Source: Symbiodinium sp. CCMP2592 (taxonomy: Eukaryota; Sar; Dinophyceae; Suessiales; Symbiodiniaceae). From it: DNA of 64,000 bases. This document shows, in pieces, positions 1 to 64,000 of the stretch; positions within the stretch are counted from its first letter, which is position 1; the number at the start of each line of letters is the position of its first letter. Made by a program: the position numbers and the translations under genes. The DNA is taken from positions 1 to 64,000 of the forward strand of contig CAJNDT010003780.1 of assembly GCA_905221615.1 (NCBI GenBank), read 5' to 3'. Below the pieces are notes generated by a model. That model saw nothing but the letters and a program-made list of their open reading frames with translations, made no database searches and had not been told where the DNA came from.

Positions 1-2
1 TG

Positions 3-359
3 GCGGACCAGGCCCTGAGAAAGGTCGGCTGCCCGCCGGGCCTGGGCTCTCCAAAAGGGGCCCCTCCGGGGCCATCCTTGTGCCAGCACCTTTTGGATCT
101 GGGTATTCCCCTCACGCCTGAGCAAAAAACCGCGGTGGCAGACACCCCGTGGAGCCCTAAGCTCACACCGGAGGCCCTGGAAGCCACCATACAAGAAGGC
201 GCTCATGAGATGGAGGTGGAAGAGCTTGAAAAAGGCAAGGAAGCCATTGTCAAGCAGCTTGAGATCAGGCGCAGGCGCATTCAAAACACGAGCCAGGAGG
301 AGAAGAGCAAGCCGGCGGAGGCGCCCAACCGCAGCCGCTCGCCTAAATCCCGAGCCTAG
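3..359 (+). CDS. LINE-A ORF1, C-terminal part (partial at window edge)
   Basis: The frame is open from base 3 to the TAG at 357-359 and runs off the left edge, so only about 118 residues are seen. The visible part has a predicted helical stretch rich in Glu and Lys around the EELEKGKE segment, then a basic Arg/Ser/Pro tail, which suits the nucleic-acid-binding C-terminus of a LINE ORF1 protein. It lies in the same reading frame as ORF2, and a single TAG separates them. No domain is recognisable in the fragment alone; assignment as ORF1 rests on position and on the matching layout in LINE-C and LINE-D. Confidence 0.6.
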   Translation, partial: ADQALRKVGCPPGLGSPKGAPPGPSLCQHLLDLGIPLTPEQKTAVADTPWSPKLTPEALEATIQEGAHEMEVEELEKGKEAIVKQLEIRRRRIQNTSQEEKSKPAEAPNRSRSPKSRA

Positions 360-392
360 GGAAAGGGCCGGGAGGGCTCCTGGTGGGGCCTA

Positions 393-3300
393 GTGTTGGG
401 ATACTGGCCCACAGCGGAGCCTGTCCCCAGGCCAGAGATGGCGGCACTTAGTGCCAGTTTTGTGCCTTGTAAGGTCTGGACACGACAGGGAGGTGCAAGC
501 CCCTATGCGCAGCAGGGGGAACAAAGGGAGGTCACCTCGCCTATCTACCCCAGGCCATGTACACGAGGAGTTTTTTCAGACCCGGCCTCTCCGGAATGGC
601 GGGAGGTTGTTTCGGGCCCTAGGGCCCGCAGTTTTGCAAAAGCTTCTGCCGAGCCAGTGCCCCTGCACAACAGATTCGAGGCCCTACAGGCAGAACCTGT
701 TCATGAGTTTGTCTCGCTTCTGGAAAAAGCGTGTGTGGAAGGCATGGCCCAGCATGAATCCAGTTTTGTGGAGGTGGTGGAAAAACTTGAAGCCCCTCCA
801 AAGTCGCTATTGGAATGGGCAGCGGAGCAGGCCATTGAACAGCTGTCGGTCCGCCGCAGTGACCCCGAAGCTTGCCTTGCCGCGATTGAGGACGCGGCGC
901 AGCAACCGGACAGGGTCCAACCGGAGGCGGCCCTCAACTTGCTGGTGGCAAATGTCACCAGTTGGAGAAAAGAGGTCTGCACGTGGATGCTCACAGACCA
1001 GCCTGATGTAATCATGCTGCAAGAAACCCATGTTGCGGAAAAGCAACAGGAAAGCATGCAGCTTGCACTCGAAAAGGCAGGATACGTTGCTTGGAACCTC
1101 CCAGCCCACCCAACCAAGGGGGGCAACAACATGGGGGGTCTCCTGGTCGCGGCCAGGAAAGACAGGAATTTCTGGTTGCTGCGCTCTTTTGGGATAGATG
1201 GGAAAGGCTACGTGGCCATCGGAGGCCGGGCTGGTGGTCGGGATTTCATTCTCCTGACTGTGTACCTGGAGACTGGAGTGGGCCTCCATGGGGGGGTGAA
1301 CCCCGCCCTCATGGGGGACCTGATCGCCTTCATCAAGGGCCTTACGGTACCGTGGCTCATTTTTGGTGACTTCAACCTGCCAGTTGGCGAAATGGAGAAT
1401 ACCTCTGTCCCAAGGGAACTCAATGGGGAGGTGATCGCGGTAGGCAGCCCCACTACCCTGCATGGGAGCGAAATTGACTTTGGAATTGTCAGCCGGTCTT
1501 TGTGTGATAGTGTTTCTATCCAGCAAGACTGGGAGGTCCCTTTTCGCCCACACTGCGCACTGCGAGTGGTATTCCGTGTGGGGGATTTCCGGGCCCATGT
1601 GCTCCAAACCGCGCCTTTCCAGAGGGCGGTCGACCCAAACCCGGAACCCTTTGATACCACACAGGGGCACCGGGTCCCTGCCTTGCTTTTGGAACCCCGC
1701 AGAGACGACGAGGCCACCACGGCCTTTGCGGATTTCACAGCCAGAGTGGAGGCCAGTCTTCATCCCAGGGCCAGAGGCGGTCGCGGCCACCAGGTAGAAG
1801 TGAAGACCGGGCCGCTGCTCCCGCCGAAGCCCACAGGATATGTATGGACAGGTGGACCCGCCAAGTTCTGGGGGCGCCTAGCGGTCCTGCACAAGAAGGG
1901 CGCAAAGCATGGGCTTAGCATGAAGGCCCAACAGGTTTTGCAGCAGCATCTGCAAGAGGTGCCCAATCATTGGGGGGTAGGTGATGGACCCACCCTGGAC
2001 CAAGCAATGCAAGAACTGACTGCCAACTGTGCCAAACCGGGAACCCAAGGCCGACAGGCAGGCAGCATCATAGAGGCCCAGCGAAAACATCACTTGCAGC
2101 TGCACCATAGTTTTGGGGCAGCCCAGTACCAACAATGGTTGGAAGGTGCCTCCACTGGCGGGCTAAGGCCCCTTTTCCGCAGCCTCAAAAAGAACGAGGC
2201 GCAGGCTTCCAGACCGTACCTCGAACTAGCGGTGGAGGTGAGGCCACACGCAAGGAGAACTGCTTGGGCAGAATTGTGGAAGCCGGGGGGTGTGCAGCCC
2301 ACCCAAGGAACGGCAGCCAGACAGAGGCTCCAGCAAAAGGCGCGTGAACAGGCTCAGAGCACAGTGGCCCTAACCAAAGAGGCCATGGCAAAGGCCTTTG
2401 CCAGACTCCCCACCAAGGCCCCAGGGCCGGATGGTTGGAGTTACGAAATGCTCAGGGCCTTACCTGAGGATGCCGTCGCTGAGTTGGCGGCCCAGCTCAG
2501 AGGATGGGAGCTGTCCGGCTCCTTTCCTCAGCATATCGATATCACTCAGTATGCCATGCTGGCCAAGAGCCGAGAGGCGGAAAGGCCAATCGGCCTCACG
2601 CATGTGCTGCACCGGGTCTATTGCAAGATGCGATGGGACCTGGTCCGAGAATGGGAGGCATCGTACGACCTGACCTCGCCTTGGAACCAGGCCAAGGCGG
2701 GCAACAGCTCCCTGGACACAGCGTTGAGACGCATCCTCCGCGCTGAACTCAACAAGCGGGCCGGGAAGATCACCATCACCTTGCTACTGGACTTAACGTC
2801 CTTTTACGAAACAGTACCACATCAGGTGCTGTTAGAGAAAGGGGTGGTCCACCACTTCCCGGAGATGCTTTTGGAAAGAGCCCTCAGCTGCTACGAGGGC
2901 CCCCGGTACATTGAGTCCCAGGGCGCCCTTTCTAGGCCCATCTGCGGGAGCAGGGGCCTCATAGCGGGCTGCCCGCTTGCTCCGGCTCTCTCGCGAGTGA
3001 TCCTCCATGAGCCGGTCGCCAAGGCCTCCCAGCGCAGCACCACAGACCACGTCGATCTGTGGATAGATGACTGTTCGGTCGATACTGTCGATCAAAATGT
3101 GCAAAGGACGGCTGCGGCAGCTTTTGCCTGCTACAAGGAGCTCAAGCAGGACCTGGAGGCGCAAAGCCTGCAAGTCTCCACCAAAAAGACGGTCTTTGTG
3201 TGCTCCAGTCAAGCTGCTGGCAAGGCAGTAGAGGCCCTGGCTGGGCCTGATGGTCCCAAGGTTGTTGGAGTTGGCAAGGACCTTGGCCTGGATTCTGCAG

Positions 3301-5660
3301 CCGGGGCCAGGCGCAGGATCACCACCACTAAAGCCAGACACCAAAAAGGGGCCCGCAGGGCAGCCCAGCTCCAATCTTTGAAAATCGGCAAAGTTGGCAT
3401 CAAGGTGCGGCTCTACAAAGGATCCATCCTTTCCTCGGCCCTATATGGGCATGAAGGTGTTGGTGTTGCCCCCAAGAGACGGAAGTGGTTCAGGGGGCTT
3501 CTGGCACAGGTGCTGGGCCGACCAAACAATGCCAGCATAGGAGCCACCCTGGACTTTCATGGCAACAAGGTCGAGGACCCTTGGTACACAATCCTGGCCC
3601 AGCATTTCAAGGCCGTTCGCCGGCTTTTGCTGCAGTGGCCGGAACAGGACTTCGACAGAATCCAGCAAGGCTGGAACCGCCTGGAGGTGTGGCTAAAAGA
3701 GGCTGAGCACCCCTGGAAAAGGGCGGCTGGACCGCTTGGTGCCTGTTGGTGCTACTTGGATGAAATGGGATGGAAGCCGCTCAGCGTTCATCAGTGGACA
3801 ATCGGGTCCAAAACCTATGACATCCTGCAGGCAGCTGAGTTCCATGAGGTCCTTTTCCTTGCCAAAAGATGGGTTAATGCCACCCGGCACCAAACCTGGG
3901 CAGCGATCGATGGGGGTCGAGGCCTTGAAACTGGCCCGGATTGGACCATGCCAAGGAAAATCCTGAAGAAGGCTGACAGCCTCACAGGAAAAGCCTTGAA
4001 GTCCATTTGGCAAGGAGCGGTCAGGGCGTCACCGCATGCCACCTGCCAAAGATGTGGAGTGCCGGCCACCAGAAGGCATGTTTTGTGGGACTGCCAATGG
4101 TGGAAAGAGCATGGTGAGACCGAACCGGCATGGTGGCCCTCCAGAGAGGATCCAAACTATCCAGATTGCCTTTGGGACTTTGGGCTCCTCCCAAGGGACC
4201 CTTCCTGGCCGGAATGCCAACATGCTCAAGATGAGGCCATTGAGCTAAAAGGCGTTTTGGCAGAAGGGGGGTCCGTCCCACCCGAAGCCTTCGCGGCCAC
4301 GGATGCAACAGGGGGGTCTGAAAACGACCAGAGAACGCGAGAAGTGGTATGGGGTGTTACCTTCTACATCTGGAAGGAGGGCCAACCCCACTGGATTGGC
4401 TCAGCCACGGGACTGCTCAAGAATGAGCAAAGCGTCTATCGTGGGGAGGCCAGGGCCATTCATTTTGCGGCGCAGCAGCTCCAGCCCGGGGCAGATGTCA
4501 CAAGTGATTGCAAAGGCGCGGTGGTGAGAAGCCGCCGCGGCACCACAACTAAAGGCCGCCATCTTGACATCTTTGGTACGGCCCCCACGGAGCAGCTGGA
4601 TCTGCATTGGGTCCCCTCTCACCTTACAGCTTCCGAATTTTTGGAGCAAGTCGGGCCGGGCCAAGAATGGCGCAGAGTCATCAATGATGAAGTCGATCGC
4701 CTTGTTGGGGCGAGGGCAAACACAAAAGAGGCGAAAGGCCGAGCAACCGCCCTCAAGCAATCTGATGCGCTGGCAGAGTCGGTTGCACTTTTCCTGGGAA
4801 GGCGCATGCAAGCATTGATGGGGTATGACAAAGATCAAGGCCCACAGGTTGTGTACCCCAGGAAGGCGGGCGAGGAAAAATCGGCAGAGTCGTCCAGCCC
4901 CTCGACCAGCCGGTCTTCGTTTCAAAAGAGAAGACGGACCAAGAAAGGCAAAACCCCACCGGCCCACGGGGGGGAGAAAGGCAAGAAGGCCCAGCCCGCC
5001 GAGGAAACACCCATACCCACTGGGGCTCCAGAGCAGTCCGGCGGAGAAGCTGACGAGGCAGGCCAGCTCTCTTCCCATGGGCCGCCGAAGGCCATTTCAA
5101 GGCCAGAGGGGGGGGCCAACGAACCCCAACCCGCAACAAAGGGAGAGATGCCAAAGGTGGCAACGGAGAGCAGATGCGGGGAAGCAGGGGTCGCGGACCT
5201 TCCTACCACCCAGTTGCCGCCTGAGGCCAATAAGAGGCAAATCTTGTCGGCTTTGGTGGCAGGCCAAATCGACACTAAGGGGCACAGGTTCGTCAAGGGT
5301 GGCACGTCTGCAAACAACCTGCAGATCAAGTGCGAGGCATGTGGCTTGTGGATTCAACAGGTCGATACCAAGCCCAATTTCAATAGGAAAGTTGCCAACT
5401 ATTGCAAGGACCACCCCCTAAGTGTTCCTTCTCCGGAGTGGAAGTGGCATGATTCGCATGCCATGTGCAATGAAGGTTGCAGGTGGAAGTGCTCTCAGTG
5501 TCATAGTGTGCAGCCAGTTGGAGGCCTCACACCTGCAGTTCTTGAACGCTTTTGTGCACATGGTAAGCATGGTTTGCAGCGTAAGCGTGCGGCACGTGAC
5601 ACACTTGCAGCTGCTGGTACCCCTTCTGTGAAGCAGTTTTTCGCAAAGCCTCTTTCCTAG
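393..5660 (+). CDS. LINE-A ORF2: endonuclease / reverse transcriptase / RNase H polyprotein
   Basis: A 1755-residue intact frame. Residues about 180-400 form an APE-like endonuclease: Asn in LVANVTSW, QETH, GDFN, SEIDF and a final PHCAL. Residues about 665-960 form the RT: KAPGPDG, RPIGLTH, motif A LLLDLTSFYETV, motif B GLIAGCPLAPALS and motif C WIDD. Residues about 1295-1460 form an RNase H with acidic residues in ATDAT, RGEARA and TSDCK, then VPSH and NDEVDRL. The C-terminus has Cys pairs (CEACG, CSQC) and ends with a KQFFAKPLS segment. The frame is open from 360, straight after the ORF1 TAG; the first ATG is at 438, so the true start is uncertain (stop readthrough, reinitiation or non-AUG start). 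No inactivating change is visible, which makes this the most intact ORF2 in the window. Confidence 0.9.
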   Translation: MLGYWPTAEPVPRPEMAALSASFVPCKVWTRQGGASPYAQQGEQREVTSPIYPRPCTRGVFSDPASPEWREVVSGPRARSFAKASAEPVPLHNRFEALQAEPVHEFVSLLEKACVEGMAQHESSFVEVVEKLEAPPKSLLEWAAEQAIEQLSVRRSDPEACLAAIEDAAQQPDRVQPEAALNLLVANVTSWRKEVCTWMLTDQPDVIMLQETHVAEKQQESMQLALEKAGYVAWNLPAHPTKGGNNMGGLLVAARKDRNFWLLRSFGIDGKGYVAIGGRAGGRDFILLTVYLETGVGLHGGVNPALMGDLIAFIKGLTVPWLIFGDFNLPVGEMENTSVPRELNGEVIAVGSPTTLHGSEIDFGIVSRSLCDSVSIQQDWEVPFRPHCALRVVFRVGDFRAHVLQTAPFQRAVDPNPEPFDTTQGHRVPALLLEPRRDDEATTAFADFTARVEASLHPRARGGRGHQVEVKTGPLLPPKPTGYVWTGGPAKFWGRLAVLHKKGAKHGLSMKAQQVLQQHLQEVPNHWGVGDGPTLDQAMQELTANCAKPGTQGRQAGSIIEAQRKHHLQLHHSFGAAQYQQWLEGASTGGLRPLFRSLKKNEAQASRPYLELAVEVRPHARRTAWAELWKPGGVQPTQGTAARQRLQQKAREQAQSTVALTKEAMAKAFARLPTKAPGPDGWSYEMLRALPEDAVAELAAQLRGWELSGSFPQHIDITQYAMLAKSREAERPIGLTHVLHRVYCKMRWDLVREWEASYDLTSPWNQAKAGNSSLDTALRRILRAELNKRAGKITITLLLDLTSFYETVPHQVLLEKGVVHHFPEMLLERALSCYEGPRYIESQGALSRPICGSRGLIAGCPLAPALSRVILHEPVAKASQRSTTDHVDLWIDDCSVDTVDQNVQRTAAAAFACYKELKQDLEAQSLQVSTKKTVFVCSSQAAGKAVEALAGPDGPKVVGVGKDLGLDSAAGARRRITTTKARHQKGARRAAQLQSLKIGKVGIKVRLYKGSILSSALYGHEGVGVAPKRRKWFRGLLAQVLGRPNNASIGATLDFHGNKVEDPWYTILAQHFKAVRRLLLQWPEQDFDRIQQGWNRLEVWLKEAEHPWKRAAGPLGACWCYLDEMGWKPLSVHQWTIGSKTYDILQAAEFHEVLFLAKRWVNATRHQTWAAIDGGRGLETGPDWTMPRKILKKADSLTGKALKSIWQGAVRASPHATCQRCGVPATRRHVLWDCQWWKEHGETEPAWWPSREDPNYPDCLWDFGLLPRDPSWPECQHAQDEAIELKGVLAEGGSVPPEAFAATDATGGSENDQRTREVVWGVTFYIWKEGQPHWIGSATGLLKNEQSVYRGEARAIHFAAQQLQPGADVTSDCKGAVVRSRRGTTTKGRHLDIFGTAPTEQLDLHWVPSHLTASEFLEQVGPGQEWRRVINDEVDRLVGARANTKEAKGRATALKQSDALAESVALFLGRRMQALMGYDKDQGPQVVYPRKAGEEKSAESSSPSTSRSSFQKRRRTKKGKTPPAHGGEKGKKAQPAEETPIPTGAPEQSGGEADEAGQLSSHGPPKAISRPEGGANEPQPATKGEMPKVATESRCGEAGVADLPTTQLPPEANKRQILSALVAGQIDTKGHRFVKGGTSANNLQIKCEACGLWIQQVDTKPNFNRKVANYCKDHPLSVPSPEWKWHDSHAMCNEGCRWKCSQCHSVQPVGGLTPAVLERFCAHGKHGLQRKRAARDTLAAAGTPSVKQFFAKPLS

Positions 5661-5678
5661 CGCGGCCACAGGTCCAAG

Positions 5679-7399
5679 ATGGGAGCCCCAGGCAAAGGTA
5701 AAAGGGATCCGCCGCCCGATGGCCATGTCCGGCGGCCGTCCAAGAAAGACCGGGACAGGCTCAAGGCCTTAGGCCTCTGGAACCCTGGCGGCAAGGCCAA
5801 AGGCAAGGGTGAGCCCGCCAAAGGCCAGGGCAAAGCCAGAGAGCCTGACCCACCGCGCTATCGGGGGGACTGGGGCCGTGAGCACGACCCACCGCAACAC
5901 CGGGGGTACAGGGACAGGGAGCCCGACCCACCGCACTACCGGGGGCACAGGGACAGAGAGCCCGACCCACCGCACCGACGGGGGGACAGAGACCGAGAGC
6001 CCGACCCACCGCGCTACCGGGGGGAGCGAGAGCCGGAACCACCACGCCAACGGGGGGAGGGCAAAGGCCAGGGCAGCGAGAGCGAGCCTGACCCGCCGCA
6101 AAATCGGGGGGAAGGCCGCGGTGACCACAGGGAGCCACACCTGTCACCCCAGTCCTCGCCTAACAAAGGGAGTGAAAGCGGCACAGAGCGGAGCCGCGCG
6201 CCCCCGGCTAGGCAGGAACCTGCCCGAGAATCCGAGGCGAAACCAGCCGATGCCGAGGCTGAGCTGGCAGACGAAGCCACAAGCCCGGCGGAGGCAGTGA
6301 AAGAGGAGTCCTCGGATTCCCAAGAATCGTCCCCAAAGGGGCCGCGGCCTCTTCGGCGGCAAAGGAGGGGGGCTCGACCCACCCGGGTCAAGAGCAAAGC
6401 CAACCCTCGGCCACACAAGGGGGCCCGACCCACCCTGGCGAGGCCCCAAGAGAACCAGCAGGCCAAAAGGGGAGTCCGACTCACCCAAAAAGTGAGGAGG
6501 GCCCTTCTAGGCCAACATGGCCGGTGGAAGTGGGGGACACACCCCTGATCCTCTTCACGCCACATGTGAAGAGGTCTCACAACACTATCCACTGGCTTGC
6601 TCAGGTTGGGGACTCGCTAGCCCTACGGGGTTTCAGCGACTGCTATGCCCTCCTTGGAATAGGGGGCAGCCGGGCAACCTTCGAATGCCCAGGAAATCCC
6701 GCCTTGTGCTGGAAACTTACTTCCAGCGAGCAGGAGCCAAACCGCCGATCTGGCCATGGGCCAGAGAGTCGCCTAGGGCAAGTCATCCCCGGGATATGCG
6801 CAAGCAAGACCCGGGAGGTGGGCCCTGGAATCCTCCAAATTGGTACATGGGGCAAGGTGCCTGTGACCATTTTGGAGGTGGAGCGGCTAAGCCCAATGTA
6901 CCCAGAACCATCCAGTGCAAGGGTTTTGCACATGGCGATGGTTATTCTGGGGGTCAGTTGTGCGGGCATGCTGTGCCGCGATTTAAATCGTGGCAACTGG
7001 GGCATCCGAAAGATGTCGCCAAATTCCTGCGTGGAGGAGATCGTTGTCATCGACGCTGCAGATTGGGAGCCGCAATCTGCACCACCAGGCTTTCCTCCAA
7101 GGAGGAAGCTTGAAAGTTGGTGGAACTGGATCCACCACAGTGCTCCCGCCACGGCGGACTGGTTGAGGGTGCAAGTGGAATCCCTTCACCGAGACCACCG
7201 GGCATTGGCTCGCACCTTGGTGGAGGAACTTAGCAGAAGCGATGCTGGGCAGTGGGTGGTGGCTTCACTCCATGCTCAGCGCATCCTCTGCTTTTCCCCC
7301 AGGGATGAGATCTGTTTGCTCAGGTCGCGAGCCAATGTCTTCACCAGCGGAGACTGGGATCTCCTCAGCCTCAAAGACCCACCTCAAGAAGGGGGCTGA
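5679..7399 (+). pseudogene. LINE-A ORF3: Pro/Arg-rich protein with kinase-like C-terminal domain, frame change near 6367
   Basis: An ATG at 5679 begins a 289-codon frame 18 bases after ORF2. Residues about 45-140 are tandem Arg/Glu/Asp-Pro-Pro repeats (units such as REPDPPHYRG), followed by an acidic Ala/Glu stretch. The downstream part is in the -1 frame. That frame encodes Gly/Pro/His-rich repeats from about 6372 and then a globular domain ending at 7399. The likely switch point is the six-G run at 6367-6372, where LINE-C has one continuous frame; it may be an indel or programmed -1 slippage. The globular domain has GIGGSR, then WK (Lys codon 6713), RDLNRGN (6977-6997) and VVIDAADW (Asp at 7052), in the order of protein-kinase motifs. 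Function is inferred from motifs only. Confidence 0.6.
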
Positions 7400-7737
7400 G
7401 GGAGGTGGTCAAAGCCAGCAGAGCCCGCCTAGGCAGGGGGCACAAGGAGGTGAACAGCTGAGGCCATGGCCGGCTTCCTTTCCTCACCGGCACCGGGAGG
7501 CACAGGGCCAATCCTGAGGCTGCTTCAACCTCGCCAGCAAAAGCCTGGGAGGAGGGCTAGACTAGGTCCGAAGTAGCTCCTCCGGCAACCTCCCAACGGA
7601 GATTGGGAGGAACGGGGGATAGGAGTAGGCCTAGCGGAGGACGCCTTAAACAAGGCTGCCCTCCTCCTTTTGCTGTCAGAGTACAGCCCAGACCGAACTT
7701 GCCGCTACGGCGGCCGCGACTCAGAGCGCAAGACCGA
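7400..7737 (+). other. LINE-A 3' untranslated region
   Basis: Non-coding tail of LINE-A. It contains a perfect 8-bp hairpin at 7589-7610 (CCTCCCAA, loop CGGAGA, TTGGGAGG). It ends with a GC-rich segment matching the 3' ends of the other LINEs, immediately followed by the 14-mer target. No poly(A) or simple-repeat tail is present. Confidence 0.7.
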
Positions 7738-7751
7738 GAAAATCCCATTTG
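7738..7751 (+). repeat. 14-mer GAAAATCCCATTTG, LINE-A / LINE-B junction
   Basis: First of seven exact copies in the window. It lies between the 3' end of LINE-A and the 5'-truncated start of LINE-B, as expected for a target-site duplication at a preferred insertion site. Confidence 0.85.
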
Positions 7752-10130
7752 AAGGCAATATGCCAGCCGGATGATCCGGCCATCAAAAATTTCGCCCGCG
7801 ACCTAGGTGTCACTTCCGGGGGCACTCGTAGACGGCTGTTAGGTTTAGCGGCAACCAGACAGGCCAAGGCACAAGCCCGTAATAAAAAACTCTGTAGTCT
7901 CAAGGTGCCCTTTGTGTCTCATAAGATTAGGGTGGTCAAAGCTTCAATCATGTCAGCGGGCCTTTGGGGCCATCAGGCCCTTGGGGTGAGCCCCAAGCGG
8001 CGCAAGTACTACCGCGCCATTTGCAGCAAACATGCTGGCCGACAAAAACTAGGATCGGTTGATCTGACTTTTGCCTTGAATCCTGCCAAGTGCGAAGACC
8101 CGACTTTCACCATCATGCGGCAGCATATTAGGGCAGTTTTCCGTGTCTTTAAAAAGTGGCATCGTGAGGATGGGCAAAAATTCGCCAGCACTTGGAACAG
8201 CATTTGGAATCACTTGTCCAAAGCAAAAGATCCTTGGAAGAGAGTCACCGGACCAATTGCTGCCACCCAAGCGTATTTGCTTGAGTTGGGTGTGGAATGC
8301 TCACAGGTGCATCGGTGGCGGCATGCCAAAGGGAACCTTCAGCTTGACTGGACCAATTCTGATGTCATCCGCAGCGGCTGGGAGTGGGTGCATAAATTAC
8401 TGCTACACCAGCAAGGACTTCGCATTGCCCAGCAAGAAGGTTGTGGTTCGCTCGATCAGGGCACTGACTTCACTGTCCACCGCAAGTTGTTGAAGCGCAA
8501 ACATGTTCAGCGAGGTACCCTTAGCAATTTGCATGCGGTCTGGCAAGGAGCGATGGTTTCCTCAGCCAAGCCTGGTTGGTGCAGGCTGTGCCAGTGTCCG
8601 CTTTCCTTGCAACATAATCTTTGGGAATGTCCGTTCATTTGCAAGCAGTTTGATGCCGAGGAGTTTTCCGATTTGAAATCCCAGTACCCTTGGCCTTCAC
8701 TGTGGTTGAGAGGCTTGCCTCCCCTTAGTGAAGTGAGGCATCCCAAACATGCGATTGATCAATGCGGCTTGCAAGTCACGGGACTCTGGCTGACCCAGAG
8801 TACTTTGGAAGGAACTCGATATGTTTTTGCGTGTGATGCTTCTGGAGGACCAGGCGGCTCGGATCAAAGGCTCCTCGTAACGACTTGGTCCATAGGGGCC
8901 TATGCCTTGGTCAATGGGCAGCCGCAACGGGTTGCCAGTGTCACGTGCTTGGAATCGGAGCCTATGACAGTGCCTCAGGCCGAACAGCGAGCACTTTTTG
9001 AATTAATGCAACGTGTCACTGGTGACTTTGATGCCACCACTGACTGCAAAAGTGTCAAGCAAATACTGAGCAAGGCCAACCCGCCGCAGGAAGGTGCTGT
9101 GCCATGGGGCACCGTGTGGCACGAACGCTGTCGCATCCGCTTGCACTGGGTTTCTTCACATAAAAGTGCCGCTTACTTTGAAAAGCAGGGCTGGGAGCAG
9201 TGGAGGCGCCTCATCAACGAAGACGTTGACAAACTCTGTGGGGAAAGGGCTTCTCAGCACTTTTCGGGGGCGCATGCGAAGTGGCTGAAGAAAGTTGATT
9301 CCGTGGTGGAACAAGTCTGCTACTCCTTAGCGCGCCGTGCTGGTTTCATCATACGGCAGAGAAAAAGCCCGGATTTTCCGTGGATTTTGAATAGGGGTGT
9401 TACTGATAATGCCCCTAAGCCCCTGGTTGTCCCTAATGCCGCCTTTGTTAAGCCCAATCCTGCCAAGCCCAAAAATGCAAAAAATCGTAAGTCTAAGACC
9501 GTGGATTCTTGTAATGAACCTAGTCAGTGCCCAAAAAGTGGTAAGCCCTTGAACAAAAAACAACGCATGGTGGAAAAGCTGGCACTGCCTGAAGACCCTC
9601 TGGGTCACCAGTGGGTTAAAGGAGCTGAAGGGCCTACCAACTTGACAATGAAATGCACAAAATGTGGACTGTATGTACAGCAGATTGCTGACCCGGCAAG
9701 TTTCGACCGCCTCATGCAACATCACTGCATAGGCGGTGGTGAAATCTTGAGCGAATGGGGCATTCATGCAACACACAGTATGGTCAACATGGGAGTGCAA
9801 TGGTCTTGTTCCAAATGTGGGAGACTGCAGCGTCCACAGTCGGCCGTTGGAGCAAAGCAGTTGCAGAAACCTTGTGATGGTAGAGCGGCTGTTAGCCAAA
9901 TAGGTAAAGTGGCTCAAGGAGTGGGCAGCTCAACTTTGGGTCCAGTGGGCCCTGCTGTGCCGAAAACCAAAGCTGCTGTTCCTTTTGGGTCCAAACGCGA
10001 AGCTCCTGCAGCTCCAGATGGACCCAAACAAGCCACTTTAAGTTTTGGGCAGCCGGCCGTGGTTGTGACGCCCACAAGTGCCTGCAAACCCAAAGCCAAG
10101 CCACGACAAGCCAAACTGACTTTCTCTTGA
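7752..10130 (+). pseudogene. LINE-B ORF2, 3' part: RT thumb, RNase H, zinc motifs
   Basis: About 792 residues, open from the truncation point to TGA at 10128-10130. The first about 120 residues match the region after RT motif C in LINE-C (shared segments such as RDLGV..GG.RRR and LG.SPKR). The RNase H occupies about residues 355-520: FACDASGG, EQRALFEL, TTDCKS, VSSHKS and NEDVDKLCG. The last third is a low-complexity Lys/Pro linker plus CTKCGLYVQQ and CSKCGRLQ zinc motifs like those of LINE-A and LINE-C. The C-terminus has KQATLSFG and ends in RQAKLTFS. The in-frame start near 7749 is fortuitous; this is a truncated copy and cannot encode a working polymerase. Confidence 0.85.
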
Positions 10131-10659
10131 AGGCCTTGCGGGGCTGGTGTGCTGCTTTAGCGCTCCTCGTAGCTGCTTTAGCGCTACAAGCTTGCGTGCT
10201 TTGGTCCAGCTGGGCCTTCTTGCTTATAATGCTCATGATCCCTCCGTGGTGTGGACATTTCGCATGTTCATACCACTGGGGGTTGTACAGTTCCGCGATG
10301 TACAGGCTGCTGGTAGTTACTCGCTGTGTATAGGCGCTTGCTGCTGCCACGGTTCTAGGAAGAACCTCAAAGTTCTCTTCTGCGAGTCCCTCTTGACGGC
10401 TCTGGGCATCTCCAGTCTGAACTTCTGTGGTGCCAGGTGCAGCTTCGATATGCCTGCATGCCCGTTGATATTCGTGGCATGTCGAAACACTCACCTGTCT
10501 TGCCTACGCTTGGTCCAGAGTCACCGTCCGTGCAACAGCTTTGCCCCGCTACTTTCGAGTGCCGGGGCGAAGCTTCCGTAGACAGGTAGTCTCTGTAGAT
10601 CAGTGTAGCTGTAGTTAGTTTCTGGCCTTGGAGCTGCGACCTTTTTGCCCGCACGGAAA
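10131..10659 (+). other. LINE-B 3' untranslated region
   Basis: No supported coding sequence. It has a short direct repeat (GCTGCTTTAGCGCTcC / GCTGCTTTAGCGCTaC near 10149 and 10171) and ends in GCTGCGAC-N7-CCCGCACGG, matching the 3' termini of the other LINEs, immediately before the 14-mer. Confidence 0.6.
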
Positions 10660-10673
10660 GAAAATCCCATTTG
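10660..10673 (+). repeat. 14-mer GAAAATCCCATTTG, LINE-B / LINE-C junction
   Basis: Exact copy between the LINE-B 3' end and the LINE-C 5' end, which begins GGGCTCAAG. Confidence 0.85.
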
Positions 10674-10952
10674 GGGCTCAAGACGTGGCTCAAACTGGCG
10701 AGTGGACGCTTTGTTGCCGTCGTGGCGCTGGGCTTTTGAGGCCGTACCTAAGTGTGGGCCCCAAAGAGACCCCAAACCCAACCTTGTGTTTTCTCGTAGG
10801 CGGGCTGTCCCGCAAACTCACGGGGGGTAGCGCCATAGGCAACCAGTCCCCGGACTTGGTGCCTTTCTGCTGGTGTTACCAGCTCACTGGTGTAACCAGT
10901 AAGCCTTCCAGCTGACAGGCACCTGGTGTGCCAGGCCAGAGTAACCAGGGCC
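10674..10952 (+). promoter_or_regulatory. LINE-C 5' UTR with spliced-leader relic and acceptor-like site
   Basis: Starts with GGCTCAAG (10675-10682), the last eight bases of the dinoflagellate spliced leader, followed by a partial echo GGCTCAAAC. At 10785-10799 lies TGTGTTTTCTCGTAG followed by G, which looks like a splice acceptor and is identical in LINE-D (23079) and element N (20479). Two perfect hairpins follow (10869-10883, 10886-10900). No conventional promoter motif was recognised. Confidence 0.6.
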
Positions 10953-11909
10953 ATGCCGAAGACAAAGTACCACACGGAGTGTGCCCAGTGCGGCGTGGGC
11001 TGGGTGTGGAAGTCAGAAAAGGCATGGTACCCATGCTGTTGGCACTGCGGTGCGGCCTGGCCAGGGCCAACGCCGCCGCGACAGCCACATACTCAGAGCC
11101 CGGCGCGCAACAGCCAGGAGGACTGGAACAAGTGGCAAGCCTGGGCTCGCCAGGACATGCAGAAGGAACAGAGCTGGTGGGAACGAGCATGGCAGCAGCC
11201 GCGCAGGCCTAAGAAGCAGATGGAGTATCCACCAGGACTGGGATGGACCGGTGCTCACATGACTCCCCAGGAGTACGAGGATGCCGTTGCCAGTCTGTGG
11301 CAGGATGCAGATCCACAGGCCCAAAAGGTCCTTCGAGCTTGTGGCATCGAGCCACCAGAAGATGACAAGAGCGATGACCCGAGGGTCACGTTGCAGAAGT
11401 ACCTTTCGGCCTACAAGTCGATCACCCAGGATCACAGGAACCTGGTGGAGCGCAAAGTGAGGCTGCAGGCGCGAGCTGATAAGATCAAGGCCCAATTTGA
11501 GAAGGCCCTCAAAGACTTGGCCGATGTTTCCAAGGCCATTGAAAAGGCGGAAGACAACTTGGGGAAGGTGCAGAACCAGGTACAGGAGCAGCTGAAAAAT
11601 GCTGAGCCGCCAGAGGCCAAGGAAGTGCATGATCTCCAGGGCCTTTTGAAGGTTGCGGGAGTCGAGCTGTCTGCCACGCAGGAAGGAGCCTTGTCTGCCT
11701 ATCTGCAAATGAGGAAGGAGGAAAGGGAACTTGACATGGACGAGGAGGATGATCAAGATCCTATGGGAAACCTTGGGACCTTTGTTCCCCTGACCTCTAA
11801 CTCCTTCAGTGCCAACTCGGGGTCCCCGTGGACCTTCGGTCCCATGAAGCCCCGAAAGGTTCGCAGCAATCCGATCTCCCGCAATGAAGGGGAAAAAGAG
11901 GAAGACTGA
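10953..11909 (+). CDS. LINE-C ORF1: zinc-ribbon and coiled-coil protein
   Basis: The ATG at 10953 opens a 318-residue frame; the frame is open further upstream, but this is the first ATG. The N-terminus has paired Cys motifs (ECAQCG, then CCWHCG about 16 residues on), typical of a zinc ribbon. Residues about 55-90 are Trp/Gln/Arg-rich. From about residue 150 a long heptad-like region (KIKAQFEKAL, VSKAIEKAEDNLGKVQ) predicts a coiled coil, and an acidic DMDEEDD segment follows before a basic tail. Zinc finger plus coiled coil is consistent with an RNA-binding, self-associating LINE ORF1 protein. It ends in TGA and is in the same frame as ORF2. The LINE-D copy is nearly identical. Confidence 0.8.
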   Translation: MPKTKYHTECAQCGVGWVWKSEKAWYPCCWHCGAAWPGPTPPRQPHTQSPARNSQEDWNKWQAWARQDMQKEQSWWERAWQQPRRPKKQMEYPPGLGWTGAHMTPQEYEDAVASLWQDADPQAQKVLRACGIEPPEDDKSDDPRVTLQKYLSAYKSITQDHRNLVERKVRLQARADKIKAQFEKALKDLADVSKAIEKAEDNLGKVQNQVQEQLKNAEPPEAKEVHDLQGLLKVAGVELSATQEGALSAYLQMRKEERELDMDEEDDQDPMGNLGTFVPLTSNSFSANSGSPWTFGPMKPRKVRSNPISRNEGEKEED

Positions 11910-11927
11910 GACATAGGGCAGGGGGCT

Positions 11928-14900
11928 TTGCTAGGATGGTGGTTGCCATGGTGCCGTCCTGGATGGATCCCCCATGCAGGCCCTTTTCCTCAGCCATGGA
12001 AAATTTTGCGTCACAAGAGCCACAGCCCGGCGACCATTTTGGTCGATGCAGGGTCCTTTTTAAAAGAACAAAAGCTGGTGACACCCAGCGCAACGGTGCA
12101 TCAGCAACAGCAGTTTTGTGCTTTGTGCAGTCAGCCTACCAGCAGGCTGGTGCAAACCAGCGAGGACTGGTGTGCTGCACTCTGGGTGGCGGAAAAACAT
12201 GTCATCCAAAATGTGCAGCCCCTGGTCTGTTCGCCAATTTTGGAACAGTATGCCAAAAAGGCGCACTACCTACGGCAGAAACCGTTTGGGTGGTGTTGCG
12301 AGTCATGCTCTACGTGGGTATGGAAACAGGCGGAAGATATGTGGACTACCGGGACAGGCAGTGGTGAGCCTATACCTGGAGTGTGGCCACAAGTCGGGGA
12401 GGCGGTCATATCTGGAGCCTTGTATTTTCCGGTGGATTTGGAGGAGGACATGGAAAGGGCAGCTTTGGAGGCACCCTTACTTGCCCCCTCACCACCTGGT
12501 GCTCACCAGGCGCGCCCAGAGACCCAGCTGGGGTCCCAGCAACGACCTCCCACCCAGGGAGTCCCAAGCACTCATACCAGGCAAACTCAGCCTGGTGCGC
12601 CTACCAAGGAAAGCTGGTGCCAATTATCCAGCATCCTGAAAGAAGAGCCTCAGCTCTGCATGCAAGCAAAGGAGGCCAAACTTTTGGAATGGATTGCGAC
12701 AAATGAGCACAGTCTAATCCCAGGTACACAGGCGCACAGGGTGGTGTTTCATCTGGTGGAGTGTCTGGAAACCAGAGAAGAGGATACCGTCGGTATTATT
12801 GCAGGCATCGAGGCTCTCAAAGCCTCCGCACCTGGTGTTCCCAACCAGGGCAGTTCGTCAGATACCACACGCAATGCCAGTCAGATAGCCAGGACAAAGC
12901 CAACCAGGAAGGACTGGTGTCGCCTTTCCGACATCCTGGTTCAGGAGCCTGCTGATTGCATGCAGGCCAAATCTGTCCCACTACTGGCGTGGATTGAGGA
13001 GTTTGAGAACACTTTGGAGCCGGAGACTCTAGGCTTCTGGGTTGCGAACCGCATCCCCGAATGTTTGGAGGCAAACGAAGAGGACACCATAGGCATATTG
13101 GCCTGTATTGAAGACCTCAAAATGCAGGTTAACAGCAAGCCCAACCAAGGCACATGCACCATCCTGCAGGCCAACGTCACTCAGTACAGGTCCGAGGTCC
13201 GGCAATGGCTGGTGTCCAACCAGTGTCATGTTGCCTGCCTTCAGGAGACACATGTTGCCCGCGACAAACAGGAAGGCCTGGTTGCAGGCCTGGCAGCCGT
13301 CTCCTTGGACTCTTGGCCGTACCCGGCTGAGGCCACCCAAGGAGGCACCACAGGTGGCCTTGTAACTGTTGCGCAAAGGCATCGGCAAACTAGGCACCTG
13401 CATACCATTGGAGAACAAGGTAAAGGTTGCGTTCTCATTGGTATTAGGTTTCAGGGATGGGAGCTTGCTGTTGGTAATGTGTACCTTGAGTCCGGCAAAG
13501 GACCGGGTGGTGGAGTTAACCCACAAATCCTGGCCGAGCTGGCTGTCACTGTGCAAGAACTCCGTATTCCTTGGATCTTAACTGGAGACTGGAATGTCAC
13601 GCCAGAAGAACTTGTCTCGGCAGGTGTGCTGAGCATGCTCAAAGGAAAGCTGGTGCAACCAGCGGAAGAGACCACCACGCAAGGGTCTCAAATTGATTAT
13701 GCAATAGCCTCTACAGAGATTGCCAGTTGCATCCTAGCTGAAGCTAACTGGGAAGTGCCTTTCAAGCCGCACGCTGCGATCAGCTACACAATCCACAAAG
13801 GAGGCGTATGCTTGCCTGTCCCACAGGCAACCAGGTTCACACCTGAACCTGGTGAAAACCAGGAACAGCCAGACTTAAAAGAAGTCCTGGAAATCACTGC
13901 GATGTTTGAGCCGCCCAATGACCAGCCTGAGCAGGTGAAATGGGGGGCACTGGTCCACGAGTTGGAAGCTCAGACTGGTATGGACCAGCACGGCAGAAGC
14001 TGGTGTTTCCCAGTTAAAAGGGAGCCTCTGGTCCCTCCCACGGCACCCCAGAAACCCTGGAATGGGGGTAAAGTGGCGTAGTGGGAGCGCATGGTGCTAT
14101 GGGTGCGCCAAAAACAGGACAGACCCCTCAAGCCGTCGCAGTTTAAAGTTTTCAAGCGCCAGTTGGGCCAAATGCACCAGTTCTGGGACTCTGACAGCCC
14201 AGACAAACCTGGTGCAATCCAGGCCATGCTTGAAGCCTACATGATTGGACATGACACTGATGTCCAAGTTGTCCAAACGGTACTTCAGAAAGCTAAGGAT
14301 GAAGCCCAAAACTGGAGAGAACAACGGAAACAACAGTACCAAACCTGGTTGGAAAGTGCCTGTGAAGGGGGCCTTCGTGGCCTTTACAAGGCACTGAAAT
14401 CACCGGAAAACGTCCAGGCGCGGCCCTACCGCGACCAGAGTGGGGAAATACGGCCGCATCTTCGCCGTAAAGACTGGAAGCTGGTGTGGGAACCCAGGCC
14501 AGGAAACCAGCCCCAACAAGATCCAGTCTTTGACCAGCTCAAGGCTGGTGCTCTCCGCCAGCTGGAGCAAATAGGACCTCTAAAACAGGAGGAGGTCGCT
14601 GCAGTGCTGAGCAGGATAGCCAAGAAGGCTGTCGGGCCAGACGGCATTTCGGCCCAGATGTTCAGAGCCTTAAACCCTGACCAGGTGGCCCTGGTGACCA
14701 GGGCATTCAGAGACTGGGAACAGAGTGGCTGCATGCCTGAAACAGTGACTATGACCCTCGTCGCCTTGCTGGCCAAGAAAGAGACGGAAGAACGCCCGAT
14801 AGGGCTCACGTCGTATGCTTACCGTGCCTGGTGTAAAACCAGGTATCATCTTTATGATGAATGGTCGAAGCAGTACAAGGCCACAGCACCATGGGACAGA

Positions 14901-17900
14901 GCGGTCAAAGGCCTCTCTTCCCTTGAGGTCGCAGTCACGCGGGTCCTCAAAGGGGAAATGTACCGCCAGAGTGGGAAAACTGGCATTACGCTCCTTCTTG
15001 ACCTTCGTGGCTTTTACGAAAATGTGTCACACGTAGCACTGGTCAAGGCTGCGTTCAAACACAAATACCCATTGCTTCTCCTGCACGGTGCAATGCAGGT
15101 GTATCGCAGTAAAAGGCACCTTTGCGCCGAAAATATGGTCAGTGCGCCAATTGTGGCCACCAAGGGTATCATTGCGGGCTGTCCATTGGCGCCTGGGTTG
15201 TCAAAGCTGATAATGCATGAAGTGGTGGAACCCATTTGGCAAGGGCCACCGAAATGCCATGTCGACTTGTACATCGACGACACTGGCTTTGACATAGCCA
15301 ATCAGGACGCCAAGGTGTGTGCCAACCAAGCATACGTGGTGTGGACCAGGGTAAAGAAGCAATTGGACAAAGCGAAACTCCCGCTCAGTGCAGCCAAAAG
15401 TGCCTGGGTGTGCTCTAACCCAAGGGCAGAAAAGGCTCTAAAAAAGCTCCTGAAGGCAGATGACCCGCAGGTCAAGCCCTTAGCCAAGGACCTAGGCATA
15501 GACAGTGCAGGAGGTAGGCGCAGACGCGTCACCACACACAAGGCCAAGTTCACAAAAGGCGTTAAGAGGCAGCGCCGCCTTGGGCAGCTTGCGCCGCCAC
15601 AGAAGGCGCACACGACTGCAAACAAGCAGGGAGTTTTCGGGGTTGCCCTATACGGGCACGTGGCTCTCGGTCTTGCACCAAAGCGCCTCAAATGGGTTCG
15701 CCATCAGCACGCCAGCGTGCTAGGGAGGATGAGCCTGGGATCCACAGAGGCGGTGATTGAACAAGCCACTAACAAGCACGAAGACCCCACTTACACCATC
15801 ATTAACCAGCATTTTCGCTTCCTGCACAAGCTGCTGGTGGAGTGGAACCAAACGCCGTTCCAAGAACTGGAACAAGCCTTCCAGTACTGGATTCGGAAAG
15901 TCAAGCACCACAAGGAGCCGTGGCGTGTGGTGGCTGGCCCTTTTGTTGGGGCCGCGGCGTGCTACCTTAAAGCCCTTGGATGGGAGGCCCACTCCCTCAC
16001 GGAATGGAAGGCTGGCCAAGAAACCTTTCATATCCTAGATAGGGCTAGCGTACACCGACTCAGTGCGCAACTGAAGCGCACTTGTGACCACTGGCGTTGG
16101 CAGGCCTTGTCTCAAGGGGAGAAAAGTGAAAGCCTTAAAGATGGCATTGAGTGGCACGCCCCGCGCAAAGTGCTCAAAAAGAGCCCCAGCAAGCTCCATC
16201 GCAATGCCCTTGTGGCTGTGTGGCAAGGAGCCATACGGCATGGCAAAGGGGCAGTGTGTGCCCGATGCAACAAGGAGGCTACCTTGAGCCACGTCTTGTG
16301 GGAATGTACCTGGTGGGAAAACCAGGCCACAGAACCTGAAGATTTCCCGCGGCTCCGGGAACAATACCCTGACCCTAGCCTCTGGTTGCGAGGCCTGGGA
16401 CCACCGCAACCCAGACCAGCCACATATGAGCAACAGATCAGGGTGGAAGGCGTCTTTACCCAGCTGCAAGTTGAAGACCCGTCTATCCTTTACGCCACTG
16501 ACGGTAGCCCTGGTGCATCCCAGGATACGCGCTTCCAGGTGCTAACCTGGGGGGCCATTGCTTTTAGGAAGCATGCCCATGGGATAGAGGTTGTAGGTAA
16601 AGCTACAGGCCCGGTTGAAGGTCAGCAAACAGTCTTTAGGGCAGAATCCTCTGCCCTTCTGTTTCTCGCCCAAAAGACAACAGGGCTGATAGACATCACT
16701 TTGGATTGCCAAGGGGTGCCAAAGTGCCTACGCAGGGCACCAGGCTGGAAATCTGAGGACATTTTCCAGGAGTTGCGTCATCAAAAGGACCGCTTGAGCC
16801 TCACATGGGTAAATTCCCACCTCTCCCAGGAGGCTTTCCAGGCCAAATTTGGGCAAGAAAACTGGTGGCGCTGGGAAGCAAACCAGGCGGTCGACAAGCT
16901 GGTGCAACAAGCAGCAAACCAGCGCAGAGACCTCAAATGGGAGCAACAAGTGCTCATCAAAGACGAGGTCGTGAGCCGCATCAATACCTTCCTGGCAAAC
17001 AGAGTGCAGGAACTTTTCCAGTATGGTACTGGTGAAGGACCCCAGGTAGTCTTCCCTGAAACACCTGGTGACAAAAACCAGGAAAAGCCACCCTCTAAGA
17101 AAAAGCCAGGGCCCAAAATCAAGACCAACCTCCAAACCAAAGGGAGGAAAAAGACAACTGGTGACAAACCAGTGCCACCAAGCCAGAGTGAAGGCCCCAA
17201 CAAAAGGCAGCAGCTGGAGGCGCTCCTGGCTGGCCATGGGCCAACCAATGGGCACGAATGGCGGGAAGGGCACCGTAGCAGAGACAACTTGTGTGTCAAC
17301 TGCAACAGGTGCGGACACTTCATCGAACAAGTAGAGTCTAAAGCCGTTTTTGCCAAGAAAATTGGCCACACGTGCAAGTGGATGGAGCCGTCAGCCCCAG
17401 CCATGGGGGAGCATCCGTCGCACAAGATGGTCAATGCAGGCCGCATGTGGGTCTGCTGCAAGTGTGGAGTCCGACAGTGGATCGGACGGCAAGAGCTCTT
17501 CCCGAGCTTAGGGAAACAGTGCAGGCAAGTGTACACGGGCAAGGACCCGGAAATCTTGCAGTGCATTCAAAAGTTCGCACCGCAAAAATCGGGGTTCTTC
17601 AAGGCCCAACAAGCTTTTAAACCTAACAGCCTGCCTGAAGAAGGGGACACGGAAAAGCAAGACGGCTGTAGAGGAAGCAGGGTTGTGCCTAGGAATGTTG
17701 AGGGCGATGGTGATGTGACTGGTGATGCTACTGGTGTTGGTGCCTTTGCTAACCAAGCCTCCAGTAGCAAAGCGAAACCTAAAACCAAGGGTGCCCAAAC
17801 CCGTGCAGCTAGCCAGCCTGTAAAGCAGGCAAACAAGCAAGCCCCAGGAAAGGCCCTCTCCCAACCTAAGCCTTCAGGCCCACCCGAAGCACCTCTCCAG

Positions 17901-18011
17901 GCTCAGTCTCGCAGAACTCTGGTGTGTGACCCCAAAGCAAAGCCCAAGCCGAAAGCTGGTTTAACCAGGCCCCAGAGTGAGGACCCCAAACAGACCAAAC
18001 TGAAATTCTGA
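11928..18011 (+). pseudogene. LINE-C ORF2: endonuclease / RT / RNase H polyprotein with nonsense codon at 14079
   Basis: One frame of about 2000 codons broken only by TAG at 14079-14081, where LINE-D has TAT. The N-terminal part has Cys pairs (FCALC, WCCESC), then two similar modules of about 70 residues (12607-12825 and 12904-13125). The endonuclease follows at about 13160-13790: LQANVTQY, QETH, GDWN, SQIDY and PHAAI. The RT has AVGPDG (about 14630), motif A LLLDLRGFYENV (about 14990), motif B GIIAGCPLAPGLS (about 15167) and YIDD (about 15270). RNase H motifs are YATDGS, RAESSALL, LDCQG, VNSH and EANQAVDKL (16490-16900). The C-terminus has zinc motifs (CNRCG, CCKCG), a Lys/Pro/Ala-rich tail and a terminal KQTKLKF. 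No ATG lies near the start of this frame: it follows the ORF1 TGA in phase, which suggests readthrough or non-AUG initiation. Confidence 0.9.
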
Positions 18012-18058
18012 ATGCAAGTTTGGCTCAGAGCTGGGGAATCGTCCAGCGGGAAATCGCC

Positions 18059-20071
18059 ATGGGAAAAGAAGATCCTGGTGAGGGCCAGGAACCAAAGCCT
18101 GGGGACACCCAGGACACCCACCCTGGTGAAAACCAGGATGAGCAAGCTGGTGGAAACCAGGAAGCTGAAGAAGCTGGTGGCCAACCAGCGGAAGCGCCCA
18201 GCAGCTCCTGGGAGAGACCTTCCAGCTCCTGGGAGCGCCCGGGCAATACCCCGGCAAGGCAACCTTTGTCGGACTACAAGAAGTGGTACAACCGCAACAG
18301 ACCTGGGAAAAAGGAAAGGATGGCAGGAAAGGTGACCAGAGGGGTGCCACCCCCACCAGGTGTGGACCTGCCCTCCAAGGGCAAAGACAAAGGAAAAGCC
18401 AAAGGAAAAGAAAAAGGGAAAGAGAAAGGCCCAGGCAAAAGCAAAGAAAAAGGGCCAGCAAAAGGCAAAGGCAAAACCCAGGTGCCGCCGAAGCCGCCAC
18501 CAGCCAGAAAGCGCCCGGCGGCAGCAATGGAAGCAACCACGCCGGGCCCGGCGGAAGCTGCTGAGTACTCGTACTACAGCACAGAGTCGGAACCTGTGGT
18601 TCCCAAAGCCGGCCCAGAGTCGGAACCTGTGGTTCCCAAAGCCGGGCCCACGGCGAGCTTCCTTGAGACAATCAGGGAAGGAGCCAGGGCAAGGCAAGGG
18701 CGCGGCACCACCGCGCCGGGCGGCCCAGCTGGTGAACCCAGCTCCTCTTCATCCTCCAGCTCGCCCAAGCACAAGGAGGAGCAACAGAGCGAACCTGGTG
18801 AAGACCAGGATGAGGAGGAGAGCCCAGAAGGGCAGGTGGACAGGATGGCCGGGGAGGCACTAAGCCCAACAGAGCCGGCGATGTCCCCGCAAGAGGCCCC
18901 ACCCACCGTACCTGGTGAAAACCAGGCAGTAAAGCAAGAAGAGCCGGAGCCTGAAAGTGCGGCCCTTGAACCTGGTGTGAACCAGGCAGCAGTAAAGGAG
19001 GAGAAGAAAGACTCCGAAAGCCTTGAGGAGGCAAGCCCACCAGCTCCGGTGGGCACCCCGGAAGGGAGCAGCTCAGAAGAGCCCAAAAGGAAACGTGAGC
19101 TTCCCCCGGGGCCAGGCATTACCGGTCCAGACCCGGACTATGCCCAAACGATGAAATTCTTCATCTCCATGAAAAAGAACGTGAAACCATGCCACAGCCG
19201 CTATGCTGAGGCATGTGAAGTTGAATACTTCAGCACAGAGGTCTCAGGGGTAACCAGGCTCGGCCTGGTGATAGTTGGCCTTGGTGGCTCACGAGTGGTC
19301 ACGTTCACACCCCACAAGCCGGGGGTCGTATGGAAACTGTCGGTATACCCCCAAGACCAAGAAGTCTTGGTGTGCAAGGTCACGGGGGCCATGACTCCAG
19401 GCCTCGCCAAGCAAGCTGGTGTTCACCAGCTCTGTGAAAGAGGACCTGGTGCAGACCAGGAGCCCAAATGGGTCACCCTCATCGAGATGGAGGCGGTGCA
19501 CCCAATACCGGCACAGCTCAGCACCTTTCAAGCCTTCCAGGCCTGTTTCACGGTGGCCCTCCTGGCGAAGATCCTCCTGGTGAAGGACATAGGGAAGGCC
19601 AATATGGGCCTGAGGTTCACACAACCAGGACAGGCTGTACCGGAAATGGTGATGCTGGACGTGTTGGGGTGGGTCCCTTACCCTGAGGGAACCCGACCCC
19701 AGTGGCCAAACGTCCAGCGCCTCACTGGGTTCTGGAAATCCATCGACGATCCCTTGAGGGCTGAGCTAAAGCTGACAGTGATAAAGCATCACACGTCGCT
19801 TGAGAGCACCACGGTTGCTCTCAAAGAGCTGGCGAAGACCAAGCTCTCCAAGCCGGACTTTGAGTCCCTCATGAAAGTGCTGGTGGATACCAGCGTTTTG
19901 GCGGTAACGCCGGAGGGTCTGTTGGGCCAGCCCCTCCTCCCGGACGAGTACCGGCACGACCTGGTACGGGGAAAAACGTGGCTTATCCTCCCCTTTCCAT
20001 ACGGACTGAGAGCCCAGGCTAAGGCCTGGACAACTCCAAACTGGTGCTACCAGTACCAGCCCTGCTGGTGA
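18059..20071 (+). CDS. LINE-C ORF3: low-complexity N-terminus plus kinase-like domain
   Basis: An ATG at 18059 (frame open from 18020) gives 670 residues. Residues 1-330 are Pro/Glu/Lys/Ser-rich, with a KGKDKGKAKGKEKGK-type basic run near 18375-18470, an SSSSSSS run and many P-G-x-(N/D)-Q peptides encoded by hairpins. Residues about 355-600 are globular: GLGGSRVV (about 19273), WKL (Lys codon 19334), VKDIGKANMG (Asp codon 19586, Asn codon 19601) and VMLDVLGW (Asp codon 19658). Order and Asp-to-Asn spacing match the Gly loop, VAIK Lys, HRDxxxxN and DFG Asp of the protein-kinase fold; His and the Phe-Gly of the classic motifs are missing, so activity is doubtful. LINE-A ORF3 shows the same motif series. 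Role in the element is unknown. Intact here, broken in LINE-D. Confidence 0.75.
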   Translation: MGKEDPGEGQEPKPGDTQDTHPGENQDEQAGGNQEAEEAGGQPAEAPSSSWERPSSSWERPGNTPARQPLSDYKKWYNRNRPGKKERMAGKVTRGVPPPPGVDLPSKGKDKGKAKGKEKGKEKGPGKSKEKGPAKGKGKTQVPPKPPPARKRPAAAMEATTPGPAEAAEYSYYSTESEPVVPKAGPESEPVVPKAGPTASFLETIREGARARQGRGTTAPGGPAGEPSSSSSSSSPKHKEEQQSEPGEDQDEEESPEGQVDRMAGEALSPTEPAMSPQEAPPTVPGENQAVKQEEPEPESAALEPGVNQAAVKEEKKDSESLEEASPPAPVGTPEGSSSEEPKRKRELPPGPGITGPDPDYAQTMKFFISMKKNVKPCHSRYAEACEVEYFSTEVSGVTRLGLVIVGLGGSRVVTFTPHKPGVVWKLSVYPQDQEVLVCKVTGAMTPGLAKQAGVHQLCERGPGADQEPKWVTLIEMEAVHPIPAQLSTFQAFQACFTVALLAKILLVKDIGKANMGLRFTQPGQAVPEMVMLDVLGWVPYPEGTRPQWPNVQRLTGFWKSIDDPLRAELKLTVIKHHTSLESTTVALKELAKTKLSKPDFESLMKVLVDTSVLAVTPEGLLGQPLLPDEYRHDLVRGKTWLILPFPYGLRAQAKAWTTPNWCYQYQPCW

Positions 20072-20352
20072 AAACCAGGTAACTGGTGCTCGTAGCAACC
20101 AGCCCAGCTGGTGTCTGGGCCAAAGAGCTCCAGCTGTAGGACCAAACCAGTCACCACAACCTACAGAACTGGTGTCAGTAGTAACCAGCCCAGCTGGTGT
20201 AGCTCAGAAGGCTGGTGCTACTGACAAAGCTCTTCCAGCCCAGTGGAAGCCACTGGTGAGTAGAACCCGCCAAAGGTGGGCAAAACCAAACCGCCTGTTT
20301 CACCCCTAACCGCCGGCCGATGGCCTGGCAGCGACTTGATCGCCCACGACGA
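20072..20352 (+). other. LINE-C 3' untranslated region
   Basis: Contains a dense series of CTGGTG...CCAG units, then a conserved 3' terminal segment: GCCGGCC-GAT-GGCC hairpin (about 20311-20328), GCGACTTG, CGCCCACGACGA. It stops directly at the 14-mer; no poly(A) tail. The same 3' terminus is found in LINE-D and, diverged, in LINE-F at 57690. Confidence 0.7.
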
Positions 20353-20366
20353 GAAAATCCCATTTG
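20353..20366 (+). repeat. 14-mer GAAAATCCCATTTG, LINE-C / element N junction
   Basis: Exact copy. The junction with element N reads CCATTTGGCTCAAG, one T short of the spliced-leader 3' end CCATTTTGGCTCAAG. Confidence 0.85.
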
Positions 20367-22951
20367 GCTCAAGCTGTTGTGGTTCAAACTGGCAAGCGCC
20401 GCACCGTTGCCGTCGTGGCACTGGGCTCTTGAGGCCGTATCTAAGGGTGGGTCCCAAAGAGCACTCGAAACCAATCTCTGTGTTTTCTCGTAGGCTGCCT
20501 GAGCAGCACGGGACGCGGGGGGGGTAGCTACAGATACACTCCGGTGTGCGTAGTTGAGCCCTTGCAAACCAACAGCTTGCGCAAACCCTTGAACCTTGAA
20601 ACAATCTTGCTTGCACAGTTCGCTTGATTTTCTTGGAAAAGGGAGTTGTTTTGAGGGCCTTGCTTGCAAAAACGCCCTAGTTTGTTGCCAACTTTTCTTG
20701 TCGTACAGTTTTCTTGAAGAGAGGCGGCAGCTGCACGTGAGCTGCTGGTAGTTGTAGCTTAGCCTTTAGTCTGTCCTGTGACTGTCCTAGGTGGAGCCTC
20801 GCCAGGTAGTTGTAGCTCAGCCCGCAGGTCTGCAGACGAGCTTAGGCTGAGGCATCTCGCCTGCAGGTGGCTGACACAACGTGTGTCTAGTGACAGACAT
20901 TGGTTGAGGCAACTCGCCAGCGCTGTGTGCCGCCAGATAGCCCTGTGAGGTTGAGCTCGCTCGCCCGCAAAGATCCTAACCGGAGTTGAGTTGGAGGTCG
21001 GCTCAGCGGCTGCCTGGATCCCCTCTCTCTCTGAAAGTTTGTGTATCCTTGTGTGTGAGTTCCCTCACGGCCTTTTGCCTTACTCTCGGGGCCCGGGCTT
21101 GTTAGCCCGTGTGCTGCGCCAGCAGGACTGAGCGCTCCAGGTTTGCATATCGCTTACACTCGGCGGCTCTTTCGTCATTTCCCCCGTCTGGGGTGTAGTT
21201 TCCCAAGCCAGCCGATGCTAGGGTGTCTTTCCTGGGGTCCTTTGGCGCGTTTTGAGTAGGCAATTTGATGCAGCCGGTCTTGTGCCCTGTTTGGTCGTGT
21301 CGTGCCGGCCTCGCTTGGTTGCTAAGCAAGTTTGAGGCACTTCCCCTGCTGCTTCCTTACAGGCCTCTATCGCCAAGGCTGGGTTTGGTGTTGGAGGTCC
21401 TGTGTGTTGCTTTACCCAGCCAGGGTTTCTCACAGCCCTGCTTCTTGGAGCATTGCAGCTTGTCAGGTTTGCTGCGATAGCCCGCCGGGCCCTTTTGAGC
21501 TTTCTGGCTGCAAGGGCGACGATGGGTATCTCCATTTCAGGGTGAGATTTCTCCCCTTTTGCTTCTATTTAGGTTTAGGGACCCTTGCTAGTTGAGTTTT
21601 CCGGCCGCTTGTTGCCTTGGCCCCAGAGGCGGCAGGTAGGAGAGACTGGGGACTCATGCTTGGTTGACCCGTTTGTTCTTTGATTTTGCTCTGATAGTTT
21701 TAAGTTTTGAGTGACTTTGCTTGGGGCCTTGCGTTGCCTTTCCCGGGCAGGCCTCCTGCGTCAGCAGCCTCTGGAGGTTTTTCTCTGTTGCCAGGGACTC
21801 TCCCGCCCAGTTGCTGCAGGCTTGTCACTGGGGCTGTGCAGTGGTCAGGAGGGCTGTAGTGACTGTGAGCATCTCCGTCCTGCTGGTTGCTATACAGGCC
21901 CACCTGGCCTCGCAGTACTCAGGTTTGAGGGTAAGGGTTTAGGGGTCTGGAACTGGCCTTGCAGGGTGTGGTTCCCCGCACCACCACGTAGTTGAGAATA
22001 GGGGAAAGCGTGGACCCCGCGCCACTGGCTTGCCGACAATGAGGGGTTGGCGTCGGCCCTGCGCCAAAATTCCGCGTTGAGGGGCAGCGGCCTTTTTCAG
22101 TTCCCTTCATCCTTCCTTCTCTCCCTCTGTGCATGCTGCCCAGGTCAATCCTTTGGCTTTTCGTTCAGAGGCAGGGAGTTGCACCTCCCTCCAATGCTCG
22201 GGTTGTGCCTTGTTTCATGGCGAGTGTCTCCCTCCGCTTCAAGCACTCGGGTCTCGAGCTATGCCTGCGGAGGTGAGTGGTGCCCAGTGGAGTGCCGCCT
22301 CTGCTGGGCCTCTTCTCCCTTGTGGGAGCTCACCACCTTTGCTTTAGGTCCTTGAGTACAGGGAGAGGTGCCTCCCTGAGGTTACTAATTTCTACTCCTA
22401 CACACAGGGTGAGGTGCCTCCCCGTGTTGTGTGGCCTTTGCATGTTAAGCAGCGATGGGTGAGGACTCTCCCCAAATCGTTCCTTTACCTAATTTAACGA
22501 GCCAATTTGGTCCTAGTCCGCTCAAGGTGAGGAAACTCCCTTTTGCTCTCTGTTACCGGTCCAACCAAAGTGAGGCGATGGAGACCAGTACCTGCCGAAG
22601 TCCCAGACTCCTTTCTTCAGACTGCAGGGTAACAGTTCACTCAAGGTGAGAAACCTCCCTTGCACCCTTTTGTTGCCGCCTAGCTCAAAGTGAGGAGACT
22701 CCTTGGAAGGTAGGCTGAGGGCAACCGCAGTAGGCAGGTGAGCTCGACCAGTCTGTGCCGAGGGTGCTGTTTAAGGACATCACCTGATGTCAGACTGGTC
22801 TTGAGAAACTCGCCGCTCCCAAAGTGGACTAGTCTCAGGGTGAGGTGACTCCCCCACTGACACTCTCCTTTCTCCCTCTCTCTCTCTTTCTCCTTCCTGT
22901 CTCACCCCTGACTCAAACCGGGCTCAGCCCAGCGCTTCGCCGCTCGAGCGT
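20367..22951 (+). mobile_element. Element N: 2.6-kb non-coding element with LINE-like ends
   Basis: Lies between two 14-mers. The first about 130 bases follow the LINE-C/D 5' UTR (GCTCAAG start, CGTTGCCGTCGTGG, GAGGCCGTA, the TGTGTTTTCTCGTAG acceptor-like site at 20479). The last bases (GCGCTTCGCCGCTCGAGC) resemble a LINE 3' end. The 2.4 kb between have no supported coding sequence and no match to LINE-C, so this is best read as a non-autonomous partner mobilised by LINE proteins. It contains its own hairpin series (listed separately) and a pyrimidine-rich stretch near 22855-22905. A highly diverged or rearranged LINE is an alternative. Confidence 0.6.
20845..22854 (+). repeat. Second hairpin family in element N (NNN-t-GAG-loop-CTC-N'N'N')
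   Basis: About ten units with matching arms: 20845-20861 (GGC/GCC), 20902-20918, 21540-21556 (GGG/CCC), 22219-22232, 22360-22377 (AGG/CCT), 22407-22423 (GGG/CCC), 22457-22473 (GGG/CCC), 22525-22541 (AGG/CCT), 22644-22660 (AGG/CCT), 22688-22704 (AAG/CTT) and 22838-22854 (GGG/CCC). Most have an unpaired T before GAG and a loop of about 4 bases. Outer triplets change together on both arms. Many are preceded by CTCA, so each also presents a donor-like G/GTGAG. Confidence 0.6.
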
Positions 22952-22965
22952 GAAAATCCCATTTG
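22952..22965 (+). repeat. 14-mer GAAAATCCCATTTG, element N / LINE-D junction
   Basis: Exact copy, directly followed by TTTTGGCTCAAG, the start of LINE-D. Confidence 0.85.
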
Positions 22966-22977
22966 TTTTGGCTCAAG
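22966..22977 (+). other. Spliced-leader relic TTTTGGCTCAAG at LINE-D 5' end
   Basis: Twelve bases identical to the last 12 of the dinoflagellate spliced leader, placed exactly at the 5' boundary of LINE-D after the 14-mer. This suggests that the RNA copied into DNA had been trans-spliced. LINE-C and N keep shorter versions at the same place (GGCTCAAG at 10675, GCTCAAG at 20367). Confidence 0.7.
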
Positions 22978-23247
22978 ACGTGGCTCAAACTGGCGAGTGG
23001 ACGCTTGTTGCCGTTGTGGCGCTGGGCTTTTGAGGCCGTACCTAAGTGTGGGCCCCAAAGAGACCCCAAACCCAACCTTGTGTTTTCTCGTAGGCGGGCT
23101 GTCCCGCAAACTCACGGGGGGTAGCGCCATAGGCAACCAGTCCCCGGACTTGGTGCCTTTCTTGCTGGTGTTACCAGCTCACTGGTGCAACCAGTAAGCT
23201 TTCCAGCTGACAGGCACCTGGTGTGCCAGGCTAGAGTAACCAGGGCC
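22978..23247 (+). promoter_or_regulatory. LINE-D 5' UTR
   Basis: Nearly identical to the LINE-C leader. It contains TGTGTTTTCTCGTAG (23079-23093) followed by G, an acceptor-like site, and the hairpins GCTGGTGTTACCAGC (23164-23178) and ACTGGTGCAACCAGT (23181-23195). The latter differs from LINE-C only in its loop. Confidence 0.55.
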
Positions 23248-24207
23248 ATGCCGAAGACAAAGTACCACACGGAGTGTGCCCAGTGTGGAGTGGGCTGGGT
23301 GTGGAAGACCGAAAAGGCATGGTACCCATGCTGCTGGCATTGTGGTGCGGCCTGGCCAGGGCCCACACCGCCGCGCCAGCCACCGAGTACTCAAAGCCCG
23401 GCGCGAAATAGCCAGGAGGACTGGAACAAGTGGCAAGCCTGGGCTCGCCAGGACATGCAGAAGGAGCAGAGCTGGTGGGAACCAGCATGGCAGCAACCGC
23501 GCAGGCCTAAGAAACAGATGGAGTATCCACCAGGACTGGGATGGACCGGTGCTCAGATGACTCCCCAAGAGTATGAGGATGCCGTTGCCAGTCTGTGGCA
23601 GGATGCAGATCCACAGGCCCAGAAGGTCCTTCGAGCTTGTGGCATTGAACCACCAGAGGAGGACAAGAGCGATGACCCGAGGGTCACGTTGCAGAAGTAC
23701 CTTTCGGCCTACAAGTCGATCACCCAGGATCACAGGAACCTGGTGGAGCGCAAAGTGAGGCTGCAGGCGCGAGCTGATAAGATCAAGGCCCAATTTGAGA
23801 AGGCCCTCAAAGATTTGGCCGATGTTTCCAAGGCCATTGAAAAGGCGGAAGACAACTTGGGGAAGGTGCAAAACCAGGTACAGGAGCAGCTTAAAAATGC
23901 TGAGCCGCCAGAGGCCAAGGAAGTGCATGATCTCCAGGGCCTTTTGAAGGTTGCGGGAGTCGAGCTGTCTGCCACGCAGGAAGGAGCCTTGTCTGCCTAC
24001 CTGCAAATGAGGAAGGAGGAAAGGGAACTTGACATGGATGAGGAGGATGATGAAGATCCTGCGGGACACCTTGGGACCTTTGTTCCCATGACTTCCAACT
24101 CCTTCTGTGCCAACTCTGGGTCCCCATGGACCTTTGGGCCCATGAAGCCTCGAAAGGTTCGCAGCAATCCGATCTCCCGCAATGAAGGGGAAAAAGAGGA
24201 AGACTGA
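23248..24207 (+). CDS. LINE-D ORF1: zinc-ribbon and coiled-coil protein
   Basis: An ATG at 23248 gives 319 residues, collinear with LINE-C ORF1 with only scattered substitutions. N-terminal Cys pairs (ECAQCG, CCWHCG), a central coiled coil of about 80 residues, an acidic DMDEEDDEDP segment and a short basic tail are all present. It ends with TGA at 24205-24207; the following bases are identical to LINE-C, and ORF2 continues in the same frame. Role inferred as the RNA-binding partner of the LINE particle, from position and architecture. Confidence 0.8.
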   Translation: MPKTKYHTECAQCGVGWVWKTEKAWYPCCWHCGAAWPGPTPPRQPPSTQSPARNSQEDWNKWQAWARQDMQKEQSWWEPAWQQPRRPKKQMEYPPGLGWTGAQMTPQEYEDAVASLWQDADPQAQKVLRACGIEPPEEDKSDDPRVTLQKYLSAYKSITQDHRNLVERKVRLQARADKIKAQFEKALKDLADVSKAIEKAEDNLGKVQNQVQEQLKNAEPPEAKEVHDLQGLLKVAGVELSATQEGALSAYLQMRKEERELDMDEEDDEDPAGHLGTFVPMTSNSFCANSGSPWTFGPMKPRKVRSNPISRNEGEKEED

Positions 24208-24225
24208 GACATAGGGCAGGGGGCT

Positions 24226-27200
24226 TTGCTAGGATGGTGGTTGCCATGGTGCCGTCCTGGATGGATCCCCCATGTAGGCCCTTTCCCTCAGCCATGGAAA
24301 ATTTTGCGTCACAAGAGCCACAGCCCGGCGACCATTTTGGTCGATGCAGGGTCCTTTTTAAAAGAACAAAAGCTGGTGCCACCCAGCGAAATGGTACATC
24401 AACAACAGCAGTTTTGTGCTTTGTGTAATCAGCCTACCAGCAGGCTGGTGCAAACCAGCGAGGACTGGTGTGCTGCACTCTGGGTGGCAGAAAAACATGT
24501 CATCCAACATGTGCAGCCCCTGGTCTGTTCGCCAATTTTGGAACAGTATGCCAAAAAGGCGCACTACCTACGGCAGAAACCGTTCGGGTGGTGCTGCGAG
24601 TCATGCTCAACGTGGGTATGGAAACAGGCGGAAAATATGTGGACTACCGGGACAGGCAGTGGTGAGCCTATACCTGGAGTGTGGCCACAAGTTGGGGAGG
24701 CGGCTCTATCTGGAGCATTGTATTTTCCGGTGGATTTGGAGGAGGACATGGAAAGGGCAGCTTTGGAGGCACCCTTGCCTGCCCCCTCACCACCTGGTGC
24801 TCACCAGGCACGCCCAGAGACCCAGCTGGGGTCCCAGCAACGACCTCCCACTCAGGGAGTCCCAAACACTCATACCAGTCAAACCCAGCCTGGTGCGCCT
24901 ACCAGGGAAAGCTGGTGCCAATTATCCAGCATCCTGAAAGAAGAGCCTCAGCTTTGCATGCAAGCAAAGGAGGCCAAACTTTTGGAATGGATTGAGACAA
25001 ACGAGCACAGTCTAACCCCAGGTACACAGGCGCACAGGGTGGTGTTTCATCTGGTGGAGTGTCTGGAAACCAGAGAAGAGGATACCGTCGGTATTATTGC
25101 AGGCATCGAGGCTCTCAAAGCCTCCGCACCTAGTGTTCCCAACCAGGGCAGCTCGTCAGATACCACACGTAATGCCAGTCAGCTAGCCAGGACAAAGCCA
25201 ACCAGGAAGGACTGGTGTCGCCTTTCCGACATCCTGGTTCAGGAGCCTGCTGATTGTATGCAGGCCAAATCTGTCCCACTACTGGCGTGGATTGAGGAGT
25301 TTGAGAACACCTTGGAGCCGGAGACTCTAGGCTTCTGGGTTGCGAACCGCATCCCAGAATGCTTGGAGGCAAACGAAGAGGACACCATAGGCATATTGGC
25401 CTGTATTGAAGACCTCAAAATGCAGGTTAACAGCAAGCCCAACCAAGGCACATGCACCATCCTGCAGGCCAACGTCACTCAGTACAGGTCAGAGGTCCGG
25501 CAATGGCTGGTGTCCAACCAGTGTCATGTTGCCTGCCTTCAGGAGACACACGTTGCCCACGACAAACAAGCAGGCCTGGTTGCAGGCCTGGCAGCCGTCT
25601 CCTTGGACTCTTGGCCGTATCCGGCTGAGGCCACCCAAGGAGGCACCACAGGAGGCCTTGTAACTGTTGCGCAAAGGCATCGGCAAACTAGGCACCTGCA
25701 TACCATTGGAGAACAAGGTAAAGGTTGCGTTCTCATTGGTATTAGGTTTCAGGGATGGGAGCTTGCTGTTGGTAACGTGTACCTTGAGTCCGGCAAAGGA
25801 CCGGGTGGTGGAGTTAACCCACAAATCCTGGCCGAGCTGGCTGTCACTGTGCAAGAACTCCGTATTCCTTGGATCTTAACTGGAGACTGGAATGTCACGC
25901 CAGAAGAACTTGTCTCGGCAGGTGTGCTGAGCATGCTCAAAGGAAAGCTGGTGCAACCAGCGGAAGAGACCACCACGCAAGGGTCTCAAATTGATTATGC
26001 AATAGCCTCTGCAGAGATTGCCAGCTGCATCCTAGCTGAAGCTAACTGGGAAGTGCCTTTCAAGCCGCACGCTGCGATCAGCTACACAATCCACAAAGGA
26101 GGCGTATGTTTGCCTGTCCCACAGGCAACCAGGTTCACACCTGAACCTGGTGAAAACCAGGAACAACCAGACTTAAAAGAAGTCCTGGAAATCACTGCGA
26201 TGTTTGAGCCGCCCAATGACCAGCCTGAGCAGGTGAAATGGGGGGCACTGGTCCACGAGCTGGAAGCTCAGACTGGTATGGACCAGCACGGCAGAAGCTG
26301 GTGTTTCCCAGTTAAAAGGGAGCCTCTGGTCCCTCCCACTGCACCCCAGAAACCCTGGAATGGGGGTAAAGTGGCGTATTGGGAGCGCATGGTGCTATGG
26401 GTGCGCCAAAAACAGGACAGACCCCTCAAGCCGTCGCAGTTTAAAGTTTTCAAGCGCCAGTTGGGCCAAATGCACCAGTTCTGGGACCCTGACAGCCCAG
26501 ACAAACCTGGTGCAATCCAGGCCATGCTTGAAGCCTACATGATTGGACATGACACTGACGTCCAAGTTGTCCAAACGGTACTTCAGAAAGCTAAGGCTGA
26601 AGCCCAAGACTGGAGACAACAACGGAAACAACAGTACCAAACCTGGTTGGAAAGTGCCTGTGAAGGGGGCCTTCGTGGCCTTTACAAGGCACTGAAATCA
26701 CCGGAAAACGTCCAGGCGCGGTCCTACCGCGACCAGAGTGGGGAAATACGGCCGCATCTTCGCCGTAAAGACTGGAAGCTGGTGTGGGAACCCAGGCCAG
26801 GAAACCAGCCCCAACAAGATCCAGTCTTTGACCAGCTCAAGGCTGGTGCTCTCCGCCAGCTGGAGCAAATAGGACCTCTAAAACAGGAGGAGGTCGCTGC
26901 AGTGCTGAGCAGGATAGCCAAGAAGGCTGTCGGGCCAGACGGCATTTCGGCCCAGATGTTCAGAGCCTTAAACCCTGACCAGGTGGCCCTGGTGACCAGG
27001 GCATTCAGAGACTGGGAACAGAGTGGCTGCATGCCTGAAACAGTGACTATGACACTCGTCGCCCTGCTGGCCAAGAAAGAGACGGAAGAACGCCCGATAG
27101 GGCTCACGTCATATGCTTACCGTGCCTGGTGTAAAACCAGGTATCATCTTTATGATGAATGGTCGAAGCAGTACAAGGCCACAGCACCATGGGACAGAGC

Positions 27201-30200
27201 GGTCAAAGGCCTCTCTTCCCTTGAGGTCGCAGTCACGCGGGTCCTCAAAGGGGAAATGTACCGCCAGAGTGGGAAAACTGGCATTACGCTCCTTCTTGAC
27301 CTTCGTGGCTTTTACGAGAATGTGTCACACGTAGCACTGGTCAAGGCTGCGTTCAAACACAAATATCCATTGCTTCTCCTGCACGGTGCAATGCAGGTGT
27401 ATCGCAGTAAAAGGCACCTGTGCGCCGAAAATATGATCAGTGCGCCAATTGTGGCCACGAAGGGAATCAATGCGGGATGTCCACTGGCGCCTGGGTTGTC
27501 AAAGTTGATAATGCATGAAGTGGTGGAACCCATTTGGAAAGGGCCACCGAAATGCCATGTCGACTTGTACATCGACGACACTGGCTTTGACATAGCCAAT
27601 CAGGACGCCAAGGTGTGTGCCAAACAAGCATACCTGGTGTGGACCAGGGTAAAGAAGCAATTGGACAGAGCGAAACTCCCGCTCAGTGCAGCAAAAAGTG
27701 CCTGGGTGTGTTCTAACCCAAGGGCAGAAAAGGCACTAAAAAAGCTCCTGAAGGCAGATGACCCGCAGGTCAAGCCCTTAGCCAAGGACCTAGGCATTGA
27801 CAGTGCAGGAGGTAGGCGCAGACGCGTCACCACACACAAGGCCAGGTTCACAAAAGGCATTAAGAGGCAGCGCCGCCTTGGGCAGCTTGCGCCGCCACAG
27901 AAGGCGCACACGACTGCAAACAAGCAGGGAGTTTTCGGGGTTGCCCTATACGGGCACGTGGCTCTTGGCCTTGCACCAAAGCGCCTCAAATGGGTCCGCC
28001 ATCAGCACGCCAGCGTGCTAGGGAGGATGAGCCTGGGATCCACAGAGGCGGTGATTGAACAAGCCACCAACAAGCATGAAGACCCCACATACACGATCAT
28101 TAACCAGCATTTTCGCTTCCTGCACAAGCTGCTGGTGGAGTGGAACCAAACGCCGTTCCAAGAACTGGAACAAGCCTTCCAGTACTGGATTCGGAAAATC
28201 AAGCACCACAAGGAGCCGTGGCGTGTGGTGGCTGGCCCTTTCGGGGCTGCGGCGTGCTACCTTAAAGCCCTTGGATGGGAGGCCCACTCCCTCACGGAAT
28301 GGAAGGCTGGCCAAGAAACCTTTCATATCCTAGATAGGGCGAGCGTACACCGACTCAGTGCGAAGTTGAAGCGCACTTGTGACCATTGGCGTTGGCAGGC
28401 CTTGTCCCAAGGGGAGAAAAGTGAAAGCCTTAAAGATGGCATTGAGTGGCACGCCCCGCGCAAAGTGCTCAAAAAGAGTCCCAGCAAGCTCCATCGCAAT
28501 GCCCTTGTGGCTGTGTGGCAAGGAGCCATACGGCATGGCAAAGGGGCAGTGTGTGCCCGATGCAACAAGGAGGCTACCTTGAGCCACGTCTTGTGGGAAT
28601 GTACCTGGTGGGAAAACCAGGCCACAGAACCCGAAGATTTCCCGCGGCTCCGGGAACAATACCCTGACCCCAGCCTCTGGTTGCGCGGCCTGGGACCACC
28701 GCAACCCAGACCAGCCACATATGAGCAACAGATCAGGGTTGAAGGCGTTTTCACCCAGCTGCAAGTTGAAGACCCGTCTATCCTTTACGCCACTGACGGT
28801 AGCCCTGGTGCATCCCAGGATACGCGCTTTCAGGTGCTAACCTGGGGGGCCATTGCTTTTAGGAAGCATGCCCATGGGATAGAGGTTGTAGGTAAAGCTG
28901 CAGGCCCGGTTGAGGGTCAGCAAACAGTCTTTAGGGCAGAATCCTCTGCCCTTCTGTTTCTCGCCCAAAAGACAAAAGGGCTAATAGATATCACTTTGGA
29001 TTGCCAAGGGGTGCCAAAGTGCCTACGCAGGGCACCAGGCTGGAAATCTGAGGACATTTTCCAGGAGTTGCGTCATCAAAAGGACCGTTTGAGCCTCACA
29101 TGGGTAAATTCCCACCTCTCCCAGGAGGCTTTCCAGGCCAAATTTGGGCAAGAAAACTGGTGGCGATGGGAAGCAAACCAGGCGGTCGACAAGCTGGTGC
29201 AAGAAGCAGCAAACCAGCGCAGAGACCTCAAATGGGAGCAACAAGTGCTCATCAAAGATGAGGTCGTGAGCCGCATCAATACCTTCCTGGCAAACAGAGT
29301 GCAGGAACTTTTCCAGTATGGTACTGGTGAAGGACCCCAGGTAGTCTTCCCTGAAACACCTGGTGATGAAAACCAGGAAAAGACACCCTCCAAGAAAAAG
29401 CCAGGGCCCAAACTCAAGACCCACTTCCAAACCAAAGGGAGGAAAAAGACAACTGGTGATAAACCAGTGCAACCAAGCCAGAGTGAAGGCCCCAACAAAA
29501 GGCAGCAGCTGGAAGCGCTTCTAGCTGGACAAGGACCAGACTTGGGGCACGAGTGGTGCGAAGGTCACCGAAGCAGGGACAACCTGTGTGTCAAATGCAC
29601 CCATTGTGGGCACTTCATCGAACAAGTTGAAGCAAAGGATATCTTTGCAAAGAAAATAGGCCACACGTGCAAGTGGATGGAGCCGTCAGCCCCAGCCATG
29701 GGGGAGCATCCGTCGCACAAGATGGTCAATGCAGGCCGCATGTGGTCTGCTGCAAGTGTGGAGTCCGCCAGTGGATCGGACGGCAAGAGCTCTTCCCGAG
29801 CTTAAAGAAACAGTGCAGGCAAGTGTACACGGGCAAGGACCCGGAAATCTTGCAGTGCATTCAAAAGTTCGCTCCGCAAAAATCGGGGTTCTTCAAGGCT
29901 CAACAAGCCTCTAAACCTAACAGCCTGCCTGAAGAAGGGGACACGAAAAAGCCAGACAGCTGTAGAGGAAGCAGGGTTGTGCCTAGGACTGTTGAGGGCG
30001 ATGGTGATGTGACTGGTGATGCTACTGGTGTTGGTGCTTTTGCTAACCAAGGCTCCAGTAGCAAAGCGAAACCTAAAACCAAGGGTGCCCAAACCCGTGC
30101 AGTTAGCCAGCCTGTAAAGCAGGCAAACAAGCAAGCCCCAGGAAAGGCCCTCTCCCAACCTAAGCCTGCAGGCCCACCCGAAGCACCTTTCCAGGCTCAG

Positions 30201-30305
30201 TCTCGCAAAACTCTGGTGTGTGACCCCAAAGCAAAGCCCAAGCCAAAATCTGGTTTAACCAGGCCCCAGAGTGAGGACCCCAAACAGACCAAACTGAAAT
30301 TCTGA
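24226..30305 (+). pseudogene. LINE-D ORF2: endonuclease / RT / RNase H polyprotein, frameshifted near 29744
   Basis: The first 1859 codons are open. The codon that is TAG at 14079 in LINE-C is TAT here, so endonuclease, RT and RNase H are continuous. Endonuclease: LQANVTQY, QETH, GDWN, SQIDY. RT: AVGPDG, LLLDLRGFYENV, YIDD. RNase H: YATDGS, RAESS, LDCQG, VNSH. Motif B reads GINAGCPLAP where LINE-C has GIIAGCPLAP; an Asn here is unusual. Loss of one G near 29744 (LINE-C has GTGGGTC, LINE-D GTGGTC) shifts the frame between the two C-terminal zinc motifs and gives a stop at 29803-29805. The remaining C-terminal coding sequence continues in another frame to 30305 and ends KQTKLKF. Confidence 0.9.
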
Positions 30306-30352
30306 ATGCAAGTTTGGCTCAGAGCTGGGGAATCGTCCAGCGGGAAATCGCC

Positions 30353-32263
30353 ATGGGAAAAGAAGATCCTGGTGAGGGCCAGGAACCAAAGCCTGGGGAC
30401 ACCCAGGACACCCACCCTGGTGAAAACCAGGATGAGCAAGCTGGTGGAAACCAGGAAGCTGAAGAAGCTGGTGGCCAACCAGCGGAAGCGCCCAGCAGCT
30501 CTTGGGAGAGACCTTCCAGCTCCTGGGAGCGCCCGGGCAATACCCCGGCAAGGCAACCCTTGTCGGACTACAAGAAGTGGTACAACCGCAACAGGCCTGG
30601 GAAAAAGGAAAGGATGGCAGGAAAGGTGACAAGAGGGGTGCCACCCCCACCAGGTGTGGACCTGCCCTCCAAGGGCAAAGACAAAGGAAAGGCCAAAGGA
30701 AAAGAAAAAGGGAAAGAGAAAGGCCCAGGCAAAAGCAAAGAAAAAGGGCCAGCAAAAGGCAAAGGCAAAACCCAGGTGCCGCCGAAGCCGCCACCGGCCA
30801 GAAAGCGCCCGGCGGCAGCAATGGAAGCGACCACGCCGGGCCCGGCGGATGGTGCTGAGTACTCGTACAAAAGCATAGAGTCGGAACCTGTGGTTCCCAA
30901 AGCCGGGCCCACAGCGAGCTTCCTTGAGACAATCAGGGAAGGAGCCAGGGCACGGCAAGGGCACGGCACCACCGCGCCGGGCGGCCCCGCTGGTGAACCC
31001 AGCTCCTCTTCATCCTCCAGCTCGCCCAAGCACAAGGAGGAGCAACAGAGCGAACCTGGTGAAGACCAGGATGAGGAGGAGAGCCCAGAAGGGCAGGTGG
31101 ACAGGCTGGCCGGGGAGGCACTAAGCCCAACAGAGCCGGCGATGTCCCCGCAAGAGGCCCCACCCACCGTACCTGGTGAAAAACCAGGCAGTAAAGCAAG
31201 AAGAGCCGGAGCCTGAAAGTGCGGCCCTTGAACCTGGTGTGAACCAGGCAGCAGTAAAGGAGGAGAAGAAAGACTCTGAAAGCCTAGAGGAGGCAAGCCC
31301 ACCAGCTCCGGTGGGTACCCCGGAAGGGAGCAGCTCAGAAGAGCCAAAAAGGAAACGTGAGCTCCCCCCGGGGCCAGGCATTACCGGTCCAGACCCGGAT
31401 TATGCCCAAACGATGAAATTCTTCATCTCCATGAAAAAGAACGTGAAACCATGCCACAGCCGCTATGCTGAGGCATGTGAAGTTGAATACTTCAGCACAG
31501 AGGTCTCAGGGGTAACCAGGCTCGGCCTGGTGATAGTTGGCCTTGGTGGCTCACGAGTGGTCACGTTCACACCCCACAAGCCGGGGGTCGTATGGAAACT
31601 GTCGGTATACCCCCAAGACCAAGAAGTCTTGGTGTGCAAGGTCACGGGGGCCATGACTCCAGGCCTCGCCAAGCAAGCTGGTGTTCACCAGCTCTGTGAA
31701 AGAGGACCTGGTGCAGACCAGGAGCCCAAATGGGTCACCCTCATCGAGATGGAGGCGGTGCACCCAATACCGGCACAGCTCAGCACCTTTCAAGCCTTCC
31801 AGGCCTGTTTCACGGTGGCCCTCCTGGCGAAGATCCTCCTGGTGAAGGACATAGGGAAGGCCAATATGGGCCTGAGGTTCACACAACCAGGACAGGCTGT
31901 ACCGGAAATGGTGATGCTGGACGTGTTGGGGTGGGTCCCTTACCCTGAGGAACCCGACCCCAATGGCCAAACGTCCAGCGCCTCACTGGGTTCTGGAAAT
32001 CCATCGACGATCCCTTGAGGGCTGAGCTAAAGCTGACAGTGATAAAGCATCACACGTCGCTTGAGAGCACCACGGTTGCTCTCAAAGAGCTGGCGAAGAC
32101 CAAGCTCTCCAAGACGGACTTTGAGTCCCTCATGAAAGTGCTGGTGGATACCAGCGTTTTGGCGGTAACGCCGGAGGGACTGTTGGGCCAGCCCCTCCTC
32201 CCGGACGAGTACCGGCACGACTTGGTACGGGGAAAAACGTGGCTTATCCTCCCCTTTCTATAG
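30353..32263 (+). pseudogene. LINE-D ORF3: kinase-like ORF with two frameshifts
   Basis: Collinear with LINE-C ORF3 from the ATG at 30353. An extra A in the loop of a hairpin at 31172-31188 (GAAAAA versus GAAAA in LINE-C) shifts the frame, with a stop at 31216. The kinase-like part continues in the new frame from about 31190. A missing G near 31950 shifts it again before the stop at 32018, and the last part reads from 32015 to a TAG at 32261, 26 codons before the LINE-C stop. The GLGGSR, WKL, VKDIGKAN and VMLDVLGW segments are unchanged in sequence. A repeated SEPVVPKAGP unit present twice in LINE-C occurs once here. Confidence 0.85.
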
Positions 32264-32612
32264 GGACTGAGAGCTCAGGCTAAGGCCTGGACAACTCCAA
32301 ACTGGTGCTACCAGTACCAGCCCGGCTGGTGAAAACCAGGTAACTGGTGCTCGTAGCAACCAGCCCAGCTGGTGTCTGGGCCAAAGAGCTCCAGCTGTAG
32401 GACCAAACCAGTCACCACAACCTACAGACTGGTGTCAGTAGTAACCAGCCCAGCTGGTGTAGCTCAGAAGGCTGGTGCTACTGACAAAGCTCTTCCAGCC
32501 CAGTGGAAGCCACTGGTGAGTAGAACCCACCAAAGGTGGGCAAAACCAAACCGCCTGTTTCACCCCAAACCGCCGGCCGATGGCCTGGCAGCGACTTGTT
32601 CGCCCACGACGA
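32264..32612 (+). other. LINE-D 3' untranslated region
   Basis: Nearly identical to the LINE-C 3' UTR, with the same hairpin-rich stretch and the same terminal segment ending CGCCCACGACGA directly before the 14-mer. Confidence 0.65.
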
Positions 32613-32844
32613 GAAAATCCCATTTGACCTTGGATGTCCTGATGTTTTCGGCATGCCTGAAGCTGTGAGGAGTGCTTTTGAGTTAGGAAGTGACTGCACG
32701 TTCGTTTCGTCTCGTTTCGTTAGTGCTTAAAGTGTTTTGGTTGGAGACAGACAGCTGCAAGGTGTTTCACTGTCAGTCAGAGCCCGACGCGACTCCGCTT
32801 TGGCTCAAGAAAAAGACCGAGTGCTGCGCGCTCTGTTTTTCACA
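32613..32844 (+). repeat. Copia-1-type LTR remnant interrupted by the LINE stack
   Basis: From the 14-mer onward this is nearly identical to the two Copia-1 LTRs (40697-40929 and 57727-57959), with about ten differences. It ends with TTTTTCACA like them, but no primer-binding site follows at 32845. It is therefore a solo LTR or the 3' LTR of an element lying left of the window, with LINE-D inserted at the 14-mer. It contains TTTGGCTCAAG (32799-32809), an 11-base match to the spliced-leader 3' end. Confidence 0.85.
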
Positions 32845-33223
32845 GAATGTGCAAACAAGAAGACCGTCAATGACTGACTGCTGCTGCACTCGATAAAAAC
32901 CAAAGTCTCGTTATAGATCCTCCCCGAAGTCCTGCCTGATCTTTCCCTAAACTCTCGCATGGACCCCCGTAAACTTGTAGATAGACTACCTTACAATTTT
33001 TTGCCATGCCACCTCTGCAGATCCTTCCCTAAACTCCCTTTTCATTCCAAACCGTGCCCCGCAAATCACTTCCCAATGCCTCCGACAGTTGCATTCATGC
33101 GGTTCACACACGCACACTCAGACTCAATTCTCACCAATGTCCAGTTTGTCTGCGATCCGCAGTAACTGCCCCGTTGGCAACTTTTTAATTCCGTCCAAAT
33201 GCCAGACCCTGGCGGTCTTATAG
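32845..33223 (+). other. Non-coding spacer
   Basis: No supported gene. Scattered short similarity between its own segments (AAACTCTCGCATGGACCCC and AAACTCCCTTTTCATTCC contexts) suggests old duplication. No transposon ends recognised. Confidence 0.4.
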
Positions 33224-35137
33224 CACAGAGGAGGCCCTTCCAAGCAGAGAACCGGAATTGGCGCCGTAATTCGAGCGCTCTTTTGGTCCAAGTGTTGCAA
33301 CGATGTCCGATGTGGAAGCACCTCCTGTTCTCCCCCTCAAAGAGTGGAGTTGCCGCAGGAGTGTAGAACGTCCTTCGTAAATGAATGTCCTCGTCCAGCC
33401 TGTTTGCTAGGAGACTTTGTCCGCCGTCTGGCCCGCTTGCGATATGAGCGTGAGAATGCAAAGGTGTGGTATTGTTTGCGTGTCTACAAGATGTTTTGAT
33501 TAGGTAGAAGCGTGCAGAGTCGCTAAGATCCTGAAAGCAGAGCAAAGAAGACTTTGCAAGGCATGGTTTTGTCTGATGCCCCGTAGAATGTAGATGTTTG
33601 AACTTGTCCAGGCCAAAACAGTAGCACGGCAACTTTTTGAATCGCAGTAAGTGAGCCTTGTCGTTTCTCACACGATGGCACGCATGTTTTAACGCGCATT
33701 GAGCCCGGCACTGAGAGTGATCAGTGGTCAGTGAGCTTCGCTGTCGCTTTTCTGGTGTTGAACTGTTGCCCCAGCGCGAGTATCTGTTGAGCAGTGACTA
33801 AGCTCTGCCAGCTTTTAGTACGTGAGTCAGTGAGTGTGAGTGAGTGAGCTTTACTGTGACCTGCAGCGCGTAAATTCTTCTTCGCTGTCGGGTGAGCAGT
33901 GACCAAGCTTCGCTCTTTCTTTTCCAAGGGAATGAATGTTTACGGTTTACGGCTTTGAGCCCGGTGCTGAGAGTGATCTGCGGTGTGACTTTGCTGTGAC
34001 CGGAACTGTTGCGTGAGCAGCTAGTAACTTCTTCGTTTTCGGTTGAGTGTGAGTCTTGTTGTGACCCGAACTGTTGCGTCAGTTACTGAACTTTTCAGCT
34101 CAGCAGTGTGCAAGCCTTGTCTGAGACAGGGCACGAATGGTTTACGGGCGTTGAGCCCGGCACTTAAAGCGATGACGCTGCGGAGTGGGGTTTGCCATCT
34201 GGCAATGAGGTCTGCCATCTGAGCCGGTGAATGTATGAGCGTTGCCCAAACTGCTGCCTGAGCAGCTTGTAAACTTTTCGGCTAGTCTGTGATCCCAGCC
34301 TTCTTTTTCTGAAGGCCACCAAAACGTGGTTGCGTTGCGGTGTAGGGTTTAGGATGAGTAAGTGAGCCTTGCTGTAGTCCATGCGGGCAGCCAAAACTCT
34401 TTGTTGACATCTAGCAGGTTTTTCCGAATGCACGAATGTCAGCCCGTCATATCATGCTCATTCGCAAGTGCTTCTGAAATGTTGAGCCTGTTGCAAGGTC
34501 GAAGCTGAGCGCCGCAGTCTTTTACGTAGAGCAACACGCAGCATGGGAAATCTGGATCCGAAACTGTCCGCTTGCAGAAAGCTAGGACAGGCAGACTCTA
34601 CTGATCCGCCGCAGTTTGATTCGAGATTGTATGCTGCAGGGTGTGAGGATACAGACGAGGGAACCTGAACGAGCCCAGAGGTGGCGGGCAAATGATTTCA
34701 CCCTTAGGACAAAGCCGGTGGTATAATACTCAGCTGCCAACTGAGTTTGATTGACTCCGGCATGTCTGGGACCTTCCACCGTTCTAATAGTGTTATACTA
34801 CCCAAAGGGTGTGTAAGTGGGTTCCCTTGGTTTTTGCAGCAGATGGGGTGGGTTCCCTGTGGGTTCCCTTGTTTTTTGCAGCACTTCAGGTGGGCTACAT
34901 ATGGGTTCCCTTGTTTTTTGCAGCATTTCGGGTGGGTCTGTGTATGTCCATCACTTAGCTTTCTTGTAGATTCCCATGGTTTTTGCAGCATGGACGGTGG
35001 GTTCCCTGTGGGTTCCTTGGTTTTTGCAGCATTTTTAAGTGGGTTCCCATGGTTTGTGGCAGTATTGACGGTGGGTTCTCTGTGGTTTCCCTTATTTTTT
35101 GCAACGCAGGCTACATATGGGTTCCCTTGTTTTTTGC
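33224..35137 (+). repeat. 1.9-kb duplicated segment, copy 1
   Basis: Matches 37252-39149 with few substitutions and small indels (for example CAGAGAACCGG versus CATCCTAGAGAACAGCTTCCGG near the left end). Both begin CACAGAGGAGGCCC and end inside the same minisatellite at TTTTTTGC. Open frames exist on both strands but differ between copies by frameshifts, so no protein is supported. It contains repeated TGAG/GTGAGTGAG-rich sequence at 33820-33850. Confidence 0.85.
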
Positions 35138-35850
35138 AGCATCTGTGTATGTTCTTCACTTAGCTTTCTTGTAGATTCCCATGGTTTTTGCAGCATGGAC
35201 GGTGGGTTCCCTGTGGGTTCCCTAGTTTTTGCAGCATTTTTAAGTGGGTTCCCATGGTTTGTGGCAGTATCGACGGTGGGTTCTCTGTGGTTTCCCTTAT
35301 TTTTTGCAACACTTCAGGTGGGCTACATATGGGTTCCCTTGTTTTTTGCAGCATTTCGGGTGGGTCTGTGTTGTTCTTCACCTAGCTTTCTTGTAGATTC
35401 CCATGGTTTTTGCAGCATGGACGGTGGGTTCCCTGTGGGTTCCTTGGTTTTTGCAGCATTTTTAAGTGGGTTCCCATGGTTTGTAGCAGTATCGACGCTG
35501 GGTTCTCTGTTGGGTTCTCTGGTTTTTTGCAGCATTGGAAGTGGGTTCCCATGGTTTTCCAGTATGTGTCACTCAAAGGTTTTGGCGGGTTCCCTTAGCC
35601 TTTGCAGCATGTCAGCTGGGTTCCCTGTGGGTTCCCTAGTCTTTTGCAGCATGTTTAGTGGGTTCCCATGGTTGAACAGCATCGACGGTGGGTTCCCTGT
35701 GTGTTCCTTGCTTTTTGCAGCATTGCAAGTGGGTTTTCCCAGCATATATTGCGCAAAGGTCTGGGCGGGCTCCCTTGGCTTTTGCAGTGTGTCAGCTCGG
35801 TTCCCTGTGGAGTACATGTGGGTTCCCATGGTTTCTCCAGCTCGCACATT
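34825..35850 (+). repeat. TTTTTGCAGCA minisatellite
   Basis: About 16 degenerate units of 30-60 bp built on GTGGGTTCCC(A/T)TGG-TTTTTGCAGCA, for example at 34833, 34873, 34913, 34978, 35019, 35129, 35181, 35223, 35340, 35403, 35445, 35521 and 35708. A higher-order unit of about 215 bp is also visible (starts near 34960, 35168 and 35395). It reads open in several frames, giving a repetitive hydrophobic peptide, but nothing supports coding. Each unit ends in a pyrimidine run plus GCAG, like a splice acceptor. Confidence 0.8.
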
Positions 35851-36271
35851 ATGTTTCAGAGAATAGTGGAACTGAAGAAGATGTTCGGGACAATGGCTGC
35901 AGGTGTGGCCCAGTTCCATCGCACATATCGCGCTGCATTTGGGTTTGCTGCTTTGAAGTAAGGCTGCAAAAAGCACGTCTGCTGTTTGCAGTTTGGGTCG
36001 AGACCAAAGACGTTAAACAGGCTCACCTCTGATGCACATGAGGCTCGCCGCCCTCCTATTGTAATGCTCTTGATAAGTTTGCTGCGGCTACATGCTGGCA
36101 CGCTGATGCGAGGATTTTGCGGCATGTACTGGCAGACGTTAATCTCAACTTGTAGCTTCAATTGTTTCGATTGCTTGCTGTACGTGCGCGGTGCTTTTTA
36201 CGTCTGGAGGCTCCACTTGCAGGAGCTCTTTTTTCCTACAGAATCGTAGGAAGCCTCGAAGGGCCTCCCCT
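35851..36271 (+). other. Non-coding spacer
   Basis: No gene, transposon end or repeat could be supported. It ends next to the 492-bp tandem repeat. Confidence 0.4.
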
Positions 36272-36763
36272 GTGCGGGAATTATCTTGTACGAGCAAGAA
36301 CAGAAGCACTTGTCTTGAAACGGCAGCCGATGGCAAGTTTGGCAAATTTTCCAAAAGTATCACATTTCACAGCATGTTGGCTTTCTTGGACGTTGATCTA
36401 AACAGCACGCGGAAGGAATTTTGTTTTTCCGCGCAGTTTTCCAGCTGAAGCGGGTTTCAAAAAGCAGCTCTAGTCCGGGCACCGAAACGGGCCCCAGATT
36501 TTGGCTTTCTTCGTTGGACATACAAGCTCACGCAATTCGGGGCCCAAATTAGAGCTCAGATTTGGGAGCCATTTCTGGGGCCCAGTTATGCCGTTTTTTC
36601 GTCGAGCAGATGCCACATCTGCGTACACAGCTGGCCGTTGCGTGCAACAGTATACAAACCTCGCCAGCTCTGTTTTGCATTTTGCCGGTGTTCCTGCTAA
36701 ACTCAAAATAACAGTGGAACGGTCGGAAACATGTGAACTTTGCAAACAGAACTTTCTCACACA
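36272..36763 (+). repeat. 492-bp tandem repeat, unit 1
   Basis: Begins GTGCGGGAATTATC and is followed directly by a near-identical second unit (differences include CGAGCAAG versus CGAACAAG and GAACTTTGC versus GAACCTTGC). No supported gene inside. Confidence 0.9.
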
Positions 36764-37255
36764 GTGCGGGAATTATCTTGTACGAACAAGAACAGAAGCA
36801 CTTGTCTTGAAACGGCAGCCGATGGCAAGTTTGGCAAATTTTCCAAAAGTATCACATTTCACAGCATGTTGGCTTTCTTGGACGTTGATCTAAACAGCAC
36901 GCGGAAGGAATTTTGTTTTTCCGCGCAGTTTTCCAGCTGAAGCGGGTTTCAAAAAGCAGCTCTAGTCCGGGCACCGAAACGGGCCCCAGATTTTGGCTTT
37001 CTTCGTTGGACATACAAGCTCACGCAATTCGGGGCCCAAATTAGAGCTCAGATTTGGGAGCCATTTCTGGGGCCCAGTTATGCCGTTTTTTCGTCGAGCA
37101 GATGCCACATCTGCGTACACAGCTGGCCGTTGCGTGCAACAGTATACAAACCTCGCCAGCTCTGTTTTGCATTTTGCCGGTGTTCCTGCTAAACTCAAAA
37201 TAACAGTGGAACGGTCGGAAACATGTGAACCTTGCAAACAGAACTTTCTCACACA
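36764..37255 (+). repeat. 492-bp tandem repeat, unit 2
   Basis: Second unit. It ends in CACACAG where copy 2 of the 1.9-kb segment begins, so the two duplications share a breakpoint sequence (ACACAG). Confidence 0.9.
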
Positions 37256-39149
37256 GAGGAGGCCCTTCCAAGCATCCTAGAGAACAGCTTCCGGAATTGG
37301 CGCCGTAATTCGAGCGCTCTTTTGGCCCAAGTGTTGCAACGATGTCCGATGTGGAAGCACCTCCTGTTCCTCCCCCTCAAAGAGTGGAGTTGCCGCAGGA
37401 GTGTAGAACGTCCTTCGTATATGAATGTCCTTCCTCGTCTGGCCTGTTGCTAGGAGACTTTGTCCGCCGTCTGGCCCGCTTGCGACATGAGCGTGAGGAT
37501 GCAAAGGTGTGGTATTGTCTGCGTGTCTACAAGATGTCTTGATTAGGTAGAAGCGTGCAGAGTCGCTAAGATCCTGAAAGCAGAGCAAAGAAGACTTCGC
37601 AAGGCATGGTTTTGTCTGATGCCCCGTAGAATGTAGATGTTTGAACTTGCCCAGGCCAAGACAGTAGCACGGCAACTTTCTGAATCGCAGTAAGTGAGCC
37701 TTGTCGTTTCTCACACGATGGCACGCATGTTTTAACGCGCATTGAGCCCGGCACTGAGAGTGATCAGTGGTCAGTGAGCTTCGCTGTCGCCTTTCTGGTG
37801 TTGAACTGTTGCCCCAGCGCGAGTATCTGTTGAGCAGTGACTAAGCTCTGCCAGCTTTTAGTACGTGAGTCAGTGAGTGTGAGTGAGTGAGCTTTACTGT
37901 GACCTGCAGCGCGTAAATTCTTCTTCGCTGTCGGGTGAGCAGTGACCAAGCTTCGCTCTTTCTTTTCCAAGGGAATGAATGTTTACGGTTTACGGCTTTG
38001 AGCCCGGTGCTGAGAGTGATCTGCGGTGCGACCTTGCTGTGACCGGAACTGTTGCGTGAGCAGCTAGTAACTTCTTCGTCTTCGGTTGAGTGTGAGTCTT
38101 GTTGTGACCCGAACTGTTGCGTCAGTTACTGAACTTTTCAGCTCAGCAGTGTGCAAGCCTTGTCTGAGGCAGGGCACGAATGTTTTACGGGCGTTGAGCC
38201 CGGCACTTAAAGCGATGACGCTGCGGAGTGGGGTTTGCCATCTGGCAATGAGGTCTGCCATCTGAGCCGGTGAATGTATGAGCGTTGCCCAAACTGCTGC
38301 CTGAGCAGCTTGTAAACTTTTCGGCTAGTCTGTGATCCCAGCCTTCTTTTTCTGAAGGCCACCAAAACGTGGTTGCGTTGCGGTGTAGGGTTTAGGATGA
38401 TCGAGTAAGTGAGCCTTGCTGTAGTCCATGCGGGCAGCCAAAACTCTTTGTTGACACGTCATATCATGCTCATTCGCAAGTGCTTCTGAAATGTTGAGCC
38501 TGTTGCAAGGTCGAAGCTGAGCGCCGCAGTCTTTTACGTAGAGCAACACGCAGCATGGGAAATCTGGATCCGAAACTGTCCGCTTGCAGAAAGCTGGACA
38601 GGCAGACTCTACTGATCCGCCGCAGTTTGATTCGAGATTGTATGCTGCAGGGTGTGAGGATACAGACGAGGGAACCTGAAAGAGCCCAGCGGTGGCGGGC
38701 AAATGATTTCACCCTTAGGACAAAGCCGGTGGTATAATACTCAGCTGCCAACTGAGTTTGATTGACTCCGGCATGTCTGGGACCTTCCACCGTTCTAATA
38801 GTGTTATACTACCCAAAGGGTGTGTAAGTGGGTTCCCTTGGTTTTTGCAGCAGATGGGGTGGGTTCCCTGTGGGTTCCCTTGTTTTTTGCAGCACTTCAG
38901 GTGGGCTACATATGGGTTCCCTTGTTTTTTTGCAGCATTTCGGGTGGGTCTGTGTATGTCCATCACTTAGCTTTCTTGTAGATTCCCATGGTTTTTGCAG
39001 CATGGACGGTGGGTTCCCTGTGGGTTCCCTGGTTTTTGCAGCATTTTTAAGTGGGTTCCCATGGTTTGTGGCAGTATTGACGGTGGGTTCTCTGTGGTTT
39101 CCCTTATTTTTTGCAACGCAGGCTACATATGGGTTCCCTTGTTTTTTGC
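37252..39149 (+). repeat. 1.9-kb duplicated segment, copy 2
   Basis: Second copy of 33224-35137, about 4.0 kb downstream in the same orientation. It includes the first few minisatellite units (38825-39149) and then breaks off at TTTTTTGC into unrelated sequence (TGTCAGAGGGAC). Confidence 0.85.
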
Positions 39150-40480
39150 TGTCAGAGGGACAAACGTGGAACCGCGTGCCCAGCAGTAGGGCACACGCAG
39201 TGCAAGTAACACCAGGGTCCCACAGTGAGTAAACCTAACAAATACTCGTAACAAGGAGAGCAAGTGCCGAGGTGAGCCCTCCAATGAATAAATGCCGACT
39301 GACGTATGTCAGAAGGACAGAGGCAGCACAGGTGCAGGCACTGTAAGGTGCCAAAGGTCACTCTTCGGAGACACCCACAGCAACTTACTCTAAGCAGTTT
39401 GTACTCACTTCCGGCGTCTCAAGATCCTTTCGCACTTGCTACAGGAGCCTCAAGACAAGTGCAAACAACCAACGACAGCAACTCCTGAGAGACACTATTG
39501 CCACTTGCACTTAGAAGTTAGCACAACTACAGGAGTCTCAAGGACCCTTTGCACGTGCTACAGGTGCCTCAAGAGCCTCCCACCCACTACTCCCTCACAG
39601 AGAGTGGGCTTCCTAAACCTACTCCAGAAGAACACGAGCCTCTTAGTTACGGACTCCCACCCTACTACGTCTCCACAGACCTTCCCTTTTGGAAGTGCAT
39701 GCTCGCGTACCTTCTTCAAAGAACGTCAAAACTTAGCCATCCCTGTGCGCGCGTTTCAAACAACATCTGCAACAACCTGCAATTGACATCCCCTCGCGCA
39801 GCTCACATCCTGCGCAAATCCGGTTACAACGCCTTGCCTGCCCATTGCCGTCTGCCCCTTCCCTTGCAGAACTGCAGAGTCTCTTCCACCTGTGGTGGTG
39901 ACAGGAACTTGCTTCGCAGTCAGAGGCTGTTCGTGATGGACTTTTGGGCGTCCTGCCGTATCTATTACGTCAGCAGCTGAACGGTCTGTAGCTCTTTCAC
40001 CGCTGTTTTTCTTCGTTTGTTGGTTTGATTCGTTTGTAGGGACCGAGTGCTTCAGCCATAGTCGACGAGACCCGCTTACGCCCAAAAAATCAACTATGCA
40101 AAGAAAAACTGCACATTAGACCCAGAGATCGATGAAGGGACCCAGCTCCGCACCTCTGCCAAAAATCTTTTTTTGTTGGTAAATACATCCGTAGTACTCA
40201 AAGGTCTGCAACACGTCAGGACTGCCCGGCTGTGCTTTAGCTGTTGATGTGTACCACCCTGCCGCGGATGCCGGTTTTTCTTAAGCTCACCAACCGCTTG
40301 CGACACACGTCGTTCGCGCATCCGCTTTGGCCTAGCCGCATCTTTGCGATGGCCAATGTTATGCCGCCACTGTGGAAGCGATTGGATGCCAACATCAACG
40401 TGCGCTGCGGCGATTTTGTGTCACTACGATTTGTCAGCTGATCCCACTTATCAATAGACTGCCAGTGACATCGATCTTGT
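39150..40480 (+). other. Non-coding spacer with a short repeat
   Basis: A unit of about 42 bp (TCTCAAG-N-CCTTT-GCAC-TGCTACAGG-GCCTCAAGA) occurs at 39414-39454 and 39532-39574. Short open frames on both strands show no recognisable domain. Nothing else could be supported. Confidence 0.4.
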
Positions 40481-40670
40481 TCTGGTGACGGCGGCCGGCA
40501 TGCAGACCAATTTGGTTGTGATCGAACCATATCACAACTGGCAGGAACCGGCCAATATGACCGTGCGGGTGTGGTTCAAGCGGGTGGAGAGCGTCGCCGA
40601 TCAGATTGCGCGCCGTCGGGACTGGGATGCGAGCGGCCGCCAGGGATACCAAACCTTCTATCTTGGTTAG
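40455..40670 (+). CDS. Hypothetical short ORF or gene fragment
   Basis: After a TAG at 40455-40457 the frame is open to TAG at 40668-40670, with the first ATG at 40500. The peptide looks like a protein interior (VVIEPYHNWQEPANM, VRVWFKRVESVADQ) rather than low-complexity sequence, and its base composition is more GC-rich than its surroundings. A second plausible stretch lies just upstream in another frame (about 40265-40441). It may be the remains of a gene cut by Copia-1, which begins 24 bases downstream. No family recognised. Confidence 0.25.
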
Positions 40671-40688
40671 AGTGTCACAGCCTGGGCG

Positions 40689-40693
40689 GCTAC
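40689..40693 (+). repeat. Target-site duplication GCTAC, left of Copia-1
   Basis: Five bases repeated exactly at 57960-57964, after the 3' LTR. Confirms the outer limits of Copia-1. Confidence 0.85.
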
Positions 40694-40929
40694 TGTGAAA
40701 ATCCCATTTGATCTTGGATGTCCTGATGTTTTCGGCATGCCTGAAGCTGTTAGGAGTGCTTTTGAGTTAGGTCAGTGACTGCACGTTCGTTTCGTCTCGT
40801 TTCGTTAGTGCTTGAAGTGTTTTGCTTGGAGACAGACAGCTGCAAGGTGTTTCACTGTCAGTCAGAGCCCGACGCGACTCCGCTTTGGCTCAAGAAAAAG
40901 ACCGAGTGCTGGGCGCTCTGTTTTTCACA
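40694..40929 (+). repeat. Copia-1 5' LTR
   Basis: 236 bp, TGTGAAAATCCC...TTTTTCACA. Contains the uninterrupted 14-mer at 40697-40710 (the empty LINE target) and TTTGGCTCAAG at 40884-40894, matching the last 11 bases of the spliced leader. Confidence 0.9.
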
Positions 40930-40941
40930 TGGTAGCGGAGC
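40930..40941 (+). promoter_or_regulatory. Copia-1 primer-binding site
   Basis: TGGTAGCGGAGC directly after the 5' LTR. It is complementary to a tRNA 3' end GCTCCGCTACCA and resembles the initiator-Met tRNA sites of other Copia elements (TGGTATCAGA). Copia-2 has the identical 12 bases at 49417. Confidence 0.8.
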
Positions 40942-41049
40942 TCCTGAGGACAGAGAAGGAGCTTTAGAGCGCCATGGCCTCGCCCGTGCAAGGTGGGAGT
41001 AGTGTGACTCCTGCTCAGAACGTCCCGGTGCCTGAGGAAGGCATGGAAT

Positions 41050-43665
41050 TTGACCTGTTTAGCTCAGTGTCCGGTTCCGCCGAATCCCACTTTGGGTGCG
41101 GACCAACTGCAGCAGTTGATGTTGCAGATGCTGAACAACCAGAACACTGCTTTACAGCAACAGCAGAATCAGATGAACTTTCTGATGCAAGCTCAGAGTG
41201 CTCAGTTGACTCTCTTGAACCGCCGTTTGGACGAGGAAGAAGCCAGACGGAAAGCCGACGAGGAGCGGCGAAAGGTGTCTTCGGACCCCTTTGCAGCTGC
41301 AGTGGCTGCTAGCAGTTCAGGAGCAGCGTCGACGGCGCCTGCCGGGTCGCCAGTTGCACCTCCGAGTGTGCCTGCTGCCGGTTCTGGAAGTTCTGGAAGC
41401 TTTTCGAGTTTTGGTGGTCGTGCAGAGAAGTATCTGCCACCCCTGCCGCTCATCAATGCTGGTGAGATGAAGCAAGGCCGGATTCGTGAGCTTGAGGAGT
41501 TCCACCGCTTTCTGGAAGTGCTGTCTAGCTGGCTAGCACTGACCGACGCTTTTGTGAGCGAGCTAAGGCAGTGCTTGTTTGTTGCTGGTGAGATCCAGCA
41601 AGTTACTTTGCCCAGTGACACTGCGGGAAGAAGTGCACGTCTTTTTTACCTGTTGCAGCAAGCTTTGGCAAAGTGGGACAGAGGATTGGAGATCCTCCGG
41701 AGTGTTTCGACACGCCAGGGCAATGCAGCTGCAGGCTATGAGGGTGTGAGAGAGCTTTACCGGCAGTACTCTGTGAACAGCCGCATGGAGGCGGTGTATA
41801 TCAGAGACGAAATGCTAAAGCTCCACACAAAGACTGCTGCGCTGAAGCGTCCTCTGGAAGTTGTGCGTTTCCTCGAGGATGAGATCTCCAAGGGAGATAA
41901 AAAGCTGGTGCGTTTTCCCGACCTCTGCTTGAACGCCGCCGACAGATCGGCCATTCTGCTGCAAGCTGTGTCAGTGCAAGCGAGAGAGTACTTGGTGCTG
42001 CATGGCAAGACTGGCAGTTGGGCCGAGATGGCGGAGAGTCTTCGTTTTTACGAGGAGCAGCTGCGCATGGTGGAGCTGCCGAGTGGTGGCTTGCGTGGTC
42101 TCAAAGGAGACAAAGGCGGGAAAGACGGCAAAGGCCAGAAAGGAGGAAAAGCCGGCGGTGCCAAGGACAAGTCCCAGATTGTCTGTTGGTACTGCGAGAA
42201 GAAAGGGCACTATCAAGAAGAGTGCCGCCAGAGGATCGCAGATGAGAAGAAGCAGGGCAAAGGCGACCACAGCAACAAGCCGAAGGGCAAAGGCCAGGGC
42301 GACAAGACGAAAGAGAACAAAGGGAAAGACAAAGGCAAAGGCAAGCATGGCAAAGACAAGGGCAAGGACAAAAAGAACAAGAAGCAGCAAGCGCGTGCTG
42401 TAGCCGAGGGCGAAGCTGAAGAAGAGCCGGAAGGTGAGACCGTGATGGCTCTGCGTGCTTCTGGTGAGTTGGATCCGGTTGATGCCCGTGGTGGCGTCTT
42501 GAGGACGACTCCTTCGACACCTGAGGTGCCTGCTGCGGCGCACCGCGTGACCGTTGAGCACAGAGTGTGCTTAGTTGGCATTGAGTCGCAAGATAGCTAC
42601 TGGCTAGTGGATAGCGGTGCTACTTCTCATTGCATGTCGGTGTCCTGCTTCGAGAAGTATGAAGTCCTTCGCACCTATGATTTTAAGCCCACGCTGTCGA
42701 ATGCCTCCAACGACATGATTGAAGTGTTGAAGGTGTGTGACGTTCGCGTTCGTTTCGGGAAGCTAGTGGTGGTGCTAGAGCATTGCTTGATCACGAACCT
42801 AGATTTCAATGTCTTGTCACCGTTTGTGGCTTGGCAGAGAGGATGGCACACCATGCTGACCAACACACCTCATATTTTCAACAAGAAGAACAAGAAACGC
42901 ATTCGGTTGACTGTCAAGGATCGCGCTTGGTATGCGGTTGCTTCTTTGAAGGATTCCGGGGAGAAGATGGAGGTTGATGCTTTGAAGCCCCAGGCCTCCC
43001 CGAAAGCAACGGAAAAGCCCGAAACCACGAAACCCCCGAAAGCCACGGAAAAGCCGGAAGCCACAAAACCCCCGAAAGCCACGAAAGCCCAGAAAGCCCA
43101 GAAAGCTCAGGAGCAAAGGTCTTTGGAGTCTGTGAAGAGCCTAGAGTACACGCCTTTTAAGTTTCTGCTGAGGAGCTTGAGGACGCACGGTGGTAGTGCC
43201 GTTTCGGTCTGTGAAGGTGTTGCTCTGGAGTCTCTTGAACGCTGTGATCTTGACCGCTTAGGCTGTGAAAGCAGTAGTGGCAAGAAAGATTCTGAGGCTC
43301 AGCCGTCGTGGACCGCTGGGTCGATGATGATAAGTGTCTGCTTGAGCTTGTGTTGCATGGCTTGCGTTGGCGTGCTGAGTTCCCTGTGGGCCGTCGTAAG
43401 TGAATGTGATTGCGAGGTTTCAGGGTTAGGGTTTCTTCAGGATTTGCGAGGCGGTTCCCTGCGTAGGCTGCAAGGCAGTGCAGTGCGTGTCCTGAGGGAG
43501 TGTGCTCGCAAGGTTTCAGGGTTAGGGTTTCGTCAGGATTTGCAAGGCGGTTCCTCGTGTAGGCTGCAAGGCAGTGAGTGCGCGACGGTTGTGCAAGGTG
43601 TTTCCTCTCGTAGGCTGCGAGGCAGTGAGTGCGTGAGGGCAGTGCATCGTTCTCTATCCGGCTGA
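41050..43665 (+). CDS. Copia-1 Gag-protease
   Basis: 871 open codons. The N-terminus is a Gln-rich and Glu/Arg-rich coiled coil (QQQQNQMNFLMQAQ, RRLDEEEARRKADEE). A helical Gag core follows. The zinc knuckle CWYCEKKGHYQEEC fits CX2CX4HX4C (about 42182), followed by a Lys/Gly/Asp-rich tail and a Copia aspartic protease motif LVDSGATSH (about 42604). After the protease come KATEKPE/KATKPPK repeats and a low-complexity C-terminus of about 160 residues that contains two GGGTTAGGGTTT tracts. An ATG at 40974 in another frame (MASPVQGG) may be the real start, with a frame change near 41070. Nucleocapsid and polyprotein-cleavage roles follow from the motifs. Confidence 0.85.
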   Translation: MTCLAQCPVPPNPTLGADQLQQLMLQMLNNQNTALQQQQNQMNFLMQAQSAQLTLLNRRLDEEEARRKADEERRKVSSDPFAAAVAASSSGAASTAPAGSPVAPPSVPAAGSGSSGSFSSFGGRAEKYLPPLPLINAGEMKQGRIRELEEFHRFLEVLSSWLALTDAFVSELRQCLFVAGEIQQVTLPSDTAGRSARLFYLLQQALAKWDRGLEILRSVSTRQGNAAAGYEGVRELYRQYSVNSRMEAVYIRDEMLKLHTKTAALKRPLEVVRFLEDEISKGDKKLVRFPDLCLNAADRSAILLQAVSVQAREYLVLHGKTGSWAEMAESLRFYEEQLRMVELPSGGLRGLKGDKGGKDGKGQKGGKAGGAKDKSQIVCWYCEKKGHYQEECRQRIADEKKQGKGDHSNKPKGKGQGDKTKENKGKDKGKGKHGKDKGKDKKNKKQQARAVAEGEAEEEPEGETVMALRASGELDPVDARGGVLRTTPSTPEVPAAAHRVTVEHRVCLVGIESQDSYWLVDSGATSHCMSVSCFEKYEVLRTYDFKPTLSNASNDMIEVLKVCDVRVRFGKLVVVLEHCLITNLDFNVLSPFVAWQRGWHTMLTNTPHIFNKKNKKRIRLTVKDRAWYAVASLKDSGEKMEVDALKPQASPKATEKPETTKPPKATEKPEATKPPKATKAQKAQKAQEQRSLESVKSLEYTPFKFLLRSLRTHGGSAVSVCEGVALESLERCDLDRLGCESSSGKKDSEAQPSWTAGSMMISVCLSLCCMACVGVLSSLWAVVSECDCEVSGLGFLQDLRGGSLRRLQGSAVRVLRECARKVSGLGFRQDLQGGSSCRLQGSECATVVQGVSSRRLRGSECVRAVHRSLSG

Positions 43666-43766
43666 ATCCAAACTTTTGCCATGCTATCCTCCTGCTCTCC
43701 TGAAGCACCGAGAGTTTGCAGTGGTGCTCAAGTTTTTGCTTTTCGGGCTCCTATTTTTTCGACTTG

Positions 43767-45181
43767 ATGGGGCGCAAGCTGCGCAAGAGGGATCCGACTC
43801 CCGAGTCGACCGATGTGGAGGAGCGAGAAGCCCAGGCTGTTCTTATGCAGCAGCGTATGTCGGACTTGCGAGAAATGAAGGCCATGGCAGCGGGGAGAAG
43901 GGCAGACCTAGTTGCCCAAGCTGCGTCGATGAGTTCTTCTGTGGATGCAAGCAACCGAGAGGAGAGCGAGAGACAGTGGATGTCAGTCCACGATCCTTTG
44001 GAGAAACTCCAGAGGGACTGGCATGCTGCAGCGGTTCCGAATGTGCCGGAGAGCCCGCCTCCGAAGGCTCCAGAAGACGAGGAGGAGGAATGGGGTCCTT
44101 GGCGGCCGGATGCTGCCGAGAAGGCGGCCAAAGGCAAGAAGAAGATGAAAAAGGGGCGCCGAGCGCCCAAGAAGGCCAAGAAGGCCATAGAGGATCCAGC
44201 TGCAGAGGCCGAGGTGGACCCCACGTTTCCGAATCCACACCTGTATGTTGCGCCCACCTCGAAGAAGAAGGCGAAAAAGCAGGAGGATGGTCCCGCATCT
44301 CTCTCCTACTCGCGCCAGTTCATGAGGCTGGACAAAGTGGTGCGCAAGGAGCGGGCTGCTGGACAAGCAAGGAGGCGTGCGAAAAAGGTGGCAAAGGGCA
44401 AAGCACTTGCCCACAACGCCCTTCGTTGGGTGGAGGATCGCCTGACCGAGCAGGAGGAGGGCTTGCCATCTCAGGAGCCGGAAGTGGGCGCAGTGGACCT
44501 ACTTGTCGTGGTAGGGGAAGCAGAAACCTCTATCGATGCCCAAGCTGCTGTCCCCGGCCCTGGGAAGAAGAAGAGAAAGAAGCTGCAGAGGCGGCTGTGG
44601 AGGAGGCTGCGAAGGATGGTGCCGAGGAGGTGCCGATGACTCCTGCGCCACGTCGTGGGCCTTTTCTTTCTCCGACCCCAAAGGCAGCGAAGGCCAAGCC
44701 GGCCGTGATCGTGATCGAGGATGGCCCATCACGGCCGAAGGTCAAGCCGTCCCGTTCTCCACCGGCAAAGAGCAAACCTTCTGTTCCAAAGCCGTCTTCG
44801 AGGAAGATTGCGGAAAAGGTGCCGGACACACCGGCCAAGGCGCCGGAAACTCCTGCTTCGGTGCCAGTGAAGGCTATGCCAGTGAAGGCCGTGCCAGTGA
44901 AGGCAGTGCCAGTGAAGGCAGTGCCAGTGAAGGCCGTGCCAGTGAAAGCCGCGCCAGTGAAGGCCGCGATGGCGGCATTGCCGCCGCCGCCGTTACCGCC
45001 CCCACCTGCGGGGTACCAAGGATCGTTTTTGCTGGGACAGCCGCTCGATCCGAAGAGCCAGCAACCATCGATCCGCCCAACAAAACGGGTGCTCGGTGGT
45101 TCGTTTGGCCCTCCAGACCAAGGGTCAACGCAGGGACGCCAGGGTTCCAAGAGATCCCGGTCCCGTTCTGTTTCTATCTAA
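43767..45181 (+). CDS. Copia-1 extra ORF between protease and integrase (unknown function, frame change near 44565)
   Basis: An ATG at 43767 (MGRKLRKRDP) opens a frame to about 44565. The protein-like reading then continues in the -1 frame to 45181, the switch lying in an AAG/GAA-rich tract. The first part is charged and helical, with EDEEEEWGPW, Lys-rich runs (KGKKKMKKGRR, TSKKKAKK) and a more globular segment around SYSRQFMRLDKV. The second part is Ala/Glu-rich, then Pro/Lys-rich with about six tandem VPVKA units, a Pro-rich run and a terminal RSRSRSVSI. Standard Copia elements have no gene here. It could be captured host sequence or an element-specific nucleic-acid-binding protein. No family recognised. 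Confidence 0.5.
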
Positions 45182-47016
45182 CCTCGCCACCAAGCGCGGG
45201 ACGCAAAAGAATGCATCTGAGAAGGAAGTGGAAGCGATCTTCTGTGAGAGTAGGTTGCTTTGAGAAGGGTGCGTGTCCGGGTGTGCTCGGTAGAAAGGGT
45301 GAAGTTCTGAGGTTGCAGCGCTATAGGGTTTTCCGGGTGTTTGGGAAGGGTTTTGCAATTGAGTGTGAGGCCCAGACCCCCACGGAAGCCTGGAGGCCCA
45401 GTGACGTGCTGCAAGTGTTTTGCGAGGGTTTTGCGAGAAATGCTCAGGCTCTACTTAAAGCCTTGGGGCCCCGTGTGCGAGTGAGTGTGCAAGGGTCCGC
45501 GCGTGAAGCCCCGAGAGCCCAAGCCCCCAAAACTGCCAAAGCACCGAGAGTCACCGAGGCACCGAGAGTCAGCAAAGCACCGAAAGTCCCCGAAGCACCG
45601 AAAGCCAAAGCACCGAGAGCCACCAAAGCACCGAGAGCCAGCAAAGCACCGAGAGCCCCCGAAGCACCCTGGCTCAAAGCACCGAGAGCCCCCGAAGCCG
45701 TGGAGTGTTTTGCCTTGGGTGTTGTGCGGCGTCTGCGGTCCCTGTGTTGTCGTGGCTTGGAGCGTGTGCGTGGTGTGTCGTTGTGTTGTGCTTGTGGCTG
45801 GGATGACCTAAGGTCGGAGCCCTTGAAGGTGAAAGGTGGCGGTGATGAGAAAGGATCTGAGCCGCCACACCGTTTGTGCATGATGCGTGGACTTCCGGTG
45901 GAAGTGACGATTTCGGATGAAGAGTTGATTCCGGATGCTGATCCACCAATGCGGGTGGAACCCGCTCAAGCCTCAGCTCCAGCACCGGCTGCTGAAGCAG
46001 AGCCTGTTGCTGACGATGCTGGGAACGGTTCTGAAGAAGGGGAACTTCACGTTCCACTGGAGGACAAAGAGTATCAGGAGCACGTTGCTCGGGGCCACCA
46101 GCCCTATCTTCCTTCGTGTTCCCTGTGTGTGTCCAGTCGTGGAGTGATACCAGCGCGAAGGCGCAAAGATCCAGCAATTCCGCAAGCGAGTTTCTTAAGT
46201 GACTTCTTGTTCTTTACGAAGGACTTGAGGGTGTGCCTTGTGGTGCACGAGCTTAGCGGATACTGTTTCGCTGTGCCCTACCCCACAGGAGGTGATCCAG
46301 GGCATGTTGCACGATGTATAAACGCCGAGATGGCCGCCGCCGGTATTCAAGGTCAGCACGTTGTGCTGAGAATGGATAATGAAGGGTCTCTGATCTCGCT
46401 TTGGAACAAGGTGGGAAAAGACCGCTCATACCCAGGCCTCTCGTTGCACATAGACGCGGTGCCGAAAGGGCAGCCGCAGTCGAAAGGGCTTGTGGAGGTA
46501 GGAGTGCGGCATTTGAAAGAAGCCTTCTGGGTTAACTGGTTAACTCTAGAAACTGTGCTGGAGAAGAAACTCCGGTTGGGTGGTTTGTTGTACAAAGAAG
46601 CTTTGAGGTATGTGGCTAGGACCAGGAACCTGCATGCAACCTCGAAGTCGCAAACCACGCCGATTGAAAGGCTGAGACGCCAGCACCTCCCAGTGACGAA
46701 GACGTTTCCTTTTGGTTGCAAGGGTTTTGCCAAACCTGCGAAGCAGAAGCCTGAGAATCGAGGCCGCCGCCTCATTCCGTGCATGTACCTAGGGCCTGCA
46801 AAGCCCAATGGTGGAGGAGTGCGTGTGCTCCCTCTTGATCGGCCCGACGAGGTCGAAGTGATGTCGGCCTTTCGGCCGGATCTGCCTTATCTGTACCCCG
46901 AGGAGTTGGTGGTTCAGGCCGCTGATTCGGGTGCACCTTCTAGGCAAGACAACGTTTTAGAGCGTCCTGTTTCCTTAGACCTGAAGCCCCCCGAAGCATT
47001 TCAGCCTGGAGCCTAA
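45182..47016 (+). CDS. Copia-1 integrase region
   Basis: The frame is open from 44536, but the part before 45182 overlaps the extra ORF. The first about 200 residues are low complexity with repeated (K/R)APR(A/V) units (45500-45690). The integrase follows: zinc-binding HVARGHQPYLPSCSLC (about 46081), first catalytic Asp in FLSDFLFF, second in LRMDNEGSL (about 46369) and the Glu in SKGLVEVGV (about 46480). The C-terminal half has TPIERL and the FPFGCKGF motif of Copia integrases. It ends at TAA 47014-47016, just where the RT frame (+1) is already open. A C-run at 46987-46992 is a likely indel site. Confidence 0.8.
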
Positions 47017-49279
47017 GGGTAATCTAGTTGAGAGGGGGAGTTCGGAGCCGGAGGCTCCAGCTGAGCTCTTGGAGGATGAGCTTATGGACTATGATCCTTC
47101 TCCAGTTGAGGAGGAAGAGGTCCTCCCTGAAGGGCCCCCTGCAGGAGAGAACGAGGCCCCACCTTTGTTCGACGTGGACATGCAGCCGGCCGACGATGAT
47201 GATCCAATGGAGGTTGCGACCAGCTGGCTGGAGGACCATGCTTTGTACTCCATGTGTTCTAGACCTGAGGTTGTGTTCGCGGCAAAGGACGCTAAAGGGT
47301 CTAGGGGTTCCAAGTTGGAGTTTACTTTGAAGTTTGGAGGGTCCAAGGTGAAGGTTGAGGTTCCTTCTGGGGCTGCTGATGAGTATACTGGAGAGGTTCT
47401 TGATGAGAAGAAGCTTGGGGAAGGGATGCGTCTTGAAATGGAGGAACTGGACCACTTTGGGGTGTGCCAGGTTGTGTCTGAGAAGGAGGCCTTTCGCCTT
47501 GTGCGGGAAGCCAAGAGGAGAGTGCTCTCCACCAGGTGGGTGTTGCGCTACAAGGACGGGCACAAGCGTGTGCGCTGCCGTTTGGTTGTGCGTGACTTTA
47601 AAGGGCCTACCTCTGCGTTAGCTGATGGCATCTATTCTCCTACTACTACCTTAGAGTCTGTGAGGTGTCTGTTGGTGATGTATGCTCATTTCGGAGGGAA
47701 GGTGATTTCGGGAGATATCTCGGTGGCCTTCATGCAGGCTAAGCTGTTTTCTACTGAGGTGGTGAAGCTGCCGGAGAACTGTAGGACAGTGTCAGGTGAG
47801 CGTGTGCATTGTCTTTTGAAGCGTGCCATGAATGGTTTGCGTATCGGACCTCTAGCTTGGTTTCGTGAGCTAGGAGAAACACTGAGGAAGCTTGGTTTCT
47901 CTGTTACTGCCGACAGCACTGTGTATCGCAAGGTGATCAAGGAGAAAGGCAAGGATGCCATTGTGTTGGTGTTGGCCTATGTAGATGACATCTTGGTGTT
48001 CAGCACGGTTGCTAGTGTAGCTGAGAAGGTGTTTGAGGAACTGAGTAAAGTGTTTAAGATGAAGCGCACGGGAACGCTTCAACCGGGTGAGAAATCGGTG
48101 ATCTCCTTCTTGGGGAGAAACATCTATCAGAAGAAGAATGGAGACCTGTACTTCGGGCTCAAACCCGGGATGCTCCATAGCTGCGCGGAAGAGTATCAAA
48201 TCACGAAGGGAGCGAAACTTCCCAAGCTTGAGCGTTTGTGGACCAGTCTGGAATCCACCCCGATAACGCATGAAGCCTACCAGCGCTATAGGCGCGTGTT
48301 GGGCAAGCTGTCGTGGTTAGCTTTAACAAGAGCTGATTTGCAGTTTGTTGTAGGTTTTCTGGCCCGGAGCCAGAGCAACCCAGACTCCAGGAGTGAAGCG
48401 TGTATTCGGGCTGTGCTTCGTTGGGTTCTCACGCTTGGGAACCGGGTCCAAAGGATCCCGGCACAGTGGGTGAACTATCGTCCTTCGGAGAGTATGCGTG
48501 TGATTGATTGTTTCTGTGATGCTCGCTGGAATTTGCCCTCTGTGAGTGGGGCGATGATCTGCTGGCAGTGCAACCTGCTGAAGAGTTTTAGCCGTAAGCA
48601 GACGGTTGTTGACCTTAGCAGTGCCGAGGCCGAGCTGAGTGCTTTGGTAGAGACTGTGAAAGAGGCTTTGTTTGCAGGGTTGCTTCAACAATCTTTTCTG
48701 GAGGGATTGCCGGAGGATGATACCGGAAGCTTTGTGATCCGGATCTGTACCGACTCAGAGTCGGCCAAGGCGATTGCTTCTATGGAAGGACTCTTGAGAA
48801 GGGTTCGCCACTTGGAGCTGCGGTGTGCCTACCTGCAGCAGATGGTTCAGTCGGGGAGAGTGATCCTCGAGTTTGTGGCCGGAGCATACAATGCTTCCGA
48901 CGGCCTAACCAAGAGTATGGTGTTTCAGGAGCAGCTGGACAACCTCTACGAGGTAACCGGTTTGGTTTCTTTTGAAGACGAGTTGTGTGAGTTTGAGTTG
49001 GAACGCCTGACTGCGGAAGAGCCGGTAAACCGTTCTTTTGTTCCTGAGGAGTACGTTTCACTGTGTGAAGCCGTGGCAAAGAACCAGGTCACCTTTGTGG
49101 TCGTTGAACTGTTCTGCCAGGAAGAGAGTGCCTTGCAAAAGGCATGTGAGAAGCTTGAGGTTGCCTACGCTGGCATAACTGAAAAGCTTGACTTTTGTGC
49201 TGAGCAGACGCAGTGTTTTCTGAAGGAGCTGTTTTCTGTGTTGAGTTGTGGCTTGAAGACTAAGATCTACTGCCATATC
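47003..49279 (+). pseudogene. Copia-1 reverse transcriptase / RNase H, interrupted by Copia-2
   Basis: The frame is already open across the integrase stop. After an acidic N-terminal linker come the Copia RT motifs: VLSTRWVLRYK, RLVVRDFKG, motif A SGDISVAFMQA (about 47708), AMNGLR and AYVDDILVF (about 47980). RNase H: CFCDARW, LSSAEAEL, CTDSESAKAI and AYNASDGLTK (48500-48915). At 49280 Copia-2 interrupts the frame; the same frame resumes at 56966 after the ATATC duplication and ends at 57202. The reading therefore picks up LTR-encoded residues and stops at 49354. Confidence 0.85.
49275..49279 (+). repeat. Target-site duplication ATATC, left of Copia-2
   Basis: Repeated exactly at 56961-56965. 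Confidence 0.9.
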
Positions 49280-49416
49280 TGCAAAACTTTGCATCCGTAT
49301 GTATCAGTATATTTTGGCCGGTACTTTTGTAAGTACTTTTGCTTTACGCTTTGAGCTCCGTTGTACAGTGCTGACGCACGACTTTGCAGGCGCTTTTGTC
49401 CGAGCGAAAATTGTCA
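49280..49416 (+). repeat. Copia-2 5' LTR
   Basis: 137 bp, starts TG and ends CA. Differs from the 3' LTR only at one G/A position near 49306. Confidence 0.95.
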
Positions 49417-49428
49417 TGGTAGCGGAGC
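49417..49428 (+). promoter_or_regulatory. Copia-2 primer-binding site
   Basis: TGGTAGCGGAGC directly after the 5' LTR, identical to that of Copia-1, so both families likely use the same tRNA primer. Confidence 0.85.
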
Positions 49429-49556
49429 GCTACGGCGCTCGTAGGGACCTTTGGTTGTTGGGCGTGAGCTTTGGAAGTTCAGGGGCCCAGGCTTGGAAAG
49501 CGTTTGTCTCGACTTGTGTGTTGGGGAACTAGGCTTTGGAAGTCGTAGATTCTCCC

Positions 49557-50651
49557 ATGGCAGATCAATTCGAAGCCGACATGGAAGCACCGCAGCTTCC
49601 TGCTGGCGCTACGGCGGCTGCGGCCGCTCAATCTTCGAATGTTGCTGCGGGCGGTTTGTCTCCTGGTTCTGGGGCCACGCCTGCAGAGCAGCAGTTGGTG
49701 ATGATTTTGGCATCGCTACAGCAGAATCAGCAAGCAATTTTACAGATGATGAGAGAGCAGAGTGAACATCGTTCGCAGGCACAGAGTTCGTTGGAGAGTC
49801 TTCGTGGAAAGGATCTTACGAAGGTCCTGAATGCTCCTAACCCTTTTGATGCGAAGACTAGAGATGAAGAGCTGGCTAAGTGGTCAGCTTGGTCGTGGCA
49901 GTTCGAGTCCTGGCTAGGGACGCTGGATCCGGGATTTGCTTCGGGTATCGATTTGATCAAAGCGCAAGGCGCCAATGAAATGAAGTTTAGCACTTTGAGT
50001 CTGAAGGATCAAGAGAGGTCTCAGTTGATGTTCGGCATCTTGTCCGGACTGTTGCATGAGCGCGGAAAGCGTTTATTGCGATCGATCTCCGATCGCAACG
50101 GCTATGAGGCATATCGATCGTTGCTCGTTGATCTTCTGCCTGGCAGTAGGTCAAGGCTTTTGGCATTGTTGCAAATGATTAACCAATGGCCCTCATTTGA
50201 TGCGCGGCAGGGCTATGCACAGCAAATGATGAAACTAGAGAGCGCATTCACGGAGTATGACTCCCAGAGTGCGAACCCCTTGTCCGAGGACATTAAGATC
50301 GCATGCCTTTTGCGGTGTGTGACTGGCCAACTCAAGCAACATTTGAATGTCGCTGTTACAGACACAACAAAGTATGCAGACCTCCGATCTCTTGTTCTTC
50401 GGTGGGACAATGCTCAGACGCGTTGGGACACTGCAGTTGCTGCTACGTATTCCTTGGGTGATGGTCGTGGTAGTGCAGGACATGGAGTGCAGCCTATGGA
50501 TGTCGATGCTCTTGGTGCTGTAACCTGGAAGGGTAAAGGCAAGGATAAGGGCAAGGACAAAGGAAAAGGCAACAAGGGAAAGACCAAGGAAGGAAAAGGC
50601 AAGCAGCAGAAGGGCAAGGATCACGGAAAGGGAGGATGGAGCAGTCAGTAA
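49557..50651 (+). CDS. Copia-2 Gag
   Basis: An ATG at 49557 gives 364 residues. Ala/Gln-rich N-terminus, then a helical Gag core with NAPNPFDAK, WSAWSWQFESWLG, LLHERGKRLL and ISDRNGYEAYRSL, which resembles the capsid-like UBN2/RVT-Gag region of Copia elements. A Lys/Gly-rich tail (KGKGKDKGKDKGKG) follows. The frame stops at 50651 just before the zinc knuckle, which lies in the +1 frame (CIYCGKRGHWKRDC, about 50695-50736). This may be a programmed +1 gag-pol shift or an indel near 50630. Confidence 0.8.
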   Translation: MADQFEADMEAPQLPAGATAAAAAQSSNVAAGGLSPGSGATPAEQQLVMILASLQQNQQAILQMMREQSEHRSQAQSSLESLRGKDLTKVLNAPNPFDAKTRDEELAKWSAWSWQFESWLGTLDPGFASGIDLIKAQGANEMKFSTLSLKDQERSQLMFGILSGLLHERGKRLLRSISDRNGYEAYRSLLVDLLPGSRSRLLALLQMINQWPSFDARQGYAQQMMKLESAFTEYDSQSANPLSEDIKIACLLRCVTGQLKQHLNVAVTDTTKYADLRSLVLRWDNAQTRWDTAVAATYSLGDGRGSAGHGVQPMDVDALGAVTWKGKGKDKGKDKGKGNKGKTKEGKGKQQKGKDHGKGGWSSQ

Positions 50652-50652
50652 G

Positions 50653-53600
50653 GGCAAGGGCAACAAGAACAATGCGAAAGACCAGAGTGACGTTTGCATT
50701 TATTGTGGGAAGAGAGGCCACTGGAAGAGAGATTGTTTCAAGTTCAAGAGAGATGCGGCGAACGCTATCAAACAGGTTGCTTCTGCGAGTGATGATCAAT
50801 CTACAGCAATCCCAAGTGATGCGGCGTCTACGGCTGCATCGACAGTGACCCCGAGCCAAAGTGCCTCCAACGCTCCCGTGCCCAGGCGAATCCAGATGGT
50901 TTCCAGAATCGATGATTGGTTCGATCTCACCGAGATCGATGATGATGATGGCGAGACTGCAACCTTTTCTGAGAATATCATAGGGTTTGGAGGTTCGCTT
51001 CGGGCCGTGCAGTCTGCGAGCAGTTTCGACATGTCTTTGAGTGCTGAGTGGTACGATCTTTCAAGTGATGATCAGCACGACGGTGAAAGCAATGTGTGGA
51101 GCATTGTGCTGGAGTACAGTGCTTTCGATTTGAGTGCAGAGCATCTTTGCTTGCTTTGCGCAAGGAAGGGCATCGATGATGCCACTCAGGCGGGGATTGG
51201 ATTCCTCGAAGGCTCAGCGCATGAGATTTCAGATGCAGATTTGGTCTCAATGTCAGTGCGTGAGAGTTCAAATGCAGATGCGATTTCCATGTCAGTGCAT
51301 GAGAGTTCAAATGCAGATGCGATTTCCATGTCAGTGCATGAGAGTTCAGATGCAAATGCGATTTCCATGTCAGTGCGTGAGAGTTCTGATGATTCAGTGC
51401 ATGCGTTTGGTGCAAACAGCAACAATGGTTCTCCTGGCTACATTCCTTCACAAGTGATTGCATCAGCGCATGAGAGTGCTTCGGTAGGTCCAGAAGTGAT
51501 GTCGGTACGAGCGGTGACCAAGGTACAACCGATCATTCTGGATAGTGGCGCTGACTGCAGCGCGTTGCCGATGAGCTATGCGCACGTCGGAGTTCCGGAT
51601 GAGAAGGCCACCGCAGGCCTCTTTGTTGATGCGCAGGGTAACCCGTTGCGCACTGCAGGAATCAGGGTTGCTGAGATTCAGATTGGGCGCTTGAAATTCC
51701 GAGAGCGCTTTGTGATAAGTGATGTGACCCAGCCTCTTGTCAGTCTGGGAAAGCTCTATAGAGCTGGATGGTTTGTGGCTCCTCAGGGCGATGGTTTGTT
51801 TCTCACAGATGGAAAGCAGAGTGAGCGTGTGGGGTTCCGCAAGCAGTCGTTGTGCGTTCATGGGACGATCAGAGTCGTCACGGAGTGCGGATCGATCAAA
51901 GCTGTTATGAATGTGGCATTGAAAGATCCGCTGCTAAGGTTAGACAATCGATGGACCAGAATCTCTGCTGGTATGTATGCCGTGATGACCTACTCCAAGA
52001 CGTTCACTGATACAACTCTTATTCCTCTTTCTGAACTTCTCTGGAAGAGGACCACCCTCGTGAGACGAGGCGGGCAGTGGTCAATGGTTGAGTGCAATGC
52101 AGACATTTCGGCCATGAGTGATCGGAGTGCATCGCTTGAAGATCCGGATAGTGTTGAGTATGTCATTACGATTGCCCACAGCAGAGGAAACCCTTCTCCC
52201 TCGGAAATGTGCTTCGAGGTTCTTTCGTTGGATGATTCAGTTCAGGGTGCTGAGGCAGCCGCTTCGGGACCGCAGGAGGAGTTGGGAGGTGCACCGGCTT
52301 CTGAGAATCCGGAGCATTCTGAGCCTTCCGTTGAAGATCGTGATGAGTTGATGCCTCCAGAGTCAATTGAGGTCGATGGTGTGATCATCGACAGCGGTTC
52401 ATCTTTAGAAGTGATGCGAAATGCTTGCAAGGCATTGGGTTTGCCGGAGAACGGGAACAAAGCCCAGATTTTCAAGCGACTGGGAAAGCATTGCATTGAG
52501 CACGAGTTGTTGCAGAGCAAGCACGTGAGCCACACCTTGAAGTCCGAGTTCGAGAGAGTGCCGCGTGGTCAGAGTGCTGCAGAAGAGCCGAGTGAAGCAG
52601 AGAGAGCACAACATGAGCTCACTCATGAGCCTTATCGAGCATGGTGCGCAACATGTGTGGCGCATCGCGCGCGTCAAGATCAGCATGCGAGTGTTGCTGA
52701 TCATGAGGGTTCGTCAGCTACTACAATTTCAATCGACTTCGGGTTTCTCTCGCGAAATGAAAGTGATCAACACAAGCTGACGGTTCTCTTCGCCCACGAT
52801 CGGCACTCCAAGGCTGTTTGTGCAATTCCGACCCCGAGGAAGGGAGGTCAAGCTGCTTTGTCATTCATGAACACCGAGCTGAGCCGATTCATTCTTTGGC
52901 TTGGCTACCCAGCGATCAGACTGAGGTCAGACAATGAGAATAGTGTGGTTGCGGTGGTCGATGCCGTTCGCAAAGTCCTGAGAAACTTAGGAGTGGAGGT
53001 GCACAAAGATTCGGTGCCGATTGATGCTCATCAGGCCAACGGTCCAGTGGAGCAAGCGCTTCAGTCTGTGAGGCAACTCGCATGTACTTTGATGTCGCAG
53101 CTAGAAGTTGGCCTCGGCGCCGAGTCAGGCAAGGTTCTGTTCAACACGAACCATCCAATGTGGCAGTGGGCTGTGTGCCACGCTGCGTGGATCAAGTCAA
53201 GATTCGCTGTGACTCAGGGTTCTACGCCCTATGAGCGGTTGACGGGAAGTTTGTACCGTGGCAAGGTATGCAAGTTCGGTGAAGCAGTCATGGCGTACCT
53301 GAAGCAATCCCCGAAGGCAGCTCCCAAGTGGCAGAAAGCAGTATGGCTAGGTAAAACAGTTGCCAACGATGTGAACATTCTCGGCGTTCCCGACGGTGTG
53401 TTCGTGTCTCGCTCGGTGAGGCGGTTCAGTGACTGCTGGGACCAAAACCTTTCAGCAGAGATCGATACGAATGTTTGGCAACATGGCTTAGCAAGCTTAG
53501 GAGGAACCTTGGTGTTGAACAACAAGAAGCTTACCCCTGCAATCCAGCCGGCAATCCCGTTACCGGTTGAGGCGGGGAAGCCAGATGTGATTGAGGAGGT

Positions 53601-54876
53601 GCCAAGGTCCCCTTCGCAAGTTGCTGCAAGTGATCCTGTGTCGAGTTCGCCATCCGGATCGATGTCCGTTGACTTTCCTGAAGGTGTGCCTGATCTTCAA
53701 GTACCAGCACCTGCTGGCAATGGAACCGAGGCAACTCAGACAATGCAACATGGTGATCAGGGTGATGTGTCCATGCCTTCAGTTCCTGAAACAGTGCAGC
53801 TCAGTGAAAATCCCAAACCTTCGAAGCAGCCCAGACTTCAAACGAGCAGTATCTCCATGATCTCCGCGACGGGGGTCAGCACATCCTTTGATGAGGTGAA
53901 CTTGGTTGTGCCGTGTGAAGAGCTTCCTTGCACTGTTGAGATTCGCAAAGTGACCTACGCGCATGAAGATGAAAGTGTCGAGCTAGCTTTTGATCAGGAC
54001 GCTATCGATGATATGGAGAGCTATGACTACAGCGATTATCATGATGACCAGGTCGGTGACACAGGCGACTTGGATCCAAGGTTGTGCCGTCCGCGGGTGT
54101 CAGATGAAGAACCAGAGTGCACAGAAGAAGAGATGAGAGATTTAGATGCGATTGCGGATCAAATCGAGATCACTCGGTTGAAGAGTATGACGGTGTTGCA
54201 AGATCCAGCCGGAATGGATTTGACAGAAGCGGTTCACCTGACAACCAAGATGGTCAGGACATGGAGACAAAAGGAAGTAGGGAATCCAGCGGTGCCAGTG
54301 TGGTATCGACGGAGTCGGTATGTAGCACGTGAGTTTGCTTGGCTGTCGGAGAGGACCGACTTGTTCAGTCCTGCGAGCTCCAGCCTATGCAATCGTCTAC
54401 TGCCCATTCTCTACATGCACTACAAGGCTAAGGACGATGATGCGAAGATCCCTGACGATGACAAGTTGACGCTGTTCGCCGTTGACATCGGCGACGCATT
54501 TCTCACCGTGCCACAAGTGCGACCGACCTATGTGACCTACGTTCACCCCGATGGGTCCAAAGAGCTCTTCTCCTTAGGGTTCGTTCTCCCGGGACAAAGA
54601 TCAGGGTCGAGTGATTGGTATGATGATTTCATGAAGTTCCTCAAGGGCAACCTGGGTGTCGTCGAGTGCGCAGCGCATCCTTCGCTTGTTAAGTGCACGG
54701 ATCCCGAGAGCAGGTTTGCCATGCAGCTTCATGTTGATGACATGTTAGGGTTTGCAAAGCGGAAGTTTGTGCACGGGGTGTTCATCCCGACTTTGAAGAA
54801 GAAGTACAAGGTGACAGCGCACGTCATTGAGAACATTGGGGATTCCATCGATTTCCTCAAGAGAAACATACTTTGA
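50653..54876 (+). CDS. Copia-2 Pol: zinc knuckle, protease, SAP-like, integrase and RT (5' part)
   Basis: The open frame continues from Gag in the +1 phase. Zinc knuckle CX2CX4HX4C first. Then an acidic linker with four 13-residue repeats (SMSVHESSNADAI type, 51240-51400). Protease ILDSGADCSALP (about 51535). A SAP-like segment SLEVMRNACKALGLP..GNKA (about 52399-52470). Integrase: HELTHEPYRAWCATC (about 52617), SIDFGF, LRSDNENSV (about 52921) and GPVEQALQ (about 53041), then TPYERLTGS. RT: VDIGDAFLTVPQ (about 54481) and LHVDDMLGFA (about 54730). It stops at 54874-54876; loss of one T in the run at about 54870 relative to the expected reading moves the rest to another frame. Confidence 0.85.
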   Translation, partial: GKGNKNNAKDQSDVCIYCGKRGHWKRDCFKFKRDAANAIKQVASASDDQSTAIPSDAASTAASTVTPSQSASNAPVPRRIQMVSRIDDWFDLTEIDDDDGETATFSENIIGFGGSLRAVQSASSFDMSLSAEWYDLSSDDQHDGESNVWSIVLEYSAFDLSAEHLCLLCARKGIDDATQAGIGFLEGSAHEISDADLVSMSVRESSNADAISMSVHESSNADAISMSVHESSDANAISMSVRESSDDSVHAFGANSNNGSPGYIPSQVIASAHESASVGPEVMSVRAVTKVQPIILDSGADCSALPMSYAHVGVPDEKATAGLFVDAQGNPLRTAGIRVAEIQIGRLKFRERFVISDVTQPLVSLGKLYRAGWFVAPQGDGLFLTDGKQSERVGFRKQSLCVHGTIRVVTECGSIKAVMNVALKDPLLRLDNRWTRISAGMYAVMTYSKTFTDTTLIPLSELLWKRTTLVRRGGQWSMVECNADISAMSDRSASLEDPDSVEYVITIAHSRGNPSPSEMCFEVLSLDDSVQGAEAAASGPQEELGGAPASENPEHSEPSVEDRDELMPPESIEVDGVIIDSGSSLEVMRNACKALGLPENGNKAQIFKRLGKHCIEHELLQSKHVSHTLKSEFERVPRGQSAAEEPSEAERAQHELTHEPYRAWCATCVAHRARQDQHASVADHEGSSATTISIDFGFLSRNESDQHKLTVLFAHDRHSKAVCAIPTPRKGGQAALSFMNTELSRFILWLGYPAIRLRSDNENSVVAVVDAVRKVLRNLGVEVHKDSVPIDAHQANGPVEQALQSVRQLACTLMSQLEVGLGAESGKVLFNTNHPMWQWAVCHAAWIKSRFAVTQGSTPYERLTGSLYRGKVCKFGEAVMAYLKQSPKAAPKWQKAVWLGKTVANDVNILGVPDGVFVSRSVRRFSDCWDQNLSAEIDTNVWQHGLASLGGTLVLNNKKLTPAIQPAIPLPVEAGKPDVIEEVPRSPSQVAASDPVSSSPSGSMSVDFPEGVPDLQVPAPAGNGTEATQTMQHGDQGDVSMPSVPETVQLSENPKPSKQPRLQTSSISMISATGVSTSFDEVNLVVPCEELPCTVEIRKVTYAHEDESVELAFDQDAIDDMESYDYSDYHDDQVGDTGDLDPRLCRPRVSDEEPECTEEEMRDLDAIADQIEITRLKSMTVLQDPAGMDLTEAVHLTTKMVRTWRQKEVGNPAVPVWYRRSRYVAREFAWLSERTDLFSPASSSLCNRLLPILYMHYKAKDDDAKIPDDDKLTLFAVDIGDAFLTVPQVRPTYVTYVHPDGSKELFSLGFVLPGQRSGSSDWYDDFMKFLKGNLGVVECAAHPSLVKCTDPESRFAMQLHVDDMLGFAKRKFVHGVFIPTLKKKYKVTAHVIENIGDSIDFLKRNIL

Positions 54877-56396
54877 TCAACAACGATCAACTCCTGCTAA
54901 CCCCGAGCCCAAAACACTTCGACAAGCTGTTTGACCTTTTGTGTGTGAGTGAGAATGCCTCGTGTAAGAAGTCCCCCTACATGCCACAGTTGGACGAGAT
55001 CGATAACAGTCCTGAGTTGAAGAGCGGCGAGGCAACAACGTTCAGGAGTGGAATTGGATTGTTGCTTTACCTGTCAGTTGATCTTCCGGAATGCCAGTGC
55101 GCCATTCGTGCTCTCGCTTCGAGGATGGCACGGCCAACAGTTCACTCCATGCTAGCGCTAAGGCACTTGGCAAAGTACCTCATCGGTGTGAGGTACAACG
55201 GTTTGATGATTGTGAAGACTGATCCCGGTGAAGGGTTGATGGGTCCAAGGACCGATGCGGCAGATCAATCGATTATCCTCGAGAGCTTCAGCGATTCGAA
55301 CTGGGCCGCTTGTAAGGGGTCTAGAAAGAGCGTTAGCGCAAGTGTCATTTGTGTCGCCGGCAACATGTTGTTCAGCTCTTCGAGAACGCAGAGAGTGGTG
55401 GCACTTTCGTCAGGGGAAGCGGAACTTCTTTCGTCAGCGAGCAGCATATGTGATGCACTTTTGATCCGTGAGCTCCTCGAGTTCATGGACTTCGGCAGGG
55501 TGAAGATCTTTCACCACATCGATGCCAGCGCAGCTAAGGCGATGCTGGAACGTTCCGGAGTGGGAAAAGTTCGGCATCTTTCTTGCCGAATCTTATGGTG
55601 TCAACAATTGATTAAATCCGGCGAGGTTGCTTTGCTGAAGATCAGTACTACATTCAATCCGAGCGACCTTGGAACGAAAGGGCTAAGCCGGGCAAGAACA
55701 CTCATGCTGATGTGCATTCTGCGTGTTTGGGACGAGATGTGTGAGTGCTTCGTTGGTTCCCAAGAGCTTCGAGAGGAGAGAGAGAAGCAGAGTTTCAAGC
55801 AGAGCATGAAAGTGATTCGCAACATTCGTGTGCCGATCATGATCTCAAAGAGTGCTTTGCGTGCAATGGTTTCGGCCAGTTTGATTTCGGGTGCAAGCGC
55901 CTTGGGCTTTGGCGGCGGGTTTGAGATGTTCGCGATGCTGTATGCCCTGATGTTTGAAGAGTTCCCGATGATGACGCTCATGATGCTCTATCTCTTCACG
56001 CTGGCGGTGATCGGGACGATCTTGTGCATGCGTCCTCAGTCGACTGTGATTGTGAAGGGCTTTGATAAATCTTTGTGCAGCGGTGAACGCGCCATTGACA
56101 TTTCAAGCCGAGCGAGTTCGAAAGATTCAGCTTCCAGCTCAGTCACCGGTGAGGAGGTGGTGATCAAGCAGAGGCGCAATCGCAAGGTCAAAGAGCCAGT
56201 GAACCCAGTATGGATTGCGGGGGAGTATGGGAAGAAGTATCACATGATTGGGTGTGGCAAGTTGAATGGCTCCTTGGAGGTGAGCGAGATTTCCGAGGAG
56301 GATGCAACCGCGAAGAATTTGAAGCCATGCTCATTTTGCAATCCCCGCAAGGTGTATCATCCTGAAGAGTTTGTTTCGAAGTCAAATACGAAGTGA
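54873..56396 (+). CDS. Copia-2 RT tail, RNase H and C-terminal extension
   Basis: Continues Pol in the -1 frame. The RT end is SPKHFDKLFDLL. RNase H has FSDSNWA, LSSGEAEL, HIDASAAKAM and NPSDLGTKGLS (55285-55690). Beyond the usual Copia end, about 200 more residues follow. They contain two hydrophobic, membrane-like segments (about 55858-55960 and 55965-56030), a Ser/Lys-rich linker, and a metal-binding-like motif with YHMIGCGKL followed by LKPCSFCNP (about 56238-56350). The last part resembles the H-C-x-C-x2-C module seen next to some nucleases. No frameshift within this part. Confidence 0.75.
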   Translation: MINNDQLLLTPSPKHFDKLFDLLCVSENASCKKSPYMPQLDEIDNSPELKSGEATTFRSGIGLLLYLSVDLPECQCAIRALASRMARPTVHSMLALRHLAKYLIGVRYNGLMIVKTDPGEGLMGPRTDAADQSIILESFSDSNWAACKGSRKSVSASVICVAGNMLFSSSRTQRVVALSSGEAELLSSASSICDALLIRELLEFMDFGRVKIFHHIDASAAKAMLERSGVGKVRHLSCRILWCQQLIKSGEVALLKISTTFNPSDLGTKGLSRARTLMLMCILRVWDEMCECFVGSQELREEREKQSFKQSMKVIRNIRVPIMISKSALRAMVSASLISGASALGFGGGFEMFAMLYALMFEEFPMMTLMMLYLFTLAVIGTILCMRPQSTVIVKGFDKSLCSGERAIDISSRASSKDSASSSVTGEEVVIKQRRNRKVKEPVNPVWIAGEYGKKYHMIGCGKLNGSLEVSEISEEDATAKNLKPCSFCNPRKVYHPEEFVSKSNTK

Positions 56397-56586
56397 ATGT
56401 GAGCCCATTGCGTGCATCAAGCTTTACGGTGCACAGGGGTATGAATGTGAGCCCATTGCGTGCATCAAGCTTTACGGTGCACAGGGGTATGAATGTGAGC
56501 CCATTGCGTGCATCAGGCTTTACGGTGCACAGGGGTATGGATGTGAGCCCATTGCGTGCTTCAAGCTTTACGTTGCACAGGGGCAT
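56395..56586 (+). repeat. 48-bp minisatellite, four units
   Basis: Units start at 56395, 56443, 56491 and 56539 (GAATGTGAGCCCATTGCGTG...). The unit length is a multiple of three and two frames stay open, but it follows the Pol stop and is not supported as coding. Confidence 0.9.
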
Positions 56587-56815
56587 GACCGGCATTTTGT
56601 CGTTAAAATTAGCCTTGTACATTGTGGTACATAGACGGCTGACTGTACTTAGCATGTGGAGCATGCGACACTTGAGTACGTAGTTTTCTTCTCACCGGAG
56701 CGTCGTTACACACTCGAGTTTCTGCACTACGATACCGAGCCCAATACTTTTCAGTACAGGTGGCTTTGGAAGTCACAAAGTTTCGAGGAAGAATTGCCAA
56801 GTACGTGGCATTCTT

Positions 56816-56823
56816 AGGCGGGG
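56816..56823 (+). promoter_or_regulatory. Copia-2 polypurine tract
   Basis: AGGCGGGG directly before the 3' LTR, the usual plus-strand priming site. The 230 bases between the minisatellite and this tract hold nothing recognisable. Confidence 0.7.
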
Positions 56824-56960
56824 TGCAAAACTTTGCATCCGTATGTATCAATATATTTTGGCCGGTACTTTTGTAAGTACTTTTGCTTTACGCTTTGAGC
56901 TCCGTTGTACAGTGCTGACGCACGACTTTGCAGGCGCTTTTGTCCGAGCGAAAATTGTCA
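56824..56960 (+). repeat. Copia-2 3' LTR
   Basis: 137 bp, one base different from the 5' LTR. Followed by the ATATC duplication at 56961-56965. Confidence 0.95.
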
Positions 56961-57202
56961 ATATCTCCACTCCCTGCACCACTGGGTGTCGGTTGCGTTA
57001 CCGCGGGTGGCGCAAGTACAGTCAAGAGAAGTGGGAAGAGAAGAAGAACTTGCACCAGCGTGCTTGGGAACTTCTTGGAGGTTTGTTGAAACCGGTTGCT
57101 CGGAGTGAACGCTTGTTGTTGACTCAAGAGTGGCCTCTGCAGAACGACCCTCTGGAAGGACCCGCGGTATCTTCAGGTTGCTTCAGATTTGGGGCTTTCT
57201 GA
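56961..57202 (+). pseudogene. Copia-1 Pol C-terminal piece displaced by Copia-2
   Basis: Directly after the ATATC duplication the Copia-1 frame (phase checked across the insertion) runs on for about 79 codons to TGA at 57200-57202. The peptide is Lys/Glu-rich (KWEEKKNLHQRAWELL) and is the C-terminal tail of the RT-RNase H polyprotein. Confidence 0.7.
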
Positions 57203-57429
57203 GGGTATTGTGGTAGATCGCTGTGCTTACGACTGTGTGTTTAAACGGTGGTACTTTGCCACGAACAGTAAACGCTGGGTCCAAGTGTTTCCTAAAAGGA
57301 ATTGTGACTAAGTGCATGAACATGTACAGGTTGAATTGAAGGATTCAGGGTTCTATCCTGAAAAGCTAGGTCTAGAGCTTGTAAAGTGTGCTCAAAAGAC
57401 ACTAGGTGCCGCATCAGTCCAAGAGGGGG
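57203..57429 (+). other. Copia-1 3' untranslated region with polypurine tract
   Basis: Non-coding. It ends in AAGAGGGGG (57421-57429), the expected purine tract, followed by a single T, the first base of the original LTR. LINE-F sequence begins right after. Confidence 0.6.
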
Positions 57430-57430
57430 T

Positions 57431-57726
57431 AGGTAACCAGCACGGGGCAAAGGCTGCATGCTTTGGTGCTACCAGGACATACAGCACAGTCTGGTGCTAC
57501 CAGGAAGGGGAGCAGACAAAGGACTGCAGGCACCTGCAAGCTGTACAGAGATGAGTGGCATAGAGGTTAGTACCAAGTGGAAAGCCCTTGGTGGACTCGT
57601 CAGTAAGAGCGAGAACGCGAGTCGACTTGTACAGTGCTACTACTCGTCTGTAAGTACAGTTTCTTACGTTTCACCCAAACCTGCCGGCCAATGGCTAGGC
57701 TGCGACTCGCTTCGCCCAAGACGCCA
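57431..57726 (+). mobile_element. LINE-F: 5'-truncated LINE 3' fragment inside the Copia-1 3' LTR
   Basis: About 296 bp with CTGGTGCTACCAG-type units and a 3' terminus (GCCGGCCAATGG, GCTGCGACTCG, CGCCCAAGACG) clearly related to the LINE-C/D end. It lies between base 1 of the 3' LTR (T at 57430) and the 14-mer at 57727, so LTR bases 2-3 (GT) are missing. Its 3' junction is the same as in the main stack. Confidence 0.7.
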
Positions 57727-57959
57727 GAAAATCCCATTTGACCTTGGATGTCCTGATGTTTTCGGCATGCCTGAAGCTGATAGGAGTGCTTTTGAGTTAG
57801 GTCAGTGACTGCACGTTCGTTTCGTCTCGTTTCGTTAGTGCTTGAAGTGTTTTGCTTGGAGACAGACAGCTGCAAGGTGTTTCACTGTCAGTCAGAGCCC
57901 GACGCGACTCCGCTTTGGCTCAAGAAAAAGACCGAGTGCTGGGCGCTCTGTTTTTCACA
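57727..57959 (+). repeat. Copia-1 3' LTR (from base 4)
   Basis: Begins with the 14-mer (57727-57740); its first three bases were separated or lost through LINE-F. Otherwise it differs from the 5' LTR at two positions near its start. Contains TTTGGCTCAAG at 57914-57924. Followed by GCTAC (57960-57964). Confidence 0.9.
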
Positions 57960-57964
57960 GCTAC

Positions 57965-58155
57965 AGGAGCGGCGTCAACTGACGGGTTTTTGTCAAATCA
58001 GGGGCCGGTTTATTCCACGGCCTGTGGCAATGCCACTGCCAACTAGTCCCACAATCCACATAATGAACGCGACCCAGTGAAAGGAAGGCCTCGCCACACT
58101 GCGCTGCCCTTTGAGTTCTATCTGCCAGTGAACCAGTGACTGTGATTGTATACGT
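57965..58155 (+). other. Flanking spacer
   Basis: Start of the host sequence to the right of Copia-1. No gene supported. Confidence 0.3.
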
Positions 58156-59484
58156 GTGGGCTCAGTCAGCGACATACGTCGCTGGCCAGTGGAGCCAGGT
58201 GCCGTGCTAGGACGGGTGTTAGCCACTGGCGTCATGGAGGTGGAGTTGTTCCCTACGCGCTTTGTGCTCGGGGGAATGGTACAGACGCCGACCAGCCGCT
58301 GCCTCTCCCTGTTGCATGGTGAAGGGATCGCTTGCCTAAGGTACCTGCACCTTCAAATGTACGAGGGTTACCTGCTTGGTTCAGAACTTCGATGGAGGTC
58401 GGGAATGCCCCGAAACGCCGGCACCCTGGAACTTCACCTTGCATGGGGCCCCGCATCACGATGGAGGTGCTCCTTTTTCGCTAGTAGGATACTTGGTTGC
58501 CATTGCGAAGAGGTTCATCTACATGGCCTTCCACCCGGATTTGCCTGTGGTTGTTTGTTCGCATAGCCAGGCTGCAGGCCTACGGATGGTGGACCTCCTT
58601 GCCGGGCGCTTGAGTGCTCGCTCGAGCATGGCCAGACACGCACCGCTTGATGAAGGTAACGGGGAAGTTAGCTCTATTTTTTGGATTTCAGGAGCTGCCG
58701 ATGAGTGCGGACCTGCACCCCTTTGCACAGCTGCCCAGCGAGCCTCGAACCTACACTCCAACGGTGCCTGTCAATTTGGGTAAGCTTGCGCAGTATGCAG
58801 TGTGGCTCTGTACTGACCCGGCGGTTGTCCGCTGCCACTGCCTGTGGTTGTTTACGGACACTGATGCCCTTGAGGAATACGACCACACGCGTCATACAGT
58901 ACCCTGCCACACATTATCAACCGCTGTCTGTGGACAGGCCGTCACAACGAACGTCACGCCTGTGTCTTTTTCCCACTCCGGCAGGAGACTGGGCTGGATA
59001 GGGCGGTGGTTTGGTGGGGCAAGGTTTATGCACTGTGGATTATGAGGGCCTTACTCCCCGGTAAGCACATCATCCTGTCGGATCACGATGCGGCCCCAAC
59101 TGCACTGTTCGAAGTGGCCGACCTGCAGGATCTGTGCTTGGACGCCCGAGATGTGCAGGCGTCCGCCGACACACTCATCCCGGCGCCGGATGACTCCTTG
59201 TGGAGATTTGCCCCGACTGTGCCAGCCCAGGGCTCCGTATGTCCCCACCGGTCCAGGGAGAGTGTTGGTGTCATCTTTGTCACGGAGCCCTCTACCGACG
59301 CCTCGCCGTTTTTACCAAGTAGCAGTAGCAGTAGCAGTAGTGGCAGTAGCAGTGGCAGTGGCAGTGGCAGCGGCAGCAGCAGTGGCAGTGGCAGTGGCAG
59401 TGGCAGTGGCAGTGGCACTGGCACTGGCACTGGCAGTAGCAGAAGCAGTAGTCGGTTGTACAAGTATGCTAATCGGCTTTTGTG
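58156..59484 (+). CDS. Candidate multi-exon host gene with a glycosyltransferase-like DxD segment
   Basis: Protein-like stretches lie in successive frames: about 58156-58370 (GVMEVELFPTRFVLGGM), about 58380-58655 (WNFTLHGAPHHDGGAPFSLVGYL, HPDLPVVVCSHSQ), about 58692-58780 (ELPMSADLHPF) and about 58986-59484 (WGKVYALWIMRALLPG, then IILSDHDAAPTALFE). Frame changes coincide with donor-like GTAACG (58656) and GTAAGC (about 58782) and acceptor-like ends TTTCAG (58691) and CGGCAG (58985). The SDHD motif after a KxxALxxLLPG segment is reminiscent of GT-A glycosyltransferases. The protein ends in a Ser/Gly repeat. Exact exon joins do not keep frame with plain GT-AG, so the model is tentative; a decayed gene is possible. 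Confidence 0.35.
59316..59456 (+). repeat. AGTGGC / AGTAGC microsatellite
   Basis: About 23 hexanucleotide units encoding Ser/Gly in the frame of the preceding candidate gene. Confidence 0.85.
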
Positions 59485-59620
59485 ACCGACAAGTGTCTTG
59501 TAGCCAAGCACACTGTGCAGCAATTGTGTCGATTCAAGTTTGCTTGTAGTGTGGCCACGAAGCCCAGTTCAGGCTCAAATCTTACTTACCGAACCTGTTG
59601 CCTGCATCCTGCCACGTGCG

Positions 59621-61270
59621 ATGTCGATTGCCAGCACGGTTTTCGCACTGTGTGCAGATGCAGAATGTCCGTCAGATCAATCGCCCATGTTCTTTCAGTT
59701 GGCAGTCGCAGTTGAGCGGGCCACACAACATGAACCAATTCACGAAATGAACTTGGATCACTCTCTGTGGAACGCAACGAGCAGAGCTTTCCTCCTTCAA
59801 AGGCCTGCAGATGGAACGAAGCTGAGACGTTTCGAGCGGCTGGAACCGTCCCACCTGATCACGCGGTTGAGCGGTTGGAGCAAATATGTCACGGTCTCTG
59901 TGTATGCAGTGTTCTGTTTGGCTTGTTTTGGTCTTTCTGTACTGGGTGTGCCCACCAAAGCGCCACAGCATCCTGAAGTTCAGAAAGGCTGTCCTGCTAG
60001 CTGGGTGATCTACATGGGAGTTGTCTATGCTTTCATATATTTCAGCACTGACCAGTACGTGCCGAGTTTGCCAAAGATGGAGGCAGATTTGGGAGGCTCG
60101 CAATCATTGATGAGCGGCACAGTGCAATTGAATCTGGTTGTGAAATCCGTTTTCGGGCTCCTAAGTGCAGGTTTGTCTGATCGTATCGGCAGACGACCGA
60201 TCGTTCTGACGTGCACCGTGTTACTATGCCTGGCCAGCCTTTGTTGTGCCTGTGCTGTGAAGGTTGAGTGGTTTGTGGCAGCACGCATCCTTCAGGGCAT
60301 GGGAGAATCTGTCGAGCCTGTGGTGTTTGCGATGGCCCGAGTTTTTTTTGCCGACCCGGAGACACGTTTCAGGGTCATCACGGCAGAACAAATGATGGCC
60401 TTCGTTGGAATTGCTGCCGCCCCTATGTATGGAGGCTTGTGCGCAGAATTCCTGAATTGGCGCCTTTGTTTCATCGGCTTGTCAGTTGTATGGGGACTGC
60501 TCGCCACATATGCTGGCTTTTCGATGGTGGAGTGCAGTCCGGACGTCGAGCAGAAGGGCTATTTGAAGGACGTGGCGCGGATACTAGATCGACACTTCCT
60601 TTCTTTGTTGCTGACAGAGGGTTGCATCATGGGAGCATATTTCATCTTCAACGCCAACAGCAGCTATCTGACAGAAACGACCTTTGGCCAGTCTGTCATG
60701 ACTTCGTCTGCTGTCATGATGGTGTTCGGAGCCCTCTGTGGGGTCGGTGCGTTGATCTTCGAGCGGCTCCAGTTGGGAAGTGTCCTTCGAATGGGGCAGA
60801 TCGCCATGTCCCTCCTAGCTGTTTCTGGAATGGTAGCCTTCATTCTGGGGTTGCTGTTTTCCGATTACTTATGGTCGTATTTGACTGGCTCGTTCATGCA
60901 GGCATGCGTGCTGATGATGGCCTTGGTTTCCACAAATGTTTTGTTCTTTGAACCGTTAGAAGATGTTGCCGGCATGGCTGCTTCTTTCGAGATTGTGGCG
61001 CAGAGTGTCCTCCCTTGCGTGCTGTCTGCGTTCGCCACGCAGTCGATGATCCGAGTGGGCCCCCTAGGACTGACTCTCTGGCAGGCTGGCGCATGCGTGG
61101 CCGGAGGGCTGGTGTTCTGGCTAGGCTACGGCTGCTGCCCCCCGGCCTGGACGCAGGGAAACGCCAGTGCAGCCAGCGCAGCCGGGCCGGAGTCCTTGAA
61201 GTCATGCGAAAACGGTGCGACTGCCTGGACGCAGGACACACCGAATGCGCCGGAGTGCATGAAGTCATGA
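59621..61270 (+). CDS. MFS transporter, drug:H+ antiporter (Bcr/CflA-like)
   Basis: Intact, intron-free frame; first in-frame ATG at 59621, a second at 59747. About 549 residues. One hydrophobic segment (about 59884-59950) precedes the MFS core. The first core segment has TDQYVPSLPKMEADLG, followed by the family signature GLLSAGLSDRIGRRPIVL between helices 2 and 3 and ARILQGMGES in helix 4. About 11-12 further hydrophobic segments follow to about 61130, interrupted by a short cytoplasmic loop (SPDVEQKGYLKD). The tail after the last helix holds an imperfect duplication (AWTQGN / AWTQDT). Likely a proton-coupled efflux permease; substrate unknown. The single exon is consistent with a retrocopied gene, common in dinoflagellates, but no leader relic was seen upstream. 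Confidence 0.85.
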   Translation: MSIASTVFALCADAECPSDQSPMFFQLAVAVERATQHEPIHEMNLDHSLWNATSRAFLLQRPADGTKLRRFERLEPSHLITRLSGWSKYVTVSVYAVFCLACFGLSVLGVPTKAPQHPEVQKGCPASWVIYMGVVYAFIYFSTDQYVPSLPKMEADLGGSQSLMSGTVQLNLVVKSVFGLLSAGLSDRIGRRPIVLTCTVLLCLASLCCACAVKVEWFVAARILQGMGESVEPVVFAMARVFFADPETRFRVITAEQMMAFVGIAAAPMYGGLCAEFLNWRLCFIGLSVVWGLLATYAGFSMVECSPDVEQKGYLKDVARILDRHFLSLLLTEGCIMGAYFIFNANSSYLTETTFGQSVMTSSAVMMVFGALCGVGALIFERLQLGSVLRMGQIAMSLLAVSGMVAFILGLLFSDYLWSYLTGSFMQACVLMMALVSTNVLFFEPLEDVAGMAASFEIVAQSVLPCVLSAFATQSMIRVGPLGLTLWQAGACVAGGLVFWLGYGCCPPAWTQGNASAASAAGPESLKSCENGATAWTQDTPNAPECMKS

Positions 61271-62305
61271 GACAAATGTGCGACTGCCAGGGACCAGGAA
61301 CAGAATCTGCTAGCAAAGTTGAGCTCAGGTCTTTAGGTCGAAGGCTTCAGAGTTGTGAAGGCTGGCCTGACGGGGGTGTTCTTTCCGGAATTTGCTACCA
61401 TCCCTTTGCCGCTTCTTTCCGGCTTATGAAGTGCCAAGCGGGCGAGCGGCACGCTTTCTGCAGGAAGTGTCATGGCATGGCGCAGCACGAGTAGTACATG
61501 TCCAGATAATCCCATCGCCAATCTTAGCGTTCTCCGCGCTTCTGCTGAACATACGCCCGAGTCGGGTTTGAAGTTTAGAGTTTAATGTAGGAAGCCGATT
61601 AAGAGACCCTGGCCCCATAACCCCCAATTTTTTAGGATCCATATTGAGAACCCTAGTACTTAAGGCCCAAGGTTTCTTAATCAGGGCCCTACACTATTAT
61701 AGCACCCTTATAGATCCCTTAATCGTAAGCCTTATAGACCCCTTTAAAGGAACCCTTCGGGGTTTAAGTTCGGGGCCTCGAGCTTGGGCTTCAACGCCCT
61801 TACAAGGCGAAGCTCAGAAATCCCCGGAAGGAAAACCCCGGAAGACCCGAAAAATCTGTGGAGCGCATGGGCTGCTGGAGCTGGGAGGCGGGCGGCGGAG
61901 AGTCGGGAATTTCGAGGGTTCGGGGCCGTCCCGGTGAGGTAGCATGTAAGGTGTTGGAGTAGCACCGTGCAGGTAGTGAGAGAAGTTGAATCTCGACTAT
62001 GGCACAGGGCAGGCACTATGGCCGTTGTCGTGTGGTAGCATGAAAACCGAGCACTGGAACACTGTATTCGTCCAAGATAGCGAGTGCGAAGATGCTGCTT
62101 TGTCATCATCGTAGTTGCCTGAAGAAGCACAAACATAAGACACACATAGGCCCACATAGGAACGTGGTGGACCCCGAAGGCAGCAAACAGCGTCTGCTGT
62201 CTGCATGCTTTTTTGCACATCTTCGTGTGCATGTGACATGCGTGTGTCTTTGCCTCGGTGCATCCGTGTAGCCGTCCATGTTTGGCTTGTTGGACATTGT
62301 ACAGA
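61271..62305 (+). other. Intergenic region
   Basis: No gene supported. The stretch 61590-61770 is AT-richer, with repeated AGACCC/TTAAGG/CCCTTA words in both orientations. The first bases after the MFS stop continue the duplicated tail sequence. Confidence 0.4.
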
Positions 62306-62345
62306 CCCTAAGCCCTAAACAAAACCCTAAACCCTAACCCTAAAC
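62306..62345 (+). repeat. Short telomere-like tract (CCCTAAA)n
   Basis: CCCTAAG, CCCTAAAC, CCCTAAA, CCCTAA and CCCTAAAC units in 40 bases; complement TTTAGGG, the telomere repeat reported for dinoflagellates and plants. Interstitial and degenerate. Confidence 0.7.
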
Positions 62346-63009
62346 ATGGAGTGTGCATATGTCCTCGCGGCCGAGGCCTTTCCTGCTTATTCCGTTGTAT
62401 TCTCGGCCTTCCTCAGCCGGCCCCAGGGGGGCCTGGAATTGGGGCAAAGAGCCGACAGCCCTCGAATCCTCGTAGCAAAACCTGTCCACAACGCGTTGTT
62501 GAAGCCTGGGAGGGGTAGTTGATTGCCTCTACATAAATCTTGGACGAGGTGGGAAAACATGGCCACCGCCAACGTGACGACTCCTCATCCTACTACTGTC
62601 TGCTACTCTCGTTCTTGCCCACTCGTGCTCCAAGTAATGTTCATTTAATGGTCATTTGCCCTTGCTGCCACTGCATGACTTGCTGCTGCTTCTCTGGCTG
62701 TGAGAATAGTGATCCTGGTAGGAGGTGTATCCGAACAGAAGGGCCCCCTGAATGAAACCAGCGATACATGACACGACAATGATACCTCTGCCTGGCGGCC
62801 TCAGTCGCCAGGTTGGCGTTGCTTGCTGCTCGGGGCGGCGGTTGGTCGCAGCTTCGACCGAAGCGGCGGGGCGGCGGAAGTGGGTCCATCGTGGTTTGGG
62901 CATGATTGGAGGTTGTGATGTTTCAAGGAAATGGACGAACTTGACAGTCAAACGATGGAGGGAAACGGGAAACAGCATATGAACACATATTATGTACAGA
63001 CTAAGGAAT
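62346..63009 (+). other. Intergenic region
   Basis: Short open frames on both strands without recognisable domains. Nothing else supported. Confidence 0.35.
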
Positions 63010-63120
63010 GTGGATATATATATATATATATATATGTATGTATATATTTATATATCTACACATACACATAGAGATATACATACTCATATTCGCAGACACA
63101 TCTATATATGCATAGATACA
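63010..63120 (+). repeat. AT-rich microsatellite (TA)n and derivatives
   Basis: A pure TA run of about 20 bases followed by degenerate TATA/CATA units, ending near 63120. Confidence 0.85.
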
Positions 63121-63735
63121 AATGCAACCGTACTGATCGTGGCAAGACGTGTGCAAGAACAGCATCCAGGGTACGGGCGATGAAGCGGTACTAGCGCACT
63201 AGCACCTACGACCACTCGAGGTCTACTAAGAACAGGTACCGGCGGGTAAAAACAGCAGCAACATTGGAAAGCGTCGTGATAGTCAGCAGAGAAACGCAAG
63301 AAGCACCGGAGGGTCCCTGGGAGCTGCAGGCCAGGCTCGGGGATTTCGAAAAGAGCCCCCGGGACTTGATGCAACCTTCGCAAAGCTCTTGGATGCGGTT
63401 GGACATACCGACCACAAAGCCCTCCCAGGTGCGCGCACACGGCTTCGGTGGACGCTGATCCTTGCAGGTTACTCAGGTCGCAGCGAGGTGAGTCATGACA
63501 CCGTCGCAACCTGCTGTTTGCTAGCATAGTCATCATCATGGTAGATGAAACTATCACTCACTTGTTCTTTCGGTCCACCCGCTAGAGTTAGAACGTTTTC
63601 AATTGCGAATCTGTCAAGGCGTCTCTCGTCACTGCATCACAGCTTGCCGGCCGTCCAACCAGACTAAGCGATGTTCATGATTTGACGCCGCGAAATCGCA
63701 GTACACATGTCTGCCCGAGCTATAAAGGGACAGGA
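63121..63735 (+). other. Intergenic region
   Basis: No gene supported on either strand; a minus-strand frame of about 150 codons (63102-63557) shows no recognisable domain. Confidence 0.3.
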
Positions 63736-64000
63736 GTAACTACTGCTGCTACTGCTACGAGAATGACAAGAACCGCTACTGCCCCTGCGACGACTGCCAC
63801 TACCACTGCCACTGCCACTGCCGCTGTCACTGCCGCTGTCACTGCCACTTCGACTGCCTCCGGCACTGAACCACTGCCACTGGCAGTGGCACTGCTACTG
63901 TTCCTACAACTACTGCAGCTACTTCTCCTACTGCCCCTCCTACTACTCCAACTTCTTACTACTCCCCGCTACTCCTACTACTCCCTGCTACTCCTACTAC
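63736..64000 (+). repeat. Tri-/hexanucleotide microsatellite, runs off the window
   Basis: ACTGCT, then CACTGC units, then CTACTC units to the right edge. The CACTGC part is the reverse complement of the GCAGTG repeat at 59316. Confidence 0.85.

Follow-up and report, generated by a model that had tools for sequence, protein, structure and literature searches.

Diverged LINE families stacked at a fixed position of a Copia LTR in Symbiodinium, consistent with site-specific insertion and target duplication

The window analyzed here, a stretch of 64,000 nt, carries a Copia LTR retrotransposon (Copia-1) and a stack of five LINE or LINE-like elements (E1 to E5), all on the + strand. The intact 5' LTR of Copia-1 is 236 bp long (40694..40929, TGTGAAAAT...TTTTTCACA) and contains a spliced-leader-like stretch, TTTGGCTCAAG, at 40884-40894. 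It is followed by TGGTAGCGGAGC, a site that we take to be PBS-like from the general appearance of primer-binding sites and polypurine tracts. The internal region (40930..57429, right limit approximate) has an RVT_2 domain within 46985-49351 (Pfam 9.5e-24), and a second LTR element is nested inside Copia-1 at 49280-56960. The 3' LTR is present from base 4 on (57727..57959), is 99.1% identical to 40697-40929 and is followed by GCTAC, the sequence that forms the 5-bp target duplications at 40689-40693 and 57960-57964. With two LTRs, a target duplication, a PBS-like site and a Copia-type reverse transcriptase (RT), Copia-1 is a complete Copia LTR retrotransposon. Another copy of its LTR, lacking the first three bases (32613..32844, 97.0% identical to 40697-40929), bears the stack E1-E5.

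Both interrupted LTRs start with the same 14-mer, GAAAATCCCATTTG. An exact search of the window found seven copies, all on the + strand (7738, 10660, 20353, 22952, 32613, 40697 and 57727), the same seven that a previous sequence-only reading had listed; when up to two mismatches were allowed, there were nine matches against 0.53 expected, a number reached in 0 of 100 shuffles. The copy at 40697..40710 forms bases 4-17 of the intact LTR, as that reading had proposed, and represents the empty site. Each of the other six lies directly downstream of the 3' end of a LINE or LINE-like element. Every LINE or LINE-like 3' junction in the window, six out of six, falls on one and the same base; the six are spread over two separate LTRs and at least three families. 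Aligning the three LTRs (two occupied, one empty) revealed that both interrupted copies are broken at base 4, while the last bases upstream of the 14-mer vary between families.

The first element of the stack, E1 (1..7737, family 1), contains an ORF (360-5657) encoding an APE endonuclease and an RT (Pfam Exo_endo_phos 2.8e-12, RVT_1 6.4e-12), and a downstream ORF (6263-7396); its left end was not recognised. The 14-mer at 7738..7751 serves as the right duplicate of E1 and the left duplicate of E2 (7752..10659, family 2), which is 5'-truncated and begins in the middle of ORF2, with a CCHC motif at about 8580-8630 and an RNase H fold at about 8808-9263. The closest proteins from Symbiodinium sp. 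CCMP2592 are 86-95% identical to E2, and it is proteins of this strain, together with the spliced leader described below, that mark the elements as dinoflagellate. Comparison with one of that strain's proteins, P0043, locates the left junction sharply, as 5 of 21 aligned residues are identical before it and 181 of 186 after it; the BLAST alignments to P0039, P0041 and P0043 extend 21 columns beyond the junction, with 5/21 identities in each.

The 14-mer at 10660..10673 separates E2 from E3 (10674..20352), a full-length member of family 3 whose 5' end is GGGCTCAAG, a spliced-leader tail. E3 carries ORF1 (10953-11906), ORF2 (11910-18008; a single in-frame stop lies at 14079-14081) and ORF3 (17981-20068). 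Beyond the next 14-mer (20353..20366) lies E4 (20367..22951), a 2.6-kb LINE-like element in which no coding region was recognised. Its 5' end, GCTCAAG, is joined to the 14-mer, and it resembles E3 and E5 only in its first ~160 bp (76-78% identity, in alignments that include the 14-mer); a protein, P0031, matches it weakly (24 residues, E 0.008). The 14-mer at 22952..22965 leads into E5 (22966..32612), the second full-length copy of family 3, with ORF1 (23248-24204) and an uninterrupted ORF2 of 1865 aa (24208-29802). In their main RT-ORF alignments, E1, E2 and E3/E5 are 31-36% identical at the protein level (E1 vs E3: 33-36%, with one 98-residue stretch at 41%), which bears out the earlier claim of at least three diverged families.

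Outside the stack, the 3' LTR of Copia-1 is preceded by a short 5'-truncated LINE 3' end (LINE57; 57430..57726, left limit approximate). Its last 56 bp are 79-82% identical to E3/E5, which is the basis for calling it a LINE, and with this label the earlier assignment of six 14-mers to LINE or LINE-like 3' ends holds. The claim that each element is flanked by the 14-mer on both sides stands for all four stacked elements with two ends in the window (E2, E3, E4 and E5), but not for LINE57, which has no left 14-mer and at whose inferred left junction the TGT start of the LTR was not seen. This fits a 5'-truncated insertion accompanied by a small target deletion.

A feature absent from the sequence-only reading is found at the 5' ends. 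The full-length copies start with a truncated dinoflagellate spliced leader (leader sequence, PMC6050394, in part), 12 nt long in E5 (TTTTGGCTCAAG), and such tails lie directly after the left 14-mer in E3, E4 and E5. Thus, trans-spliced mRNAs were probably the templates. None of 100 Markov shuffles contained the 12-mer. The 8-mer GGCTCAAG occurs 11 times in the window compared with 4.53 times per shuffle, and therefore the shorter tails count by position only. E3, E4 and E5 have related 5' UTRs, and so their tails do not count as three independent cases.

The elements encode an APE-type endonuclease, an RT and an RNase H fold. Exo_endo_phos and RVT_1 domains lie in one ORF in E1 and E5, and in one frame, split by the stop, in E3; this arrangement, together with the fixed position and the target-site duplication, is that of target-specific APE LINEs. 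The RNase H domain lies downstream of the RT, as in the R1 clade and I group. A 26-sequence profile matched L1 ORF2p (2.7e-25) and the L1 endonuclease 1vyb (4.9e-12), and although L1 ORF2p is the best match among solved structures, this does not settle the clade. Pfam scans of the E3 and E5 ORFs detected no DNMT.

No poly(A) was seen at the 3' junctions. Of the five distinct 3' ends, all except that of E4 have GCGAC at -22 to -25 (E1, E2, E3/E5 and LINE57); this motif was chosen post hoc, and a shared 5-mer at like offsets occurred in 142 of 50,000 random element triples and in 122 of 50,000 drawn from 3' UTRs. A conserved 3' RNA fold was considered and rejected: hairpins can be drawn, but the folding energy was no better than that of shuffles for any of the five ends (z -0.56 to 0.98), so only the GCGAC motif was retained as a 3' feature. 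Rfam gave nothing at gathering scores.

We also looked for the junction elsewhere. A six-frame junction query against proteins returned no match at E <= 10 among 8000 scored candidates. In a set of 55 proteins, translated frames of the 14-mer were present in six; on visual inspection these matches lay within endonuclease or RT stretches and not at junctions. The DNA scanned outside the window comprised viral and prokaryote collections. Viral contigs contained nine loci with the 17-mer, which share just 17-20 nt with the window at the site, and no relative of the E3 RT ORF; in prokaryote genomes four stretches fitted a search pattern, none of which was confirmed by tblastn.

From these observations we consider it very likely that base 4 of the Copia-1 LTR is the specific insertion site of a dinoflagellate LINE lineage that carries an APE endonuclease, RT and RNase H and stacks by target duplication. 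The 14-mer behaves as a 14-bp target-site duplication arising from target-primed reverse transcription; duplications of 10-20 bp are usual for APE LINEs (PMC6895275, in part). In our model, the endonuclease would nick ATTTTC^ACA on the bottom strand, at the left end of the LTR, and the free 3' end would prime reverse transcription of a LINE mRNA with a spliced leader at its 5' end. Cutting of the top strand 14 nt away would then leave a 14-mer at either end of the new copy. As both copies would be intact targets, further insertions could stack, and in this way five elements would have accumulated at 32.6 kb, and the 3' LTR of a young Copia would have received a single short one. The order of the nicks, the specificity of the enzyme, a genome-wide preference for the site and mobilization of E4 in trans are what we infer from this arrangement; the sequence itself shows the fixed and the empty site, the duplications of 14 bp, a 5' truncation next to a left duplicate, the spliced-leader tails and the involvement of several families. 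The target is expected to be plentiful, because Copia elements are the most abundant Symbiodinium retrotransposons according to the excerpted text of PMC5890265.

Could the 14-mer instead be the LINEs' own conserved 3' tail, its match in the LTR being accidental or left behind by an old LINE? It does follow each of the six LINE or LINE-like 3' ends, and GCGAC indicates some conservation upstream of the junction. However, the intact LTR carries it at bases 4-17 without a LINE and continuous with its own TGT start, as the sequence-only reading had already objected; it is also the left neighbour of E2-E5, one of which is a LINE cut in the middle of its ORF, and the bases just before it differ between families. 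On the strength of E2 and the empty LTR we rejected this explanation, which we regard as scarcely credible. The earlier proposal, that a fixed position in the LTR is duplicated as the target site, is supported and accounts for the 14-mers in the window; the exception is the left duplicate that is missing at LINE57.

An endonuclease that merely favours a short motif, such as TTTTC/A, might often strike an abundant Copia LTR, with stacking as the chance re-use of a good site. The APE endonucleases of LINEs show only some specificity for the first strand (PMC6895275, in part), and the cut motif TTTTCACA also terminates the LTR on the opposite strand. Yet all six 3' ends, in two LTRs and three or more families, use the same base, and the sister motif TTTTTCACA at the right end of the LTR (32836, 40921 and 57951) lacks a LINE in all three cases, which makes loose specificity improbable. 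Still less probable is that the stack is a misassembly, or that it grew through unequal crossing-over between 14-mers or through a tandem or segmental duplication. The 96.8% DNA identity of E3 and E5 and their repeat-like spacing would suit such an origin, but the stack of five is drawn from different families, and E3 and E5 differ by 10 indels, one of them at the 5' junction, and by substitutions that are synonymous-biased (pN/pS 0.09 in ORF1 and 0.23 in ORF2). The bases before GCTCAAG at that junction are GG in E3 and TTTTG in E5; because they differ, we regard the two as separate insertions and rejected their segmental duplication. Their left neighbours, E2 and E4, show no match to each other.

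Site-specific insertion into the LTR can be compared with several known systems. Among APE LINEs, R1, TRAS and SART insert at fixed sites of rDNA or telomere repeats, and R1 makes a 14-bp duplication and has a CCHC motif after the RT. Xenopus Tx1L is inserted in Tx1D, a DNA transposon, SLACS inserts in the spliced-leader gene, and in Zepp and other nested arrays LINEs are inserted into or beside one another. The elements described here share with the R1 clade an APE endonuclease, an RT, a fixed target and a small duplication; RNase H is reported in the I group, which includes R1 (PMC4640811, in part). They differ from that clade in their target, the end of a Copia LTR, and in their spliced-leader 5' ends. 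Target-specific APE LINEs are known, and transposons are among the target classes listed in the excerpts of PMC4640811; with Tx1 elements, also target-specific APE LINEs, the common feature is the transposon target only, whereas here it is an LTR retrotransposon terminus, an RNase H fold is present and the stack mixes several families. SLACS, CRE and NeSL likewise combine spliced-leader sequence with site specificity, spliced-leader exons being another listed target class, and members of the CRE and NeSL clades carry a restriction-like endonuclease (PMC4640811, in part). In contrast, the leader here forms the 5' end of the element itself, and the insertions lie at the start of the Copia-1 LTR, not in a leader gene. 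Unlike Zepp arrays, this stack comprises several families, and its 14-bp target within the LTR is fixed. SymbioLINE-Dnmt and other Symbiodinium LINEs come from the same host group and have an ORF upstream of the RT ORF, but the former differs by its DNMT, and the excerpts of PMC5890265 mention no site specificity for Symbiodinium LINEs. In the literature searched, we did not find an LTR end as the target of at least three diverged LINE families with spliced-leader 5' ends.

A more far-reaching idea, which we offer tentatively and think rather unlikely, is that a clade of dinoflagellate LINEs has adapted to the integrase-recognised terminus of the Copia LTR (TGTGAAAA, conserved of necessity by Copia), with the leader cDNA end CCATTTTGGCTCAAG pairing to a target overhang ending in CCCATTTG, so that host trans-splicing would supply the homology for 5' joining. 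The resemblance between target end and spliced leader is suggestive only, as 377 of the 63,986 14-mers in the window score equally well.

If site-specific insertion is correct, it would represent a safe haven of one retroelement on another, in which LINEs regenerate their own target and occupy base pairs that, within a multicopy LTR element, are probably under the strongest constraint. It would bear on how LINE 5' ends are joined, given that the leader ends differ copy by copy, and on the effect of LINEs on Copia copy number. It would also bear on the status of Symbiodinium LINEs, which have been described as ancient remnants (PMC8045281, PMC10235124) and as partly active (PMC5890265 and, for S. 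tridacnidorum, PMC8045281), each source taken in part; the copies found here suggest that they may be partly active.

Seven exact copies of the 14-mer GAAAATCCCATTTG occur in the window, all on the + strand and at the positions named in the sequence-only reading (starting at 7738, 10660, 20353, 22952, 32613, 40697 and 57727); with up to two mismatches allowed, the window holds 9 matches against 0.53 expected by chance. Using self-comparison and protein scans, we divided the window into five stacked LINE or LINE-like elements, E1 (1-7737), E2 (7752-10659), E3 (10674-20352), E4 (20367-22951) and E5 (22966-32612), then an LTR from its base 4 onward (32613-32844) and a complete Copia element, Copia-1 (40694-57959). 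Between this LTR and Copia-1 the same scans found no LINE matches. A 1.9-kb repeat pair lies there, 96% identical (33224-35137 and 37252-39149) and containing 42-bp and 205-bp GTGGGTTCCC-type repeats, as does a tandem duplication of 492 bp (36272-37256). An ORF at 59504-61267 resembles a major-facilitator transporter (Pfam MFS_1, 1.5e-26).

Copia-1 carries 236-bp LTRs (TGTGAAAAT...TTTTTCACA) that are 99.1% identical, a PBS-like TGGTAGCGGAGC, a Copia RT and GCTAC at both flanks. Nested within it, at 49280-56960, is another LTR element with ATATC duplications; its two LTRs, 137 bp each, are 99.3% identical, and it shares the PBS-like TGGTAGCGGAGC of Copia-1. The Pfam matches of the nested element to a zinc knuckle, SAP and aspartyl protease are weak and below curated cut-offs, and none of its three scanned ORFs gave a Pfam match to an RT.

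The 14-mer could be the LINEs' own tail or the target into which they insert. As had been claimed from sequence, the LTR at 40694 is unbroken and carries the 14-mer as its bases 4-17, while the other two LTR copies in the window are interrupted precisely there, with LINE 3' ends on the left. The proposed two-sided arrangement was likewise seen: the 14-mer flanks E2, E3, E4 and E5 on both left and right. The 5' end of E2 lies in mid-ORF2; alignment with P0043, a protein of Symbiodinium sp. CCMP2592, gives 5 identities in 21 residues ahead of the junction and 181 in 186 beyond it, the first of these being a leucine whose codon is formed by the final three bases of the 14-mer. The left 14-mer of this truncated element therefore cannot be element-encoded. 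The bases preceding the right 14-mer also differ from family to family. The empty LTR, the two-sided copies, the truncated E2 and the family-specific 3' ends contradict a LINE tail, in agreement with the earlier argument from the empty LTR, and we conclude from sequence that the 14-mer is the target.

At 57727, a short LINE 3' end (LINE57) in the 3' LTR of Copia-1 has an exact 3' junction and no left 14-mer. It is preceded by AAGAGGGGGT, which resembles a polypurine tract, so that the left junction would lie right where the LTR begins; this limit is approximate, as only the last 56 bp align well. The arrangement is consistent with a 5'-truncated insertion that also deleted a little of the target, and LINEs have been described to make staggered cuts with either outcome, duplication or deletion (PMC6895275).

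We consider it very probable that these LINEs insert site-specifically into the Copia-1 LTR. We infer the order of steps and the enzyme specificity as follows: the bottom strand would be nicked at ATTTTC^ACA, reverse transcription would be target-primed with a leader-bearing mRNA as template, and a top-strand cut 14 nt from the nick would duplicate the 14-mer, which later insertions could use again. The nick site falls within the LTR inverted terminal repeat TGTGAAAA/TTTTCACA. Presumably the Copia integrase requires this repeat, and the nick site would consequently stay conserved.

The dinoflagellate spliced leader is reported to end in CCATTTTGGCTCAAG (PMC6050394). A leader tail follows the left 14-mer in E3, E4 and E5, all three untruncated elements with a 5' end in the window, although their 5' UTRs are related and the three do not count as independent. 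Our assignment of the window to a species is based on protein identity and on this leader. The 12-nt tail of E5 never appeared among 100 Markov shuffles; by itself the 8-mer GGCTCAAG occurs often (11 in the window against 4.53 expected), and the shorter tails of E3 and E4 therefore count by position. On the simplest reading, the insertion templates would be trans-spliced mRNAs. A little 3' of the tail, TGGCTCAA in E3 and E5 and TGGTTCAA in E4 look like an older relict. The Copia-1 LTR contains TTTGGCTCAAG, 11 nt of the leader, 35 bp before its end (40884-40894, 57914-57924 and 32799-32809; 0.08 expected), which suggests that Copia-1 RNA may be trans-spliced as well, the leader then being fixed in the LTR. 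The target end CCCATTTG is similar to the leader CCATTTTGG, a likeness equalled by 377 of the 63,986 window 14-mers; that it has a role in 5' joining is an idea only.

LINEs with fixed targets, transposons among them, have been described (PMC4640811). Among the papers listed in our literature searches, with limited coverage of subscription papers, we found neither an LTR-specific LINE family nor spliced-leader ends on LINEs, an absence that is weak evidence of novelty. Protein-level searches found no further junctions outside the window.

E1, E3 and E5 encode an APE-type endonuclease and RT, and the proteins of E1, E2 and E3 are 31-36% identical in the main alignments. A third ORF lies 3' of the RT ORF in E3 (17981-20068, 696 aa) and E1 (6263-7396, 378 aa); the two share about 25% identity over 216 columns and have no Pfam match. 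E4 lacks a recognised coding region and has an E3/E5-like 5' end; its body matches nothing else in the window, and it may be a non-autonomous element that these LINEs mobilise.

E3 and E5 share 96.8% DNA identity and differ in ten indels, one of them at the 5' junction, where the 14-mer is followed by GGGCTCAAG in E3 and TTTTGGCTCAAG in E5; we take them to be independent insertions. Their pN/pS is 0.09 in ORF1 (34 synonymous, 12 nonsynonymous differences) and 0.23 in ORF2 (112 and 89), and the divergence thus probably accumulated mostly in functional source copies. Both ORFs of E5 are uninterrupted, and ORF2 of E3 has one in-frame stop. Suessiales LINEs have been called ancient, non-active remnants (PMC8045281; PMC10235124), while some recent activity has been indicated (PMC5890265; PMC8045281 for S. 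tridacnidorum). The copies of this lineage, including the insertion in the 99.1%-identical Copia LTR pair, speak for recent activity.
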